This document shows, in pieces, positions 1 to 39,521 of a DNA stretch of 39,521 nt. The notes beneath the pieces are model-generated. The model had not been told where the DNA came from. It did not search any database and saw only the letters and a list, made by a program, of their open reading frames with translations. Position 1 is the stretch's first letter; every line of letters starts with the position of its first letter. This DNA is from a virus: the IMG/VR virus record IMGVR_UViG_3300046691_000045, positions 1 through 39,521 of that record, one strand, 5' to 3'. The position numbers and the translations under genes were made by a program.

Positions 1-127
1 CTTTGAGCCATCGTTCATGCTTGCGCTCGACCTCGGCGCGTGACAGATATTCGGGATCGTTCTTTGCGATCTTGGCCGGCTCTTCGGTCATGGGGTTGTT
101 CGGCGTATCTGGTTCATTACCGACTCG
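1..127. repeat. Terminal direct repeat (circular closure), left copy
   Basis: Bases 1-127 are identical to bases 39395-39521. The length of exactly 127 equals a common maximum k-mer used by short-read assemblers, so this is best read as the overlap left when a circular or circularly permuted genome is assembled. The minus-strand gene crossing it stays open through the join. A true 127-bp terminal redundancy is the alternative. Confidence 0.93.
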
Positions 128-337
128 ATAGCACGGAACGCGCTTCTTACAGCCGCCTTCCTGCCTGACCCATCCTGCAATGTAGATGCGCTGGTCACAG
201 TGAAGGTCAGCCACCCATCCGCGCACAGTACCGTGCCGATCCGGCCCGATGATCGCTGACAATTGCCGACATGTTGCCGATCCCATCTGCTCGATCAGGC
301 TCACGATGCGGTTCATGTTTTCGCGCTTCAGCCTCAT
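1..337 (-). CDS. Small phage protein with probable winged-helix N-terminus, split by the contig ends (5' part)
   Basis: Read on the minus strand from ATG at 337, the frame is open to base 1 and, because bases 1-127 repeat at the right end, continues from 39394 to a TGA at 39339-39341. The joined product is 130 residues. The first 60 residues (MNRIVSLIEQMG..., then a CRQLSAIIG segment and an RGWVADL segment) look like a small winged helix-turn-helix, and the tail is charged and ends in a Trp-rich stretch. The function is unknown; DNA binding is an inference from the N-terminal pattern. ATG at 316 is an alternative start, and neither start has a strong ribosome site. It lies downstream of the recombination genes in the leftward block. 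Confidence 0.7.
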   Translation of the reverse strand, partial: MRLKRENMNRIVSLIEQMGSATCRQLSAIIGPDRHGTVRGWVADLHCDQRIYIAGWVRQEGGCKKRVPCYRVGNEPDTPNNPMTEEPAKIAKNDPEYLSRAEVERKHERWLK

Positions 338-341
338 GTGG

Positions 342-413
342 CTAGGGATGGCCGGGATCTTTTGCGGCTTTGCGCGCCAGGTATTTTGCTTTGCGTTCTT
401 CGTCAGTCATCAT
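342..413 (-). CDS. 23-residue charged peptide
   Basis: A short frame reads MMTDEERKAKYLARKAAKDPG and stops at 342-344. It is preceded by a purine-rich ribosome site (GGGAGACGAGGA) and its ATG overlaps the TGA of the 46-residue gene upstream, the same coupling used by neighbouring genes. It is highly basic and acidic and likely helical. No family is recognised. Translation is plausible but conservation would be needed to call it a gene with certainty. Confidence 0.4.
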   Translation of the reverse strand: MMTDEERKAKYLARKAAKDPGHP

Positions 414-550
414 TCCTCGTCTCCCTTCAGTGCTTCTACTTCCCTGCGCAGATTCCTGATAGCTTCAGCCGCGTCCTTCATGACCTGCTTAGATTCCGCG
501 CTCTGGCACCATTCATTGAATGATTCCAGGCGATTCACGATGTCTTCCAT
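410..550 (-). CDS. 46-residue coiled-coil-like phage protein
   Basis: The frame can be extended upstream, but an AGGAG site five bases before ATG at 550 fixes the start, giving a 46-residue protein (MEDIVNRLESFNEWCQSAES...). It is helical throughout, with a heptad-like leucine/isoleucine pattern near the C-terminus (IRNLRREVEAL). It sits directly downstream of the exonuclease gene in the leftward operon and its stop overlaps the next start. Similar short helical proteins occur in many phages without a known role. Function unknown. Confidence 0.65.
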   Translation of the reverse strand: MEDIVNRLESFNEWCQSAESKQVMKDAAEAIRNLRREVEALKGDEE

Positions 551-558
551 GCTGACTC

Positions 559-1233
559 CTACGCAGACTTCTGTTGCAGTGTTGCTACCATCAATTGCAG
601 TTCGGCTTCGAACCGCATGATTCCGTCCTTGAGTTTGGCGATGTACTCTTCGTCGCGCTCGATACGCTGGTGATATAGGCGGTAGTTCTCGCCAGCGCGT
701 GGATCGTACGAGATGAACTCCCACCATTTCCGGCCCGTTACAAGCATGCAGCCCTGTACCTGCGGAATATGGTTGTCCGGCATCCCTTCAAGCATCGTTT
801 GGATGTGGACTGCCTCGTCATGTGGCGCTTTGTTCTCAACACCACCATCCTTACCGATCAGGCCATCAGCAGAACAGCCGATGAACGTGTATTCGGCATG
901 AGTGACGAAGCATGCGGGCTGCACGACTAGCCCTGTTTCCAGCTCAAACGCGCTCAGTGCGTACGATTCGACCTCAGCGCCCCACCGTAGGGCCATGCCG
1001 GAAATTTCGTGCACGGGCTTTCCTGACAGACGCTCGAAGCACAGTTCGCGCATGTACTTATCGCGGGCTGCGGTAGATGTCGGCAGTTTAGGCTGACCCT
1101 TGCGCGGACCTGATTTGTAAACGGCGCCAGGCTCGGGATCAGTGAAGGCCATGACATCAGCGAAGCGGCTGGCCGTGATCTTGCCGGCGCGCTCATTACG
1201 CCATTCCTCGGTGCGTTGTAGTGGCTCACTCAT
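559..1233 (-). CDS. YqaJ/lambda-type alkaline exonuclease (recombination)
   Basis: This 224-residue protein matches the YqaJ viral recombinase family, which resects double-stranded DNA 5' to 3' to leave a 3' strand for the annealing protein. Visible hallmarks are the N-terminal EEWRNERAGKITASRF block (about 9-24), the SADG acidic site (D123), the E-x-K pair (E133, K135) and Q158/Q160 in the HIPQVQ motif; these form the PD-(D/E)xK metal site. The start at 1233 is chosen over the longer frame because GGAGG lies seven bases upstream and the ATG overlaps the stop of the annealase gene by eight bases. The two enzymes form a coupled recombination module. Confidence 0.9.
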   Translation of the reverse strand: MSEPLQRTEEWRNERAGKITASRFADVMAFTDPEPGAVYKSGPRKGQPKLPTSTAARDKYMRELCFERLSGKPVHEISGMALRWGAEVESYALSAFELETGLVVQPACFVTHAEYTFIGCSADGLIGKDGGVENKAPHDEAVHIQTMLEGMPDNHIPQVQGCMLVTGRKWWEFISYDPRAGENYRLYHQRIERDEEYIAKLKDGIMRFEAELQLMVATLQQKSA

Positions 1234-1975
1234 CGCCAGCCTCCGGCATTGCCATTGCCTTAATGCGGTCCTTCTCATCTGCGCCGATGGCCTTTCGCAT
1301 ATCGGTTGTCAGTTCTGCCCATGCCTCTGCAAAGGCGTCCATTCCTTCCTCGCGCGCTACCAGCTCAAGACGAAAGATTGCGCCTTCAATTTCTTCGGTG
1401 CGTTCTGCGGGCTGCGGGAGGGATGCGGCGGCGACTTCTGCGGGTCGCTGACCAACCACGTGTGCCGGCCCCATATCAACGATGCGCTCCGCCTCGTCAT
1501 GATCGAAGATCCCGGCATAGCCGAATGCCAGCCGCGCGCACTGGATCATGGCCTTGTGGCGCAGCATGCGGCGCGGGTGCGACTTCCACGGCGGGGTATC
1601 TCGGCGGCATTCAGCCATATACTCCGTAACCTTAACGGGCCGTGCGCGATCCTTGCGGTAGATGATGCAGGTACAGGATTCGTCGTCCTGCTCGAAGTCC
1701 ATGCCATCAAACAGCAGGCTACCGTTGATGATGCGCGCCCAGCCATCCACGCCGACGACAGGCACGATTCCGTTGTTACGATCCGGGAAAGCGTAGATTT
1801 CCTTCGTCCACGGGTTAAGCCCGTACTGATTGGCAACGATCATGAGCGCAGTCATCTGCGCATCATTGACCTGACCCTTAAAGGCAGTGGCCTTAAGAGT
1901 ATCGATCAGGCCGGTTCCGTCGCCAAGTTCCAGGCGTTGGGCCAACTGCTGTGTGAGTGCTACAAGTGCGGTCAT
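1226..1975 (-). CDS. bet: RecT/Bet-type single-strand annealing protein
   Basis: The 249-residue protein has the Bet/Red-beta family signature: an ANQYGLNPWTKEIYAFPD segment (48-65), the PVVGVDGWARI block (72-82), a helical core (RMLRHKAMIQCARLAFGYAG, about 136-155) and a variable C-terminal tail. The family anneals complementary single strands made by the partner exonuclease, which is the next gene and overlaps it. The ribosome site is AAGGAG, five bases before the ATG. Its roles in phage recombination and possibly concatemer formation are known for the family; use here is inferred. Confidence 0.93.
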   Translation of the reverse strand: MTALVALTQQLAQRLELGDGTGLIDTLKATAFKGQVNDAQMTALMIVANQYGLNPWTKEIYAFPDRNNGIVPVVGVDGWARIINGSLLFDGMDFEQDDESCTCIIYRKDRARPVKVTEYMAECRRDTPPWKSHPRRMLRHKAMIQCARLAFGYAGIFDHDEAERIVDMGPAHVVGQRPAEVAAASLPQPAERTEEIEGAIFRLELVAREEGMDAFAEAWAELTTDMRKAIGADEKDRIKAMAMPEAGDE

Positions 1976-2020
1976 ACAATCTCCTTAGCCGAGACTAAGC
2001 CGGCGTTGAGGGGTTAGAAA

Positions 2021-2173
2021 TCAGGAACAGATCATCCAAACGATAGCGACCATTACGACAGCCGCCGCAAGCCACCACCAGCGCGACTCTTTCTTGTGCT
2101 CGGGCTGGAAGGTAGCGAAGTATCCGTAAGCCTCTTCTCGGGTGCGAGGGGTGCGCAAATGGCTATATCTCAT
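2021..2173 (-). CDS. 50-residue single-pass membrane protein
   Basis: A frame of 50 residues starts at ATG 2173, overlapping the stop of the upstream gene (ATGA), with GGAG seven bases before it. The first 30 residues are polar and basic; residues 32-48 are a hydrophobic segment beginning with three Trp (RWWWLAAAVVMVAIVW). A single transmembrane helix with a cytoplasmic N-terminus is predicted from charge. No family is recognised. The coupling and ribosome site make it a real gene. Confidence 0.7.
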   Translation of the reverse strand: MRYSHLRTPRTREEAYGYFATFQPEHKKESRWWWLAAAVVMVAIVWMICS

Positions 2174-2421
2174 ACCTTTACTCCAAATTCGGCATGCACC
2201 TTACGGTCAGCCTGGATTGATGTCAGCGCGGCAAATGCGGCCCATTGCAGAGCCCCGAGCGCGCGGATGGCGTCAAGGTCGCCAGATGTCAATGCCAGAT
2301 GGTCAATCTCGCGCACACGTTGCAATACACGCTCAACTTCAGCCACCGTTTCAGGCTGGAGCGAGGACGTGAAGATGTTCTCCCGCATCGCCTGACGGAT
2401 AGCGCATTCGCTTGCAGTCAT
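2170..2421 (-). CDS. Conserved phage protein, 83 aa, function unknown
   Basis: An 83-residue, mostly helical protein. It starts at ATG 2421, overlapping the stop of the upstream 49-residue gene, and ends overlapping the next start, so it is part of a tightly coupled leftward chain. AGGA lies nine bases before the ATG. No catalytic or metal motifs are visible. Sequences with this style are common in phage early regions of Burkholderiales; I do not recognise a specific family. Confidence 0.7.
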   Translation of the reverse strand: MTASECAIRQAMRENIFTSSLQPETVAEVERVLQRVREIDHLALTSGDLDAIRALGALQWAAFAALTSIQADRKVHAEFGVKV

Positions 2422-2567
2422 TTCAGATCATCCTTGTCCTCGTCCTGCATGCGGGCGCGGAACGCTTGGTAGAGTTGCTCGATGGTCATGGAGTCGTGTT
2501 GCTCACCGCAGAATCGCGGGTGGAGATACGACTCTCCGAAGCTCTTGAAAAAGTCGCGCCAGTTCAT
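2418..2567 (-). CDS. 49-residue phage protein
   Basis: The frame from ATG 2567 gives 49 residues (MNWRDFFKSFGESYLHPRFC..., C-terminus rich in Asp/Glu/Lys). AGGAG lies seven bases upstream, the start overlaps the previous stop (ATGA), and the stop overlaps the next start. An aromatic N-terminal half is followed by a helical acidic tail. No homologous family is recognised. It is short but its position in the coupled chain supports it. Confidence 0.65.
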   Translation of the reverse strand: MNWRDFFKSFGESYLHPRFCGEQHDSMTIEQLYQAFRARMQDEDKDDLK

Positions 2568-2899
2568 GCTTGCTCTCCTGTGGCTTTGGCGATGAGTGCC
2601 GCAATCCTCTCAGCGAGTTCTGCGGCAGCGTGGTGTCCGCATTCTTGAGCGCACCATTCGATGCAGTCTTGGCACTCATCGAGCAGTGCTAACAGTTCCG
2701 GCGCGGCGGCGATCAGGCGGGCGTTGGCATCTTGAACGGCGACACGTTCCCCGCTCACCGTTTCGGCAATCAGCGTTGCCACGTCCGAATAATTTGGCGT
2801 GTACGGTGCGCCATCAGCCTGCGCGATGTAGAAGCGCGTATCACCCAATTGCTCCCAGCGCGAGAACGACCACGGTCCCGGCGTAAATTTCGTTTCCAT
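2564..2899 (-). CDS. Phage protein with TPGPW / ARLIAAAPELL motifs
   Basis: The 111-residue protein begins METKFTPGPWSFS and contains the phrase ANARLIAAAPELLALL (about 58-73). This combination is widespread in phage and prophage early regions and is usually annotated as hypothetical (Ead/Ea22-like context). The C-terminal half is helical with four cysteines (CQDC, C...C), which might bind metal. Function unknown. The start follows AAGGTG by five bases and overlaps the preceding stop. Confidence 0.75.
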   Translation of the reverse strand: METKFTPGPWSFSRWEQLGDTRFYIAQADGAPYTPNYSDVATLIAETVSGERVAVQDANARLIAAAPELLALLDECQDCIEWCAQECGHHAAAELAERIAALIAKATGEQA

Positions 2900-3210
2900 C
2901 AGTGCACCTTGTCAGAAACCATCTCGAAGTAGGTAGAGCGCGAATCCTTCCGCTCTTCGTCGTCAGCCGCAATCACGTGCTCGATGTTGTCCGCGACAAT
3001 CTTGTCGCAGAAAGCAGACAGCCGGCCCGAGATCGCCAGATTCACAGCGCGAAGATGCTCGATCAGGTTCGCGTCAATCGATGCCGGCTTATTGAACAGC
3101 ACCAGCAGATCGCCAAGCACCTCAAGCGCCGTCTCCCCGTCTATGTATTCAGAAATTGCCCCAGCTCGCAGATCGCTATCGATGCGCTCTTCCGCGTCGT
3201 ACTTGTCCAT
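2899..3210 (-). CDS. Hypothetical acidic phage protein, 103 aa
   Basis: A 103-residue acidic, helical protein (MDKYDAEERIDSDLRAG...). A GGGAG site six bases before ATG 3210 supports the start; the stop overlaps the next start. No motif is recognised. It is the second gene of the leftward early operon, after the HNH gene. Confidence 0.7.
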   Translation of the reverse strand: MDKYDAEERIDSDLRAGAISEYIDGETALEVLGDLLVLFNKPASIDANLIEHLRAVNLAISGRLSAFCDKIVADNIEHVIAADDEERKDSRSTYFEMVSDKVH

Positions 3211-3250
3211 GTCTTCTCCCGTTTAATGGCCCGCCGTAGCGGGCGGGTTG

Positions 3251-3685
3251 TTACAGATCAGCCCAGCGCGTACCAGCGCGAATCTGGCGCACGAGACTTT
3301 TGCTGATGCCGTACTTGGCCGCTACATCCTTCGTGGCGCCGGTTTCTTCGTGTTTGATCTTAGTCGCTGCGGCGCGGTCCAGTTTCTGTGGGCCATGTGT
3401 GCCAAGGCGGTCGCGCTTGTCGCGCAGGTTGCGGGAACGCGTACCCCACGAAAGATGGGCTGCGTTGCAGCAACCATTGCTATCGCACGAATGCAGGACT
3501 TCGTCATTCGGGCATGGCGCTGGGCCGTATGCATCAGCGCAAATCAATCGTGCCACGCGCACGCACTTCCCATTTACCGACGCTTTGGCGTAGCCCTTTT
3601 CATTCGTACCACCCATCCACGGCCAACATTCGTTCGGGCCGCGCTTGTCGATCAATGTATGCAGATCAGATTGTTTCATGGACAT
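3251..3685 (-). CDS. HNH endonuclease with C-terminal helix-turn-helix
   Basis: The 144-residue protein has the phage HNH type with W-P-W and GYAKASVNGK near the N-terminus (21-40), the core VLHSCDSNGCCNAAHL (63-78; H65, N74, H77) and then GT....N..D....R. Residues 115-138 (TGATKDVAAKYGISKSLVRQI) form a helix-turn-helix, as in free-standing homing HNH enzymes that combine nicking with site binding. Alternative roles are a packaging or mobile endonuclease. It is the first gene of the leftward block, directly below a predicted promoter. The ribosome site is weak; a second ATG two codons in is possible. Confidence 0.88.
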   Translation of the reverse strand: MSMKQSDLHTLIDKRGPNECWPWMGGTNEKGYAKASVNGKCVRVARLICADAYGPAPCPNDEVLHSCDSNGCCNAAHLSWGTRSRNLRDKRDRLGTHGPQKLDRAAATKIKHEETGATKDVAAKYGISKSLVRQIRAGTRWADL

Positions 3686-3711
3686 TGCGTGTTGCGTTGT
3701 CGATGGAAGTA

Positions 3712-3740
3712 ACTTTACTACCTAGAACTAGGATACGCAA
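3712..3740 (-). promoter_or_regulatory. Predicted leftward sigma70-type promoter for the early-left operon
   Basis: On the minus strand the -35 element TTGCGT (3735-3740) and -10 element TAAAGT (3712-3717) are separated by 17 bases. It lies about 30 bp upstream of the HNH start and its spacer is filled by the inverted repeat at 3721-3732. The -35 match is poor, so activation or weak basal use is likely. Prediction by eye only. Confidence 0.45.
3721..3732. promoter_or_regulatory. Candidate operator CCTAGAACTAGG in the divergent control region
   Basis: A perfect five-base inverted repeat with a two-base centre (CCTAG-AA-CTAGG) lies exactly in the spacer of the predicted leftward promoter and about 42 bp upstream of the rightward extended -10. 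Its position suggests a repressor site, perhaps for the small DNA-binding protein encoded from 3814. Inference from placement. Confidence 0.4.
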
Positions 3741-3773
3741 GTAAAATCTTTCCACGTTAGATGACTACCGATG

Positions 3774-3782
3774 TGCTATAGT
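3774..3782 (+). promoter_or_regulatory. Predicted rightward extended -10 promoter
   Basis: TGCTATAGT gives an extended -10 (TG-N-TATAGT) about 32 bp before the GTG start of the 3814 gene. No convincing -35 element is seen at the usual distance, which is tolerated for extended -10 promoters. It would drive the first rightward gene and possibly the replication genes. Confidence 0.45.
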
Positions 3783-3813
3783 CGCACCAGTAACATTTCA
3801 CACAGGAGAGAAC

Positions 3814-4014
3814 GTGGACCGACAACAAGAGACGCAGGATATCCGCCAGTGGCTGGAGTCCATGAAGGGAAATTGGGACTGGATCTGCAAGAAGACTGAA
3901 CTGTCTAAAAAGACACTTACGCTGATCGTCAACAGCCCAACCCACTTGGCGCAGCCATCGACCATCAAGGCGTTGAAGTCGGCGCGTAAGTCATGGGAGA
4001 TGAAAAAGAAGTGA
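3814..4014 (+). CDS. Small putative DNA-binding regulator (Cro-like position), 66 aa
   Basis: The gene begins with GTG, five bases after AGGAG. The 66-residue product is basic and helical; residues 21-40 (WDWICKKTELSKKTLTLIVN) fit a helix-turn-helix and the C-terminus is lysine-rich. It is the first rightward gene and faces the HNH operon across a control region with an inverted repeat, the usual position of a Cro- or Cox-like regulator. No CI-type repressor partner is found. The regulatory role is inferred from position and motif. Confidence 0.7.
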   Translation: MDRQQETQDIRQWLESMKGNWDWICKKTELSKKTLTLIVNSPTHLAQPSTIKALKSARKSWEMKKK

Positions 4015-4026
4015 TGTCTGCGCAGC

Positions 4027-4049
4027 GTTTACGCATGTCAACAGTAAAC
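4027..4049. promoter_or_regulatory. Inverted repeat GTTTAC-N11-GTAAAC, possible operator
   Basis: A perfect six-base inverted repeat with an 11-base centre lies just after the regulator gene and about 70 bp before the structured RNA region. Its size fits a dimeric regulator site. I see no good promoter at the expected distance, so its function is uncertain. Confidence 0.35.
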
Positions 4050-4117
4050 CAAAGGACTGTTGCAAAAAGTTTCATGTGCAGAATTTAGGGTTTCCATAGT
4101 TCACTTCTTGTCAGAAA

Positions 4118-4300
4118 ACACCTACACTGGGATCTAGCATCGGTTGCATATCTGTAACTATCGATGCCAGCCCCGTGTAGGTGTGGAAGCCGAAACGGGT
4201 ATAAACGAGAGTGCTTGAGTAGGGGCTTAGGAGTAACCGCCAACACGGCACTCCTAGTCTCGGGGAGCTTCCACTAGCTCCTGAGTCCCGCCTCAAGCGC
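4118..4300 (+). ncRNA. Strongly structured non-coding RNA or leader with competing helices
   Basis: The 308 bases between the regulator gene and the next start hold no credible gene but many long complementary segments. A 67-nt hairpin (4118-4184) stacks ACACCTACAC/GTGTAGGTGT, GGG/CCC, GCATCG/CGATGC and GTTGCA/TGTAAC around a TATC loop. Downstream, GTGGAAGC (4183-4190) pairs with GCTTCCAC (4267-4274). A second helix of 21 pairs (4211-4233 with 4278-4300, one 2x2 internal loop) interlocks with it in pseudoknot order. Competing hairpins are TAGGAGT/ACTCCTA (4228-4234/4250-4256) and GGAGCT/AGCTCCTA-type pairing (4264-4269/4276-4281). Such mutually exclusive pairing suggests a regulatory leader, antisense RNA (compare phage C4/CI RNAs) or an origin element. 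No Rfam family is assigned. Strand is assumed from the downstream genes. Confidence 0.65.
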
Positions 4301-4322
4301 CTGGGTCAACGAAAGGTGCAGC

Positions 4323-4499
4323 ATGTCCATCAAAGAAGCCTCGCCTGCCAGCGAGCAATCTGCCACAAGCGCCAACTCCGGCGTATCCACCGACAACAGC
4401 GATCCGCTGACGTCTGCCATTTCCACCCGTTACGAGCACGTAATCTGCCAAGCAATTTTGGCGGAGGAATTCGCTCGGATTTTTGCTGCTGTCGAGTAG
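4323..4499 (+). CDS. 58-residue Ser/Thr-rich phage protein
   Basis: A 58-residue frame begins at ATG 4323 with AAAGG six bases upstream and ends six bases before the initiator gene. The first 35 residues are rich in Ser, Ala and Thr (SEQSATSANSGVSTDNS) and probably disordered; the last 25 form an amphipathic helix. No family is recognised. It is the first gene after the structured RNA and may be its regulatory target; that is inference. Confidence 0.65.
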   Translation: MSIKEASPASEQSATSANSGVSTDNSDPLTSAISTRYEHVICQAILAEEFARIFAAVE

Positions 4500-4504
4500 T
4501 CGAT

Positions 4505-5260
4505 ATGGACTGGTTCCGCATGTACGGCGAAATGATGGACGACCCGAAGATAGGGACCCTCAGCGACTCTGCATTCCGTACCTGGGTTGAGCTGCTGTGC
4601 TGTGCCTGCAAGGCTGAGGACGAGGGCAACACCCAGTTGACCGAAGAAACTTTGAATTGGGCATTGCGACGTAACGTTACAGAGCCGTTTCAGCAACTGT
4701 TTCAGCGCGGTCTTGTAACGGTCAATGATGCAAAAGAGATTGTCATCGCTAAGTGGTCTGATCGTCAGAAGAAGAGCGATTCCAGTGCACCGAGAGTGCG
4801 GAGGTGCAGGGAGAAAGCCAAGCTGGGCAACACATCAGAGCCATGTAACGTTACAGAAACAGATGTGAAACGTTACGGTAACGCTCTAGAGAAGAGTAGA
4901 GAAGAGAAGAAGAGAGAAGAAAAGAAAGAAGAAAAGAGTAGTGCTCGCGCTACGCGCTTGCCTGCTGACTGGGAACCCGATGCGGGGCAAATTGCTTTCT
5001 GCCAGACGGAGCGACCAGACTTAGTGCCTTTCGACGTTGGGTGCAGATTCCGTGACTACTGGATCGGTAAGGCGGGGAAGGATGGCGCAAAGCTGGATTG
5101 GTCGGCTACATGGCGAAATTGGGTACGCAATGAGCGGCAGGGACCGAATCGAGTTGTTGGGCAAGTCCTGCCGATGAACAAGCAGGAGGCGCTGGAGGCC
5201 CGTAACCGACAGATCGCATTGCAGGTTTCCGAAGACTTTATGAGGGAGGCAGGAGCATGA
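4505..5260 (+). CDS. Replication initiator-like protein (lambda O-type position)
   Basis: The 251-residue product starts at ATG 4505 (MDWFRMYGEMMDDPKIGTL), the usual opening of phage replication proteins with an N-terminal winged-helix domain (about 1-90). A lysine/glutamate-rich linker (129-145) follows. The C-terminal domain (150-215) carries the W-x-P and F-DYW...LDWSATWRNWVRN pattern seen in primosomal DnaT/phage O-like proteins. The upstream open frame is not used: it lacks a ribosome site and overlaps the 58-residue gene. The partner gene follows with an ATGA overlap. Origin binding and helicase recruitment are inferred. Confidence 0.78.
   Translation: MDWFRMYGEMMDDPKIGTLSDSAFRTWVELLCCACKAEDEGNTQLTEETLNWALRRNVTEPFQQLFQRGLVTVNDAKEIVIAKWSDRQKKSDSSAPRVRRCREKAKLGNTSEPCNVTETDVKRYGNALEKSREEKKREEKKEEKSSARATRLPADWEPDAGQIAFCQTERPDLVPFDVGCRFRDYWIGKAGKDGAKLDWSATWRNWVRNERQGPNRVVGQVLPMNKQEALEARNRQIALQVSEDFMREAGA
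4671..4943. other. Candidate replication origin inside the initiator gene (iterons plus purine tract)
   Basis: GTAACGTTACAGA occurs at 4671-4683 and 4845-4857, each containing the perfect palindrome GTAACGTTAC; a third related block at 4869-4883 holds AACGTTAC and GTTAC-G-GTAAC. Directly after comes a purine run, 4888-4938, with only one pyrimidine (T4897). Lambda-type origins have the same plan: iterons followed by an A-rich asymmetric tract in the middle of the O gene. Function is inferred from this resemblance. Confidence 0.5.
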
Positions 5261-5943
5261 ACCAGAACGAATTCCCGAAATTCCAGACGTTGCTGGGCGA
5301 CGTGTATGCCTTCTACCGTCAGGATTTTTCCCAGTTCGCGGCCAAGGTCTGGTGGTCGGCCATGACGCCTTTTGATTTCGCTGCTGTGTCTGAGGCGTTC
5401 AGCAAGCACTGTGTGAACCCGGACAACGGGCAGTTCATGCCGAAGCCTGCCGACATCGTGAAGATGCTCCAAGGCTCCACGCAGGATTCCGCGTTGGTAG
5501 CCTGGACGAAGGTGGACAAGGCTGTGCGGTCAGTTGGGACTTACGCCTCAGTCGCGTTTGACGACCCGATCATCCACCGAGTTATCATCGAAATGGGCGG
5601 CTGGGTGTCGCTAGGGACGAAGACTGAGGACGAATGGCCGTTCATTCGCAATGAGTTCGTAAATCGGTATCGCGGCTACAAGATGCGCAATGAGACGCCT
5701 GAGTATCCCCCGGTCATGATCGGGATTGCGGAGTCGCAGAACGCCAAAAATGGTTTCCAGATTGCCCCGCCGCTGCTCTTGGGCCAGCCTGAAAAAGCGC
5801 AGATGGTGATGCTTAAGGGATCGAATACTCCTGTTCTGCAAGTGACGATGGCAAAGCAGTACGCGAGTGCTCCGGCGTTATCGCACAGCCAGAAGGACTA
5901 CGGCGACGAGATAACGGATGCCATCAATGAGGATGAGCAATGA
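5257..5943 (+). CDS. Probable replication partner / helicase-loader-like protein
   Basis: The 228-residue protein overlaps the initiator stop by four bases (ATGA). It opens MNQNEFPKFQTLLGDVYAFYRQDFSQFAAKVWW-like and has a PKPADIVKMLQG motif (about 62-73), then a middle domain with WPFIRNEFVNRYR. This layout matches a family of phage proteins that always follow initiator-like genes (DUF6475-type, recalled not searched). By analogy with lambda O-P it may deliver the host helicase. No Walker motif is present, so it is not a DnaC-type ATPase. Confidence 0.6.
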   Translation: MNQNEFPKFQTLLGDVYAFYRQDFSQFAAKVWWSAMTPFDFAAVSEAFSKHCVNPDNGQFMPKPADIVKMLQGSTQDSALVAWTKVDKAVRSVGTYASVAFDDPIIHRVIIEMGGWVSLGTKTEDEWPFIRNEFVNRYRGYKMRNETPEYPPVMIGIAESQNAKNGFQIAPPLLLGQPEKAQMVMLKGSNTPVLQVTMAKQYASAPALSHSQKDYGDEITDAINEDEQ

Positions 5944-6236
5944 AAGACTACCCGCGCACCGAATCCGCAGTAGGCCACATGGATGCGGTCTACAAGCGCC
6001 GCAGCTACAACCTGCGCAAGCAGATCACGGGACGTTTCGATGCACCATGCCTGACCAACGCGTCCAAAGCATTGTCGCTTCCGCTCCAGAACCTGAGCAA
6101 GTACGCATACAACCGTCTGCGTATCGTCGAGGGGCTTGCGCGTGAGATTGAGGCTAAGTTGGGGCTTGAGTTTGGCGAATTGGATGGCGATCCTCGCGCG
6201 CCCGCACGCGCGTTTTCGGAGCCATCGAATGCGTAG
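5940..6236 (+). CDS. Hypothetical phage protein, 98 aa, basic
   Basis: The gene overlaps the previous stop (ATGA). The 98-residue product is basic in its first half (VYKRRSYNLRKQITGRF) and predicted helical, with a conserved-looking KALSLPLQNLSKYAYNRLRIVEGLAREIEAKL-type segment. It could bind nucleic acid, but no family is recognised. It lies between the replication pair and the VRR-NUC nuclease, so a role in DNA metabolism is possible. Confidence 0.65.
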   Translation: MKDYPRTESAVGHMDAVYKRRSYNLRKQITGRFDAPCLTNASKALSLPLQNLSKYAYNRLRIVEGLAREIEAKLGLEFGELDGDPRAPARAFSEPSNA

Positions 6237-6510
6237 AGCGGCCAAGGTCGATGCGAACCAGGCTGAGATCGTAGAGGCTCTGCGCAGGATCGGGGCGAGT
6301 GTCCAGCCGCTTCACGCTGTGGGCCAAGGGTGCCCGGATTTGCTGGTCGGATGGCGAGGAATCGTCAGCCTGCTCGAAGTGAAGGATGGTAGCAAGCCGC
6401 CAAGCGCGCGCAAGCTGACCGAAGATCAGGTGAAGTGGCACGCAGAGTGGCGCGGCCAAGTGGCAGTAGTCGAGAATGTAGAACAGGCCATTGAGGCCAT
6501 TACACGCTAG
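6229..6510 (+). CDS. VRR-NUC-like nuclease, 93 aa
   Basis: Translation most likely starts at ATG 6229, overlapping the preceding stop by eight bases with GGAG eight bases upstream; the longer frame would overlap that gene by 100 bases. The 93-residue protein has the small PD-(D/E)xK VRR-NUC pattern: N-terminal helix with ANQAEIVEALRRIG, then GCPDLLVGWRG (D around 40) and LLEVKDG (E, K around 53-55), then KLTEDQVKWHAEW. The family includes structure-specific and junction-resolving nucleases. It may process recombination or packaging intermediates made by the Bet/exonuclease pair. Confidence 0.82.
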   Translation: MRRAAKVDANQAEIVEALRRIGASVQPLHAVGQGCPDLLVGWRGIVSLLEVKDGSKPPSARKLTEDQVKWHAEWRGQVAVVENVEQAIEAITR

Positions 6511-6521
6511 GGAGAGGGAAC

Positions 6522-6776
6522 ATGACCGAAGAGTTCGAGAAGTGGTACGCCGAAGAGTTTGGGGACGAGCCGGCGAGGGAAATGGAGCACTGGCCTTCAT
6601 GGAATCGAAGTCGGGATTTCGCGCGTATTGCCTGGCAAGCCTCGCGCAAGCAGGCGCTGGAGGAAGCGGCTAAAGAGTGTGAGAAGTTGTCAGAGAAGAC
6701 GCATCGGTCATGGCTGGTTCATGAGGCTGCGTTTCAGGACGATTGCGCCGACGCCATACGCGCGCTCCAGCAATGA
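6522..6776 (+). CDS. Conserved phage protein, 84 aa
   Basis: An 84-residue helical protein (MTEEFEKWYAEEFG..., AWQASRKQALEEAAKECEKL). This pattern is very common in phages and prophages of Burkholderiales and enterics, always without known function. GGAGAGGGAAC precedes the ATG. The stop overlaps the start of the next tiny gene. Confidence 0.75.
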   Translation: MTEEFEKWYAEEFGDEPAREMEHWPSWNRSRDFARIAWQASRKQALEEAAKECEKLSEKTHRSWLVHEAAFQDDCADAIRALQQ

Positions 6777-6862
6777 CGCTATCCGACGCCATGGTCCTCT
6801 ACTTCGTAGCAGTCGTGGCGCTCGGCGTGCTGGTCACCATTTGGCTTTTGTCGGGAGATTGA
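6773..6862 (+). CDS. 29-residue transmembrane peptide
   Basis: The frame from ATG 6773, overlapping the previous stop (ATGA), gives MTLSDAMVLYFVAVVALGVL followed by VTIWLLSGD: one hydrophobic helix of about 20 residues with short polar ends. It stops one base before the next start region (ATG 6864). Start-stop coupling on both sides argues for translation. No family is recognised. Confidence 0.5.
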   Translation: MTLSDAMVLYFVAVVALGVLVTIWLLSGD

Positions 6863-6863
6863 G

Positions 6864-7088
6864 ATGAAAGTTTGCGAACTGATTGCAAAATTGCAGGCGA
6901 TGCCACAGTCCAATGATGTTGGGCTTGTCTATGACGGCGCAATCCGACTTGATGTGGAGTGCGTCTGGCTCGCTAGAAATGGTGTCGTCGCCATGAGCGG
7001 GGATGGTGCCGTGGTATACGACGATGAACATCGCCCGGCAGACGCACCGACATCCAATCAAGAAACGTATTGGTGCGCAGGAGATTGA
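6864..7088 (+). CDS. Conserved phage protein, 74 aa
   Basis: GGGAG lies eight bases before ATG 6864. The 74-residue protein opens MKVCELIAKLQAMPQSNDVGLVYDG, a motif I recognise from many phage early genes of unknown function (a small alpha/beta fold in which LQAMPQ...V is typical). The next gene follows one base after its stop. Confidence 0.7.
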   Translation: MKVCELIAKLQAMPQSNDVGLVYDGAIRLDVECVWLARNGVVAMSGDGAVVYDDEHRPADAPTSNQETYWCAGD

Positions 7089-7089
7089 G

Positions 7090-7377
7090 ATGGAATGCAC
7101 GTGTCCTTCTGGTGATGGTTCGCTGCGGCCATGTCCGGTTCATCCATTCGTAGTCAATATGGCCGCTACGAGGAAGGCCGGGGAGTTAGCTTACTTAACG
7201 AAGTGCGCTGATCCGCTGGAGCAAATTCATCCTGCGCCTAAAGCTAAGCGTTACGAGTGGCAGAAACGCGACGGCGAATGGCATTTGGTGCTGGTCGAGG
7301 TAGAAGTGCACACGCCGTCTGCGACAATCACGGTCGAGGTCAGCGAGGAACGGGAGGTGGGAAATGAAGATTATTGA
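7090..7377 (+). CDS. Hypothetical phage protein with N-terminal Cys cluster, 95 aa
   Basis: The start at ATG 7090 is supported by GGAGATTGAG just upstream; a longer frame overlaps the preceding gene and is rejected. The 95-residue product begins MECTCPSGDGSLRPCPVHP, where C-x-C...C-x-V-H could hold one metal ion, then a beta-rich C-terminus (YEWQKRDGEWHLVLVEVEV). Function unknown. Confidence 0.6.
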   Translation: MECTCPSGDGSLRPCPVHPFVVNMAATRKAGELAYLTKCADPLEQIHPAPKAKRYEWQKRDGEWHLVLVEVEVHTPSATITVEVSEEREVGNEDY

Positions 7378-7501
7378 TCTTGTTATGCTCTGGTCTGTGT
7401 GCGCGATAGTGGGCAACTCGCTCCAACTCAATTGGCTTCAGTCAGGCGGTTTCTGCGGTGCATTGACTTGGTTATTCATTCGTCTGCGAGACAAATCATG
7501 A
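7364..7501 (+). CDS. 45-residue membrane-associated peptide
   Basis: A 45-residue frame starts at ATG 7364 with a strong GGAGG site eight bases upstream, overlapping the previous gene's end by 14 bases and the next start by four. Residues 3-20 are hydrophobic and residues 29-39 form a second aromatic hydrophobic patch, followed by RLRDKS. It probably inserts in or lies on the membrane. No family recognised. Confidence 0.55.
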   Translation: MKIIDLVMLWSVCAIVGNSLQLNWLQSGGFCGALTWLFIRLRDKS

Positions 7502-7752
7502 CTGACTATGGCTTACCCATCGGCCTCGTTATGGGACTCGTCTCAGGCGGAATAGCAGGCTGGATCGCACACAAGACCGTCCAGGCTATCAAGGATGATC
7601 AAACGCCAACGGTAGACGTCTGGACCGACTCAGCGGGGAATATCAAAGACGTCATGTGTTCGGACCACGTGAACCTCAGATTCCGCGATCAGCGCGATGT
7701 CGTGGACAGGTGGAAAGACAATCGCGTCAAGACTCACAAATACCAGGACTAG
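7498..7752 (+). CDS. Small membrane-anchored phage protein, 84 aa
   Basis: The true start is ATG 7498, overlapping the stop of the 45-residue gene (ATGA). Residues 7-25 (PIGLVMGLVSGGIAGWIAH) are a glycine-rich transmembrane helix; the remainder is polar and charged, probably cytoplasmic. One of five small membrane or hydrophobic peptides in this early segment. Function unknown. Confidence 0.6.
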   Translation: MTDYGLPIGLVMGLVSGGIAGWIAHKTVQAIKDDQTPTVDVWTDSAGNIKDVMCSDHVNLRFRDQRDVVDRWKDNRVKTHKYQD

Positions 7753-7760
7753 GAGAGAAC

Positions 7761-7886
7761 ATGATCCAAAACGCAATCACAGCCGCGCTCGGCGCCATCA
7801 TGCTTGTGGGAGTCGTCGCTCTCTGGGCATTCCTCTCTGCGCTGCCCATCGTGTTCGGCATCGCGCTTTACCGCTGGGTGTTCTGA
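7761..7886 (+). CDS. 41-residue hydrophobic membrane peptide
   Basis: AGGAG lies five to seven bases before ATG 7761. The product is almost entirely hydrophobic after six residues (ITAALGAIMLVGVVALWAF then a second segment ending YRWVF), giving one or two membrane helices. Tiny proteins of this kind in phage early regions often modify the host envelope, but no function can be assigned here. Confidence 0.6.
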   Translation: MIQNAITAALGAIMLVGVVALWAFLSALPIVFGIALYRWVF

Positions 7887-7887
7887 C

Positions 7888-8163
7888 ATGGACTACATCA
7901 CTGTATTGCGCGAGCACTACGAACGCGAGCTGCCAAACGTCAAGCCACAGCCATTGACCCTGCGTATCGAGCAGATCGGCGAACTGCTGCAACAGATCGA
8001 CCAGATGGGGGCAATGCGTGTAACTGCTGTCATCGGCGATTACGCACTGACTACCGATGGCCGGTTGTTCCGACTCTCGGGCAAGGAGATGTACCTATGC
8101 AAGCCATACATCGCACCGGTAGAGCCTGCGCCCGCTGAGGCTGACGACTGGGAGGCCGCGTGA
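7888..8163 (+). CDS. Hypothetical phage protein, 91 aa
   Basis: Starts at ATG 7888, one base after the preceding stop; the longer frame lacks support. The 91-residue protein has an N-terminal helix, then a beta-rich middle (MRVTAVIGDYALTTDGRLFRL) and an acidic, proline-rich tail. The phrase with TTDGRLFRLSG resembles that of the next gene (ATERGVFRLLDG), suggesting related small beta folds. Function unknown. Confidence 0.6.
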   Translation: MDYITVLREHYERELPNVKPQPLTLRIEQIGELLQQIDQMGAMRVTAVIGDYALTTDGRLFRLSGKEMYLCKPYIAPVEPAPAEADDWEAA

Positions 8164-8354
8164 TGATGATCCCTGCGGTAAGCGCAGAAGTGGCACACCA
8201 TTTTGGAAAGCTCAAAGCGCTTCGTGAGGCGCCGAAGATCGTCAATATGTGTGAGTTTCAAGGGCAAATCTTCGTAGCAACTGAGCGTGGTGTATTTCGC
8301 CTGTTAGATGGCATGCTGGTCCCGATTCCATTCGCTACGCCGGAGGATATGTGA
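8163..8354 (+). CDS. Hypothetical phage protein, 63 aa
   Basis: Three candidate starts (GTG 8160, ATG 8163, ATG 8166) follow a GGAGG site; ATG 8163 has the best spacing. The 63-residue protein contains CEFQGQIFVATERGVFRLLDG, a small beta-strand pattern found in many phage hypothetical proteins. It overlaps the gene on each side by one base. Confidence 0.55.
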   Translation: MMIPAVSAEVAHHFGKLKALREAPKIVNMCEFQGQIFVATERGVFRLLDGMLVPIPFATPEDM

Positions 8355-8410
8355 TGCCGCTATTCATGCTGCCGATGTTCTGGTTCTACTTGGTCATGCG
8401 GGGCGTGTAA
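8354..8410 (+). CDS. 18-residue hydrophobic micro-ORF
   Basis: An 18-residue frame (MPLFMLPMFWFYLVMRGV) starts at ATG 8354 seven bases after GGAGG, overlaps the previous stop by one base, and ends in TAA whose last base is the A of the next ATG. The peptide is a single hydrophobic, aromatic segment. The strong site and coupling make translation likely; the peptide itself or only the coupling could be functional. Confidence 0.4.
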   Translation: MPLFMLPMFWFYLVMRGV

Positions 8411-8676
8411 TGAGCCGCCAGCCGACCGTGACCCTGACCGTGGATTGGTTCTCCGTAGTCGCTGAGTTGAAGCGGCACGGGTACAGCACCTACACCCTTG
8501 CGGCCATGGTCGGCGTCTCCAGACCCAGCATCGCGCATTGGGTCAACTACGGCACGATCCCCAACCACACGGATGGGGAGCGCGTCATAGCGTTCTGGAT
8601 GGACACGACGGGCAAGGATCGGGGGTCTCTTCCGATGAAGCCGCGTGAGTTGTCAGCCGCGAAGGTGCGCAATTAG
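8410..8676 (+). CDS. Helix-turn-helix protein, candidate late-gene regulator, 88 aa
   Basis: The gene starts at ATG 8410 overlapping the micro-ORF stop. Residues 26-47 (STYTLAAMVGVSRPSIAHWVNY) form a clear helix-turn-helix; a WFSVVAELKRHGYS helix precedes it. It is the last early gene, and its stop codon lies inside the first copy of the 18-bp motif that precedes three groups of late genes. A regulator acting on that motif is an attractive inference; nothing in the sequence proves it. Similar small HTH proteins are found at this position in related podoviruses. Confidence 0.7.
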   Translation: MSRQPTVTLTVDWFSVVAELKRHGYSTYTLAAMVGVSRPSIAHWVNYGTIPNHTDGERVIAFWMDTTGKDRGSLPMKPRELSAAKVRN

Positions 8677-8691
8677 ATCGGATTACAACCG
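8674..8691 (+). promoter_or_regulatory. Late-control motif, copy 1 (before morphogenesis genes)
   Basis: TAGATCGGATTACAACCG differs at one base from the two exact copies at 15075 and 29720. Just upstream, TTGTCA (8650-8655) and TTAGAT (8673-8678) are 17 bases apart, so this copy overlaps a reasonable sigma70-like promoter; the other two copies lack the -35. It begins in the stop codon of the HTH gene and lies about 50 bp before the first late gene. Confidence 0.6.
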
Positions 8692-8742
8692 GTGCAGATG
8701 TCTATCCTCAGTGCGTTTTCAAGCACAAACGAGGGATTGGCT

Positions 8743-9054
8743 ATGCCGCGCGGCAAACGCAACTACACCGTACAGACTCCGGGCGTACTGGAATCCGAGC
8801 CGACCGAGAGCGGTGAAATCAATACCGAAGTCGTCACCACGGATATCGGTATCGAGAACGTCCGCACGCTGACCGACCTCGACATCCTGGCAAAGCTCCA
8901 GGCGCTCGAAGCTGAGAACGCCAAGCTGCGCGCCGCATCTGGCCGCGTCGAGATGGACGGCAACAGCAAGTTCGCCCGTACCCATTCCTCCGATGTTGAC
9001 GTCAAGACCATCACGGCCCCGGTGCTTTGCGCTGACGGCTGGCTGGTCCCGTAA
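8743..9054 (+). CDS. First late gene: coiled-coil virion-associated protein, 103 aa
   Basis: ATG 8743 has GAGG eight bases upstream and is preferred over upstream starts at 8692/8698. The product has a basic N-terminus (MPRGKRNYTVQ), a Glu/Ser/Thr-rich middle and a coiled-coil stretch (LAKLQALEAENAKLRA, about 50-65), then a C-terminal CADGWLVP tail. Its place directly before the portal group suggests a structural or assembly role. No family recognised. Confidence 0.6.
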   Translation: MPRGKRNYTVQTPGVLESEPTESGEINTEVVTTDIGIENVRTLTDLDILAKLQALEAENAKLRAASGRVEMDGNSKFARTHSSDVDVKTITAPVLCADGWLVP

Positions 9055-9064
9055 GGAGCGCGCT

Positions 9065-9325
9065 ATGTGCGGATCACTCAGTTTCTCGAAGTTCCTTGAC
9101 CCTGCCGGTATCTGGAAGAAGGACGAAGCGCCGCCTGCGCCAGAGCCGATCACCAGCGCCAACCAGCAGCAACAGGCTGTAGACACGCAGGCTCAGGTCA
9201 ATGCGAATGCTCAAGCAGCGCAGCGCCGCAAGAAGTCGACCAGCCTGTACGGCACTGGCTCTGCGATGGGCGCATCTGACACCGGCACGGCGCTCGCTGC
9301 CGGCAAGACCACACTCGGGCAGTAA
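9065..9325 (+). CDS. Small MCGS-type protein next to the portal (T7 gp7.3-like position)
   Basis: AAGGAG six bases before ATG 9065 sets the start. The 86-residue product begins MCGSLSFSKFLDPAG and is rich in Ala, Gln and Pro with a low-complexity middle (ANQQQQAVDTQAQVNANAQ). Proteins with the same MCG start, Gln/Ala-rich centre and position just before the connector occur in T7-like and P22-like phages, where gp7.3 is a tail assembly factor carried in the virion. Assignment by context. Confidence 0.6.
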   Translation: MCGSLSFSKFLDPAGIWKKDEAPPAPEPITSANQQQQAVDTQAQVNANAQAAQRRKKSTSLYGTGSAMGASDTGTALAAGKTTLGQ

Positions 9326-10966
9326 ATGGCAATCGACCAAGACCGACGCGGCGCCGTCTACAAGCGACGGCTTGATGCGCTCAAGGGCGAACGGCAGCAA
9401 CACGTGACCACGTGGGAGGACTGCTATCGCTTCACGCATCCGATGCTCGGGACTGGCTTCTACGGCTACGACGCCAACGCATCGCAGGGACAGAACGACC
9501 GTGCGCGGCTGCTGGATTCGACTGGCACTGACTCGTCGCGCAATCTGGCGGCTGGTGTGCAGTCAGGCGTTACACCGTCTAACGATCAATGGTTCGACTT
9601 CGAAGTCGATCAGGAAACGGATGATGAGCGTCTGTGGTTGAGTGAGGCCGCGAATCTGCTGTGGCGCAACATCCACGCGTCCAACTTCGATGCGACTTCG
9701 TTTGGCTGCAATCTCGATGGCGTGATTGCCGGCTGGTTCGGGATCTACTGCGACGAGGCGCCGGGTGGTGGGTTCAACTTCGAGGCGTGGCCGATCAGCG
9801 AGTTGTACTGTGCATCGTCGCGTCCGGGCGGACCGATTGACATCGTCTACCGTGAGTTCAAGCTGACGGCAGAGCAGGCAGTCGAGAAGTACGGGCGAGA
9901 GAATCTCCCCGCCAAGATCGTGATGGCCAGCGAGAAAACACCCGACGAGAAGTATTGCTTCTGCCGCGTGATCGAGCCTCGCAAGGGCGGTACGTATGGC
10001 GTGCGTTCGAAGAACCTGCCGATTGCCTCTGTAACCGTCGAGCAGGAATCGTGTGCCATCGTTGAGGAAAAGGGCTACCACGAACAGCCAATCATCGTCC
10101 CGCGCTGGAACATCATGCCTGGCTCGGTCTACGCGACTGGCCCAGTGTTCGATGCGCTGCCGGATATGAAGCAACTGAACCTGCTGTGCGGGTTTGAGTT
10201 GGCTGCTGCCGAACTGGCCGTTGCCGGGATGTGGATCGCTGAGGATGACGGCGTGCTGAACCCGCGCCAGGTCAAGGTAGGCCCGCGCAAGATCATCATC
10301 GCCAATTCCGTGGACAGCATGAAGCCGCTTGTTACCGGCTCGAACTTCCAGGTATCGGAGTTGATGAAGGCGCAGCTACAAGGCCAGATTCGCCGCACGC
10401 TGATGGCTGACCAATTGCAGCCGCAAGACGGTCCGGCGATGACCGCGACTGAGGTACATGTCCGCGTCGAGTTGATCCGCCAGTTGCTTGGCCCGGTCTA
10501 TGGCCGCCTGCAAGCCGAATACCTGCAACCGCTGGTGACGCGCTGCTTTGGCATTGCCTTCCGCACGCCTTCGCCAACTGGTGCTGGCATCTTCGCGCCG
10601 ATCCCTGATTCGCTGCGTGGCCGTGAATTCAGCATCAAGTACGTGTCTCCGATGGCACGCGCCCAGCAGATGGAAGGCGTTATGGCTATCGAGCGCCTGT
10701 ACACAGACATCGGCGCGATTGCTGCTGCCAAGCAAGACCCAGCAGTCTTCGACAACATTGACGACGACGAGGCAGTACGCGTGGTGCAGGAGGGGCTTGG
10801 CGCTCCGTCTCGCATCATGCGCAAGTCTGAGGATGTACAGAAGATCCGTGAGGCGCGACTCAAGGCCCAGCAGCAGGCGCAACAGGCAGAGCAACAAGCG
10901 GCGCTCCAGCAGGAAGCAGGTAGCGCCATGATTCAGACGGCAGCGAAACAGGCACAGCCGGCATGA
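9326..10966 (+). CDS. Portal / head-tail connector protein (T7 gp8/BPP type)
   Basis: The 546-residue protein belongs to the podovirus head-tail connector family (PF12236 type). Visible features: N-terminal RRLDALKGERQQHVTTWEDCYRFTHP-type helix, DSTGTDSSRNLAAGVQSGVTPSNDQWF (about 65-90), central DALPDMKQLN, GPAMTATEVHVR (about 370) and a Gln/Ala-rich C-terminal coiled coil (515-535). Twelve copies form the ring through which DNA enters and leaves the head. The length is normal for the family. It starts directly after the preceding stop and overlaps the next gene. Confidence 0.93.
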   Translation: MAIDQDRRGAVYKRRLDALKGERQQHVTTWEDCYRFTHPMLGTGFYGYDANASQGQNDRARLLDSTGTDSSRNLAAGVQSGVTPSNDQWFDFEVDQETDDERLWLSEAANLLWRNIHASNFDATSFGCNLDGVIAGWFGIYCDEAPGGGFNFEAWPISELYCASSRPGGPIDIVYREFKLTAEQAVEKYGRENLPAKIVMASEKTPDEKYCFCRVIEPRKGGTYGVRSKNLPIASVTVEQESCAIVEEKGYHEQPIIVPRWNIMPGSVYATGPVFDALPDMKQLNLLCGFELAAAELAVAGMWIAEDDGVLNPRQVKVGPRKIIIANSVDSMKPLVTGSNFQVSELMKAQLQGQIRRTLMADQLQPQDGPAMTATEVHVRVELIRQLLGPVYGRLQAEYLQPLVTRCFGIAFRTPSPTGAGIFAPIPDSLRGREFSIKYVSPMARAQQMEGVMAIERLYTDIGAIAAAKQDPAVFDNIDDDEAVRVVQEGLGAPSRIMRKSEDVQKIREARLKAQQQAQQAEQQAALQQEAGSAMIQTAAKQAQPA

Positions 10967-11211
10967 GCGGACGTGATCTGAAGCAAGCGCATGCCATCGA
11001 CTATGCGCAGATCTTCGAAAGCCCTCAGGGGCAACTTGTGCTTTCTGAACTGATCGATGAGTTCTACAACACACCGTTCGTAAAGGGCGGCGCGGACGCG
11101 GCAAGACAAACGGATTACAACTGCGGCGCATTCGCCGTGATGCAGTTCATTCTTGACATGATAAACGCGGCTCAGACACAGCCGCTCGCAACACGCAAAA
11201 GGAGCAAATGA
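10963..11211 (+). CDS. Bbp19-like phage protein, 82 aa
   Basis: The gene overlaps the portal stop by four bases. The 82-residue product has the small helical Bbp19-type pattern (YAQIFESPQGQLVLSEL, then TDYNCGAFAVMQFILDMI) found directly downstream of the connector in BPP-1-like phages. The aromatic and Gly-rich G-x-R-x-V..I-like helix is typical. Role unknown; probably virion assembly. Confidence 0.75.
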   Translation: MSGRDLKQAHAIDYAQIFESPQGQLVLSELIDEFYNTPFVKGGADAARQTDYNCGAFAVMQFILDMINAAQTQPLATRKRSK

Positions 11212-11426
11212 TGCCCGGTAATTCCGACTTCACCCCTGGCACTGGCTGGACTGCAAACCCGCGCCCTGACTTTCGCTGGGAAGGCCCGCCACAGAACTTC
11301 GTGCCTGTCTTCGCTGGTCAGCCGCCTGTTGACGCTGGCCGCAATGGCGATCTGAGTGTTGACATCGTTGGTCGGAAGATCTACGAGAAGACTGGCGGCG
11401 CCTGGAACGCTGGCACCTCGTTCTAG
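11211..11426 (+). CDS. Small virion-like domain protein, paralogue of the SGNH hydrolase C-terminus, 71 aa
   Basis: ATG 11211 (or ATG 11208) follows GGAG. Residues 17-71 (PDFRWEGPPQNFVPVFAGQ..., ending GAWNAGTSF) align without large gaps to the last 55 residues of the next gene's product, about two thirds identical by eye. The duplicated unit is a beta-rich domain ending in GRNG-L-D-GR-IYEK-GAWN-GT-F, a style seen in phage tail and fibre proteins. The free-standing copy may be an accessory capsid or fibre subunit. Confidence 0.7.
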   Translation: MPGNSDFTPGTGWTANPRPDFRWEGPPQNFVPVFAGQPPVDAGRNGDLSVDIVGRKIYEKTGGAWNAGTSF

Positions 11427-11438
11427 GCGAGCATTGGC

Positions 11439-12740
11439 ATGCCGACTTACCAAGGGCTGGTCGCAACTGGTGGGCTAATCCCGTTCTGGCAGTCGGCCAG
11501 CACGCAGATGGGCAGTCGCAAGCGGCACACCGCTACGGTGGCGCTGTCCACGTTCAAGCTGCTGTTCCCGAACTTCACGGGGTTTGACACGCCGACTGGG
11601 GCAGCACTGAACCTGACAGCCAGCGTGGAATACCCCGTTGGCGTCTTCACGCAGGTCAAGTTCAGCGGGTTGGCTCAAGGCGTGGTGCCGAACGGTGGCG
11701 TGCTGATGTCAGATGATGTTTCTGTAGCAATTCCTGCTGGTGCGAATTTCTACATCCGCACATACGGGACGAATACGGCAGGGGTGATTGCTGCGCGCCA
11801 AACGAACCCGCAAGACTACGACTTTGGCGAAGCACGCGAGTCTGGCGCGTCCGGTATCACGGACAAGACGATGGGCGGGACGTACACCAATTCGTTCCCC
11901 GGCTATTGCTACAGCGCGATGGCGATCATTGGCACGACGAACAAGCCTTCCGTGCTGGTGCTGGGTAGCTCGACGGCAGGCGGCTTCAACAACCAAGGCG
12001 GTCTGCCATATGGCCCGGACAATGGGACGATCACGCCTAGCCTTGCGCCAACCATTGCGAACACGTTGCTGTCTGCCTACAACCAGACTGCGGCTACGGC
12101 GAATGCGGCATCGAATCTGATCCCGAATGCTATCGGCCAGTACATCACACATGTGGTGTGTGCCATGGGGCAGAACGACATTCGCAGCGGAGATTCCGCC
12201 ATTACGGTGCGAGCCACGATTGCAGCCTTCCGCGCCAAGTACGCGAGCGGCAAGCAGTTCTTCGTGCAGACGTTCGGGCCAGAGACATCCTCTACAGATA
12301 GCTGGGCGACGACCGTCAATCAGACGCCTGCCGCTTCGAATGCTGAGCGAATCGCCTTCAACGGGCTGGTGCGGTCTGGATCGGTTGCATCAAACGGTTA
12401 CTTCGAGATTGCAGACGCATGGGAAACCGCGCGCAACTCGGGGCTGTGGAAAGTCCCCGCATGGACCGATGACGGCTTGCACGCGCAGGCTGTGGGCTAC
12501 CAGTTCATCAAGGACAACAACCTAGTAAGCCCAGCGCTGTTCGTGCTACCTGACGATGGCCTGACTGTGACGTCAGTGCCTGATTTCAGGTGGAGCGGAC
12601 CGCCGCAAGTATTCATCCCCGTATTCCCGGGCAAGCCGACTGATGGCACAGGGCGTAACGGCAACCTTTGCATTGACACCGCAGGGCGACGTATCTATGA
12701 GAAGGTCGCTGGCGCGTGGAATAACGGGACGGCGTTCTAA
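11439..12740 (+). CDS. Virion SGNH/GDSL-type hydrolase (putative polysaccharide esterase), 433 aa
   Basis: Residues 1-165 are a beta-rich domain. Residues 170-362 carry SGNH-hydrolase blocks: VLVLGSSTAGG (S177/S178 nucleophile in block I), AMGQND (N246, block III) and WTDDGLH (D345, H348, block V). Residues 380-433 repeat the 71-residue protein just upstream. SGNH enzymes in virions commonly remove acetyl groups from surface polysaccharide. The gene sits among head genes rather than with the tailspike. The nucleophile context is GSS, not GDS. Catalysis is inferred from motifs. The ribosome site is weak. Confidence 0.82.
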   Translation: MPTYQGLVATGGLIPFWQSASTQMGSRKRHTATVALSTFKLLFPNFTGFDTPTGAALNLTASVEYPVGVFTQVKFSGLAQGVVPNGGVLMSDDVSVAIPAGANFYIRTYGTNTAGVIAARQTNPQDYDFGEARESGASGITDKTMGGTYTNSFPGYCYSAMAIIGTTNKPSVLVLGSSTAGGFNNQGGLPYGPDNGTITPSLAPTIANTLLSAYNQTAATANAASNLIPNAIGQYITHVVCAMGQNDIRSGDSAITVRATIAAFRAKYASGKQFFVQTFGPETSSTDSWATTVNQTPAASNAERIAFNGLVRSGSVASNGYFEIADAWETARNSGLWKVPAWTDDGLHAQAVGYQFIKDNNLVSPALFVLPDDGLTVTSVPDFRWSGPPQVFIPVFPGKPTDGTGRNGNLCIDTAGRRIYEKVAGAWNNGTAF

Positions 12741-13336
12741 TGGCTAAAGACATGATGGTTCTAACCGGCTCAGGGTGGCAGGTAGAGCCTAAGCAGTCAG
12801 AGCGCATCCGGGTAGATGACGAAGAGATTGGCTTCTACGATGGGCGGGAGTTCCGCACATTCCGTGAGTTCTGGGCGGGCGCTTTGCCATCCAGCACAGC
12901 TATCGCTGCCGGCGCAACATATGTGATTCGGGCTATCGTGCCGATTGATATCGTCCTGTTCAGCCTGCAACTTGGCTTCGACAATGGGCAGATCCGGGTG
13001 GAAACGGTGGTCGGGGGAACACCGGGAGGGGCTTTTGCAGACGTGTTGCCGATCTTCGGAGCGAATAACATGGCAGTGCAGCGGGCGCTTGTGACGGGAG
13101 GCGGGTACTACCTGCCGACTGTAACGCTTGCTGGTGGTGGTACGCATACAGGCGGGACGGTGCTCGACGTCATCCGGCTGAAGATCGAGAATTCTACGGG
13201 TGCGGCAGCGAGTGTAGGTAACTCGCCTGACGACGAGCGCGGGGTCGCGGCAAATACCTATTACTTCCGAATTACCAATATCGGTGCAGGGGTAGCAGAA
13301 GGCACCTTTAAGGCGAGATGGGAGGAAAAACCGTGA
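12740..13336 (+). CDS. Virion structural protein, 198 aa
   Basis: Overlaps the hydrolase stop by one base (TAATG). After about 45 residues with YDGREFRTFREFWAG, the product is beta-rich (ALPSSTAIAAGATYVIRAIVP, then a Gly/Thr-rich stretch and FRITNIGAGVAEGTFKARWEEKP). Related proteins accompany fibre genes in podoviruses. Possible decoration or fibre protein; no specific family. Confidence 0.65.
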   Translation: MAKDMMVLTGSGWQVEPKQSERIRVDDEEIGFYDGREFRTFREFWAGALPSSTAIAAGATYVIRAIVPIDIVLFSLQLGFDNGQIRVETVVGGTPGGAFADVLPIFGANNMAVQRALVTGGGYYLPTVTLAGGGTHTGGTVLDVIRLKIENSTGAAASVGNSPDDERGVAANTYYFRITNIGAGVAEGTFKARWEEKP

Positions 13337-13348
13337 TCGGAGAACAAA

Positions 13349-13669
13349 ATGCCCGTACAACGCCTGGACGACTGGAACCGTGATCCAATGGATTACGGTT
13401 ACTTCCGCTTTCGACAAGTTTTCACAAGCACGACTGACCCAATCCTGATGAAGTCTGGCATGTCAAAGATCAGCGTCGCGCTGCATCCGACGCCATCTGC
13501 AAGCATCGAGTACACGCTGTCAATGCCGGCTGACGTTGCGGCGGGGACGGCGAAGTGGATTGTGTGGCCGCTTGGCACGATTACAGCTAGCAACGCTGAT
13601 GAGTTGATGAGCACAGCGACGGCTATTCGCGGTATCGGAAACGGCACGCTTGAGATTACCGCATCATGA
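13349..13669 (+). CDS. Small beta-rich structural protein, 106 aa
   Basis: GGAGAACAAA precedes ATG 13349. The 106-residue product resembles a compact beta-sandwich: SKISVALHPTPSASIEYTLS, a WIVWPLG segment, and GNGTLEITAS at the end. It overlaps the collagen-like gene by four bases and probably forms part of the same head or fibre assembly. No named family recognised. Confidence 0.6.
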   Translation: MPVQRLDDWNRDPMDYGYFRFRQVFTSTTDPILMKSGMSKISVALHPTPSASIEYTLSMPADVAAGTAKWIVWPLGTITASNADELMSTATAIRGIGNGTLEITAS

Positions 13670-14133
13670 GCATCTGGCGCTCTGCATTGCAAGGTCCGCA
13701 AGGACAACCCGGCGCGACCGGCCAAACCGGGGCTACTGGTGCGACGGGTACGCCCGGCACCAATGGGAGTCCTGGCGCCACAGGGGCCCCCGGGGCGACT
13801 GGCGCAACTGGCCCCGCTGGGGCGCTGGTCTATGACGCCGGTGGGCTAGTTACGAATGCCAAGATCTGGTCTGGCACAGCCGTTACGGATTCGAACGGCG
13901 CATGGTCTGTCGATTACTCGGCGGCCGGGTTCACGCAGGCTCCGCGCGTCGAGGCTACGTGCGTCGTGGCCGGCACGACACCGGCGTCTGTTGCCAATGC
14001 GAAGACTGCAGCGAAGTCGCTGGTAGCCGCGAATGGTATTGTGGCGGTTCCAGCCCTATCAGTTCTGGGCCTGATAAGCGTTACGCTTGGCGGGGCTGGG
14101 ATAAATGTTGATGTTGTGGCCGTTGGTAAATAG
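13666..14133 (+). CDS. Collagen-like (Gly-X-Y) head or tail fibre protein, 155 aa
   Basis: After nine residues, fourteen uninterrupted Gly-X-Y triplets (10-51; GPQ GQP GAT GQT ... GPA) form a predicted collagen-like triple helix. Residues 54-155 are a beta-rich globular head (AKIWSGTAVTDSNGAWSVDY, then LSVLGLISVTLGGAGINV). Trimeric fibres of this plan occur in many phages. The gene lies among head genes, so a head fibre is as likely as a tail fibre. The repeat region is unusually GC- and repeat-rich at DNA level, as collagen-like segments are. Confidence 0.8.
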   Translation: MSIWRSALQGPQGQPGATGQTGATGATGTPGTNGSPGATGAPGATGATGPAGALVYDAGGLVTNAKIWSGTAVTDSNGAWSVDYSAAGFTQAPRVEATCVVAGTTPASVANAKTAAKSLVAANGIVAVPALSVLGLISVTLGGAGINVDVVAVGK

Positions 14134-14166
14134 CCCGAGACAGGGCGAACGACTAGGAGAAGTGCA

Positions 14167-15021
14167 ATGCAATACCTCATCAAACGAATTCTGATGGACG
14201 CGGTTTCTGGTGGTGCGGAGGGCGGGGATGGTGGCGCGGGTGGTGGGGCTGCTGCGACAGCCGTTACCCCCGCGCCCGATACCGCGCCTGTCACGCCGCC
14301 TGCTACGGCACTGTCTGCCGCTACTCCGCCTGCCGAAAACCCGTATGACTTCGTCCCCGAAAAGTTCCGGGTCAACAAAGAGGACGGCGCTTTCGACGCG
14401 GACGCCAGCCTGCGCAAGCTGACAGAGAGCTACACGAACCTAGAAAAGTTCAAGGGCGAGCCGGCACCGAAGACTGCGGACGAGTACAAGGTTGCGATCC
14501 CTGAGCAGTTCAAAGAGGCATTCACGGCAGACGATCCGCAGTTCAAGGAGTTCGCCACGAAGGCCCATGAGCTGGGGATGAATCAGTCTCAGATGGACTT
14601 CATGATGTCGAAGTTCTTCGAGATCGTACCTGCTGCGGCTGAAGGCGGCGCGGCGCTTACCGTCGAGTCCTGCGATGCGGAACTAGGCAAGGTCTGGAAA
14701 TCGCCTCAGGAAATGCAGGCCGGCAAGGAAGCGGCGATTGCCGCAATCGAACACCTGGCGCGCGGCTATGGGCTGAATGCCGCAGACATCGATGCGCAAC
14801 TGGGCAACAGCCCGGTGTTCATCCAACTGATGGCGAAGCTCGCGCCTGAGTTCCGTGAGGACACCACCGTCACGGGCGGCATGATGAACAGTCAGGAAGA
14901 CATCGGCGGCTTGATGCGCTCGCAGGCATACAAGGACGAGAAGCACCCGGACCACAGCAAGACCATGGCTAAGGTGCGCGCCCACTACGACCGCAAGCAC
15001 GGCACCAATCCGGTTTACTAA
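14167..15021 (+). CDS. Capsid scaffold / assembly protein, 284 aa
   Basis: TAGGAGAAGTGCA precedes ATG 14167. The N-terminal 60 residues are Gly/Ala/Pro/Thr-rich and disordered. Then follow NPYDFVPEKFRV and a SLRKLTESYTNLEK segment, helical PKTADEYKVAIPEQ and LGMNQSQMDFMMSKF, and a basic C-terminus (AKVRAHYDRKHG). This is the standard architecture of T7 gp9-like scaffolding proteins, whose C-terminus binds capsid. The gene directly precedes the capsid gene across a terminator. Confidence 0.88.
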   Translation: MQYLIKRILMDAVSGGAEGGDGGAGGGAAATAVTPAPDTAPVTPPATALSAATPPAENPYDFVPEKFRVNKEDGAFDADASLRKLTESYTNLEKFKGEPAPKTADEYKVAIPEQFKEAFTADDPQFKEFATKAHELGMNQSQMDFMMSKFFEIVPAAAEGGAALTVESCDAELGKVWKSPQEMQAGKEAAIAAIEHLARGYGLNAADIDAQLGNSPVFIQLMAKLAPEFREDTTVTGGMMNSQEDIGGLMRSQAYKDEKHPDHSKTMAKVRAHYDRKHGTNPVY

Positions 15022-15042
15022 AGACTCCCTCCTAGTGAGATT

Positions 15043-15067
15043 GCCCGGATTCGTCCGGGCTTTTTTT
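15043..15067 (+). terminator. Intrinsic terminator after scaffold gene
   Basis: A perfect seven-pair GC-rich stem GCCCGGA/TCCGGGC closed by a TTCG tetraloop is followed by seven T. It lies 22 bases after the scaffold stop and eight bases before motif copy 2. Confidence 0.93.
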
Positions 15068-15074
15068 CGCCATT

Positions 15075-15092
15075 TAGATCGGATTGCAACCG
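15075..15092 (+). promoter_or_regulatory. Late-control motif, copy 2 (before capsid gene)
   Basis: TAGATCGGATTGCAACCG, identical to the copy at 29720. It sits eight bases after the terminator's T-run and 168 bases before the capsid start, the expected site for re-initiation of transcription. No acceptable -35 hexamer is present, so a simple sigma70 promoter does not explain it. Confidence 0.65.
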
Positions 15093-15259
15093 AGTACGCG
15101 CAGCATCATGCACACCATTCGGCCCGCAGTGGCGAGCGGACAACCGATAACAGCCCGAAGCGATAGCGCCCGCCGACGCATCAGCCCGTAAGCTACCAGG
15201 CCCGTTCGCGGACAACCTGAAAGGCGAAGTCAACATCCATCCCCTTTTAGGAGAGGCAT
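15093..15259 (+). promoter_or_regulatory. Long untranslated leader of the capsid gene
   Basis: No gene is seen in these 167 bases. GCGGACAACC occurs twice (15136-15145 and 15208-15217), with CAGCCCG-AAGC-like words between. The leader ends in a strong AGGAG site six bases before ATG 15260. It may stabilise the most abundant late transcript; this is inference. Confidence 0.4.
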
Positions 15260-16147
15260 ATGCCTACCGTAAACGACACGATCACAGCCGGGTATGTACA
15301 GCAGTTTGCTGACACCTGGGAACTGGCATCGCAGCAAACCGATTCGCGCCTGCAAGTCACCACCAAGGATCGCGGCAAGATCACTGGTTCGGCTTTCACG
15401 TCGAACAACCTCGGCGCTACCGCCGCTCAGCCCGTTACCTCGCGGCTTGGCGACACCGTCTGGACCGACATTGCGCACAGCACGCGCCTGGCTACCATGT
15501 CTGACTTCGACTGGTCCACGCCGCTGGACTCGTTCGACGTGCCAAAGCTGCTGGCAAACCCGCAAGGCGAATACATGATGGACGGTATCGCCGCCCTGAA
15601 TCGCCAGAAGGATGCGCTGATCTACTCGGCGTGGATCGGCAGCGCTCAGGAAAAGACCAGCGAGGGTGGCCCCTACGCCCCTGTCGTGGTCCCGGCTGGT
15701 CAGAAGATCGTAGCGGGCGCCACCGGCATGACGAAGGCCAAGCTGCTGGCCGCGAAGAAACTGTTCCGCAAGAACGAGGCTGACGAGCACAACGGCAAAC
15801 AGTTGTTCATGCTCTACAACTCGGAAATGCTGGAAGACATCCTTGCCGATACGACCCTGACGTCTGCCGACTTCATGGCCGTCAAGATGCTGCAGGAAGG
15901 CGACGTGGCCGGCAAGTGGCTGGGCTTCAAGTGGATTCCGTACGAAGGTCTGCTCATCACTGGCGGCACCACGTACACCACTGTGGCCGGCTGCGTGGGC
16001 AACGTCGACTTCGGCATGGGCCTGAATCGCGTGATCGACGTGGGTCCGCGTCGTGACAAGAAGATGGCCGTGCAGATCTACGCGCAGGAATCGTACGGTG
16101 CCGTGCGCAAGCGCGAAACTGACGTGGTCCTGATTGACTTCGTCTAA
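15260..16147 (+). CDS. Major capsid protein (BPP-1 Bbp17-type)
   Basis: The 295-residue protein resembles the capsid family of BPP-1-like podoviruses: an N-terminal arm (TVNDTITAGYVQQFADTW, LEVTTKDRG-like QVTTKDRGKITG), a conserved block SDFDWSTPLDSFDVPKLLANPQG (about 88-110), RKNEADEHNGKQLFMLYNSEM and a C-terminal KKMAVQIYAQESYGAVRKRE domain. In that family the fold is a permuted HK97 type stabilised by a cement protein, whose gene follows. Strong ribosome site. Length is normal. Confidence 0.9.
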   Translation: MPTVNDTITAGYVQQFADTWELASQQTDSRLQVTTKDRGKITGSAFTSNNLGATAAQPVTSRLGDTVWTDIAHSTRLATMSDFDWSTPLDSFDVPKLLANPQGEYMMDGIAALNRQKDALIYSAWIGSAQEKTSEGGPYAPVVVPAGQKIVAGATGMTKAKLLAAKKLFRKNEADEHNGKQLFMLYNSEMLEDILADTTLTSADFMAVKMLQEGDVAGKWLGFKWIPYEGLLITGGTTYTTVAGCVGNVDFGMGLNRVIDVGPRRDKKMAVQIYAQESYGAVRKRETDVVLIDFV

Positions 16148-16164
16148 TCGCCAAGGAGAACGAA

Positions 16165-16629
16165 ATGGCTGAAATCAATTCCCAACAGGTAGCGAAGACG
16201 ATCACTATCCCGGTCGTCAAGCTCAACCCTACCGAAAAGCATGGCCGTGTGCGCCAGATGTTCGCCAAGCTGCCGGCAACCTATGCGGCACTGAACATCG
16301 CCGACACCGTGTACCTGGGCAACATCCCCGGCAATGCGCGGATCGTCGGCGCCAAGGTCAGCAACGCGACGGGCACGGCATCGTCCACGCTCGGCGTTGG
16401 TCTGCGCTCGCTGTCCGGTACTGTGATTGCGGCACTTGGCCTGTTCTCGGCAGTGGACATTGCCACGGCTGGCGACAAGACCGTCGCGCTGAACGGGACG
16501 CTGGTTGCCAACGGCGCGGACTACACCACACCGGCAGGCGCTGAATCGCAGGTCTACGCGACGATTGCCGGTGCTGCTACCGGCGCCAACCAGTCTATCT
16601 CTGTCACCATCTTCTACGTGACTGACTGA
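16165..16629 (+). CDS. Capsid cement/decoration protein (Bbp16-like)
   Basis: The 154-residue protein follows the capsid gene by 17 bases with AAGGAG before the ATG. After a short N-terminal arm it has a jelly-roll-like pattern (DTVYLGNIPGNARIVGAKVS, TLGVGLRSLSGTVIA, NQSISVTIFYVTD), characteristic of Bbp16-type cement proteins that clamp capsomers from outside. The capsid-cement pair is bracketed by terminators, which fits its need for high equal expression. Confidence 0.85.
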   Translation: MAEINSQQVAKTITIPVVKLNPTEKHGRVRQMFAKLPATYAALNIADTVYLGNIPGNARIVGAKVSNATGTASSTLGVGLRSLSGTVIAALGLFSAVDIATAGDKTVALNGTLVANGADYTTPAGAESQVYATIAGAATGANQSISVTIFYVTD

Positions 16630-16654
16630 GCGGCAGGCGATGTCTGAATGAGAG

Positions 16655-16677
16655 CGGGGGCCAAGTGCCCCCGTTTT
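16655..16677 (+). terminator. Intrinsic terminator after cement gene
   Basis: Seven-pair stem CGGGGGC/GCCCCCG with loop CAAGT and four T, 25 bases after the cement stop. The next tail gene begins 17 bases downstream and has no visible promoter, so partial readthrough is likely. Confidence 0.88.
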
Positions 16678-16693
16678 CTCTGGAGAAAATGAA

Positions 16694-17326
16694 TTGGCCT
16701 CGAAAACTGGAATCTGCTCAAACGCTCTTCTGCTCATCGGCTCGCAGACGATCAACGATCTGGAAGAGGGGACAGACCGCGCACGTACTGCGGCCAACCT
16801 GTATCCGTTCGTGTTCGAGCGCGTTCTCAGGGAGCATTCGTGGAACTGCGCCAAGCGTCGCGTGATTCTGGCACCGATGGTTGCCGCGCCCGTATTCGAC
16901 TGGAAGTATCAGTTTGCGTTGCCGGGTGACTGGATCCGAAACATCCAGATCGGATATGACCGTGATGGATCGAACGGCGCACAGGGTTCGTGGGCATGGA
17001 TTGCCGGCGAACACTACATCATGGAAGGTCGGCGTATCTTGACCAACTTCGATACGCTGCCGCTCGTATATATCTCGAATCTGACGACAGAAGCTGAGTT
17101 CGATGCCAGCCTGACCTACACCATGACGGTTGCAATGGCTGCTGCCATGGCCTACCCGATCACCAAGTCCAGCAGCGTGCAGCAGACGATGGAACAACTG
17201 CTTGCTGAAACGCTGCGCAAGGCTCGCAACTACGATGGACAGGATGACCCGCCGCAGACTCTTGGTGACAGCCCCATGTATCAGGCCCGATTTGGCACGT
17301 TCCCCCTGATCCCCGGGAGGTCGTAA
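16694..17326 (+). CDS. Tail tube protein A / adaptor (T7 gp11-like), TTG start
   Basis: The 210-residue product matches the gp11 opening (ASKTGICSNALLLIGSQTIND then EEGTDRARTAANLYPFVFERVLREHSWNCAKRR) and the helical C-terminus of this adaptor, which forms the ring below the portal. The start is TTG 16694, eight bases after GGAG: family members begin exactly here, and the nearby ATG at 16689 is out of frame. Length is typical. Confidence 0.9.
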   Translation: MASKTGICSNALLLIGSQTINDLEEGTDRARTAANLYPFVFERVLREHSWNCAKRRVILAPMVAAPVFDWKYQFALPGDWIRNIQIGYDRDGSNGAQGSWAWIAGEHYIMEGRRILTNFDTLPLVYISNLTTEAEFDASLTYTMTVAMAAAMAYPITKSSSVQQTMEQLLAETLRKARNYDGQDDPPQTLGDSPMYQARFGTFPLIPGRS

Positions 17327-19726
17327 ATGGTTCGCGTCGCGTACAACCAAACAAATTTTACGGCAGGGGAGATCTCGCCCAAGATGCTTGGGCGCGGTGA
17401 TATCGACCGCTATCCCAATGCCGTAAAGTACATGGCGAACGCCTATCCACTGATCTATGGCGGGGCGAAGCGGCATTTCGGGTCGCACTTCGAGGCAGAA
17501 GTAAAGAATTCGTCGGACAAGGTCAGGCTTATCCCGTTCATTTTCTCGCGCGACCAGGCATACATTCTAGAGGTCGGCCCGGGATATATCCGCTTCTACA
17601 CGCCCGAAGGTCGCCTTGAGAATGCAGGCGTTCCGGTCGAGGTTGCATCCCCGTACATCTCCAGCGATCTGTTCGAGCTTGAGTACACGCAGGGCGCGGA
17701 TTCCATGTTTCTTGTGACAGAGGATGTCACGCCGCAGAGACTGTTACGTCTGAGTGCCAACTCTTTCCAGATGGGCAATATCCCGTTCGACGTCATGCCG
17801 TTCAGCGAATGGGGGCAACGTTTGCAGGCGGATCTGACGATCATCGGCGGCGGCACGACTCTTAGCGCATCGGCTGGCGTATTCCTGCCCAGCGACGTGG
17901 GGCGCACTGTCACGGCTGGTTCTGGCGTTACGCTCATCACCTCCTACCTTGGGCCGTTCGTTGTAACTGGCACGGTGCAGGCGCCATACAATACGACTGT
18001 CTACGCCGTGAATGACTGGAAGATCACGGGCTCGCCGCAGGTCGCAGTCTCGCCTACGCAGAGCAAGCCCGAAGGGCTTGGCATCCAGTTGATCGCCCAC
18101 GGCGCGCAGAACGTGTGCACCACGTATTCATGGCTGGCAGGTGTCCTGACGCTGAATACGGTGAATGCGCATGGCCTCAGCCCGGGTGACAAGGCTGTGC
18201 TTGTCGGCTTCGAGTCTATCGGTCTGGATGGCACGTATTCTGTGGCGTCAACGCCCGGCCCGAATACTTTCACGATCAACTACTCCAGCCAGGTGCAGCA
18301 GGGCGGCACGCTCGGGGTGATCTACCGATATGGCATTGGCGACGCATGGCGCCCTCAGGATGTCGGGTCGTTCGTGCGCATCAACGGCGGCCTAGCTCGC
18401 ATCACTGGCTATGTATCGAGCAGCATCGTGAATGCCACGATCATCAAGGAAATGACGTCCACGATTGCCGCGCCGCCTAGTGGCTGGTCGCTGGAAGGCA
18501 TCGTATGGAACACCATTGACGGGTTCCCGCGCGCTGTTGCTCTGCACCAACAACGACTGATCTTTGCTGGTTCGCCCGGGTATCCGCGCACGCTGTGGGG
18601 TAGCAAGACGGCTGAGTACTACAACTTCACGATTGGCACGGATGACGCTGACGGATATGAGTTCGAACTTGCTTCGTCAGACTCGGTAGATCAGATCGCC
18701 CATATCTACTCGATGCGTCGGCTCGTGATTCAAACGTTCGGCGGGGAGTTCATTGGCGGCGGCGGCAATAGCAACGCGATCACGCCCACGAATATCCAGA
18801 TCGATCCGCAGACGGCTTACGGGTCGAATCAGGTCAAGCCGGTGCGCGTGGGCAGTGAACTGCTGTTCGTGCAGCGCTCTGGCCGGCGTATCCGGGCGCT
18901 ATCGTACAACTTCGATTCCGACGCCTATGTGGCGGATGACTTGGCGAGGCTGGCCGAACACATCACCGAAACTGGCATCGTTGACATGGCGTATCAGCAG
19001 GAGCCGTACACGATGGTATGGGCGGTGCGCTCCGATGGGATGCTGTTGTCGCTGACGTACGACCGTGGGCAACAGGTCATCGGCTGGGCGCGCAAGATCA
19101 CGGATGGGATTGTCGAGTCAGTAGCATGCATTCCTGCCGGCGATCACGACCAAGTATGGATGTCGGTCCTGCGCACAGTCAACGGTGCACCGAAGCGGTA
19201 CATCGAGCGGTTGGATGAGGCGATGTTGGTAGATTGCGGGATTGCGCGTGTTGCTGCTGAACCACAGCTTGTATTCACGGGGCTGGGCCACCTTGAAGGC
19301 GAAATGGTAGCTGTGGTCGGCGACGGCACCTATCGCGGTGAATACCTTGTCACTGGCGGACAGATCACGCTAGATACGGATGCGCAGGCTGTCAATATCG
19401 GGCTTTTCTTCGCGCCTGAGATCCAGTTGCTGAATCCGGTGCTGAACACGCCGACTGGCTCTAGCGCAATCTCGGCGCTGAATACCAGTGAGGCGACGGT
19501 ACAATTTCTGGATACGTGTTCGTGCACGGTCAATGGGCAGCCGCTGTCATTCCGCGAGTTTGGAGACAGCCTGCTGGATCAGCCGATTGACCCGTTCACT
19601 GGTTATAAGCGCATCGAGAACATGGACCCGTGGAACCGTGGTGAAACTCCGGTCACGATCAGCCAGGAAGACTGCATGCCGTTCCATATGCTTTCAGTGA
19701 TTCGCCGCCTGACCATCAATGACTAA
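17327..19726 (+). CDS. Tail nozzle protein (T7 gp12-like tail tube B)
   Basis: The 799-residue protein opens with QTNFTAGEISPKMLGRGDIDRY, the conserved start of gp12-like nozzles, and has the beta-propeller-like repeats of that family (YILEVGPGYIRFYTPEG; FPRAVALHQQRLIFAGSPGYP; GGEFIGGGG). Six copies form the tail tip to which spikes attach. It begins directly after the gp11-like gene. Length is typical for large nozzle proteins. Confidence 0.92.
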   Translation: MVRVAYNQTNFTAGEISPKMLGRGDIDRYPNAVKYMANAYPLIYGGAKRHFGSHFEAEVKNSSDKVRLIPFIFSRDQAYILEVGPGYIRFYTPEGRLENAGVPVEVASPYISSDLFELEYTQGADSMFLVTEDVTPQRLLRLSANSFQMGNIPFDVMPFSEWGQRLQADLTIIGGGTTLSASAGVFLPSDVGRTVTAGSGVTLITSYLGPFVVTGTVQAPYNTTVYAVNDWKITGSPQVAVSPTQSKPEGLGIQLIAHGAQNVCTTYSWLAGVLTLNTVNAHGLSPGDKAVLVGFESIGLDGTYSVASTPGPNTFTINYSSQVQQGGTLGVIYRYGIGDAWRPQDVGSFVRINGGLARITGYVSSSIVNATIIKEMTSTIAAPPSGWSLEGIVWNTIDGFPRAVALHQQRLIFAGSPGYPRTLWGSKTAEYYNFTIGTDDADGYEFELASSDSVDQIAHIYSMRRLVIQTFGGEFIGGGGNSNAITPTNIQIDPQTAYGSNQVKPVRVGSELLFVQRSGRRIRALSYNFDSDAYVADDLARLAEHITETGIVDMAYQQEPYTMVWAVRSDGMLLSLTYDRGQQVIGWARKITDGIVESVACIPAGDHDQVWMSVLRTVNGAPKRYIERLDEAMLVDCGIARVAAEPQLVFTGLGHLEGEMVAVVGDGTYRGEYLVTGGQITLDTDAQAVNIGLFFAPEIQLLNPVLNTPTGSSAISALNTSEATVQFLDTCSCTVNGQPLSFREFGDSLLDQPIDPFTGYKRIENMDPWNRGETPVTISQEDCMPFHMLSVIRRLTIND

Positions 19727-19736
19727 GGGAGCCGCC

Positions 19737-20189
19737 ATGCTAGACGTCGCCAAGAACGAAGACATCACGCGCTTGCTCGAACTTGGCCGGCAGATGCACG
19801 CCGAATCCAGGTTTGCGCTGCTGCCGTTCGATGACAGCAAGGTGCGCGGGCTGTTCGAAAACCTGATTGGCGGCGCTGGCATCATCTTTGTCTACAAGCG
19901 CGAGGCTGAGATTGTCGGCTTCGGACTTTTCAGCACGGGCGAAATCTTCTTCGGGCATTCGCTGTTGGCCTTCGAGTTAGGCGTATTCATCCTGCCAGAG
20001 TATCGGGGTGGCATGGGCGCAGTGCGGATCATTGGTGCGGCGCGGCAATGGGCAATCGAACGTGGCGCTGTGATGCTGGACCTTGGCATTACTACGGGCG
20101 TGACAGAAGACAGAAGCGGTAGATTTTACGAAAGCATGGGGGCGCAGCGGGTCGGCGCGCTCTTCTCGATGGACCTTGGGGGCGAATAA
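19737..20189 (+). CDS. GNAT-family N-acetyltransferase within the tail cassette
   Basis: ATG 19737 with GGGAG five bases upstream is preferred to ATG 19719 inside the nozzle gene. The 150-residue protein has the GNAT core: beta strands GIIFVYKREAEIVGFGLFS, the ELGVFILPEYRGGMGAVRIIG acetyl-CoA loop (R90-G91-G92-x-G94; motif A) and a C-terminal FYESMGAQ motif B-like helix. Such genes recur between nozzle and ejection proteins in podoviruses. The substrate is unknown; modification of a virion or host protein is possible. Confidence 0.88.
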   Translation: MLDVAKNEDITRLLELGRQMHAESRFALLPFDDSKVRGLFENLIGGAGIIFVYKREAEIVGFGLFSTGEIFFGHSLLAFELGVFILPEYRGGMGAVRIIGAARQWAIERGAVMLDLGITTGVTEDRSGRFYESMGAQRVGALFSMDLGGE

Positions 20190-20665
20190 TGGCATGGGTC
20201 GGATTGGTGGCCGCACTGGCTGGCACCGCGCTACAGATGAAAGGGCAGCAGGAAGCCGGCGAAGCTGCCAAGGCACAGGCCAACTTTCAGGCGGGGCAAC
20301 AGGACCAGCAGGCCGAAAATACGGAATCGGCAGCACTGGCGCAGGCCAACAAGATCCGAAAGCAGGGGCGTATGAATGCGTCGTCTGCTCGGGCGGCACT
20401 GGCTGCGTCTGGCGTCAAGGCTGACGTTGGCAGTGGACTGGAGGCACAGCGACAGGTTGCTGCCAACTCAGAGAACGATGCGCTAGCGTCCATTCTGACT
20501 GGAAAGCGTGAGGCGGATGCGCTGCGCTCTAGCGCCAACTGGTCTCGTCGAACTGGTCAGGCTGCTACAGAGGCAGCAAAGACACAACAGCAAGGCACGG
20601 CGCTGGCTGGCGTCGGGCAAGCGGCTGGCGGCTGGCAACGCGCTGGCGGCACCAGCGGCCTATAA
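20189..20665 (+). CDS. Internal virion protein (T7 gp14-like), 158 aa
   Basis: Overlaps the acetyltransferase stop by one base. A short hydrophobic N-terminus (WVGLVAALAGTALQ) is followed by an Ala/Gln-rich helical body (EAAKAQANFQAGQQDQQAENTE; KIRKQGRMNASSARAALAASGV). This matches gp14-like core proteins, which insert in the outer membrane during DNA ejection. The residues NASSARAALAASGV are typical of the family. Next come the two larger ejection proteins, as in T7. Confidence 0.8.
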   Translation: MAWVGLVAALAGTALQMKGQQEAGEAAKAQANFQAGQQDQQAENTESAALAQANKIRKQGRMNASSARAALAASGVKADVGSGLEAQRQVAANSENDALASILTGKREADALRSSANWSRRTGQAATEAAKTQQQGTALAGVGQAAGGWQRAGGTSGL

Positions 20666-20674
20666 GGGGAAGAC

Positions 20675-23047
20675 ATGGCAAAGATTCCGCTCGGGGATCA
20701 GGGGTTCCGGTTTGCTGGCGTTGCGCCGCAGGTTAGTGCGCCGTCTGGCGCATTCGGAGGGTTGCAGGCTCAGGCATTGCAGGGCCTAGGGCAACAGGTC
20801 ATGTCTACCGGGCAGCAGATCCAGCGGCAGCAGGAGGAACTTGACCGGGCAAAGAGCGCAACGGCACTCGCAAACCTGAACAACGATCTGAACGACATCC
20901 ACGTTGAGACGGATCGTGGTGTCATGGATGGTTCGATTGGCGCTGATGATGCCGAATCGACGTTCAAGTTGCGGGCGGATGAGGCATTCAAGGCGCGCAC
21001 TACCGGACTTCCGAAGTCCTCGCAGCAGGCGATGAATGGCGCTTTCATCCAGCAATATGGACGGCTGAATCGAGGCGTCCAGGACACGGTACTGAAGCGC
21101 AAGCAGTCAGAAACCCGCGTTGAGCTTGACCAGTTCGGCGAGGCGGCACAGCGCCAGGCTATGTCTGATCTTCCAGGTGCAATCGAGAAGTACAGCGCAG
21201 TCGCTGACGTGATCGGCCCGAATGCCGGCCTTAACCCCCAGCAGGTTGCTGCCTACAAACAGAACTTCAAAGAGAACGCGACCTACACTTTCGGCAGCAA
21301 CATGCTGATGGGCGCTGCGAAGAAAGGCGATCTCGGCGCAGTGGATGCGGCTATCGGCTGGCTGGATTCCGACGATGCCAATGTCATGTCACCAGACAAA
21401 CGCAGCAAGTTGCAGACTAGCGCTATCGGCTACCGGAATGGCATCTTGGCTGCAAACCAGCGTGCGACGGACAAGGCAGAGCGCGAGCGCCTGGCGCGTG
21501 AGGATGCCGGCACGAACGTGTTCAATAAGGCATACGATCAGTGGTCGCGCGGCCAGTTCTTCGACGTCAACTTTATCTCAGAGGCGTCGGCTGTCGTAGC
21601 CGGGACAGCATCTGAGGCGCCGTTGCGTGCGCTGTTCGAATCTCAGGCGCAGGTTGCAGGGTTTGCATCACAGTCTCTGCCACAGCAACGGGCCGACCTT
21701 GAGCGTCAGCGCGCGGCGGGCGCGACCCGTGGCGTAGGCACAAATCCGGTGGCGCTAGGCGTCTACGATCAGCAATCCAAGATCAACGCTGGGCTTGAGG
21801 CTGCCGCAAAAGAGAATCCGTGGAAGGCTGCGCAGGGTGCCGGTGCACTGGCAGATGCGCCTGAGATCAGCGTCAACAACATTCAGGATGCACAGCGGAT
21901 CGTCGGCCAGCGCATGGCAAACATCGGGCAGGTAGAGCGGTGGACCGGCTACAAGATCAGCCCATTCCAGCCGGCTGAGGCGCAGGAAGTCGGCAAACTA
22001 ATCCGCACATTGCCGCCAGATCAGGCCGCTACCGCGCTTGGGTCGTTCGGCGACATGATTGGCGATCCCGACCGACTTACCGCATTTGCCAACCAGATCG
22101 GCGACAAGGACAAGGTGTTGGCTACTGCTATGGCATATGCCAACACGAAGACCACGTTTGGCCGGCAGACGTCTGAGCTGATTTTGCGCGGCGAACGTGC
22201 GCTGAAGGACGGCACGGCCAAGGTAGACGCGGCCAAAGAAACCGGCTGGCGTGCAGATATTGCCAAGACCATCGGTGATGCCACGCTGAACCAGACCGTT
22301 CGGCAGCAATGGATAGACTCGGCGTTTCTGGTGCAGGCCGCGATTTATTCGGAAGGCGGCGGCACGGACATCCAGCGCGCGGTACGTCTGGCAACTGGCG
22401 GAATCAAGGACCAGGCTGACAAAACGAAGATCCCTCTGCCATATGGCATGAACGAAGACACGTTCGACCAACGCGTGAAGAACCTGCAAGCCGGCGATTT
22501 TGCCAAGCAGATCAGTGACGGCAATGTGTACTCGGGTGCCACGGCAATCCCGATTGAACAGTTCGTGAAGCAATTGCCCAAGGCGTCGCTTATCCATGCG
22601 GGGCCGGGTCGGTACACCGTACGCGCGGGAAATGGCTTCATGACGAATGCGGCGGGCCAGCGCATCACCATTGATCTGAACCCATCCCGTCCGGTCGCCA
22701 GCCCGCCGAATGGCGCTCAGGGTCAGCCGAACAGTTTCATTGCCGTTCCCAATCCAAGCGGAATATTGGAACAGGGGAATCTTGACCTTACTAAGCGGCC
22801 GCAGGTTAAAAACAAGGATGGTTCTGTTAGCACAGTTCGATCAATGTCTGTCACCTTTGATGATGGAACGTATTTGCTGCCGACTGTGATAGGCGACAAG
22901 GTTGTATCTGAAAAGGAAGCTATTACCCATTTCAAAAAGACAGGTGAGCATCTCGGGAAATTCAAAACAGATGCGGACGCGGATAAATACGCAGAGCAAC
23001 TACATGTGCAACAGGAGCGCATGTATGCGCCTAAGGGTGGTCGCTAA
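20675..23047 (+). CDS. Internal virion/ejection protein (T7 gp15-like) with C-terminal accessory domain, 790 aa
   Basis: AAGGGGAAGAC precedes ATG 20675. The N-terminal 680 residues are helical and Gln/Ala-rich with coiled-coil stretches, as in gp15-like ejection proteins that form the periplasmic tunnel. Residues 690-785 are a distinct domain (LDLTKRPQVKNKDGSVSTVR, SVTFDDGTYLLPTVIGDKV, FKKTGEHLGKFKT, YAEQLHVQQE) found attached to many unrelated phage proteins. Its coding DNA is 42-47% GC, well below the flanks. The domain's function is unknown to me. Confidence 0.78.
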   Translation: MAKIPLGDQGFRFAGVAPQVSAPSGAFGGLQAQALQGLGQQVMSTGQQIQRQQEELDRAKSATALANLNNDLNDIHVETDRGVMDGSIGADDAESTFKLRADEAFKARTTGLPKSSQQAMNGAFIQQYGRLNRGVQDTVLKRKQSETRVELDQFGEAAQRQAMSDLPGAIEKYSAVADVIGPNAGLNPQQVAAYKQNFKENATYTFGSNMLMGAAKKGDLGAVDAAIGWLDSDDANVMSPDKRSKLQTSAIGYRNGILAANQRATDKAERERLAREDAGTNVFNKAYDQWSRGQFFDVNFISEASAVVAGTASEAPLRALFESQAQVAGFASQSLPQQRADLERQRAAGATRGVGTNPVALGVYDQQSKINAGLEAAAKENPWKAAQGAGALADAPEISVNNIQDAQRIVGQRMANIGQVERWTGYKISPFQPAEAQEVGKLIRTLPPDQAATALGSFGDMIGDPDRLTAFANQIGDKDKVLATAMAYANTKTTFGRQTSELILRGERALKDGTAKVDAAKETGWRADIAKTIGDATLNQTVRQQWIDSAFLVQAAIYSEGGGTDIQRAVRLATGGIKDQADKTKIPLPYGMNEDTFDQRVKNLQAGDFAKQISDGNVYSGATAIPIEQFVKQLPKASLIHAGPGRYTVRAGNGFMTNAAGQRITIDLNPSRPVASPPNGAQGQPNSFIAVPNPSGILEQGNLDLTKRPQVKNKDGSVSTVRSMSVTFDDGTYLLPTVIGDKVVSEKEAITHFKKTGEHLGKFKTDADADKYAEQLHVQQERMYAPKGGR

Positions 23048-25299
23048 TGGGTCTGGACTCGCTCTATCAGGACGACATCAATACGACGCTTGATGACCGG
23101 CAGCAGCGGCCGGTTGCTGCGCCGCGCCAGGAATCCGGCATTTCCGTCTGGAACACGATCAAAGCGCCATTCAAGGGCGGCGCTGCTGGTGTGGTCGAGG
23201 TCGGTGGCTTTGGCGCGGATACGCTCGGCGCCTTCGGGGATGTGGCTGGCGGCTACTTGTCGCAGACCGATCCTGGAAATCTGCTATCTCCCGAAGAGAT
23301 GGACAAGCGGCGCAGGGAAGGCGATGAGGCACGTCAACGGGTGGCGACTGGCGAGGCATTCAGTACCGACATCGGTACGGGTCTTCGGGCTACTGCGCGC
23401 TCCATGATGCCGGACCCGAATACCTCGAATGCGGTAGAGAACGTGCTGTTCGGCGCCGGTCGCGGACTGACAAAGGCTATCGGCTATGCTGCAACGGCTA
23501 CTCCTTTGGTAGGGGCTACGCTGTTTGGTGCTGACGAGGCGCTGACGGAATCCGACCGGCTGAAGGCGGAAGGTGTTGACATAACCACGCGGACTAAGGT
23601 GGGCGCGGTCACTGGCGTCTTCTCTGGCGTCGGGGTTGCGCTGCCTGTCGCTGGCCGTACGATTGCACAGACTGCGGCACTTGTCGTGGCGGGTGGTCCA
23701 GCTTCCTATATCGCCCAACAGGCCGCGTCGCGCGAGATCCTTCGCAGTCAGGATTACACGCAGATCGGCGATCAGTACAACCCTTTTGATCCGGTGGGAC
23801 TGGCTGTCTCGACGCTGCTGCCGGCTGGCTTTGCGGCTGTGGCTGGGCGCGGGATTCGTGCACAACAGCCGATTGCCGCACAGCGTTCCTTGCTGGACAT
23901 GGCCGGAAACGAACGCAAGGCGCTCCGCTACGACGCGCCGCAATTGGACGACTACGCGGTACAGGCTGCTACGCGCGCCGGGGTGCCGCCTGAGGTCATG
24001 CTTGCCGTGAAGAATGCGGGCGAGCGATCCGGCAACAGCAATGTCGTATCTTCTGCTGGTGCTAAGGGGATCATGCAGTTCGTTAAAGGCACATGGGATC
24101 AATACGGGAAAGGTCGAGACATCCGCGATCCTGTGGCTTCTATCGATGCAGCGGCAGACTTCCTGGCTGATCTTGGCAGGCAGTATGGCGGTGATTGGCG
24201 CGCGGCGATTGCCCACTATAACGGGGGCGGCAAGGCCGGTGAAGCGGTGCGCGCTGGTCGTGCCGCACCGTCTGACGAAACGGTCAAGTATCTGCAACGC
24301 ACGGATGCCTATATCGCCACGAAGTCTGGTGAGGCTGTCGGCAAGGCGGCAATGGGTGATCCAGAAGCCGTACCTGCTGCCCGCGCCCAACTCGTGCGCG
24401 ATACCGTAGAGTCGTGGAACCTCAAGGAGCCTACGGATATCGAGGGTTCGCAGCAACACCTTGAAGCCATCGTTCGCGCGTCGGATCAGCTTGGCTCGGG
24501 TAGCCGCGTGGAAGTGGGCGACGTCATCCAGTTCAATGAGGCGGAATCGGCGCGGCTTATCGATAACGTTTCGACTCGGGCGGTGCGCTCAATCCTGTCC
24601 GATACCGAGTTCGTTGGCGGCAATGAGATATCCCGCGCGCTGGGTAGCGATGAGCGTCAGAACTTCGTCAAGACCGTAATGGACGAAGATACGCCGGTCG
24701 GACGCATCCATGGCGAGGAAACGCCTACCGCAGTCATCATCAATGACGCAGAGATATCCAAGAATTCGCAGGGGAAGGGGCTGGGCAAAGCCGCCTACGA
24801 TGAGATCGCCCAATACGCAGCAGCACGTGGCAAGACGCTGCAAAGCGATTCGTCGGTGACGGAATCTGCGTCCGGTGTCTACAAGGCTCTTGAGCGAGAA
24901 GGCTACACGGTCAAGCAAAATCCGGCAGCAGTCTCGGCGAATGGCCGCATCAAGACACCGGACAATTCCCCGGTGTTCGAGGTATCCGGGCAGAAGCGCA
25001 CCGAACCAGCATCTGGCGCCAAGGAATCTTCCCCCGCACTGGATAATGCTGGCACCGAGCCAATTGGCGCAGAACCCAAGGCGCCGTCCGCTGAAGTCGC
25101 TCAAGCCGTGCAGGCTATCAACGATCAGGCCGCGCAGATCGCCAAGGCAAATCCGGATATGCTCGTGCAACTGGATGGCATGGATCAACCAATGCGCTTG
25201 GCGGACGTGCTAGAAGCCATTAAGAAGGAAGCGGATGCAGAAAAGGCGGATGCTCCGCTGATCGACGTGGCTGCGCGCTGCTTCCTGTCCGGCGCCTAA
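23047..25299 (+). CDS. Internal virion protein with lytic transglycosylase and GNAT-like domains, 750 aa
   Basis: Glycine-rich, hydrophobic segments (40-70, 150-165, 186-265) precede a soluble lytic transglycosylase domain (304-400): E326 as catalytic acid, SSAGAKGIMQF and AAIAHYNGGG. Such domains cut peptidoglycan for DNA passage, as in T7 gp16. Residues 550-625 carry QGKGLGKAAYDEI (Q575, G578, G580) and ESASGVYKALEREGY, resembling the acetyl-CoA site of a GNAT enzyme, with the N-terminal strands not obvious. A low-complexity tail follows. It overlaps the previous stop. The GNAT call is tentative. Confidence 0.82.
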   Translation: MGLDSLYQDDINTTLDDRQQRPVAAPRQESGISVWNTIKAPFKGGAAGVVEVGGFGADTLGAFGDVAGGYLSQTDPGNLLSPEEMDKRRREGDEARQRVATGEAFSTDIGTGLRATARSMMPDPNTSNAVENVLFGAGRGLTKAIGYAATATPLVGATLFGADEALTESDRLKAEGVDITTRTKVGAVTGVFSGVGVALPVAGRTIAQTAALVVAGGPASYIAQQAASREILRSQDYTQIGDQYNPFDPVGLAVSTLLPAGFAAVAGRGIRAQQPIAAQRSLLDMAGNERKALRYDAPQLDDYAVQAATRAGVPPEVMLAVKNAGERSGNSNVVSSAGAKGIMQFVKGTWDQYGKGRDIRDPVASIDAAADFLADLGRQYGGDWRAAIAHYNGGGKAGEAVRAGRAAPSDETVKYLQRTDAYIATKSGEAVGKAAMGDPEAVPAARAQLVRDTVESWNLKEPTDIEGSQQHLEAIVRASDQLGSGSRVEVGDVIQFNEAESARLIDNVSTRAVRSILSDTEFVGGNEISRALGSDERQNFVKTVMDEDTPVGRIHGEETPTAVIINDAEISKNSQGKGLGKAAYDEIAQYAAARGKTLQSDSSVTESASGVYKALEREGYTVKQNPAAVSANGRIKTPDNSPVFEVSGQKRTEPASGAKESSPALDNAGTEPIGAEPKAPSAEVAQAVQAINDQAAQIAKANPDMLVQLDGMDQPMRLADVLEAIKKEADAEKADAPLIDVAARCFLSGA

Positions 25300-25308
25300 G
25301 GAACCAAG

Positions 25309-27822
25309 ATGACCCCGAATTGCAAGAAAGCCGTAGAACAGGCCGCAGGACGAAAGCTGACCGAAGCCGAAATCCGCAAGATCGATGACCGGCTATCGGC
25401 AACCATGCGCCAGATGGCAAAGCGTGACCCGGCTGCGTGGCAGGCAATGCCGCGTGACGCCCGTGTCTTGGCTGCGTCTCAGGAAGCTATGGCTGCGATC
25501 CAGGCTGAGGCCGATCTGAAGGTGACGCGCGCCAACCTGCAAATCGTCAAGACGGCAGAGGTCGAAAACCGCATTGGTTCCATTCAAGGTCAGTTCTCAG
25601 ACAACCGCAGTCAGGCGCTTGTCCGCGACATGGACGTCACGAATGCCTATGTAAATGGTGTCAAGCTGGACAACATATCGCAACTGATGGACCTGATTAA
25701 TGCGGCGGAAAGCACGCAGGGTACGTCAGGCTTGCAACGCGGCCTGATGTTCATGTTCGATGCGGAGAATCCTGGCATGACGCGGGATTTGTCTGTCGAG
25801 ATCATCGGCAATGCCAATGGCGTGACGGGTAACGGTCTGGCTCAGAAGGGTGCACGCGCCTGGCTTGATGTCATCGAGCGGATGCGCCAGCGATTCAATG
25901 CCAACGGCGGCGATGTGGGAAAGTTGGATTACGGCTACCTGCCCCAGCCGCATGACACCATCCGGGTTCGCGGGGACGGGTCTGCCAAGGCGCAAGATGA
26001 TTGGGCGCAGAAGACGCTGCCGCTATTGGACCGCAGCCAATACCTGAACGAAGATGGTACGCGCATGGCAGATGGTCAAGTTCTGGACTTCCTGCGCGAG
26101 GCATGGACGACGATCTCTACGGACGGCATGAACAAGATCGATCCTGGCGGCAAGCCGCCTGCCGGGAGTTCTGCGAAGGCGAATGCCGGTCGCCAGCACC
26201 GCCAGATCCACTATCGGGATGGTGACGCTTACCTGGAATACATGGGGCAGTATGGCGCTGGCAGCATGTATGACGCCATGGTCGGCCACGTCGGCAGGCT
26301 TGCTCGGGATATCGCACTTATCGAGCGATACGGGCCGAATCCCAATGCACAGATGCGCTTGCAATTCGACCTTGCCGCGCGCGATGCTGGGACGTCCATC
26401 GACAACCTCCCTCGCTCGTTTGGTCTGCGCCCGCAATCGTATTGGGATGTTCTGAGCGGTACAACCGGCTCTCCGGTGTCTGGCCGTATCGCAGAAATTG
26501 GTACGCACATCCGCAATATCCAGACGTTCGGCAAGCTCGGCGGCGCCGTGCTTTCCAGCCTGACCGATACCGGGACGTACTTCGTAACGACCGGGTATAA
26601 CAACCTGAGCTATTGGGAAGGGCTGAAGAACATCGGCAAGCAGTTCGACAGCGATACGCGCGACTTCCTGAACATGCATGGGGTCATTGCCGAATCCATG
26701 ATCTCCGATCTGAATCGGTGGAGTGGCGACAACATCTCTCAGAACTGGTCCGGGCGCCTCGCCAATTCGACCATGAAACTGTCGCTAATGAACTGGTGGA
26801 CAGACAGCCTGCGCCGCGCATACAGCATGACGCAGATGAATGGATTGGCACGCATGGCTAAGAATGACTGGTCTGCGCTGTCCGAGTATGACCGTTGGCG
26901 CATGACCAGCAAGGGGCTGACTGAAGGCGATTGGGGCGTGATCCGCAAGGCAGAACTTTCCACGCACAACGGCATGGAGTTCCTGACCCCTGAATCGATC
27001 CGGGCTAGCGGCGCGCAGAACGCGGATCAGGTTGTGGCCAAGGTGCTGGGACTGATCTCTGACGAGTCCGAATATGCGGTGCTGAACCCGGATCTGGCGA
27101 CGCGCGCTATCGCATCGGGAGGCGGCATCCAGCGCGGGACTTTGACTGGAGAGCTTGCGCGGTCTGTCACGCAGTTCAAGTCGTTTCCTATTGCCATGAT
27201 TTCCCGCCATTGGTCGCGGATGCTGGAGGCTCCGGGCAATATCGAGGGCGCGCCTGTCATGGCGAATCGCGCATTCTACGGTGCCGCGATGATGGTCAGC
27301 CTCACGGCGCTTGGGGCCATTGCCTACCAGAACAAGCAGATTGTGCAGGGCAAAGACCCTTACGACATGACGCAACCGAAGTTCTGGCTGCGCGCGTTGG
27401 CTCAGGGCGGAGGGCTTGGCATCGTTGGCGATTTCCTGCTGACGGACCCGACAGAAAACCCCGGCGATTCCACGGCCAACGCGATCAAGTCTCTCGCCGG
27501 TCCGACCATCGGTAGTGCGTTTGACATCGTCGGCAAGCTAGGCGTCGAGAACGTCTATCAGGCCGCGCATGGCAAGGATACGCATGTTGGCGCTGAAGCG
27601 GTGCGCGTCGCCCGCAGTCATCTTCCATTCGTTGGGATCTGGTACGGCAAGGCGGCGCTTGACCATGCTGTGCTCAATTCACTGAACGAATCCCTGTCGC
27701 CGGGGTATTTGTCTAAAATGCGGCAACGGGCGCAGAAAGACGGTAACGCAGATTACTGGTGGCGTCCCGATGAGGGCCTGCCATCGCGCGCCCCTGACTT
27801 TGGTAATGCACTAGGAGAGTGA
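25309..27822 (+). CDS. Large internal virion protein (gp16-like ejection partner), 837 aa
   Basis: The 837-residue protein is largely helical with aromatic-rich segments (SYWDVLSGTTGSPVSGRI; SLMNWWTDSLRRAYSMTQMN) and two hydrophobic stretches (FYGAAMMVSLTALGAIAYQ; LGIVGDFLL). It matches the C-terminal part of large ejection proteins in BPP-1- and T7-like phages, here separated from the transglycosylase into its own gene. The C-terminus (WWRPDEGLPSRAPDFG) is typical. It likely enters the host inner membrane with the DNA. Confidence 0.78.
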   Translation: MTPNCKKAVEQAAGRKLTEAEIRKIDDRLSATMRQMAKRDPAAWQAMPRDARVLAASQEAMAAIQAEADLKVTRANLQIVKTAEVENRIGSIQGQFSDNRSQALVRDMDVTNAYVNGVKLDNISQLMDLINAAESTQGTSGLQRGLMFMFDAENPGMTRDLSVEIIGNANGVTGNGLAQKGARAWLDVIERMRQRFNANGGDVGKLDYGYLPQPHDTIRVRGDGSAKAQDDWAQKTLPLLDRSQYLNEDGTRMADGQVLDFLREAWTTISTDGMNKIDPGGKPPAGSSAKANAGRQHRQIHYRDGDAYLEYMGQYGAGSMYDAMVGHVGRLARDIALIERYGPNPNAQMRLQFDLAARDAGTSIDNLPRSFGLRPQSYWDVLSGTTGSPVSGRIAEIGTHIRNIQTFGKLGGAVLSSLTDTGTYFVTTGYNNLSYWEGLKNIGKQFDSDTRDFLNMHGVIAESMISDLNRWSGDNISQNWSGRLANSTMKLSLMNWWTDSLRRAYSMTQMNGLARMAKNDWSALSEYDRWRMTSKGLTEGDWGVIRKAELSTHNGMEFLTPESIRASGAQNADQVVAKVLGLISDESEYAVLNPDLATRAIASGGGIQRGTLTGELARSVTQFKSFPIAMISRHWSRMLEAPGNIEGAPVMANRAFYGAAMMVSLTALGAIAYQNKQIVQGKDPYDMTQPKFWLRALAQGGGLGIVGDFLLTDPTENPGDSTANAIKSLAGPTIGSAFDIVGKLGVENVYQAAHGKDTHVGAEAVRVARSHLPFVGIWYGKAALDHAVLNSLNESLSPGYLSKMRQRAQKDGNADYWWRPDEGLPSRAPDFGNALGE

Positions 27823-27823
27823 A

Positions 27824-28165
27824 ATGCGCCCGGATCAAATCGAGCAATTGAAGGACTTGGCCGAACGGCTGGCAGACGTCTTCATTATGGAGGCCGATCC
27901 TGTGAACTGGAGCGGCGCCGGCAAACTCCCATCCGACATGGGGAAGGACGAGCGCGGTAATCGTGTATGGGAGAAGCGTGGCGCCATGGCAACAGGTGGC
28001 GTTCTGAAATACACGCTGGATCTGACTGCGCAGGGCCACGCCGGAAAGATCAACGATGACGAAGAACAGGCGCATCGGGATGACGAGTTGGACACGAAGA
28101 TCGCGGATGCGCAGAAGCGTGCAGCGGCTGCACTTGACCGGGCTATGAAGAAAGCCAAAGCATGA
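27824..28165 (+). CDS. Putative small terminase subunit or packaging partner, 113 aa
   Basis: The 113-residue helical protein (MRPDQIEQLKDLAERLADVF..., C-terminus AAAALDRAMKKAKA) overlaps the large terminase start by four bases and follows the ejection genes, the position of gp18-like small terminases in T7-type genomes. No DNA-binding motif is obvious, so the function rests on position and size. Confidence 0.5.
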   Translation: MRPDQIEQLKDLAERLADVFIMEADPVNWSGAGKLPSDMGKDERGNRVWEKRGAMATGGVLKYTLDLTAQGHAGKINDDEEQAHRDDELDTKIADAQKRAAAALDRAMKKAKA

Positions 28166-29805
28166 AAGACAAGGTCGATTTCCTGACCTTCTTTTTCATT
28201 TGGGCGGATCGGATGGGATGGGAGGTTCCTGATGTCCACGTGCGCGCCTGCCACTGGCTGGAGCACCGTGGGCTATTAGCCGTTCTCCGCTGCTTCCGTG
28301 GCTTCGGCAAGTCCACGCTGCTTGCCGTCTACAACGCCTGGCGCTACTACCTAGATCCAACCTACCGGATTCTGCATCAGGGCGAATCAAACCCGACTGC
28401 TTATAAGACCAGCCGCGATACACAGAACGTATTGCGCAACCATCCGCTGACGCAAGGGTTACTGCCAGATGGCACCGGTACCGTCGAGCAATGGTGGGTG
28501 AATGGTTCAAACGATGCCCGTAATGCGAGCATGTACGCACGGGGCATCCTGTCTAACGTCACATCCGCCCGTGCTAACGAAGCCCAAAACGATGACGTTG
28601 AGGCGAGCGGTAACGCGCAGACGCCTGAGTCGCGGGAGAAGATGCGATACCGGCTCGGCGAGCAAACCCATATTCTGGTTCCGGGCGGCAGGAAACTGTT
28701 CATTGGAACGCCGCATACCCATAAAACGATCTATGACGAAATCGAGGCGCTAGGCGCTGATTGTCTGACGATCCGTATGTTCCAGAAGGAACAACGCATC
28801 GAGGATGCACAGTCGCGCCAGTACGCTACCAAGTTCCGCCCGGAGTATGTATTCACGGGCATTGGCAAGGATGCGAAGCTTCTTTCAGAAGGCGATGATT
28901 ACCAGCTTGAAGACGGCGCAATCATCTTCGCCAAGCCCCCCGGTTGCCTTGTCGATATGTACTCGGAATGCGCATGGCCTGAACGATTTGACCGGCAGGA
29001 ACTGCTGAAGCGTCGGCATGAGACGCGAACCATCGGGGAATGGATGTCGCAATATCAACTACACAGCACATCCGTTGTGGATGTTCGCCTTGACCCTGAG
29101 CACTTGCGCGCCTACGAAACCGACCCGAAGGTGGTCAAGGCAAACGGCGAAATCCGCATGATGCTGGGGCAAAAGCAGATCGTTTCTGCGCGCGCCTATT
29201 GGGATTGTTCGCTCGGTAAGGTGACGAGCGATGCGTCAGCACTGTCCATCATTCTTGAGGACGATTCGGGCAACTACTATTGGCATGTGGCTGAAGGTCT
29301 GACCGGTGAGTTTGCGGAATTCGAGAACGATAAGAACGGGAATATAACGGGCGGACAGGTGATTCAGGCATGCGAACTGCTGCGCAAATACCAGATCCCA
29401 ATGGTGTATGTTGAAAACAACGGTGTTGGCGCGTTCGTGCCTCAATTGCTGCGCAAGGCGCTTAAGCAGGAGAAATTGAACTGCGCCGTTCGAGAGGTCA
29501 CGCAGACCACGAACAAGAATATCCGCATCCTGAACGGTATAGAAGGGCCGCTCCGATCTGGAGTTTTGTGGGCGCACACTTCTGTGCTGGATGGTCCGCT
29601 GTGGGACCAGATGAAAGAATGGAACCCTGAAGTAAAGACACAGCCTGACGATTACCTGGAGTCTGGCGCTAACGCCATCCTAGAGGCCCCCGTCCGTATC
29701 GGCAAGGTGATCGGGGAAATAGATCGGATTGCAACCGCGCGCGTGACGCATGATTGGCGCCCAAATGGGGGGGTATTTGAAGTGACCCTCGAAACCCAAT
29801 CATGA
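28162..29805 (+). CDS. terL: Terminase large subunit (T7 gp19-like)
   Basis: The 547-residue packaging motor has the deviant Walker A CFRGFGKST (44-52), Walker B region NDDVEASGN (D144, D145, E147), a coupling segment (LFIGTPHTHKTIYDEI) and a C-terminal RNase-H-like nuclease beginning ARAYWDCSLG, with later VENNGVGAF and DYLESGANAI motifs. It translocates DNA into the head using ATP and cuts it. Copy 3 of the late motif lies in its last 90 bases. Length is normal. Confidence 0.95.
   Translation: MKDKVDFLTFFFIWADRMGWEVPDVHVRACHWLEHRGLLAVLRCFRGFGKSTLLAVYNAWRYYLDPTYRILHQGESNPTAYKTSRDTQNVLRNHPLTQGLLPDGTGTVEQWWVNGSNDARNASMYARGILSNVTSARANEAQNDDVEASGNAQTPESREKMRYRLGEQTHILVPGGRKLFIGTPHTHKTIYDEIEALGADCLTIRMFQKEQRIEDAQSRQYATKFRPEYVFTGIGKDAKLLSEGDDYQLEDGAIIFAKPPGCLVDMYSECAWPERFDRQELLKRRHETRTIGEWMSQYQLHSTSVVDVRLDPEHLRAYETDPKVVKANGEIRMMLGQKQIVSARAYWDCSLGKVTSDASALSIILEDDSGNYYWHVAEGLTGEFAEFENDKNGNITGGQVIQACELLRKYQIPMVYVENNGVGAFVPQLLRKALKQEKLNCAVREVTQTTNKNIRILNGIEGPLRSGVLWAHTSVLDGPLWDQMKEWNPEVKTQPDDYLESGANAILEAPVRIGKVIGEIDRIATARVTHDWRPNGGVFEVTLETQS
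29720..29737 (+). promoter_or_regulatory. Late-control motif, copy 3 (before tailspike gene)
   Basis: TAGATCGGATTGCAACCG is identical to the copy at 15075 although here it encodes part of the terminase (IDRIAT). It lies 80 bases before the tailspike start. Conservation despite coding constraint supports a DNA-level role. Confidence 0.6.
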
Positions 29806-29817
29806 GGCGAGGCGCAC

Positions 29818-32307
29818 GTGACAGTACCGGTCCAAGATCCGTTTACCACGCACACAGCGAACGGTGTCAGTGACACTTTCGCATACGATTTCCTGCTACT
29901 GCTTAAGACGGATCTGACGGTCATTGTTGGATCTACCACGCTGGGACAGAGCGATTTCTCTATCACTGGTCTGCGTGAAGACAGCGGCGGCACCATCACC
30001 ATTCTTGCGGGCCCGCCGACTGCGGGTACGCTTGTCCAACTTCTTCGGCAACTCCCCCTGGAACGCGAGATCGATTACCAGACCAGCGGCGACTTTCGCG
30101 CGCCGACTGTAAATGACGACTTTGACCGGATCTGGATGGCGTTGCAGGACGCTGGCCGGGATAGCCGTAACGCGCTGAAGTACCCATTTCTGGAATCGAT
30201 CGATGGCACGCTTCCGGCTGCTGGGTTCCGTAAGGGGATGCTGCTCGGGTTCGATCAGGTCAACGGCGTCCATGAGATGGTGCCATATCCGACATCCATC
30301 GGTGCGGGCGATCTCATCATTGACACGTTTCTGTCTGGTGTCGATTTCACCCCTGGTGTGACGACGCAACTTACGCTGTCCCGTTCTCCCGGCGCGCCTG
30401 CAAATCTCATCATAAACTTCGACGGCTTTACCGACTTCGATTGGATCGTTGCCGGGAATATCGTCACGTTCAATTCGCCCATCCCAGTTGGCATCACGAC
30501 TGTTCGCGCGCGCATCGGCACGACTCTTTCTATGCTGACGCCGCCTGACGACTCCATTGGTGACGCACAACTGATTTGGGACAGCATCCTCGCCCGGCAG
30601 GTCAACTCTATCGCCGATATGCAGGCGCTTGACATCACACGTTATCAGCGTGTGAATGTGGCGGGCTACTATGGAGCGGCCACGCTTGGTGGCGGGTTCT
30701 TATATTACGACGCGGCCGACACCACCACGCCCGTGAACAACGGCACCGTGTTCGCCTCGGCTACCGGGCCGGGCCGGTGGAAACGCCCGCCGCGTGGATA
30801 TGCGTCGTTCTGCGACTTCGGCTGCATTGGCGACGGGGCAACGGATGACAGCGTTCGTGCTCAGGCTTGCATTGATGCTTTCGCTGGCGCGCGCGTCATC
30901 ATCGACGCAGGCAAACTCTTCTTCTGCGCTGGACTTGCGCTGGAGGGTGGCACGTACAACAACACGATCATCGAATCATACGGCCAGCTAAAGATGAAGC
31001 CAGATGCTGGCGGCTCCACGTTCGGCGGCGCATGGGTCGGCATCCTGCTCCGCAACGTTGGCGGTGTAAAAATCAAGGGCACACTGCGGATCAACGGCAA
31101 TCGTTCCGCCATGACCGCACGCGAACAAATCTTCTGCGTGGCTTTGGCTGGCATCAATGATTTCCAGTTCGACCATATGCAGTTTGACGAGATCAGGGGC
31201 GACGGGCTGTACATTGCCCAATTCACGTGGGGTGTAAGCAGCCAGAACACCACGCGCGTGAAGGGCATCTCTGTCGTCGCGGAGAACGTGGCCGACGATG
31301 GGCGCAATGCCATCTCGATCATTTCCGGCACCTACATCGACATCGACACCGTGCGCTCGATTCGCGTCGGCGGCACGATTCTCGGCGTGATCGAGCCAGG
31401 CGGCATCGACATCGAACCGGATGCCGGCTACGAGACGTGCGCCAATATCCGCATCGGGTTTGCAGAGATCGTCACGGCTGGCACGTCCGGCCTCGGCATC
31501 TTCGGCAAATCGATCTCCGGTGTGGACGCGAACCGCGACTGGAACTGTTTCGACATCACGTTTGAATCGTTCCGGGTGCTCAAGACTGGCGTTGCTGGCT
31601 CGGCACTCACGGCCACACCGTACCTGCGCTGCGCCCGCGTCAAGGCACGCGGCTCCTACGCTTACGACTCGGTGCGCGGAGAGGGCTTGACGGTGGACTA
31701 TGCACAGTTCATCGAGATGGATGTCACGCTGAATAACGTGTCGGTCGGTATCTACCTCGGGCGCGTCCAGAACCTCACTGACTTTAGCGTCAACGCCGTG
31801 GTTTCCAGCTACCGGGAAGCTGCCATCCGCACTACCGGCATTTCACGCGGTCGCGTCACGGGCCGCGTGTGGCCGTCTGCTGCTGGCGGTAGTCCGTTTG
31901 GCGTGCAGGCACACAACGAAGGCCGCGTTGGATTGACGCAGGAAAATGTGATTTATAGCGTGGACGTGCCGTATGACGGGCAGGTTCTTCGCGCGATGCG
32001 GAACGAGCCTGGCGCACTGATCGCGTTCGGTGCCGGCTGCGTGGCGCAGAACTGCAACTGGTCCGGCTATCCGTCGAATCTCGCCAGCGACGCAACTATT
32101 GATACACGCGGCATCGCAGGCTGGAACTACCAAGACAGTGTCCCAAGCGTGGGCACGTGGACAATCGGTACCCGTGTCGACAAGCACAACGCAGACCAGA
32201 CCGTTCCGGGTGCTGGCAAGATCCTGACAGGATGGGTGCGCCTGAACACTGGCTCTAACAATGTCCTGAACACTGACTGGTCGCAGATCGTCGCAACCAT
32301 TTCTTGA
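29818..32307 (+). CDS. Tailspike with T7-type N-terminus and pectate-lyase beta-helix, 829 aa
   Basis: GTG 29818 follows GAGG by five bases. Residues 1-130 match the T7 gp17-type attachment domain (FTTHTANGVSDTFAYDFLLL; LPLEREIDYQTSGDFRAPTVND). Around residue 335 begins FGCIGDGATDDSVRAQACI, the hallmark of pectate-lyase-3-type beta-helices, followed by about 400 residues of short parallel strands. This is the architecture of capsule- or O-antigen-degrading tailspikes. Enzyme activity is inferred. It determines host recognition. Confidence 0.88.
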   Translation: MTVPVQDPFTTHTANGVSDTFAYDFLLLLKTDLTVIVGSTTLGQSDFSITGLREDSGGTITILAGPPTAGTLVQLLRQLPLEREIDYQTSGDFRAPTVNDDFDRIWMALQDAGRDSRNALKYPFLESIDGTLPAAGFRKGMLLGFDQVNGVHEMVPYPTSIGAGDLIIDTFLSGVDFTPGVTTQLTLSRSPGAPANLIINFDGFTDFDWIVAGNIVTFNSPIPVGITTVRARIGTTLSMLTPPDDSIGDAQLIWDSILARQVNSIADMQALDITRYQRVNVAGYYGAATLGGGFLYYDAADTTTPVNNGTVFASATGPGRWKRPPRGYASFCDFGCIGDGATDDSVRAQACIDAFAGARVIIDAGKLFFCAGLALEGGTYNNTIIESYGQLKMKPDAGGSTFGGAWVGILLRNVGGVKIKGTLRINGNRSAMTAREQIFCVALAGINDFQFDHMQFDEIRGDGLYIAQFTWGVSSQNTTRVKGISVVAENVADDGRNAISIISGTYIDIDTVRSIRVGGTILGVIEPGGIDIEPDAGYETCANIRIGFAEIVTAGTSGLGIFGKSISGVDANRDWNCFDITFESFRVLKTGVAGSALTATPYLRCARVKARGSYAYDSVRGEGLTVDYAQFIEMDVTLNNVSVGIYLGRVQNLTDFSVNAVVSSYREAAIRTTGISRGRVTGRVWPSAAGGSPFGVQAHNEGRVGLTQENVIYSVDVPYDGQVLRAMRNEPGALIAFGAGCVAQNCNWSGYPSNLASDATIDTRGIAGWNYQDSVPSVGTWTIGTRVDKHNADQTVPGAGKILTGWVRLNTGSNNVLNTDWSQIVATIS

Positions 32308-32314
32308 GGAACCC

Positions 32315-33172
32315 ATGAAACGTCTGATTGCATTCCTCGCTGCCCTGCCGCTTTCGCTGGCGGCAGCCACGCTCAGCCCTATCCAACTGCTGAACCCTGC
32401 TGGTTCCACGGCTGGGCAGGCTGTCGTTTCCACTGGCCCGAGCACTGCGCCTGCATGGACTACGGTCACGGCTGGTGGCCTGACGCCCATCGGCGCGAAT
32501 ACGGTTTATGGCAACTTCACCGGGGCTAGTGCATCGCCTATTGCCAACGCCGTACCATCGTGCAGCACCGCCAACAGCGCGCTGAAGTACGCCAGCGGCA
32601 CCGGCCTTTCGTGTGGCATCACGTTCGCACTGACGTCCGGCAACCTGTCGCAGTTCGCGGCTACGACCAGCGCGCAACTGGCTGGTGTGATCTCGAACGA
32701 GACAGGCTCCAGTCTGCTGGTGTTCAACACCACGCCGACCCTGAACCAGCCGAACATCGTCGGGACCACGACGAACGACAATGCGACGGCGGGGTCTGTC
32801 GGGGAGCTGGTATCTACACAGGGTCTGGCTGTAGCGCTGACCACGCTGACCAGCGCGAATATCACCAGTCTGGCGAGCTTGCCGGCCGGTGACTACGACA
32901 TCTCCGGGAATTTCCAGTGCAACACGGCTGGCGGTGGTGTCGTCAACTCCGTGCAAGCCTCAATCAATACCGTGTCGGCCACACTCCAGACTTCTCCAGC
33001 GAATGCGATTCTGTTCACCACGGCACCGGCAAACAACCCCGTTTCAGCAATCCCGCCGATGCTGCGGTTCTCGTTTGCCGCGCCGACCACGGTTTTCCTC
33101 GTCGGCCGCTGCGGCTTCACGGGCGGCACAGCTACGGGTGACGGGTTCATCCGGGCGCGCCGGATTCGGTAA
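32315..33172 (+). CDS. Exported fibre-like protein with Sec signal peptide, 285 aa
   Basis: The product starts MKRLIAFLAALPLSLAAATL, a clear signal peptide with probable cleavage after residue 18-19. The mature part has fibre-like repeats (SNETGSSLLVFNTTPTLNQP, then NDNATAGSVGELVSTQG) and a beta-rich C-terminal domain ending FIRARRIR, as in phage tail-fibre tips. Exported fibre-like proteins next to tailspikes are known in several phages but their role is unclear; a decoy, exclusion or assembly function is conceivable. AGGAACCC precedes the ATG. Confidence 0.75.
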   Translation: MKRLIAFLAALPLSLAAATLSPIQLLNPAGSTAGQAVVSTGPSTAPAWTTVTAGGLTPIGANTVYGNFTGASASPIANAVPSCSTANSALKYASGTGLSCGITFALTSGNLSQFAATTSAQLAGVISNETGSSLLVFNTTPTLNQPNIVGTTTNDNATAGSVGELVSTQGLAVALTTLTSANITSLASLPAGDYDISGNFQCNTAGGGVVNSVQASINTVSATLQTSPANAILFTTAPANNPVSAIPPMLRFSFAAPTTVFLVGRCGFTGGTATGDGFIRARRIR

Positions 33173-33693
33173 TGCCAATCACCGACGAATCCAAGCTACC
33201 AGGCGGTCTTAACATGGCCGCTTTCCTGGACATGCTTGCGTGGTCGGAGGGCACCAGCACAAACCCCGCAACGGCATGCGATGGTTACGATGTCATCGTT
33301 ACGGGGCGAGATGGCCGCGCGGAAATCTTCAGCGACTTCTCTGCGCACCCGTTTGCAAACGGCAGGTCATCCAAGGTCATCAACAGTCGCGGGCTGACAT
33401 CGAATGCGAGCGGTCGGTATCAGTTCATGCTGCGCGACTACAAGCATTACAAGACGTTACTGAAGTTGCCGGACTTCGGCCCTTTGTCGCAAGATAAATG
33501 GGCCGTTCAACTCATCAAGGAACGTGGAGCTATTCCTGATATCGGGGTCGGGAATCTCCGCAAGGCTATCACCAGATGTTCGAACATCTGGGCCAGTCTT
33601 CCGGGTGCCGGGTATGGACAGCCTGAGCACAAATTCGAAGCCCTAAGGGCTCAATACCTGCTGAATGGCGGGGTCGACAATGGGGTTTCATAA
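33172..33693 (+). CDS. Endolysin, lambda R-type lytic transglycosylase
   Basis: The 173-residue protein has the glycoside hydrolase 104 pattern of lambda R: FLDMLAWSEGT (catalytic E26), GYDVIVTGRDGR, FSDFSAHPF and ASGRYQF (about 80-86). It lacks a signal peptide, so release depends on the holin. It cleaves peptidoglycan glycan strands at lysis. The gene overlaps the preceding stop by one base and leads the lysis cassette. Confidence 0.92.
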   Translation: MPITDESKLPGGLNMAAFLDMLAWSEGTSTNPATACDGYDVIVTGRDGRAEIFSDFSAHPFANGRSSKVINSRGLTSNASGRYQFMLRDYKHYKTLLKLPDFGPLSQDKWAVQLIKERGAIPDIGVGNLRKAITRCSNIWASLPGAGYGQPEHKFEALRAQYLLNGGVDNGVS

Positions 33694-33996
33694 ATGAATG
33701 ACGACCAAACCACCTGGCTTAAGCTCGGGGCTGGCGTAATTGTGGGCGGGCTACTGTCGTTTCGTAGTCTTCCGGGGACAGGCGTGCAGCGCTGGGGATC
33801 TTTCATCCTGAGCATTGCACTAGGTACTATCATCGGTCTTGCTTCCATCGAATTTTTCAAGCTGGATGCGAAGTCATGGACCGCTGTCCTAGCAGTTTCC
33901 ACGTCGACTGCCTTCGGGTTTGCTGTAGCTATTAATCTGATGCAGCAGATCCCTGACATCATTCGGCGCGTGCTAGGGCGTTTCATCGGGAACTGA
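33694..33996 (+). CDS. Probable holin, three membrane segments, 100 aa
   Basis: The gene starts directly after the endolysin stop. The product has hydrophobic segments at about 9-24, 34-54 and 62-82 and a basic C-terminus (RRVLGRFIGN), the topology of class I holins. By position it should time lysis by permeabilising the inner membrane. The next small membrane protein could be the holin or an antiholin instead. Confidence 0.7.
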   Translation: MNDDQTTWLKLGAGVIVGGLLSFRSLPGTGVQRWGSFILSIALGTIIGLASIEFFKLDAKSWTAVLAVSTSTAFGFAVAINLMQQIPDIIRRVLGRFIGN

Positions 33997-33997
33997 A

Positions 33998-34255
33998 ATG
34001 GAACTGCTGAACCTCGCCGCCAGCTTCGTGATTCTCGCCGGCTGCTTCTGGCTGGTTTATACGCACAAGGTGCCTACTCGCACGGGCTGGTCGTTAGTGC
34101 TTGGCATTGTGGCACTGGCAGCGGTCGGTAACATGCGCCCCAGCATCTGCCGTGATACGTCGCAGGTCATGCTTATTTCGGCTATGGCTATTGGCGTTCT
34201 GTTCGCATTCTGGCGCGTCGAGTTGAAACCGTGGCTGATCCGGAGGTTTGCATGA
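33998..34255 (+). CDS. Small membrane protein of the lysis cassette, 85 aa
   Basis: Three hydrophobic segments (about 5-21, 31-45, 56-72) with a basic C-terminus (LKPWLIRRFA). It lies between the putative holin and the spanin genes, one base after the former and overlapping the latter by four bases. It may be a second holin or an antiholin; no family is recognised. Confidence 0.6.
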   Translation: MELLNLAASFVILAGCFWLVYTHKVPTRTGWSLVLGIVALAAVGNMRPSICRDTSQVMLISAMAIGVLFAFWRVELKPWLIRRFA

Positions 34256-34533
34256 CTGCTATCCTGGCATTCCTTGCTGATGCATGGCCGTTCCTGCTTG
34301 CCGCTGCTGGCGCTCTGTTCGGCTGGGCACGCCACAAGCAGGCGCAAACGACTGTTGCCAAGGCGAAGCAGGAACTTGCAGAGAAGGATGCGACCGTAGC
34401 CAAAGATAATTCACAGGCCGCGCAGACAGGCGCTACAAACGCCAAGGTGAAGACCAATGAAGACAATGCTGCTGCTGCCGTGCCTGATCCTGTGCGCGTC
34501 CTGCACGACGAGTGGGGTAACGGGCGAAACTGA
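34252..34533 (+). CDS. Inner-membrane spanin (Rz-like), 93 aa
   Basis: ATG 34252 follows GGAGG by six bases and overlaps the previous stop. Residues 4-24 form one N-terminal membrane helix (ILAFLADAWPFLLAAAGALF); residues 28-65 are an Ala/Lys/Glu/Gln-rich coiled coil (TTVAKAKQELAEKDATVAKD). This is the i-spanin plan; the o-spanin gene is embedded in its 3' end in another frame. Confidence 0.8.
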   Translation: MTAILAFLADAWPFLLAAAGALFGWARHKQAQTTVAKAKQELAEKDATVAKDNSQAAQTGATNAKVKTNEDNAAAAVPDPVRVLHDEWGNGRN

Positions 34534-34681
34534 GCGCGTGCGCTTTGTTGATACAGGATGTGACTGGACTGCGCCGATCTACGTGGACCGTGACGACATC
34601 CTTACCGCTGAGACAGCGCGCCAGATTCTGTCACACAACAGGGCCGGCGCGCGTATCTGTGGATGGAAGCCTAGGCTTTGA
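34457..34681 (+). CDS. Outer-membrane spanin lipoprotein (Rz1-like), 74 aa
   Basis: The gene starts inside the i-spanin gene in a different frame, the classic Rz/Rz1 arrangement. The product has a short hydrophobic signal (MKTMLLLPCLILCASC) with C16 as likely lipidated residue; position -3 is Cys, so the lipobox is non-canonical. The mature part (FVDTGCDWTAPIYVDRDDILTAE...) is longer than lambda Rz1 and not proline-rich but matches a common alternative o-spanin type. It should bridge to the i-spanin to fuse the membranes. Confidence 0.8.
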   Translation: MKTMLLLPCLILCASCTTSGVTGETERVRFVDTGCDWTAPIYVDRDDILTAETARQILSHNRAGARICGWKPRL

Positions 34682-34892
34682 ACCAATCTGGCGCCCCTCC
34701 TGACTGGATGCTGATATTCAGTACGGTGTGATTGCAAGCGGGGCATTTCTCCTTATTCAAGCTCCCTCCTTGGATACGCCATTGGTGATGGCACTTGCAG
34801 CACTCCAGATAGGAATTCATCCCTGGGATATTAATCTTCACGTCCCGCTCACCACCAGTGATCTTGCCGCCACCGAATAGTCTAATTTTCAT
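34671..34892 (-). CDS. Zinc-ribbon protein, 73 aa
   Basis: ATG 34892 follows GGGGATGAG and is preferred to the TTG upstream at 34907. The product has C31-x2-C34 ... C50-x2-C53, a compact zinc ribbon, with a Gly-rich N-terminus. It is the last gene of the leftward block and overlaps the spanin gene end to end by 11 bases. Function unknown. Confidence 0.65.
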   Translation of the reverse strand: MKIRLFGGGKITGGERDVKINIPGMNSYLECCKCHHQWRIQGGSLNKEKCPACNHTVLNISIQSGGAPDWFKA

Positions 34893-34900
34893 CTCATCCC

Positions 34901-35065
34901 CTAGCAAACCGAAACAATAGTCAACGCCAAGCTGAGAGACAGCACTGACGCCGGCACCACAAACGGCAATGTTTCCTCATGCCGCATGACAGAGTGAAAG
35001 TCCAGCAGCATCAGCAGCGATGCCACTAGGACTAGGATCAGCGCCAAAATCAGCGCGCCCTCCAA
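34901..35065 (-). CDS. 54-residue two-helix membrane protein, TTG start
   Basis: GGAGG lies eight bases before TTG 35065. The frame gives MEGALILALILVLVASLLML (first helix), a polar loop DFHSVMRHEETLP, and a second hydrophobic segment (FVVPASVLSLSLALTIVSVC). The neighbouring genes abut it on both sides, leaving no other content for this gap. Its position opposite the lysis cassette is notable, but no function is recognised. Confidence 0.5.
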   Translation of the reverse strand: MEGALILALILVLVASLLMLLDFHSVMRHEETLPFVVPASVLSLSLALTIVSVC

Positions 35066-35068
35066 CTG

Positions 35069-35470
35069 CTACCCCTCCCGCCCCAGCGCCGACCGATCCA
35101 TGGCGGCGTCGATTGCTGCGTCCATTTCATCGCCGCGCCGGCTATGCACGACCCAATTTCGTGACTCGTCGCGCGTGGCAAAGATGAACTGGATGCCATC
35201 GGTTATCAGCGGAACACTCTTGCCTATCGGACGAGCGCGGAGGTATCGATACCTCGCCGCATCCTGCGCCTCGCCCGATTGCTCCGGGGTGGGGCGGCGG
35301 TTCCAGGCGGCGATGGCCGCTTCCATTGTTTCGCCTAGCCGCTCTGCTTTGCAGATGGAACAGCCAGCGTGATACGGCGCGACACGCTGGCCGCCACTTC
35401 CAGTCTCATCTGGCACTACGAACAAGTCGCCATTGCATCCGAATGGGCAGCACTTCAGTTCATTGCTCAT
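35069..35470 (-). CDS. Lar-like (restriction alleviation type) zinc protein, 133 aa
   Basis: ATG 35470 overlaps the previous stop, with GGAGG seven bases upstream. Residues 1-60 match the Lar pattern: LKCCPFGCNGDLFVV, a second cysteine pair (AGCSICKAE) and TMEAAIAAWNRR. Lar-type proteins modulate type I restriction in Rac prophage; most phage relatives are untested. The C-terminal half (AARYRYLRARPIG...) is a separate phage domain common in hypothetical proteins. Confidence 0.78.
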   Translation of the reverse strand: MSNELKCCPFGCNGDLFVVPDETGSGGQRVAPYHAGCSICKAERLGETMEAAIAAWNRRPTPEQSGEAQDAARYRYLRARPIGKSVPLITDGIQFIFATRDESRNWVVHSRRGDEMDAAIDAAMDRSALGREG

Positions 35471-36282
35471 CACACCCCCTCCGGCTTGGCTGGCGCTGTG
35501 GCGAGCAACGCATCAGCGAGTTGCTGTCCCGCGTACATCATGCGCATGGCCTTGTACTTGTCGTGCGAGCACTTGCACCCGCCGTTCGTGTGCATTCCCG
35601 TTGGGCGCTTGATAACGCAGCCACCGTCGGTGCAGCCGCCCGTTCCGTCGCGCAGACGCACATACTCATCGAGCCGCTTCTGCACTTCAGGCGTCTGCGC
35701 GGTGGCGAGCGTGGCGCGGGTCATACCAGATCGAACGCCAGCATTCCATATGTCCTGATCCAAGGGAGGATGCCCATTTACTGCGATCCAGCCGCCACGG
35801 AAGCCGGCAAGCGTATTGCTCACTGCTGGCAGTGGCGCCCGCTCATCCGCCACAGGCTCTTTCGATGCGGGGGCGGGGTGGGTGTAGAGCACGCGACGGT
35901 TGCTAGGCAGTCGCTCCGCGTAATAATCCGGCGTTACGTCATGCCACGAGCAAGTGTCAACATCCAAGACCTGATGCACAGCCCCGCCCGCGTTGGTTGC
36001 CGTGTATAGCCGCGCGCGAGCCTTATGCATGCGCTCGGCAAATTCAGGATCGGCCATTTCGCGCAGATAGACGGTCAGGCTATGAGTCAGCAGGCCATCG
36101 CGCTCTGACATGAACGGCTTGAGCAATACCAAGTGATCCGGGTGGACCCCGCCCGCGTTGCTGGCGCGGCTCTCGAGGGCGCGAGCGTATTTGATCAACG
36201 TTTGGCATTCGCGGAAGGTCAAGCCCATTGCACTGCCAATGAGCACGCGCTCCAGCGCATCCAAATCCAGTTTCTCGCTCAT
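35470..36282 (-). CDS. Mosaic phage protein, 270 aa
   Basis: The protein looks assembled from several phage modules: an N-terminal helix (LDLDALERVLIGSAMGLTFREC), HPDHLVLLKPFM, a VLYTHPAPASKEP connector, a RGGWIAVNGHPPLDQ segment and a Cys-rich C-terminal part (GGCTDGGC..., GGCKCSHDKY). No enzyme family is recognised. It overlaps both neighbours. The THPAPA-type connector recurs in modified form in the 38288 gene. Confidence 0.6.
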   Translation of the reverse strand: MSEKLDLDALERVLIGSAMGLTFRECQTLIKYARALESRASNAGGVHPDHLVLLKPFMSERDGLLTHSLTVYLREMADPEFAERMHKARARLYTATNAGGAVHQVLDVDTCSWHDVTPDYYAERLPSNRRVLYTHPAPASKEPVADERAPLPAVSNTLAGFRGGWIAVNGHPPLDQDIWNAGVRSGMTRATLATAQTPEVQKRLDEYVRLRDGTGGCTDGGCVIKRPTGMHTNGGCKCSHDKYKAMRMMYAGQQLADALLATAPAKPEGV

Positions 36283-36554
36283 GCCGTCACCTTAATATCG
36301 AGGTTGCAGTAACGCCCCATGCACGTAGCCACGTTAGGAGCATTGACCGTCTTGCATCGCGGACAAATCCAGCCTTCTCGCGGAGCTGCTTGAACGGTGC
36401 CGAGCCCCGGTGGGTTCGCTTGCCGCTGCCGCATCACGCACGGGCAATGCGGCTCGCCATTTTGCGGGCCTGTGCAAAAGCAGGGTGCGCTGGTTCCGGC
36501 TATGTCGTGCTGCCGGCGCGCGGTGAAATCGTCGTAATCACGTACCATTTCCAT
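36279..36554 (-). CDS. Zinc-finger phage protein, about 91 aa
   Basis: Several ATGs (36563, 36554, 36548) lie close together after the purine-rich end of the upstream gene; 36554 is a compromise. The product has CFCTGPQNGEPHCPC and, near the end, WICPRCKTVNAPNVATC, the latter like a RanBP2-type or zinc-ribbon finger. The phrase DYDDFTARRQHDIAGTSAPC is common in related phages. Function unknown. Confidence 0.6.
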   Translation of the reverse strand: MEMVRDYDDFTARRQHDIAGTSAPCFCTGPQNGEPHCPCVMRQRQANPPGLGTVQAAPREGWICPRCKTVNAPNVATCMGRYCNLDIKVTA

Positions 36555-37194
36555 TTCCCCCATTCTTCGAGCCTTCAATAAACGCGCCCCATTGCTCTGC
36601 GATTGCACGGGCAATGCCAGGCTGGAACTTGCTGCGCTCACGCTCCCGGTTAGGTCCGGGCGGCATGCGGTGGACCCACGACCATTCCTTGTGCTCTGGC
36701 GTGCCAGGCTTCGGCGGTACAAGCTTGTTCGTCGGCCTCAGATCAGGAAGCCCGATCAGTTCGAAGCCCGTAGCCTTGAATGTCGGATCACCGAACCACC
36801 ACGGCTGCACTACCTGTCGGTAGGCGGGGCGTATCCTCTCCACAGCGTGCGGATGCATCACCGGGTTTTCGATGGCCTTGAACCGAATCGGCGCATCGCG
36901 CAGTGCACGGTAAAACGCCGCGCCCTTCTCCAGTTCGTGCCACATCTGCTCCAGCGTCTTGCCATGCGGCGGAACGGTCAGCCAACGGACACCACTGTTA
37001 GCAAGGCGCTTGCACACCGGGTGCGCAATCATCGCATCCCAACCTAGATGCAGCACGTCACGCACGTCGCATTGCAGATGCGGGCCAGGTGAGCGCGTAG
37101 GCTGAAGATCGCAACTAATGGCGTTATGGCCCATGGCGATGAACGCGTCGCGCACAGTGCCGGATTCCTCGCAGGCGATCAAAATGTCAGCCAT
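36538..37194 (-). CDS. Cytosine-C5 methyltransferase-like phage protein, 218 aa
   Basis: From ATG 37194 the product reads MADILIACEESGTVRDAFIA, then GHNAISCDLQPTRSPGPHLQ and CDVRDVL, matching motifs I-III of C5-methyltransferase-like folds. The motif IV position is HPVCKRLANSG (canonical PPCxxxS...G) and retains Cys. The family is widespread in phages; activity is rarely shown and the short length argues for a divergent member. Protection from host restriction is plausible. It ends in EGSKNGGNGNGT, sharing an 18-bp DNA repeat with the end of the next upstream gene. Confidence 0.72.
   Translation of the reverse strand: MADILIACEESGTVRDAFIAMGHNAISCDLQPTRSPGPHLQCDVRDVLHLGWDAMIAHPVCKRLANSGVRWLTVPPHGKTLEQMWHELEKGAAFYRALRDAPIRFKAIENPVMHPHAVERIRPAYRQVVQPWWFGDPTFKATGFELIGLPDLRPTNKLVPPKPGTPEHKEWSWVHRMPPGPNRERERSKFQPGIARAIAEQWGAFIEGSKNGGNGNGT
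36560..36577. repeat. 18-bp gene-boundary repeat, copy 1
   Basis: CCATTCTTCGAGCCTTCA is identical to 37191-37208. Both copies encode the C-terminal EGSKNG of successive minus-strand genes at the junction with the next start, so they mark module boundaries where homologous exchange could occur. Confidence 0.7.
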
Positions 37195-37411
37195 TCTTCG
37201 AGCCTTCAGTGGCGGTGCTGGCGCGCTCCCAATGAATGGCCCAGCCATGCCGATCATTTGCAACTACGGCTAGCTGGTTCTCATGAGCAACCTTCCAAGC
37301 GAACCTGCGAGCTTCTCGCCAATAGCTGAACCGGAAGATTGAGGCGTGATCGATGAAATGAGTTTCTACCTCGGTGTCATCACGGATTCGGATGAAGTCA
37401 ACGGCTGGCAT
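37187..37411 (-). CDS. Hypothetical phage protein, 74 aa
   Basis: GGAG six bases before ATG 37411 sets the start. The 74-residue protein (MPAVDFIRIRDDTEVETHFI..., SYWREARRFAWKVAHENQLA) looks like a small alpha/beta fold and ends EGSKNG. It overlaps the upstream gene by 14 bases. No family recognised. Confidence 0.6.
   Translation of the reverse strand: MPAVDFIRIRDDTEVETHFIDHASIFRFSYWREARRFAWKVAHENQLAVVANDRHGWAIHWERASTATEGSKNG
37191..37208. repeat. 18-bp gene-boundary repeat, copy 2
   Basis: Exact copy of 36560-36577, spanning the last codons of the 74-residue gene and the first ATG of the methyltransferase-like gene. Confidence 0.7.
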
Positions 37412-38291
37412 TGCTATCTCCTTGCGGCTGCTCGCTTGCACGGCAGTTCCATGCGGCGATTACCGCATTCCCGGCAATCCCTGGCGAACTGCTGCTGTAT
37501 TGCAGGGAAACGACTGCGTCGCAGTGATCGCACGCGATGCGGCCCACCCAACCAGCGTGCTCAATCTGCTCTACCTCTGGAGATGAAGCCATGCCTCCGC
37601 AGAATGGGCACGGACTAAGGTCGCCTAACACAGCGGTAGAAGTCGTGCCAGACTGTGCTGCCATTGCTTCGCATGTAGTCGTCTTGTCGCAGTACTTGCA
37701 ATTCCAAACATCGCTATTCGTGCAGGCGGCGGCATTCGACGGTTGCGGCTGCTCGCGGGACAGGGCGGCGTCGAGCCGCGTCCAGCACTCCCAAGCGAGC
37801 TCAATTTGCCAGCAGGAATACTCGCCACGTGGTAGTCGATGCAGGTATTCATCGACGATGGATTCATCGAGGCGCTCACGCATGTATGCCTCGAACGCCG
37901 TCCGCCCGTCCTGCTGCGCCGCTGACTGCCACTGATCGCACCCCGGCGTGTAATGTAGCCCCAATGCCAACACCGTCCGCATTGCAGCGTCTCTTTGCAG
38001 TTCGCGCGCATCCCGCTTATCCTCGCCACCGGCCTGCACCTGCTGGGCGAGCATGGCTTCACCAGCCGGCGTCATTGACCACCTTGCGGGACTGCGCTGG
38101 GTTCGGGCGAGCAGACCGATGGTAGTGAGTGCATCGAACCAGTCTCGTCCGATATCGCAACCCTCATCGTCGCCAGCGCATTCCTCGAAGCGAGCCAGCT
38201 TCTCGCGCACCAGTCGCATAGCGCCAGTAAGCGGCATGTATGGCGCCTCGCGCTCATCCTGCTGCGCCATAACTTCATTGGACTTGTTCAT
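37398..38291 (-). CDS. Two-domain phage protein with C-terminal Lar-like zinc domain, 297 aa
   Basis: Residues 1-200 are a mosaic of helical phage modules: ALTTIGLLARTQRSPARWSMTPAG looks like a winged-helix, and YMRERLDESIVDEYLHR...W follows. Residues 225-290 match Lar: CPFCGGMA, IACDHCDA and NAVIAAWNCR. This is the second Lar-type domain in the island. The start has AGGTGAAGGT upstream and overlaps the previous stop. An anti-restriction role is inferred from the domain only. Confidence 0.7.
   Translation of the reverse strand: MNKSNEVMAQQDEREAPYMPLTGAMRLVREKLARFEECAGDDEGCDIGRDWFDALTTIGLLARTQRSPARWSMTPAGEAMLAQQVQAGGEDKRDARELQRDAAMRTVLALGLHYTPGCDQWQSAAQQDGRTAFEAYMRERLDESIVDEYLHRLPRGEYSCWQIELAWECWTRLDAALSREQPQPSNAAACTNSDVWNCKYCDKTTTCEAMAAQSGTTSTAVLGDLSPCPFCGGMASSPEVEQIEHAGWVGRIACDHCDAVVSLQYSSSSPGIAGNAVIAAWNCRASEQPQGDSNASR
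38252..38268. repeat. 17-bp module-boundary repeat, copy 1
   Basis: GCTCATCCTGCTGCGCC also occurs at 38449-38465; the related GTCCTGCTGCGCC is at 37909. On the minus strand all encode AQQD(E/G). They lie at domain joints of the mosaic genes. Confidence 0.6.
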
Positions 38292-39118
38292 ACCTTCACC
38301 TCGATGCGGGTCCAGCCGTCTTCGTCTTGTGCTGGGTAGAAGTTCTGGGCAACGGCGCTATCAAGCGCGTCGTCCAACGTCACGCCTTGAAACGTTTCGA
38401 AGCGAACGTAACCCGAAGGCCCTCCCACTTCGATGCGCCATTCCATCGGCTCATCCTGCTGCGCCGATGCGGAAGGGTTGCGCTCCCACGCCCCGCCAAT
38501 GGCATAGCAATCGGGCGGGTTGTTGGTGCACCGGCTATGGCAACCGTGGCACTTCTCCGGCGCGCTCTGTACCCCTGTCTGCGCCGATGCCTCTGCTGCG
38601 GGCGGGGTGGCGTAGAGCGGAGTGTGTTTGTAGACTCCCGGCTGAAGCGACTGCACTGGTAGTCGGCCAATTCGCTCTTTCTTAGTAAGTGTGTCGTAGC
38701 TGATCCACGCTACAGGCTCGCTCGCTGGTGCGGCAGGCGGGGCAAGGATGGCGGCGCGTGCCTCACGCTGAAGGTGATCCGCGAACTGCTGCGGGGTGGC
38801 GGTGCGATTCACCGTATAAGCAATGTCGTGCAGTGCTTGTGTGAGAGCACGGATGGCGTCCGATATTTGTATTTCGGCCCCCTTATTCGGCGTGCATTCG
38901 TAGAGAGCGTTAAGAGCGAGGTTCGCCGCACCCTGCAACGACACACCATCCCCCTTCACAGGCGCGGCAGGCGGTGCGGCTTGGGAGAGTAGGGCGCGGG
39001 CGAATGCAATCGCCTTGCTTTCAATATCATCTGCTGGCCACTGCGTGCGATGCCAGATATCTCGGATATTCGCATCCGTCAGCCCCTGCGCCACGCTCGC
39101 GGCTTCGTTCTTGGTCAT
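38288..39118 (-). CDS. Mosaic phage protein, 276 aa
   Basis: ATG 39118 with AAAGGA six bases upstream is chosen over the longer frame. Segments include a helical N-terminus (SVAQGLTDANIRDIWHRTQW), Ala/Pro-rich linkers (SQAAPPAAP, ILAPPAAPASEP), a VAWISYDTLTKKERIG...VYKHTPLYATPP module common in phage hypotheticals, a C-x2-C cluster (KCHGCHSRC) and a C-terminal beta domain. Function unknown; the linkers suggest modules joined by recombination. Confidence 0.6.
   Translation of the reverse strand: MTKNEAASVAQGLTDANIRDIWHRTQWPADDIESKAIAFARALLSQAAPPAAPVKGDGVSLQGAANLALNALYECTPNKGAEIQISDAIRALTQALHDIAYTVNRTATPQQFADHLQREARAAILAPPAAPASEPVAWISYDTLTKKERIGRLPVQSLQPGVYKHTPLYATPPAAEASAQTGVQSAPEKCHGCHSRCTNNPPDCYAIGGAWERNPSASAQQDEPMEWRIEVGGPSGYVRFETFQGVTLDDALDSAVAQNFYPAQDEDGWTRIEVKV
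38449..38465. repeat. 17-bp module-boundary repeat, copy 2
   Basis: Exact copy of 38252-38268, here between the Cys cluster and the C-terminal domain of the 276-residue protein. Confidence 0.6.
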
Positions 39119-39288
39119 TTCGCGTCCTTTACGATGTGCCCGCACGTGGGGCAGCGCTTCTTGGTCTTGTTGATGGCGCGGTAGACGGCGGCTACATCGA
39201 CGCCAATACGCTTGGCTGCTTCATACGCCGTCATGCCTGGATGTAGCCGCATCAGTTCCACTGCTTGCTGCGTCTTGCTGTCTGTCAT
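39115..39288 (-). CDS. Small helix-turn-helix protein with CxxC, 57 aa
   Basis: AAGGAG five bases before ATG 39288 and a four-base overlap with the next gene support this 57-residue frame. Residues 17-40 (PGMTAYEAAKRIGVDVAAVYRA) are a helix-turn-helix, followed by a KTKKRCPTCGH zinc-knuckle-like tail. It is the first gene after a well-formed promoter, so it may regulate the accessory island. Confidence 0.72.
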   Translation of the reverse strand: MTDSKTQQAVELMRLHPGMTAYEAAKRIGVDVAAVYRAINKTKKRCPTCGHIVKDAK

Positions 39289-39313
39289 GCTCACTCCTTG
39301 TGACTACGGAATG

Positions 39314-39342
39314 ATCTTATGACAAGTGCCAACATATGTCAA
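39314..39342 (-). promoter_or_regulatory. Predicted leftward sigma70 promoter of the accessory island
   Basis: On the minus strand a perfect -35 TTGACA (39337-39342) and -10 TAAGAT (39314-39319) are 17 bases apart. The -35 overlaps the stop codon of the preceding gene. TGACA and TGTCA form an inverted repeat spanning the -35 and spacer, a possible operator. This is the best host-type promoter in the window. Confidence 0.7.
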
Positions 39343-39521
39343 GCAACAGGATTCATCATCCACGCAGCAGCCGGGTCTACGTGCGGGCGCCACTCTTTGA
39401 GCCATCGTTCATGCTTGCGCTCGACCTCGGCGCGTGACAGATATTCGGGATCGTTCTTTGCGATCTTGGCCGGCTCTTCGGTCATGGGGTTGTTCGGCGT
39501 ATCTGGTTCATTACCGACTCG
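39339..39521 (-). CDS. Winged-helix-like protein split by the contig ends (3' part)
   Basis: This is the C-terminal part of the 130-residue protein described at 1-337: bases 39395-39521 duplicate 1-127, and 39339-39394 add the last residues (...HVDPAAAWMMNPVA) and the stop. Its 5' end lies beyond the window edge only because of the artificial cut. Confidence 0.7.
   Translation of the reverse strand, partial: RVGNEPDTPNNPMTEEPAKIAKNDPEYLSRAEVERKHERWLKEWRPHVDPAAAWMMNPVA
39395..39521. repeat. Terminal direct repeat (circular closure), right copy
   Basis: Identical to bases 1-127; see the left copy. Confidence 0.93.

Follow-up and report, generated by a model that had tools for sequence, protein, structure and literature searches.

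A Structured RNA before the Replication Gene of a Phage Is Probably a Control Element

Introduction

What is the function of a densely folded region that separates a small upstream gene from the replication genes of a phage? The region lies in IMG/VR record IMGVR_UViG_3300046691_000045, the whole 39,521 nt stretch of which is called the window here and supplies all position numbers, except for those given for loci of other genomes. It is bounded by a 66-codon gene (3814–4014, + strand) and a 58-codon open frame (4323–4499, + strand). The original prediction, made from the letters, was of interlocking helices with maintained pairing that form a switching leader or an antisense RNA, possibly a relative of the phage C4/CI immunity RNAs, or else an origin structure.

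The answer proposed here is that the folded RNA is probably a control element gating both the 58-codon frame and the replication gene behind it, since an elaborate fold has been kept despite changed letters. We are almost certain that the structure exists and is under selection. A more specific reading, in which a cis-acting structured leader RNA serves as a translational gate on the 58-codon frame and the gene that follows, has the best support of those considered, and stands in our judgment about evenly between right and wrong.

Genome Setting of the Folded Region

A 127 nt direct repeat lies at the ends of the window (1–127 and 39395–39521), and because of it the window genome is probably complete, circularly mapped and cut open from a circle. 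The 66-codon upstream gene is HTH-like by eye only and has no PHROG or Pfam match. The layout downstream is as follows. The 58-codon frame is followed by the replication gene (4505–5260, + strand), which matches phrog_3992 and phrog_3926 (primosomal/replication initiation PHROGs), and this in turn by a gene matching phrog_10105 (5257–5943). Of 15 genome loci with a phrog_10105 homologue, 12 bear the titles of organisms that we take to be betaproteobacteria. Minus-strand ORFs of 50–61 codons overlap the folded region; these are putative and show no visible sign of being genes. No promoter-like site was found on either strand of 3600–4600, and the same scan finds none for the early operon either. 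Elsewhere in the window, two separate genes (35069–35473 and 37398–38291, −) both weakly match the Lar-like restriction alleviation family phrog_599.

Relatives and the Mosaic Control Region

Three relatives of the region were found, all in viral contigs. L001, found through the replication protein, is 96% identical (L017, L032 and L117 are the same contig); L116 (= L123) was found through the 58-codon frame, and L122 (= L124) through a two-box DNA pattern. Over 4183–4300, identity to the window is 69/118 in L116 and 80/116 in L122, and the folded part of these two is 58–70% identical to that of the window. A 103-codon gene on the left is 85–95% identical to the window's among the relatives, and the 66-codon upstream gene shows 50–55% nt identity between the window and the other members. 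L001 matches the window at 118/118 nt of the RNA, but the two are 53% identical in the upstream gene and 48% in the first part of the replication gene. Judged by these sequences, the four phages are closely related, and their control region is a mosaic.

The region's kin were few. Searching phage and plasmid collections with the folded region returned nothing, and BLASTN and nhmmer searches of 100 loci gave only L001, L017 and L032 beyond short matches. A covariance model run on 70 of 130 loci returned L116, L122, their opposite strands and one row at E 4.8 (L055). No matches were found for the short frame against phages, for window positions 10000–34000 against phages at high identity, or for the 103-codon left gene against phages and 399 genomes; a search of 12 host-type genomes was empty. 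The covariance model was also run on 399 genomes drawn from the order of Chitinasiproducens palmae, whose genome holds L103. The sole match there, L131, was rejected: it scores 23.7 bits, 9 of its 21 pairs are marked non-standard, and a 220-codon frame runs across it. In 398 genomes drawn from the family of the same species, three DNA matches of 20–32 nt (L125–L127) were judged on reading to be chance. L118–L121, L128–L130 and L132–L136 were rejected as chance matches too. The 16-mer hits L010–L031, except L017, were likewise put down to chance, their local alignments covering only 16–35 nt.

A fold scan upstream of the phrog_10105 homologue, covering 78 of 115 loci, found some strong hairpins of other sequence, and is no test for the presence of the window's element. 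Three loci deserve mention in their own right. In L098 (L115 is identical), a long hairpin at ~3135–3245 upstream of the homologue holds AAAGGAG (3222–3228) wholly in its stem and is possibly an analogous gate. In L070, a long imperfect hairpin (~1275–1378) buries AAAGGA (1366–1371) directly before an ATG. In L057, a 14 bp perfect outer stem followed by a T run (~920–1005) lies upstream of the homologue and forms a strong terminator-like element.

Position, and an RNA kept while its neighbors change, make factor-independent antitermination the main rival to a translational gate. The put RNA of phage HK022 binds the zinc-binding domain of the RNA polymerase β′ subunit and prevents termination; in the same way, the RNA, folding on emergence from polymerase in the early rightward operon, would let that polymerase pass terminators, whatever gene follows. 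Counted from the upstream gene's start codon, the fold begins after ~300 nt, and a general element would be expected to occur, like this RNA, in phages with different neighbor genes. Also fitting is a weak terminator-like site inside the short frame (4460–4475); however, the two terminator-like sites found, against a mean of 1.0 in shuffles, are within chance, and an intrinsic terminator at 4460–4475 was rejected on that count. Put is moreover ~70 nt long and occurs in two copies, whereas no second copy was found here with a model of the 3′ half or a profile of the 5′ half. The fold also reaches the Shine-Dalgarno sequence and includes an anti-Shine-Dalgarno strand, which antitermination does not need. 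We regard the put-like explanation as unlikely.

The pattern of divergence can be read in another way, as that of a trans-acting RNA, C4- or P4 CI-like, processed from the leader and silencing related phages or another transcript by antisense pairing or as an immunity RNA. In L116 and L122 the divergence of the core (58–70% identical to the window) comes close to that of the upstream gene and exceeds that of the 103-codon left gene and the short-frame end, as would be the case around a specificity region. Matches to tyrosine integrase (PF00589), resolvase (PF00239) and S24 repressor (PF00717) are lacking in the window, and in an apparently complete genome this makes a non-protein control conceivable. 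The lack of an integrase, however, suits a virulent phage equally, and the protein at 8308–8676 matches a PHROG named transcriptional repressor, so protein repression is possible as well. Drift under structural constraint would suffice for divergence with compensation. As for a target, BLAST of 4020–4325 against the other strand of the window gave only chance-level matches of 10–16 nt and the first hairpin with itself, and a C4-type target sought near the short-frame ribosome site came down to the 6 bp anti-Shine-Dalgarno helix described below.

Nor is there a C4 match in Rfam. The covariance search against Rfam proposed at the outset was run, and no family reached the gathering threshold anywhere in the window. 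With the limit loosened to E 10, 4000–4420 gave four rows, none of them C4, all on the − strand and all below gathering. With no C4 match up to E 10, a replication gene in place of an antirepressor and no trans target, the suggested kinship with C4 was not borne out, and we consider a trans-acting RNA quite unlikely. HDV-like and other ribozymes were also considered and set aside: Rfam gave no match, and just 3 nt lie between the two 3′ strands of the pseudoknotted part.

Pairing Elements of the RNA

All of the helices and hairpins predicted at first were located in the sequence. The conserved unit is larger than the region then singled out, extending from ~4026 to the start codon at 4323, and its parts, all on the + strand, are as follows.

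Two conserved boxes precede the folded core. Box 1, with CGTTTACGCATGTCAA at 4026–4041 in the part 4026–4049, is invariant in all four members. A small hairpin can be picked out there by eye and is putative; it consists of GTTTAC (4027–4032) and GTAAAC (4044–4049) in the window and of TACGC and GCGTA in L001, L116 and L122. Box 2, TTTAGGGTTTCCATAG (4084–4099), is likewise invariant in 4/4. Its segment GGTTTCCAT (4089–4097) is complementary to GTGGAAGCC (4183–4191), in a pairing that competes with the pseudoknot. The window, L001 and L122 have all pairs of this alternative; L116 lacks the last one.

The core begins with a stacked hairpin of 67 nt (4118–4184), the basal CCTACA/TGTAGG of which is kept in three of the four members. 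The pseudoknot helix, 8 bp in the window, joins the 5′ strand GTGGAAGC (4183–4190), called P, to GCTTCCAC (4267–4274), part of segment C, in the loop of the long helix. The long helix itself (4211–4233/4278–4300) has 21 pairs in 23 nt per strand. Its 5′ strand consists of a lower 9 bp part, GTGCTTGAG, and an upper 12 bp part, GGGGCTTAGGAG, called A; its 3′ strand consists of D, CTCCTGAGTCCC, and the lower part CTCAAGCGC.

Several of these strands have alternative partners. A (TAGGAG) can pair with D in the long helix or with B in a hairpin, TAGGAGT/ACTCCTA (4228–4256), which excludes the upper long helix. C can pair with D in the hairpin GGAGC/GCTCC (4264–4281), which excludes both the pseudoknot and the upper long helix; with B, in computed folds; or with the 4183 strand. 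At the 3′ end, an anti-Shine-Dalgarno helix joins GCGCCT (4297–4302) to AGGTGC (4314–4319). The latter overlies the Shine-Dalgarno sequence of the 58-codon frame, and the helix has 4297–4300 in common with the lower long helix.

Selection on Pairing and Strand

On alignment A5, 21/21 pairs of the long helix form in the only three distinct sequences available, that is, 63/63 cells, with L001 and the window, identical there, entered once. Six pairs are changed on both sides and four on one side, with no breaks. In 500 shuffles, none matched the pairing or the double-change counts and six matched the count of pair types; when one strand was slid by 1–3 columns, 32–54% of cells were paired and no double changes were left. 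Covariation of this kind shows the long helix to be selected as a pairing.

The other helices are supported to differing extents. In the pseudoknot, with registers set by hand, seven pairs are kept in 4/4 members, one of them swapped from G-C to C-G in L116; the eighth gives way to C-C in L116 and to C-A in L122. The CTTCCA of its 3′ strand is kept in all four, though the MAFFT columns around it shift. The anti-Shine-Dalgarno helix keeps 6/6 pairs in 4/4 with two one-sided changes and no double changes, and the A:B hairpin has one compensatory change and a broken end pair in L122. Helix-breaking substitutions, sought among the relatives as a sign against conserved pairing, are absent from the long helix but do occur in the first hairpin, where the basal stem has one double change, two broken pairs in L001 and one in L116.

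The explanation that the region is a functionless palindrome-rich stretch or a recombination joint has in its favor that both boxes and the short-frame end are nearly invariant between mosaic neighbors. Compensatory changes in three distinct sequences, however, would be unexpected without selection on pairing, and the explanation is highly improbable.

The strand is indicated by the wobble pairs. On the + strand, 8 of the 63 long-helix cells are G-U and none is A-C; read on the other strand, the eight would be A-C mismatches. In addition, L116 folds with z −2.50 on the + strand and 0.19 on the − strand. The opposite strand folds well in three of the four members (z −4.38 in the window), which does not discriminate because good folding on both strands is expected of near-palindromes. 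From the G-U/A-C asymmetry and the L116 scores, the selected form is therefore likely to be the + strand RNA. Compensation in the long helix, the one compensatory change in the pseudoknot helix and the + strand polarity of the wobbles thus uphold two claims of the original prediction, namely that the pairing is maintained and that a leader stands before the replication genes.

The same asymmetry bears on the suggestion of a DNA or single-strand replication structure, that is, an origin hairpin or a primosome assembly site. Such a structure would suit a region adjoining replication genes, and the folding of the window's opposite strand is in keeping with it. It is disfavored by the excess of G-U over A-C, by an L116 opposite strand that folds no better than chance, and by retention of the element while the replication genes change. 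We consider an origin structure very unlikely.

Folding Strength and Competing Folds

The segment 4100–4330 folds at −96.1 kcal/mol (z −5.09), and none of 200 shuffles was as low. Among 394 overlapping pieces of 200 nt, with a mean z of −0.10 (sd 1.14), the two lowest scores fall at 4001–4200 (−5.74) and 4101–4300 (−4.65); the third lowest (−3.94) is at 33401–33600, in the endolysin gene region. The long helix is also predicted for L001 and L122, each folded alone. L116 folded alone has the upper long helix and three foot pairs, the anti-Shine-Dalgarno helix replacing the rest of the foot. With three distinct sequences as rows (L001 dropped), the alifold consensus fold has z −9.2 on alignment A5 and −9.7 on A4, with 0/200 column shuffles as low in either case.

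The alternatives lie close together. The best fold and the two-hairpin fold are 1.1 kcal/mol apart in the window (−103.7 versus −102.6), 2.5 apart in L116 (−96.4 versus −93.9) and 2.7 apart in L122 (−92.4 versus −89.7). If P pairs with C and the long helix is absent, the cost is ~15 kcal/mol in each of the three; pairing of box 2 with P alongside the long helix costs 7.1 in the window, 4.1 in L116 and 1.0 in L122. These energies cover nested folds only. The upper long helix together with the anti-Shine-Dalgarno helix is the best fold in L116 only, and lies 5.8 (window) and 5.7 (L122) kcal/mol above the best elsewhere. Because competing hairpins come within ~1–3 kcal/mol of the best fold, the switching first proposed is plausible; it stands so far as a matter of predicted energies.

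A single rule for ribosome-site access was tried and failed, the predicted access moving in opposite directions among members. Enforcing the lower helix in L116 raises predicted Shine-Dalgarno access from 0.14 to 0.32. Blocking the 5′ strand of the long helix lowers it from 0.65 to 0.35 in L122 and raises it slightly, from 0.19 to 0.28, in the window.

The Short Frame and Its Downstream Coupling

The 3′ end of the RNA is the ribosome site of the 58-codon frame, with the Shine-Dalgarno-like AAAGGTG at 4312–4318, and both the long helix and the pseudoknot keep their position just before this frame. The frame is open in all four members, with an in-frame 9 nt gap in L122. When the window is compared with the others, amino-acid-changing codons outnumber silent ones (8 to 3 against L001, 7 to 2 against L116 and 18 to 6 against L122), so that little constraint is visible over much of the peptide, its N-terminal part included. 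In the last ~22 codons, by comparison, the DNA is nearly invariant (68/69 in L116 and 65/69 in L122); the extreme end has diverged in L001 (58/69). This near-invariant end, which contains GGAGG, lies at 4431–4499 in the window, 4109–4177 in L116 and 4699–4767 (−) in L122, with 94–99% identity. It may be a recombination joint, or a site that acts in RNA or DNA.

In three members, the window, L116 and L122, 5 nt separate the short-frame stop from the next start. L001 has a GTGA in which the two overlap, and the start opens a further 61-codon frame ahead of the replication gene. In the first three, the only possible ribosome site before the next start, judged by eye, is a short GAG. The stop-start spacing and the lack of an own ribosome site beyond this GAG suggest that the short frame and the next gene are translationally coupled.

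A Proposed Mechanism

In the model that follows, we infer transcription through the region, switching, an effect on translation, coupling and a trigger. A structured sense-strand leader, about 4026–4322, would lie within the early rightward transcript and fold into competing forms while that transcript is made. P (4183–4190) has two possible partners, box 2 on its 5′ side and, on its 3′ side, segment C within the long-helix loop. A and D may form the long helix, or else separate hairpins with B and C, and the long-helix foot has four bases in common with the anti-Shine-Dalgarno strand. Through these alternative pairings of P, A, D and the foot, the leader could adopt competing folds that alter ribosome access, the balance among them setting access to the 58-codon frame. 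Stop-start coupling would then pass the control to whatever gene follows, which is the replication gene in the window; in L001 the next gene is the further 61-codon frame. The trigger may be a protein, an antisense RNA or the timing with which the RNA is made.

Comparison with Known Systems

In phages P1 and P7, ant is coupled to icd, and C4 is complementary to target stretches close to the ribosome site of the short gene. PMC8198154 places c4, icd and ant in a single operon, with icd contributing to ant control. The arrangement is like the one described here: a structured RNA, then a short gene, then a regulated gene. Unlike the c4-icd-ant arrangement (RF01695), the window has a replication gene rather than an antirepressor after the short frame, and its RNA lacks both an Rfam match and a trans target pair. 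The C4 and STAXI motifs are both named in Weinberg 2010 (PMC2864571).

PMC9378689 describes HK022 put as ~70 nt with two stem-loops, present as the copies putL and putR, one per early operon, and places putR ~270 nt from the promoter start. Both elements are structured RNAs in early rightward operons, and their distances from the operon start are similar. The window's fold differs in that it is ~200 nt, pseudoknotted, single copy as searched, and ends at a ribosome-binding site.

Plasmid replication leaders offer another comparison. In ColIb-P9 repZ, IncB, IncL/M and R1, a leader peptide is coupled to rep and a pseudoknot is involved; in ColIb-P9 the pseudoknot lies directly ahead of the rep start and is controlled by an antisense RNA. 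The likeness is that a short frame is apparently coupled to a replication gene, with competing folds and a pseudoknot upstream. The differences from ColIb-P9 are that the window's pseudoknot precedes the short frame and that 3600–4600 has no antisense promoter-like site; nor did the plasmid collection hold a DNA match to the region. The titles on these four leaders stand in the reference list of PMC10724649. An RNA of such a kind ahead of a phage replication gene was not found, by title, in searches of the open PMC literature.

The element appears to be a new family of RNA within a general kind already known. It is doubtful, though conceivable, that it represents an undescribed class of control RNA, in which a portable pseudoknotted leader and a coupled mini-frame are swapped among phages, gate the downstream replication gene and possibly serve as a trans immunity or timing device in a phage where neither an integrase nor an S24-type repressor is recognized. 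What has been found is a covariation-supported structured RNA, with no match in Rfam 15, at a key phage control point between a small regulator-like upstream gene and the replication genes. With one fold in three distinct sequence versions, it provides material on RNA gating of phage replication. If the RNA is indeed a replication gate, a strategy best known from plasmids extends to phages.

Follow-up and report, generated by a model that had tools for sequence, protein, structure and literature searches.

Repeated sites before the late operons of a phage genome are very likely promoters switched on by a small HTH protein

The sites that are repeated before the late operons of a virus from IMG/VR (record IMGVR_UViG_3300046691_000045) are very likely the upstream halves of late promoters that use the host's RNA polymerase and are switched on by a small HTH activator. 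We have no transcript, binding, or expression data. We will refer to the stretch of DNA that we analyzed, which is 39,521 nucleotides, as the window.

The simplest mechanism, and the one that we propose, is activation at the step of initiation. Each promoter would be served by the host's polymerase together with its principal sigma factor (sigma70). A 16-bp dyad at about -40 to -25 would take the place of the -35 element, a weak -10 (NANNNT) would lie 12 bp downstream of the dyad, and transcription would begin about 7 bp past the -10. The HTH protein, which would be made late in the early region, would bind the dyad as a dimer and recruit or position sigma/RNA polymerase at the weak -10. The capsid, tail, packaging, and lysis operons would thus all be on together once the early region had been transcribed.

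Sites and proposed promoter anatomy

The late genes of the window encode portal, scaffold, capsid, tail tubular proteins, internal virion proteins, terminase, and tailspike. An 18-bp motif, TAGATCGGATTGCAACCG, is found exactly at 15075-15092 and 29720-29737 and with one change at 8674-8691, always on the + strand. These copies had been reported by a sequence-only reading of the window, along with their placement before the morphogenesis, capsid, and tailspike genes (one of them after a terminator and one in the terminase gene), and all of this held. So did the claim that a triple match is far beyond chance: just 0.03 matches with 3 or fewer mismatches are expected in the window, and none of 100 shuffles had 3 such matches. 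Copy 1 starts at the stop codon of the HTH gene (which ends at 8676), and the ATG of the first late gene (8743) is 69 bp further on. Copy 2 sits after an intrinsic terminator and 185 bp upstream of the capsid ATG (15260). Copy 3 is within terL (28162-29805), and the tailspike start (29818) is 98 bp downstream. The closest thing to it elsewhere in the window is an 18-mer with two copies, at 36560 and 37191.

The functional unit is better drawn as the 16-mer AGATCGGATTRCAACC with a -10 hexamer 12 bases downstream. The window's sites fit this pattern without gaps: AGATCGGATTRCAACC and 12 bases are followed by TATCCT, CATCAT, or CATGAT, so the -10 is present in 3/3 copies. (An early gapped alignment of the window's sites to the canonical sites was dropped; the ungapped alignment keeps the upstream T-run and the spacing of the -10.)

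We label the sites by their slots. Site A (AGATCGGATTACAACC, 8675..8690, + strand) is the proposed activator half of late promoter 1, and it is in the same slot in relatives. Its -10 (TATCCT, 8703..8708, + strand) is at the fixed +28 offset from the first base of the site, and the predicted start of transcription is ~8715. Behind this promoter is the first late gene (8743..9054, + strand), whose start was set by comparison with relatives; a longer frame of this gene has phmmer matches in G002 and G006. Site B (AGATCGGATTGCAACC, 15076..15091, + strand) is the proposed activator half of the capsid-operon promoter, which has CATCAT (15104..15109, + strand) at the same offset and a predicted start at ~15116. 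Site D (AGATCGGATTGCAACC, 29721..29736, + strand), inside the 3' end of terL, is the proposed activator half of the tailspike/lysis promoter; CATGAT (29749..29754, + strand) is again at +28, and the predicted start is ~29761.

The sequence-only reading had also listed a weaker variant at 16947, and this claim failed. The variant requires a one-base gap, lacks a -10 at the conserved spacing, and was absent from both scans. We rejected it as a further copy because of its wrong spacing and its missing -10.

The spacing of the -10 is shown by a broader alignment. We aligned 88 non-redundant copies from all slots on their palindromes, and the downstream bases were not used in aligning them. NANNNT, which resembles the -10 of sigma70 promoters, is found at +28 in 70 of the 88 copies, versus no more than 6 copies at any of the other offsets between 16 and 45. 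Outside of the site, there are two peaks of information: A at +29 and T at +33 (73/88 copies each). These correspond to the two most important bases of the -10 hexamer. The aligned copies also have a run of A/T just upstream of the site and a bias towards a pyrimidine and then A at the expected start. At capsid loci, all 143 of the copies that were oriented by sequence alone were on the + strand with NANNNT at +28.

The dyad covers about -40 to -25 (its center is at about -32.5), which leaves no room for a -35 element; the site occupies its place. We did not find a -35 hexamer in or around the dyad: at spacings of 16 to 18, there are 0 to 2 matches out of 6, and the hexamer at 17-bp spacing is GGATTG or GGATTC, with 0/6 matches to TTGACA. 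The -10 elements are themselves weak. As for T7-type promoters, the largest open reading frame in 1-9300 is 314 amino acids, and among the subset of reading frames that we scanned, none matched an RNA polymerase family.

Might the repeats instead act as hairpins in the RNA of a read-through transcript, for example to signal antitermination or attenuation? The arms can pair in many relatives, both arms change together between lineages, and site B follows a terminator. But the window's copies form no stem; positions 4 and 11 of the arms are a non-pairing A.C, without compensation, in 30 of the 88 canonical-group copies; and the -10 at a fixed spacing puts the element upstream of the start of the transcript. 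Because the window's copies are unpaired and relatives often have the A.C mismatch, we rejected this reading for the window, and we consider it all but excluded. The same two observations favor action as DNA over action as RNA.

A separate element lies between the capsid promoter and its gene. The leader RNA of the capsid gene (15114..15259, + strand; ~145 nt) is conserved in alignments with relatives and contains two hairpins of one design. Each has 3 base pairs, a bulged C opposite AYAM, and then a GC stem. Of the 21 relatives compared, nearly all have them, and compensatory changes are present. A search of the window against Rfam gave no family match, and energy-based folding gave no significant result for the leader by itself (z -0.24). 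The leader could be a new structured RNA that controls capsid expression.

Two other features of the window are worth recording. The 18-mer with two copies is an exact direct repeat, CCATTCTTCGAGCCTTCA (36560-36577 and 37191-37208), in a region of minus-strand genes. Also, the ends of the record overlap (1-126 and 39396-39521, ~125 bases), which implies a genome of ~39.4 kb that is either circular or circularly permuted.

The same slots in relatives, with sites that change in concert

Sites are found at the window's slots, and on the same strand, across its relatives. The commonest form is a 16-bp near-palindrome, GGTCGGGATTCCGACC, and its variants, which we call canonical. Slot A is directly before the first late gene and just past the HTH gene. 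Slot B is 176-193 bp (about 180) before the capsid gene, and slot D is in the last ~80 bases of terL; canonical sites fill these slots in 72 of 78 and 75 of 80 loci, respectively. Some relatives also have a site before terS (slot C) or before the lysis genes (slot E), and a prophage of E. coli STEC383 has five copies. Variable genes are inserted beside some of the copies in relatives. In most of the loci that miss, the site is present in a drifted form (L004, L006, L009, L011, L084, L087, L161, and L162).

The closest relatives are L004 (with a capsid that is 99% identical at the amino acid level) and L084 (with a terL that is 90% identical), which are both from one other metagenome. In them, the site ahead of the capsid gene reads TAGTTCGGATTGCAAACG and the one within terL reads TAGTTCGGATTGCAAATG; both are precisely where the window has its copies, and two changes are identical in TAGTTCGGATTGCAAACG and TAGTTCGGATTGCAAATG. 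The capsids of more distant relatives are 52-63% identical, and many of these relatives are enterobacterial prophages. The exact 18-mer had no match in IMG/VR, and the DNA of the window had no match among phage records. Exact-match searches fail because the motif drifts; only a comparison by slot works.

Loss of the motif from relatives with the same gene order would have refuted the sequence-only reading. We ran this check: a motif is kept at the same slots, though its letters drift in concert in each genome. Within a genome, sites differ by an average of 1.00 mismatch in 16, while sites in the same slot of different genomes differ by 4.29 (0/20,000 within-slot permutations). This pattern includes site D, which is inside a coding gene. 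Such likeness within a genome is what a single reader that acts on all of the sites would predict.

The genome G003 provided a test of the prediction, as it has a homolog of the HTH protein and lacks the canonical motif. It contains TTCCGGGATTCAAGAC, which is exact at slots A and D and has three changes at slot B, and a -10 is found at +28 in each of these three slots. We also searched de novo for any 16-mer that is shared by slots A and B and has the fixed -10 spacing, using an independent set of bacterial genomes, two further scans of viruses, and the earlier relatives. We found a shared site with 3 or fewer mismatches in 33 of 39 loci. With shuffled B regions, the best result was 4 mismatches (2 of 780 trials), and otherwise there were more. 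The new versions of the site include TGGCGGGATTCCGCCA (from Roseateles), CGCAGAGATTTCTGCR, MGCCGGGATTCCGGCC, GGCCCGGACTCGGGCC, and CATCAGGAATCTGAGC. Across versions, both halves of the site usually change together, as expected of the site of a dimer. Overall, where the HTH protein of a lineage has diverged, that lineage has a repeated site of its own, in the same slots and with the same spacing to the -10.

Not every locus fits. In L194, an Orbaceae prophage with a homolog of the HTH protein, we found no site shared by A and B at the fixed spacing. The automatic site search also failed for L024, L045, L077, L073, and L190, because site A is farther from the HTH gene or the spacing of the -10 is off by 1-2. 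Finally, Acinetobacter phage TPWB-05 (L165) and Alcaligenes phage Piluca (L166) have a homolog of the HTH protein, but their repeated element is a different one and lacks the fixed -10. Many of the late genes in these phages are preceded by this element, CACCCAACAAACC, which is on a single strand (at 13018, 16226, 17912, 20543, 26824, 30322, and 35297 in L165 and at 16631, 19863, 21372, and 24003 in L166). Often, a hairpin that resembles a terminator comes after it, immediately ahead of the start codon; no fixed -10 was seen. CACCCAACAAACC might be another late control signal.

We also considered that the repeats might be sequences at module boundaries that are kept by recombination, or sites for packaging or replication. 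The sites do lie at the borders of modules, and the variable genes beside some copies would fit. But a -10 at a fixed spacing, a single orientation, and drift in concert would not be expected, and site D is inside a coding gene. This explanation is all but excluded.

The HTH protein as the proposed reader

The last gene before the late region (8410..8676, + strand; its longest frame starts at 8308) encodes a small Xre-like HTH protein of 88 amino acids, which is the proposed late activator. It matches the profile of PHROG 16553 (E = 1.5e-15, residues 8-80). Outside of the structural genes, it is the only protein from the window with homologs in all 13 of the relatives that we tested; apart from this gene, the early regions of these relatives are unrelated. 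Where there was sufficient sequence ahead of site A, almost all relatives encode a homolog there, and its gene often abuts or overlaps the site. These relationships are shown by comparing sequences. That the protein reads the sites, that it acts as a dimer, and that it is an activator are inferred, and binding data are absent. It also counts against this reading that the window's site is only poorly palindromic.

The AlphaFold2 model of the protein is confident and helical (mean pLDDT 85.7). According to Foldseek, the nearest structures are Xre-type repressors and controller (C) proteins (P22 c2, SinR, C.Kpn2I, and C.BclI), but these hits are weak (E = 0.012 or worse and TM ~0.55). The match to HTH_3 (PF01381; E = 0.0013, 19.1 bits) is under the curated cut-off of 23 bits. 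There was only a marginal match to chains of CII (E = 0.66-0.77), and library searches with the protein gave no match to the Lpa, C, or Ogr families. A protein search of phage records with the window's HTH protein had no match, as it is too diverged.

The protein and the sites seem to evolve together, with each relative having its own version of the site. After removing the effect of capsid distance, the distance between recognition helices is moderately correlated with the distance between sites (partial r = 0.29; 47 of 5,000 permutations were as high). Also, the residue before the conserved aromatic of helix 3 is G, E, or Y in 16/16 genomes with canonical sites versus 2/9 genomes with other sites (p = 7e-5), with the caveats that this comparison was chosen post hoc and ignores relatedness.

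The main alternative is that the sites are late promoters but are read by a host factor or by an unidentified phage protein, while the HTH gene merely travels along. We have no binding data for the HTH protein, its gene adjoins site A and could hitchhike, and the correlation between helix and site is moderate. On the other hand, no other non-structural protein from the window is common to all 13 relatives, and divergent helices go with divergent sites. A conserved host regulator would not fit with changes in concert within each genome and differing forms among related phages. We think that another reader is unlikely.

Alternatively, the dyads might be operators where the HTH protein represses or delays the late genes, with promoters that work without it. 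A dyad over the -35 region is a typical form of repressor operator, the label of PHROG 16553 is transcriptional repressor, and the fold neighbors include the P22 c2 repressor. However, with no -35 hexamer and weak -10s, the core promoter looks dependent on help, and the HTH gene is the last gene in the early region, which is the usual place for a late activator. Repression is very unlikely; our preference for activation is an inference from the anatomy of the promoters and the order of the genes.

Our preferred reading remains that the HTH protein activates the late promoters. The sequence-only reading had inferred a late promoter or activator site, perhaps read by the HTH protein whose gene ends at copy 1. 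This is supported and is the best-backed reading, without data on transcript starts or binding. The fixed spacing of the -10, and the finding that only the HTH gene is conserved outside of the structural genes, are evidence beyond what that reading had.

Relation to known systems

The proposed system is a known kind, late promoters with a phage-encoded activator, with a different type of protein and a different geometry. In phage P1, Lpa is required for the late operons (PMC8201110), and in Mu, the C protein acts at the lys, I, P, and mom promoters (PMC4461284). P1 Lpa, Mu C, and P2 Ogr are small phage activators of dispersed late promoters that use the host polymerase and have a poor or absent -35. 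We propose that the window is similar in all of these respects, with a single activator for several promoters. Unlike Lpa, C, or Ogr, the protein from the window is an Xre-like HTH protein, and a 16-bp dyad centered at about -32.5 replaces the -35.

The sites for CII of phage lambda and MotA of phage T4 lie over or in place of the -35, with the -10 kept. The activator site in the window is likewise at the -35 region with the -10 kept, but CII reads direct repeats, while the sites of the window's group are dyads. Controller proteins of restriction-modification systems are small Xre-type dimers that activate from dyads near -35. C.Kpn2I and C.BclI are among the fold neighbors of the HTH protein. 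In contrast to the HTH gene, which would act on dispersed late operons of a phage, controller proteins regulate their own operon. The sequence family of the HTH protein, PHROG 16553, is labeled "transcriptional repressor" without a test, and our data point to late activation.

In the open-licence literature that we searched, we found nothing on point about the motif or the system. An earlier description in a subscription journal is not excluded.

We lean, without much margin, towards a bolder reading: that a widespread group of podoviruses and prophages has an undescribed class of late activator, whose specificity comes in at least 10 versions, with matching sites at the same promoters. If so, these phages would offer a set of naturally occurring activator/promoter pairs, each different from the others, and a code for recognition could be deduced from them. 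Even apart from that reading, site and protein seem to drift together under a fixed geometry, so the group is a natural test of the way in which a regulator shifts its specificity for DNA at multiple promoters simultaneously, and it may supply promoter/activator pairs that work independently of each other. Late activation by the HTH protein would also give a concrete and testable function to a protein family that is now labeled as hypothetical or as a repressor, and it would explain how a large and little-studied group of prophages turns on the genes for its particles.
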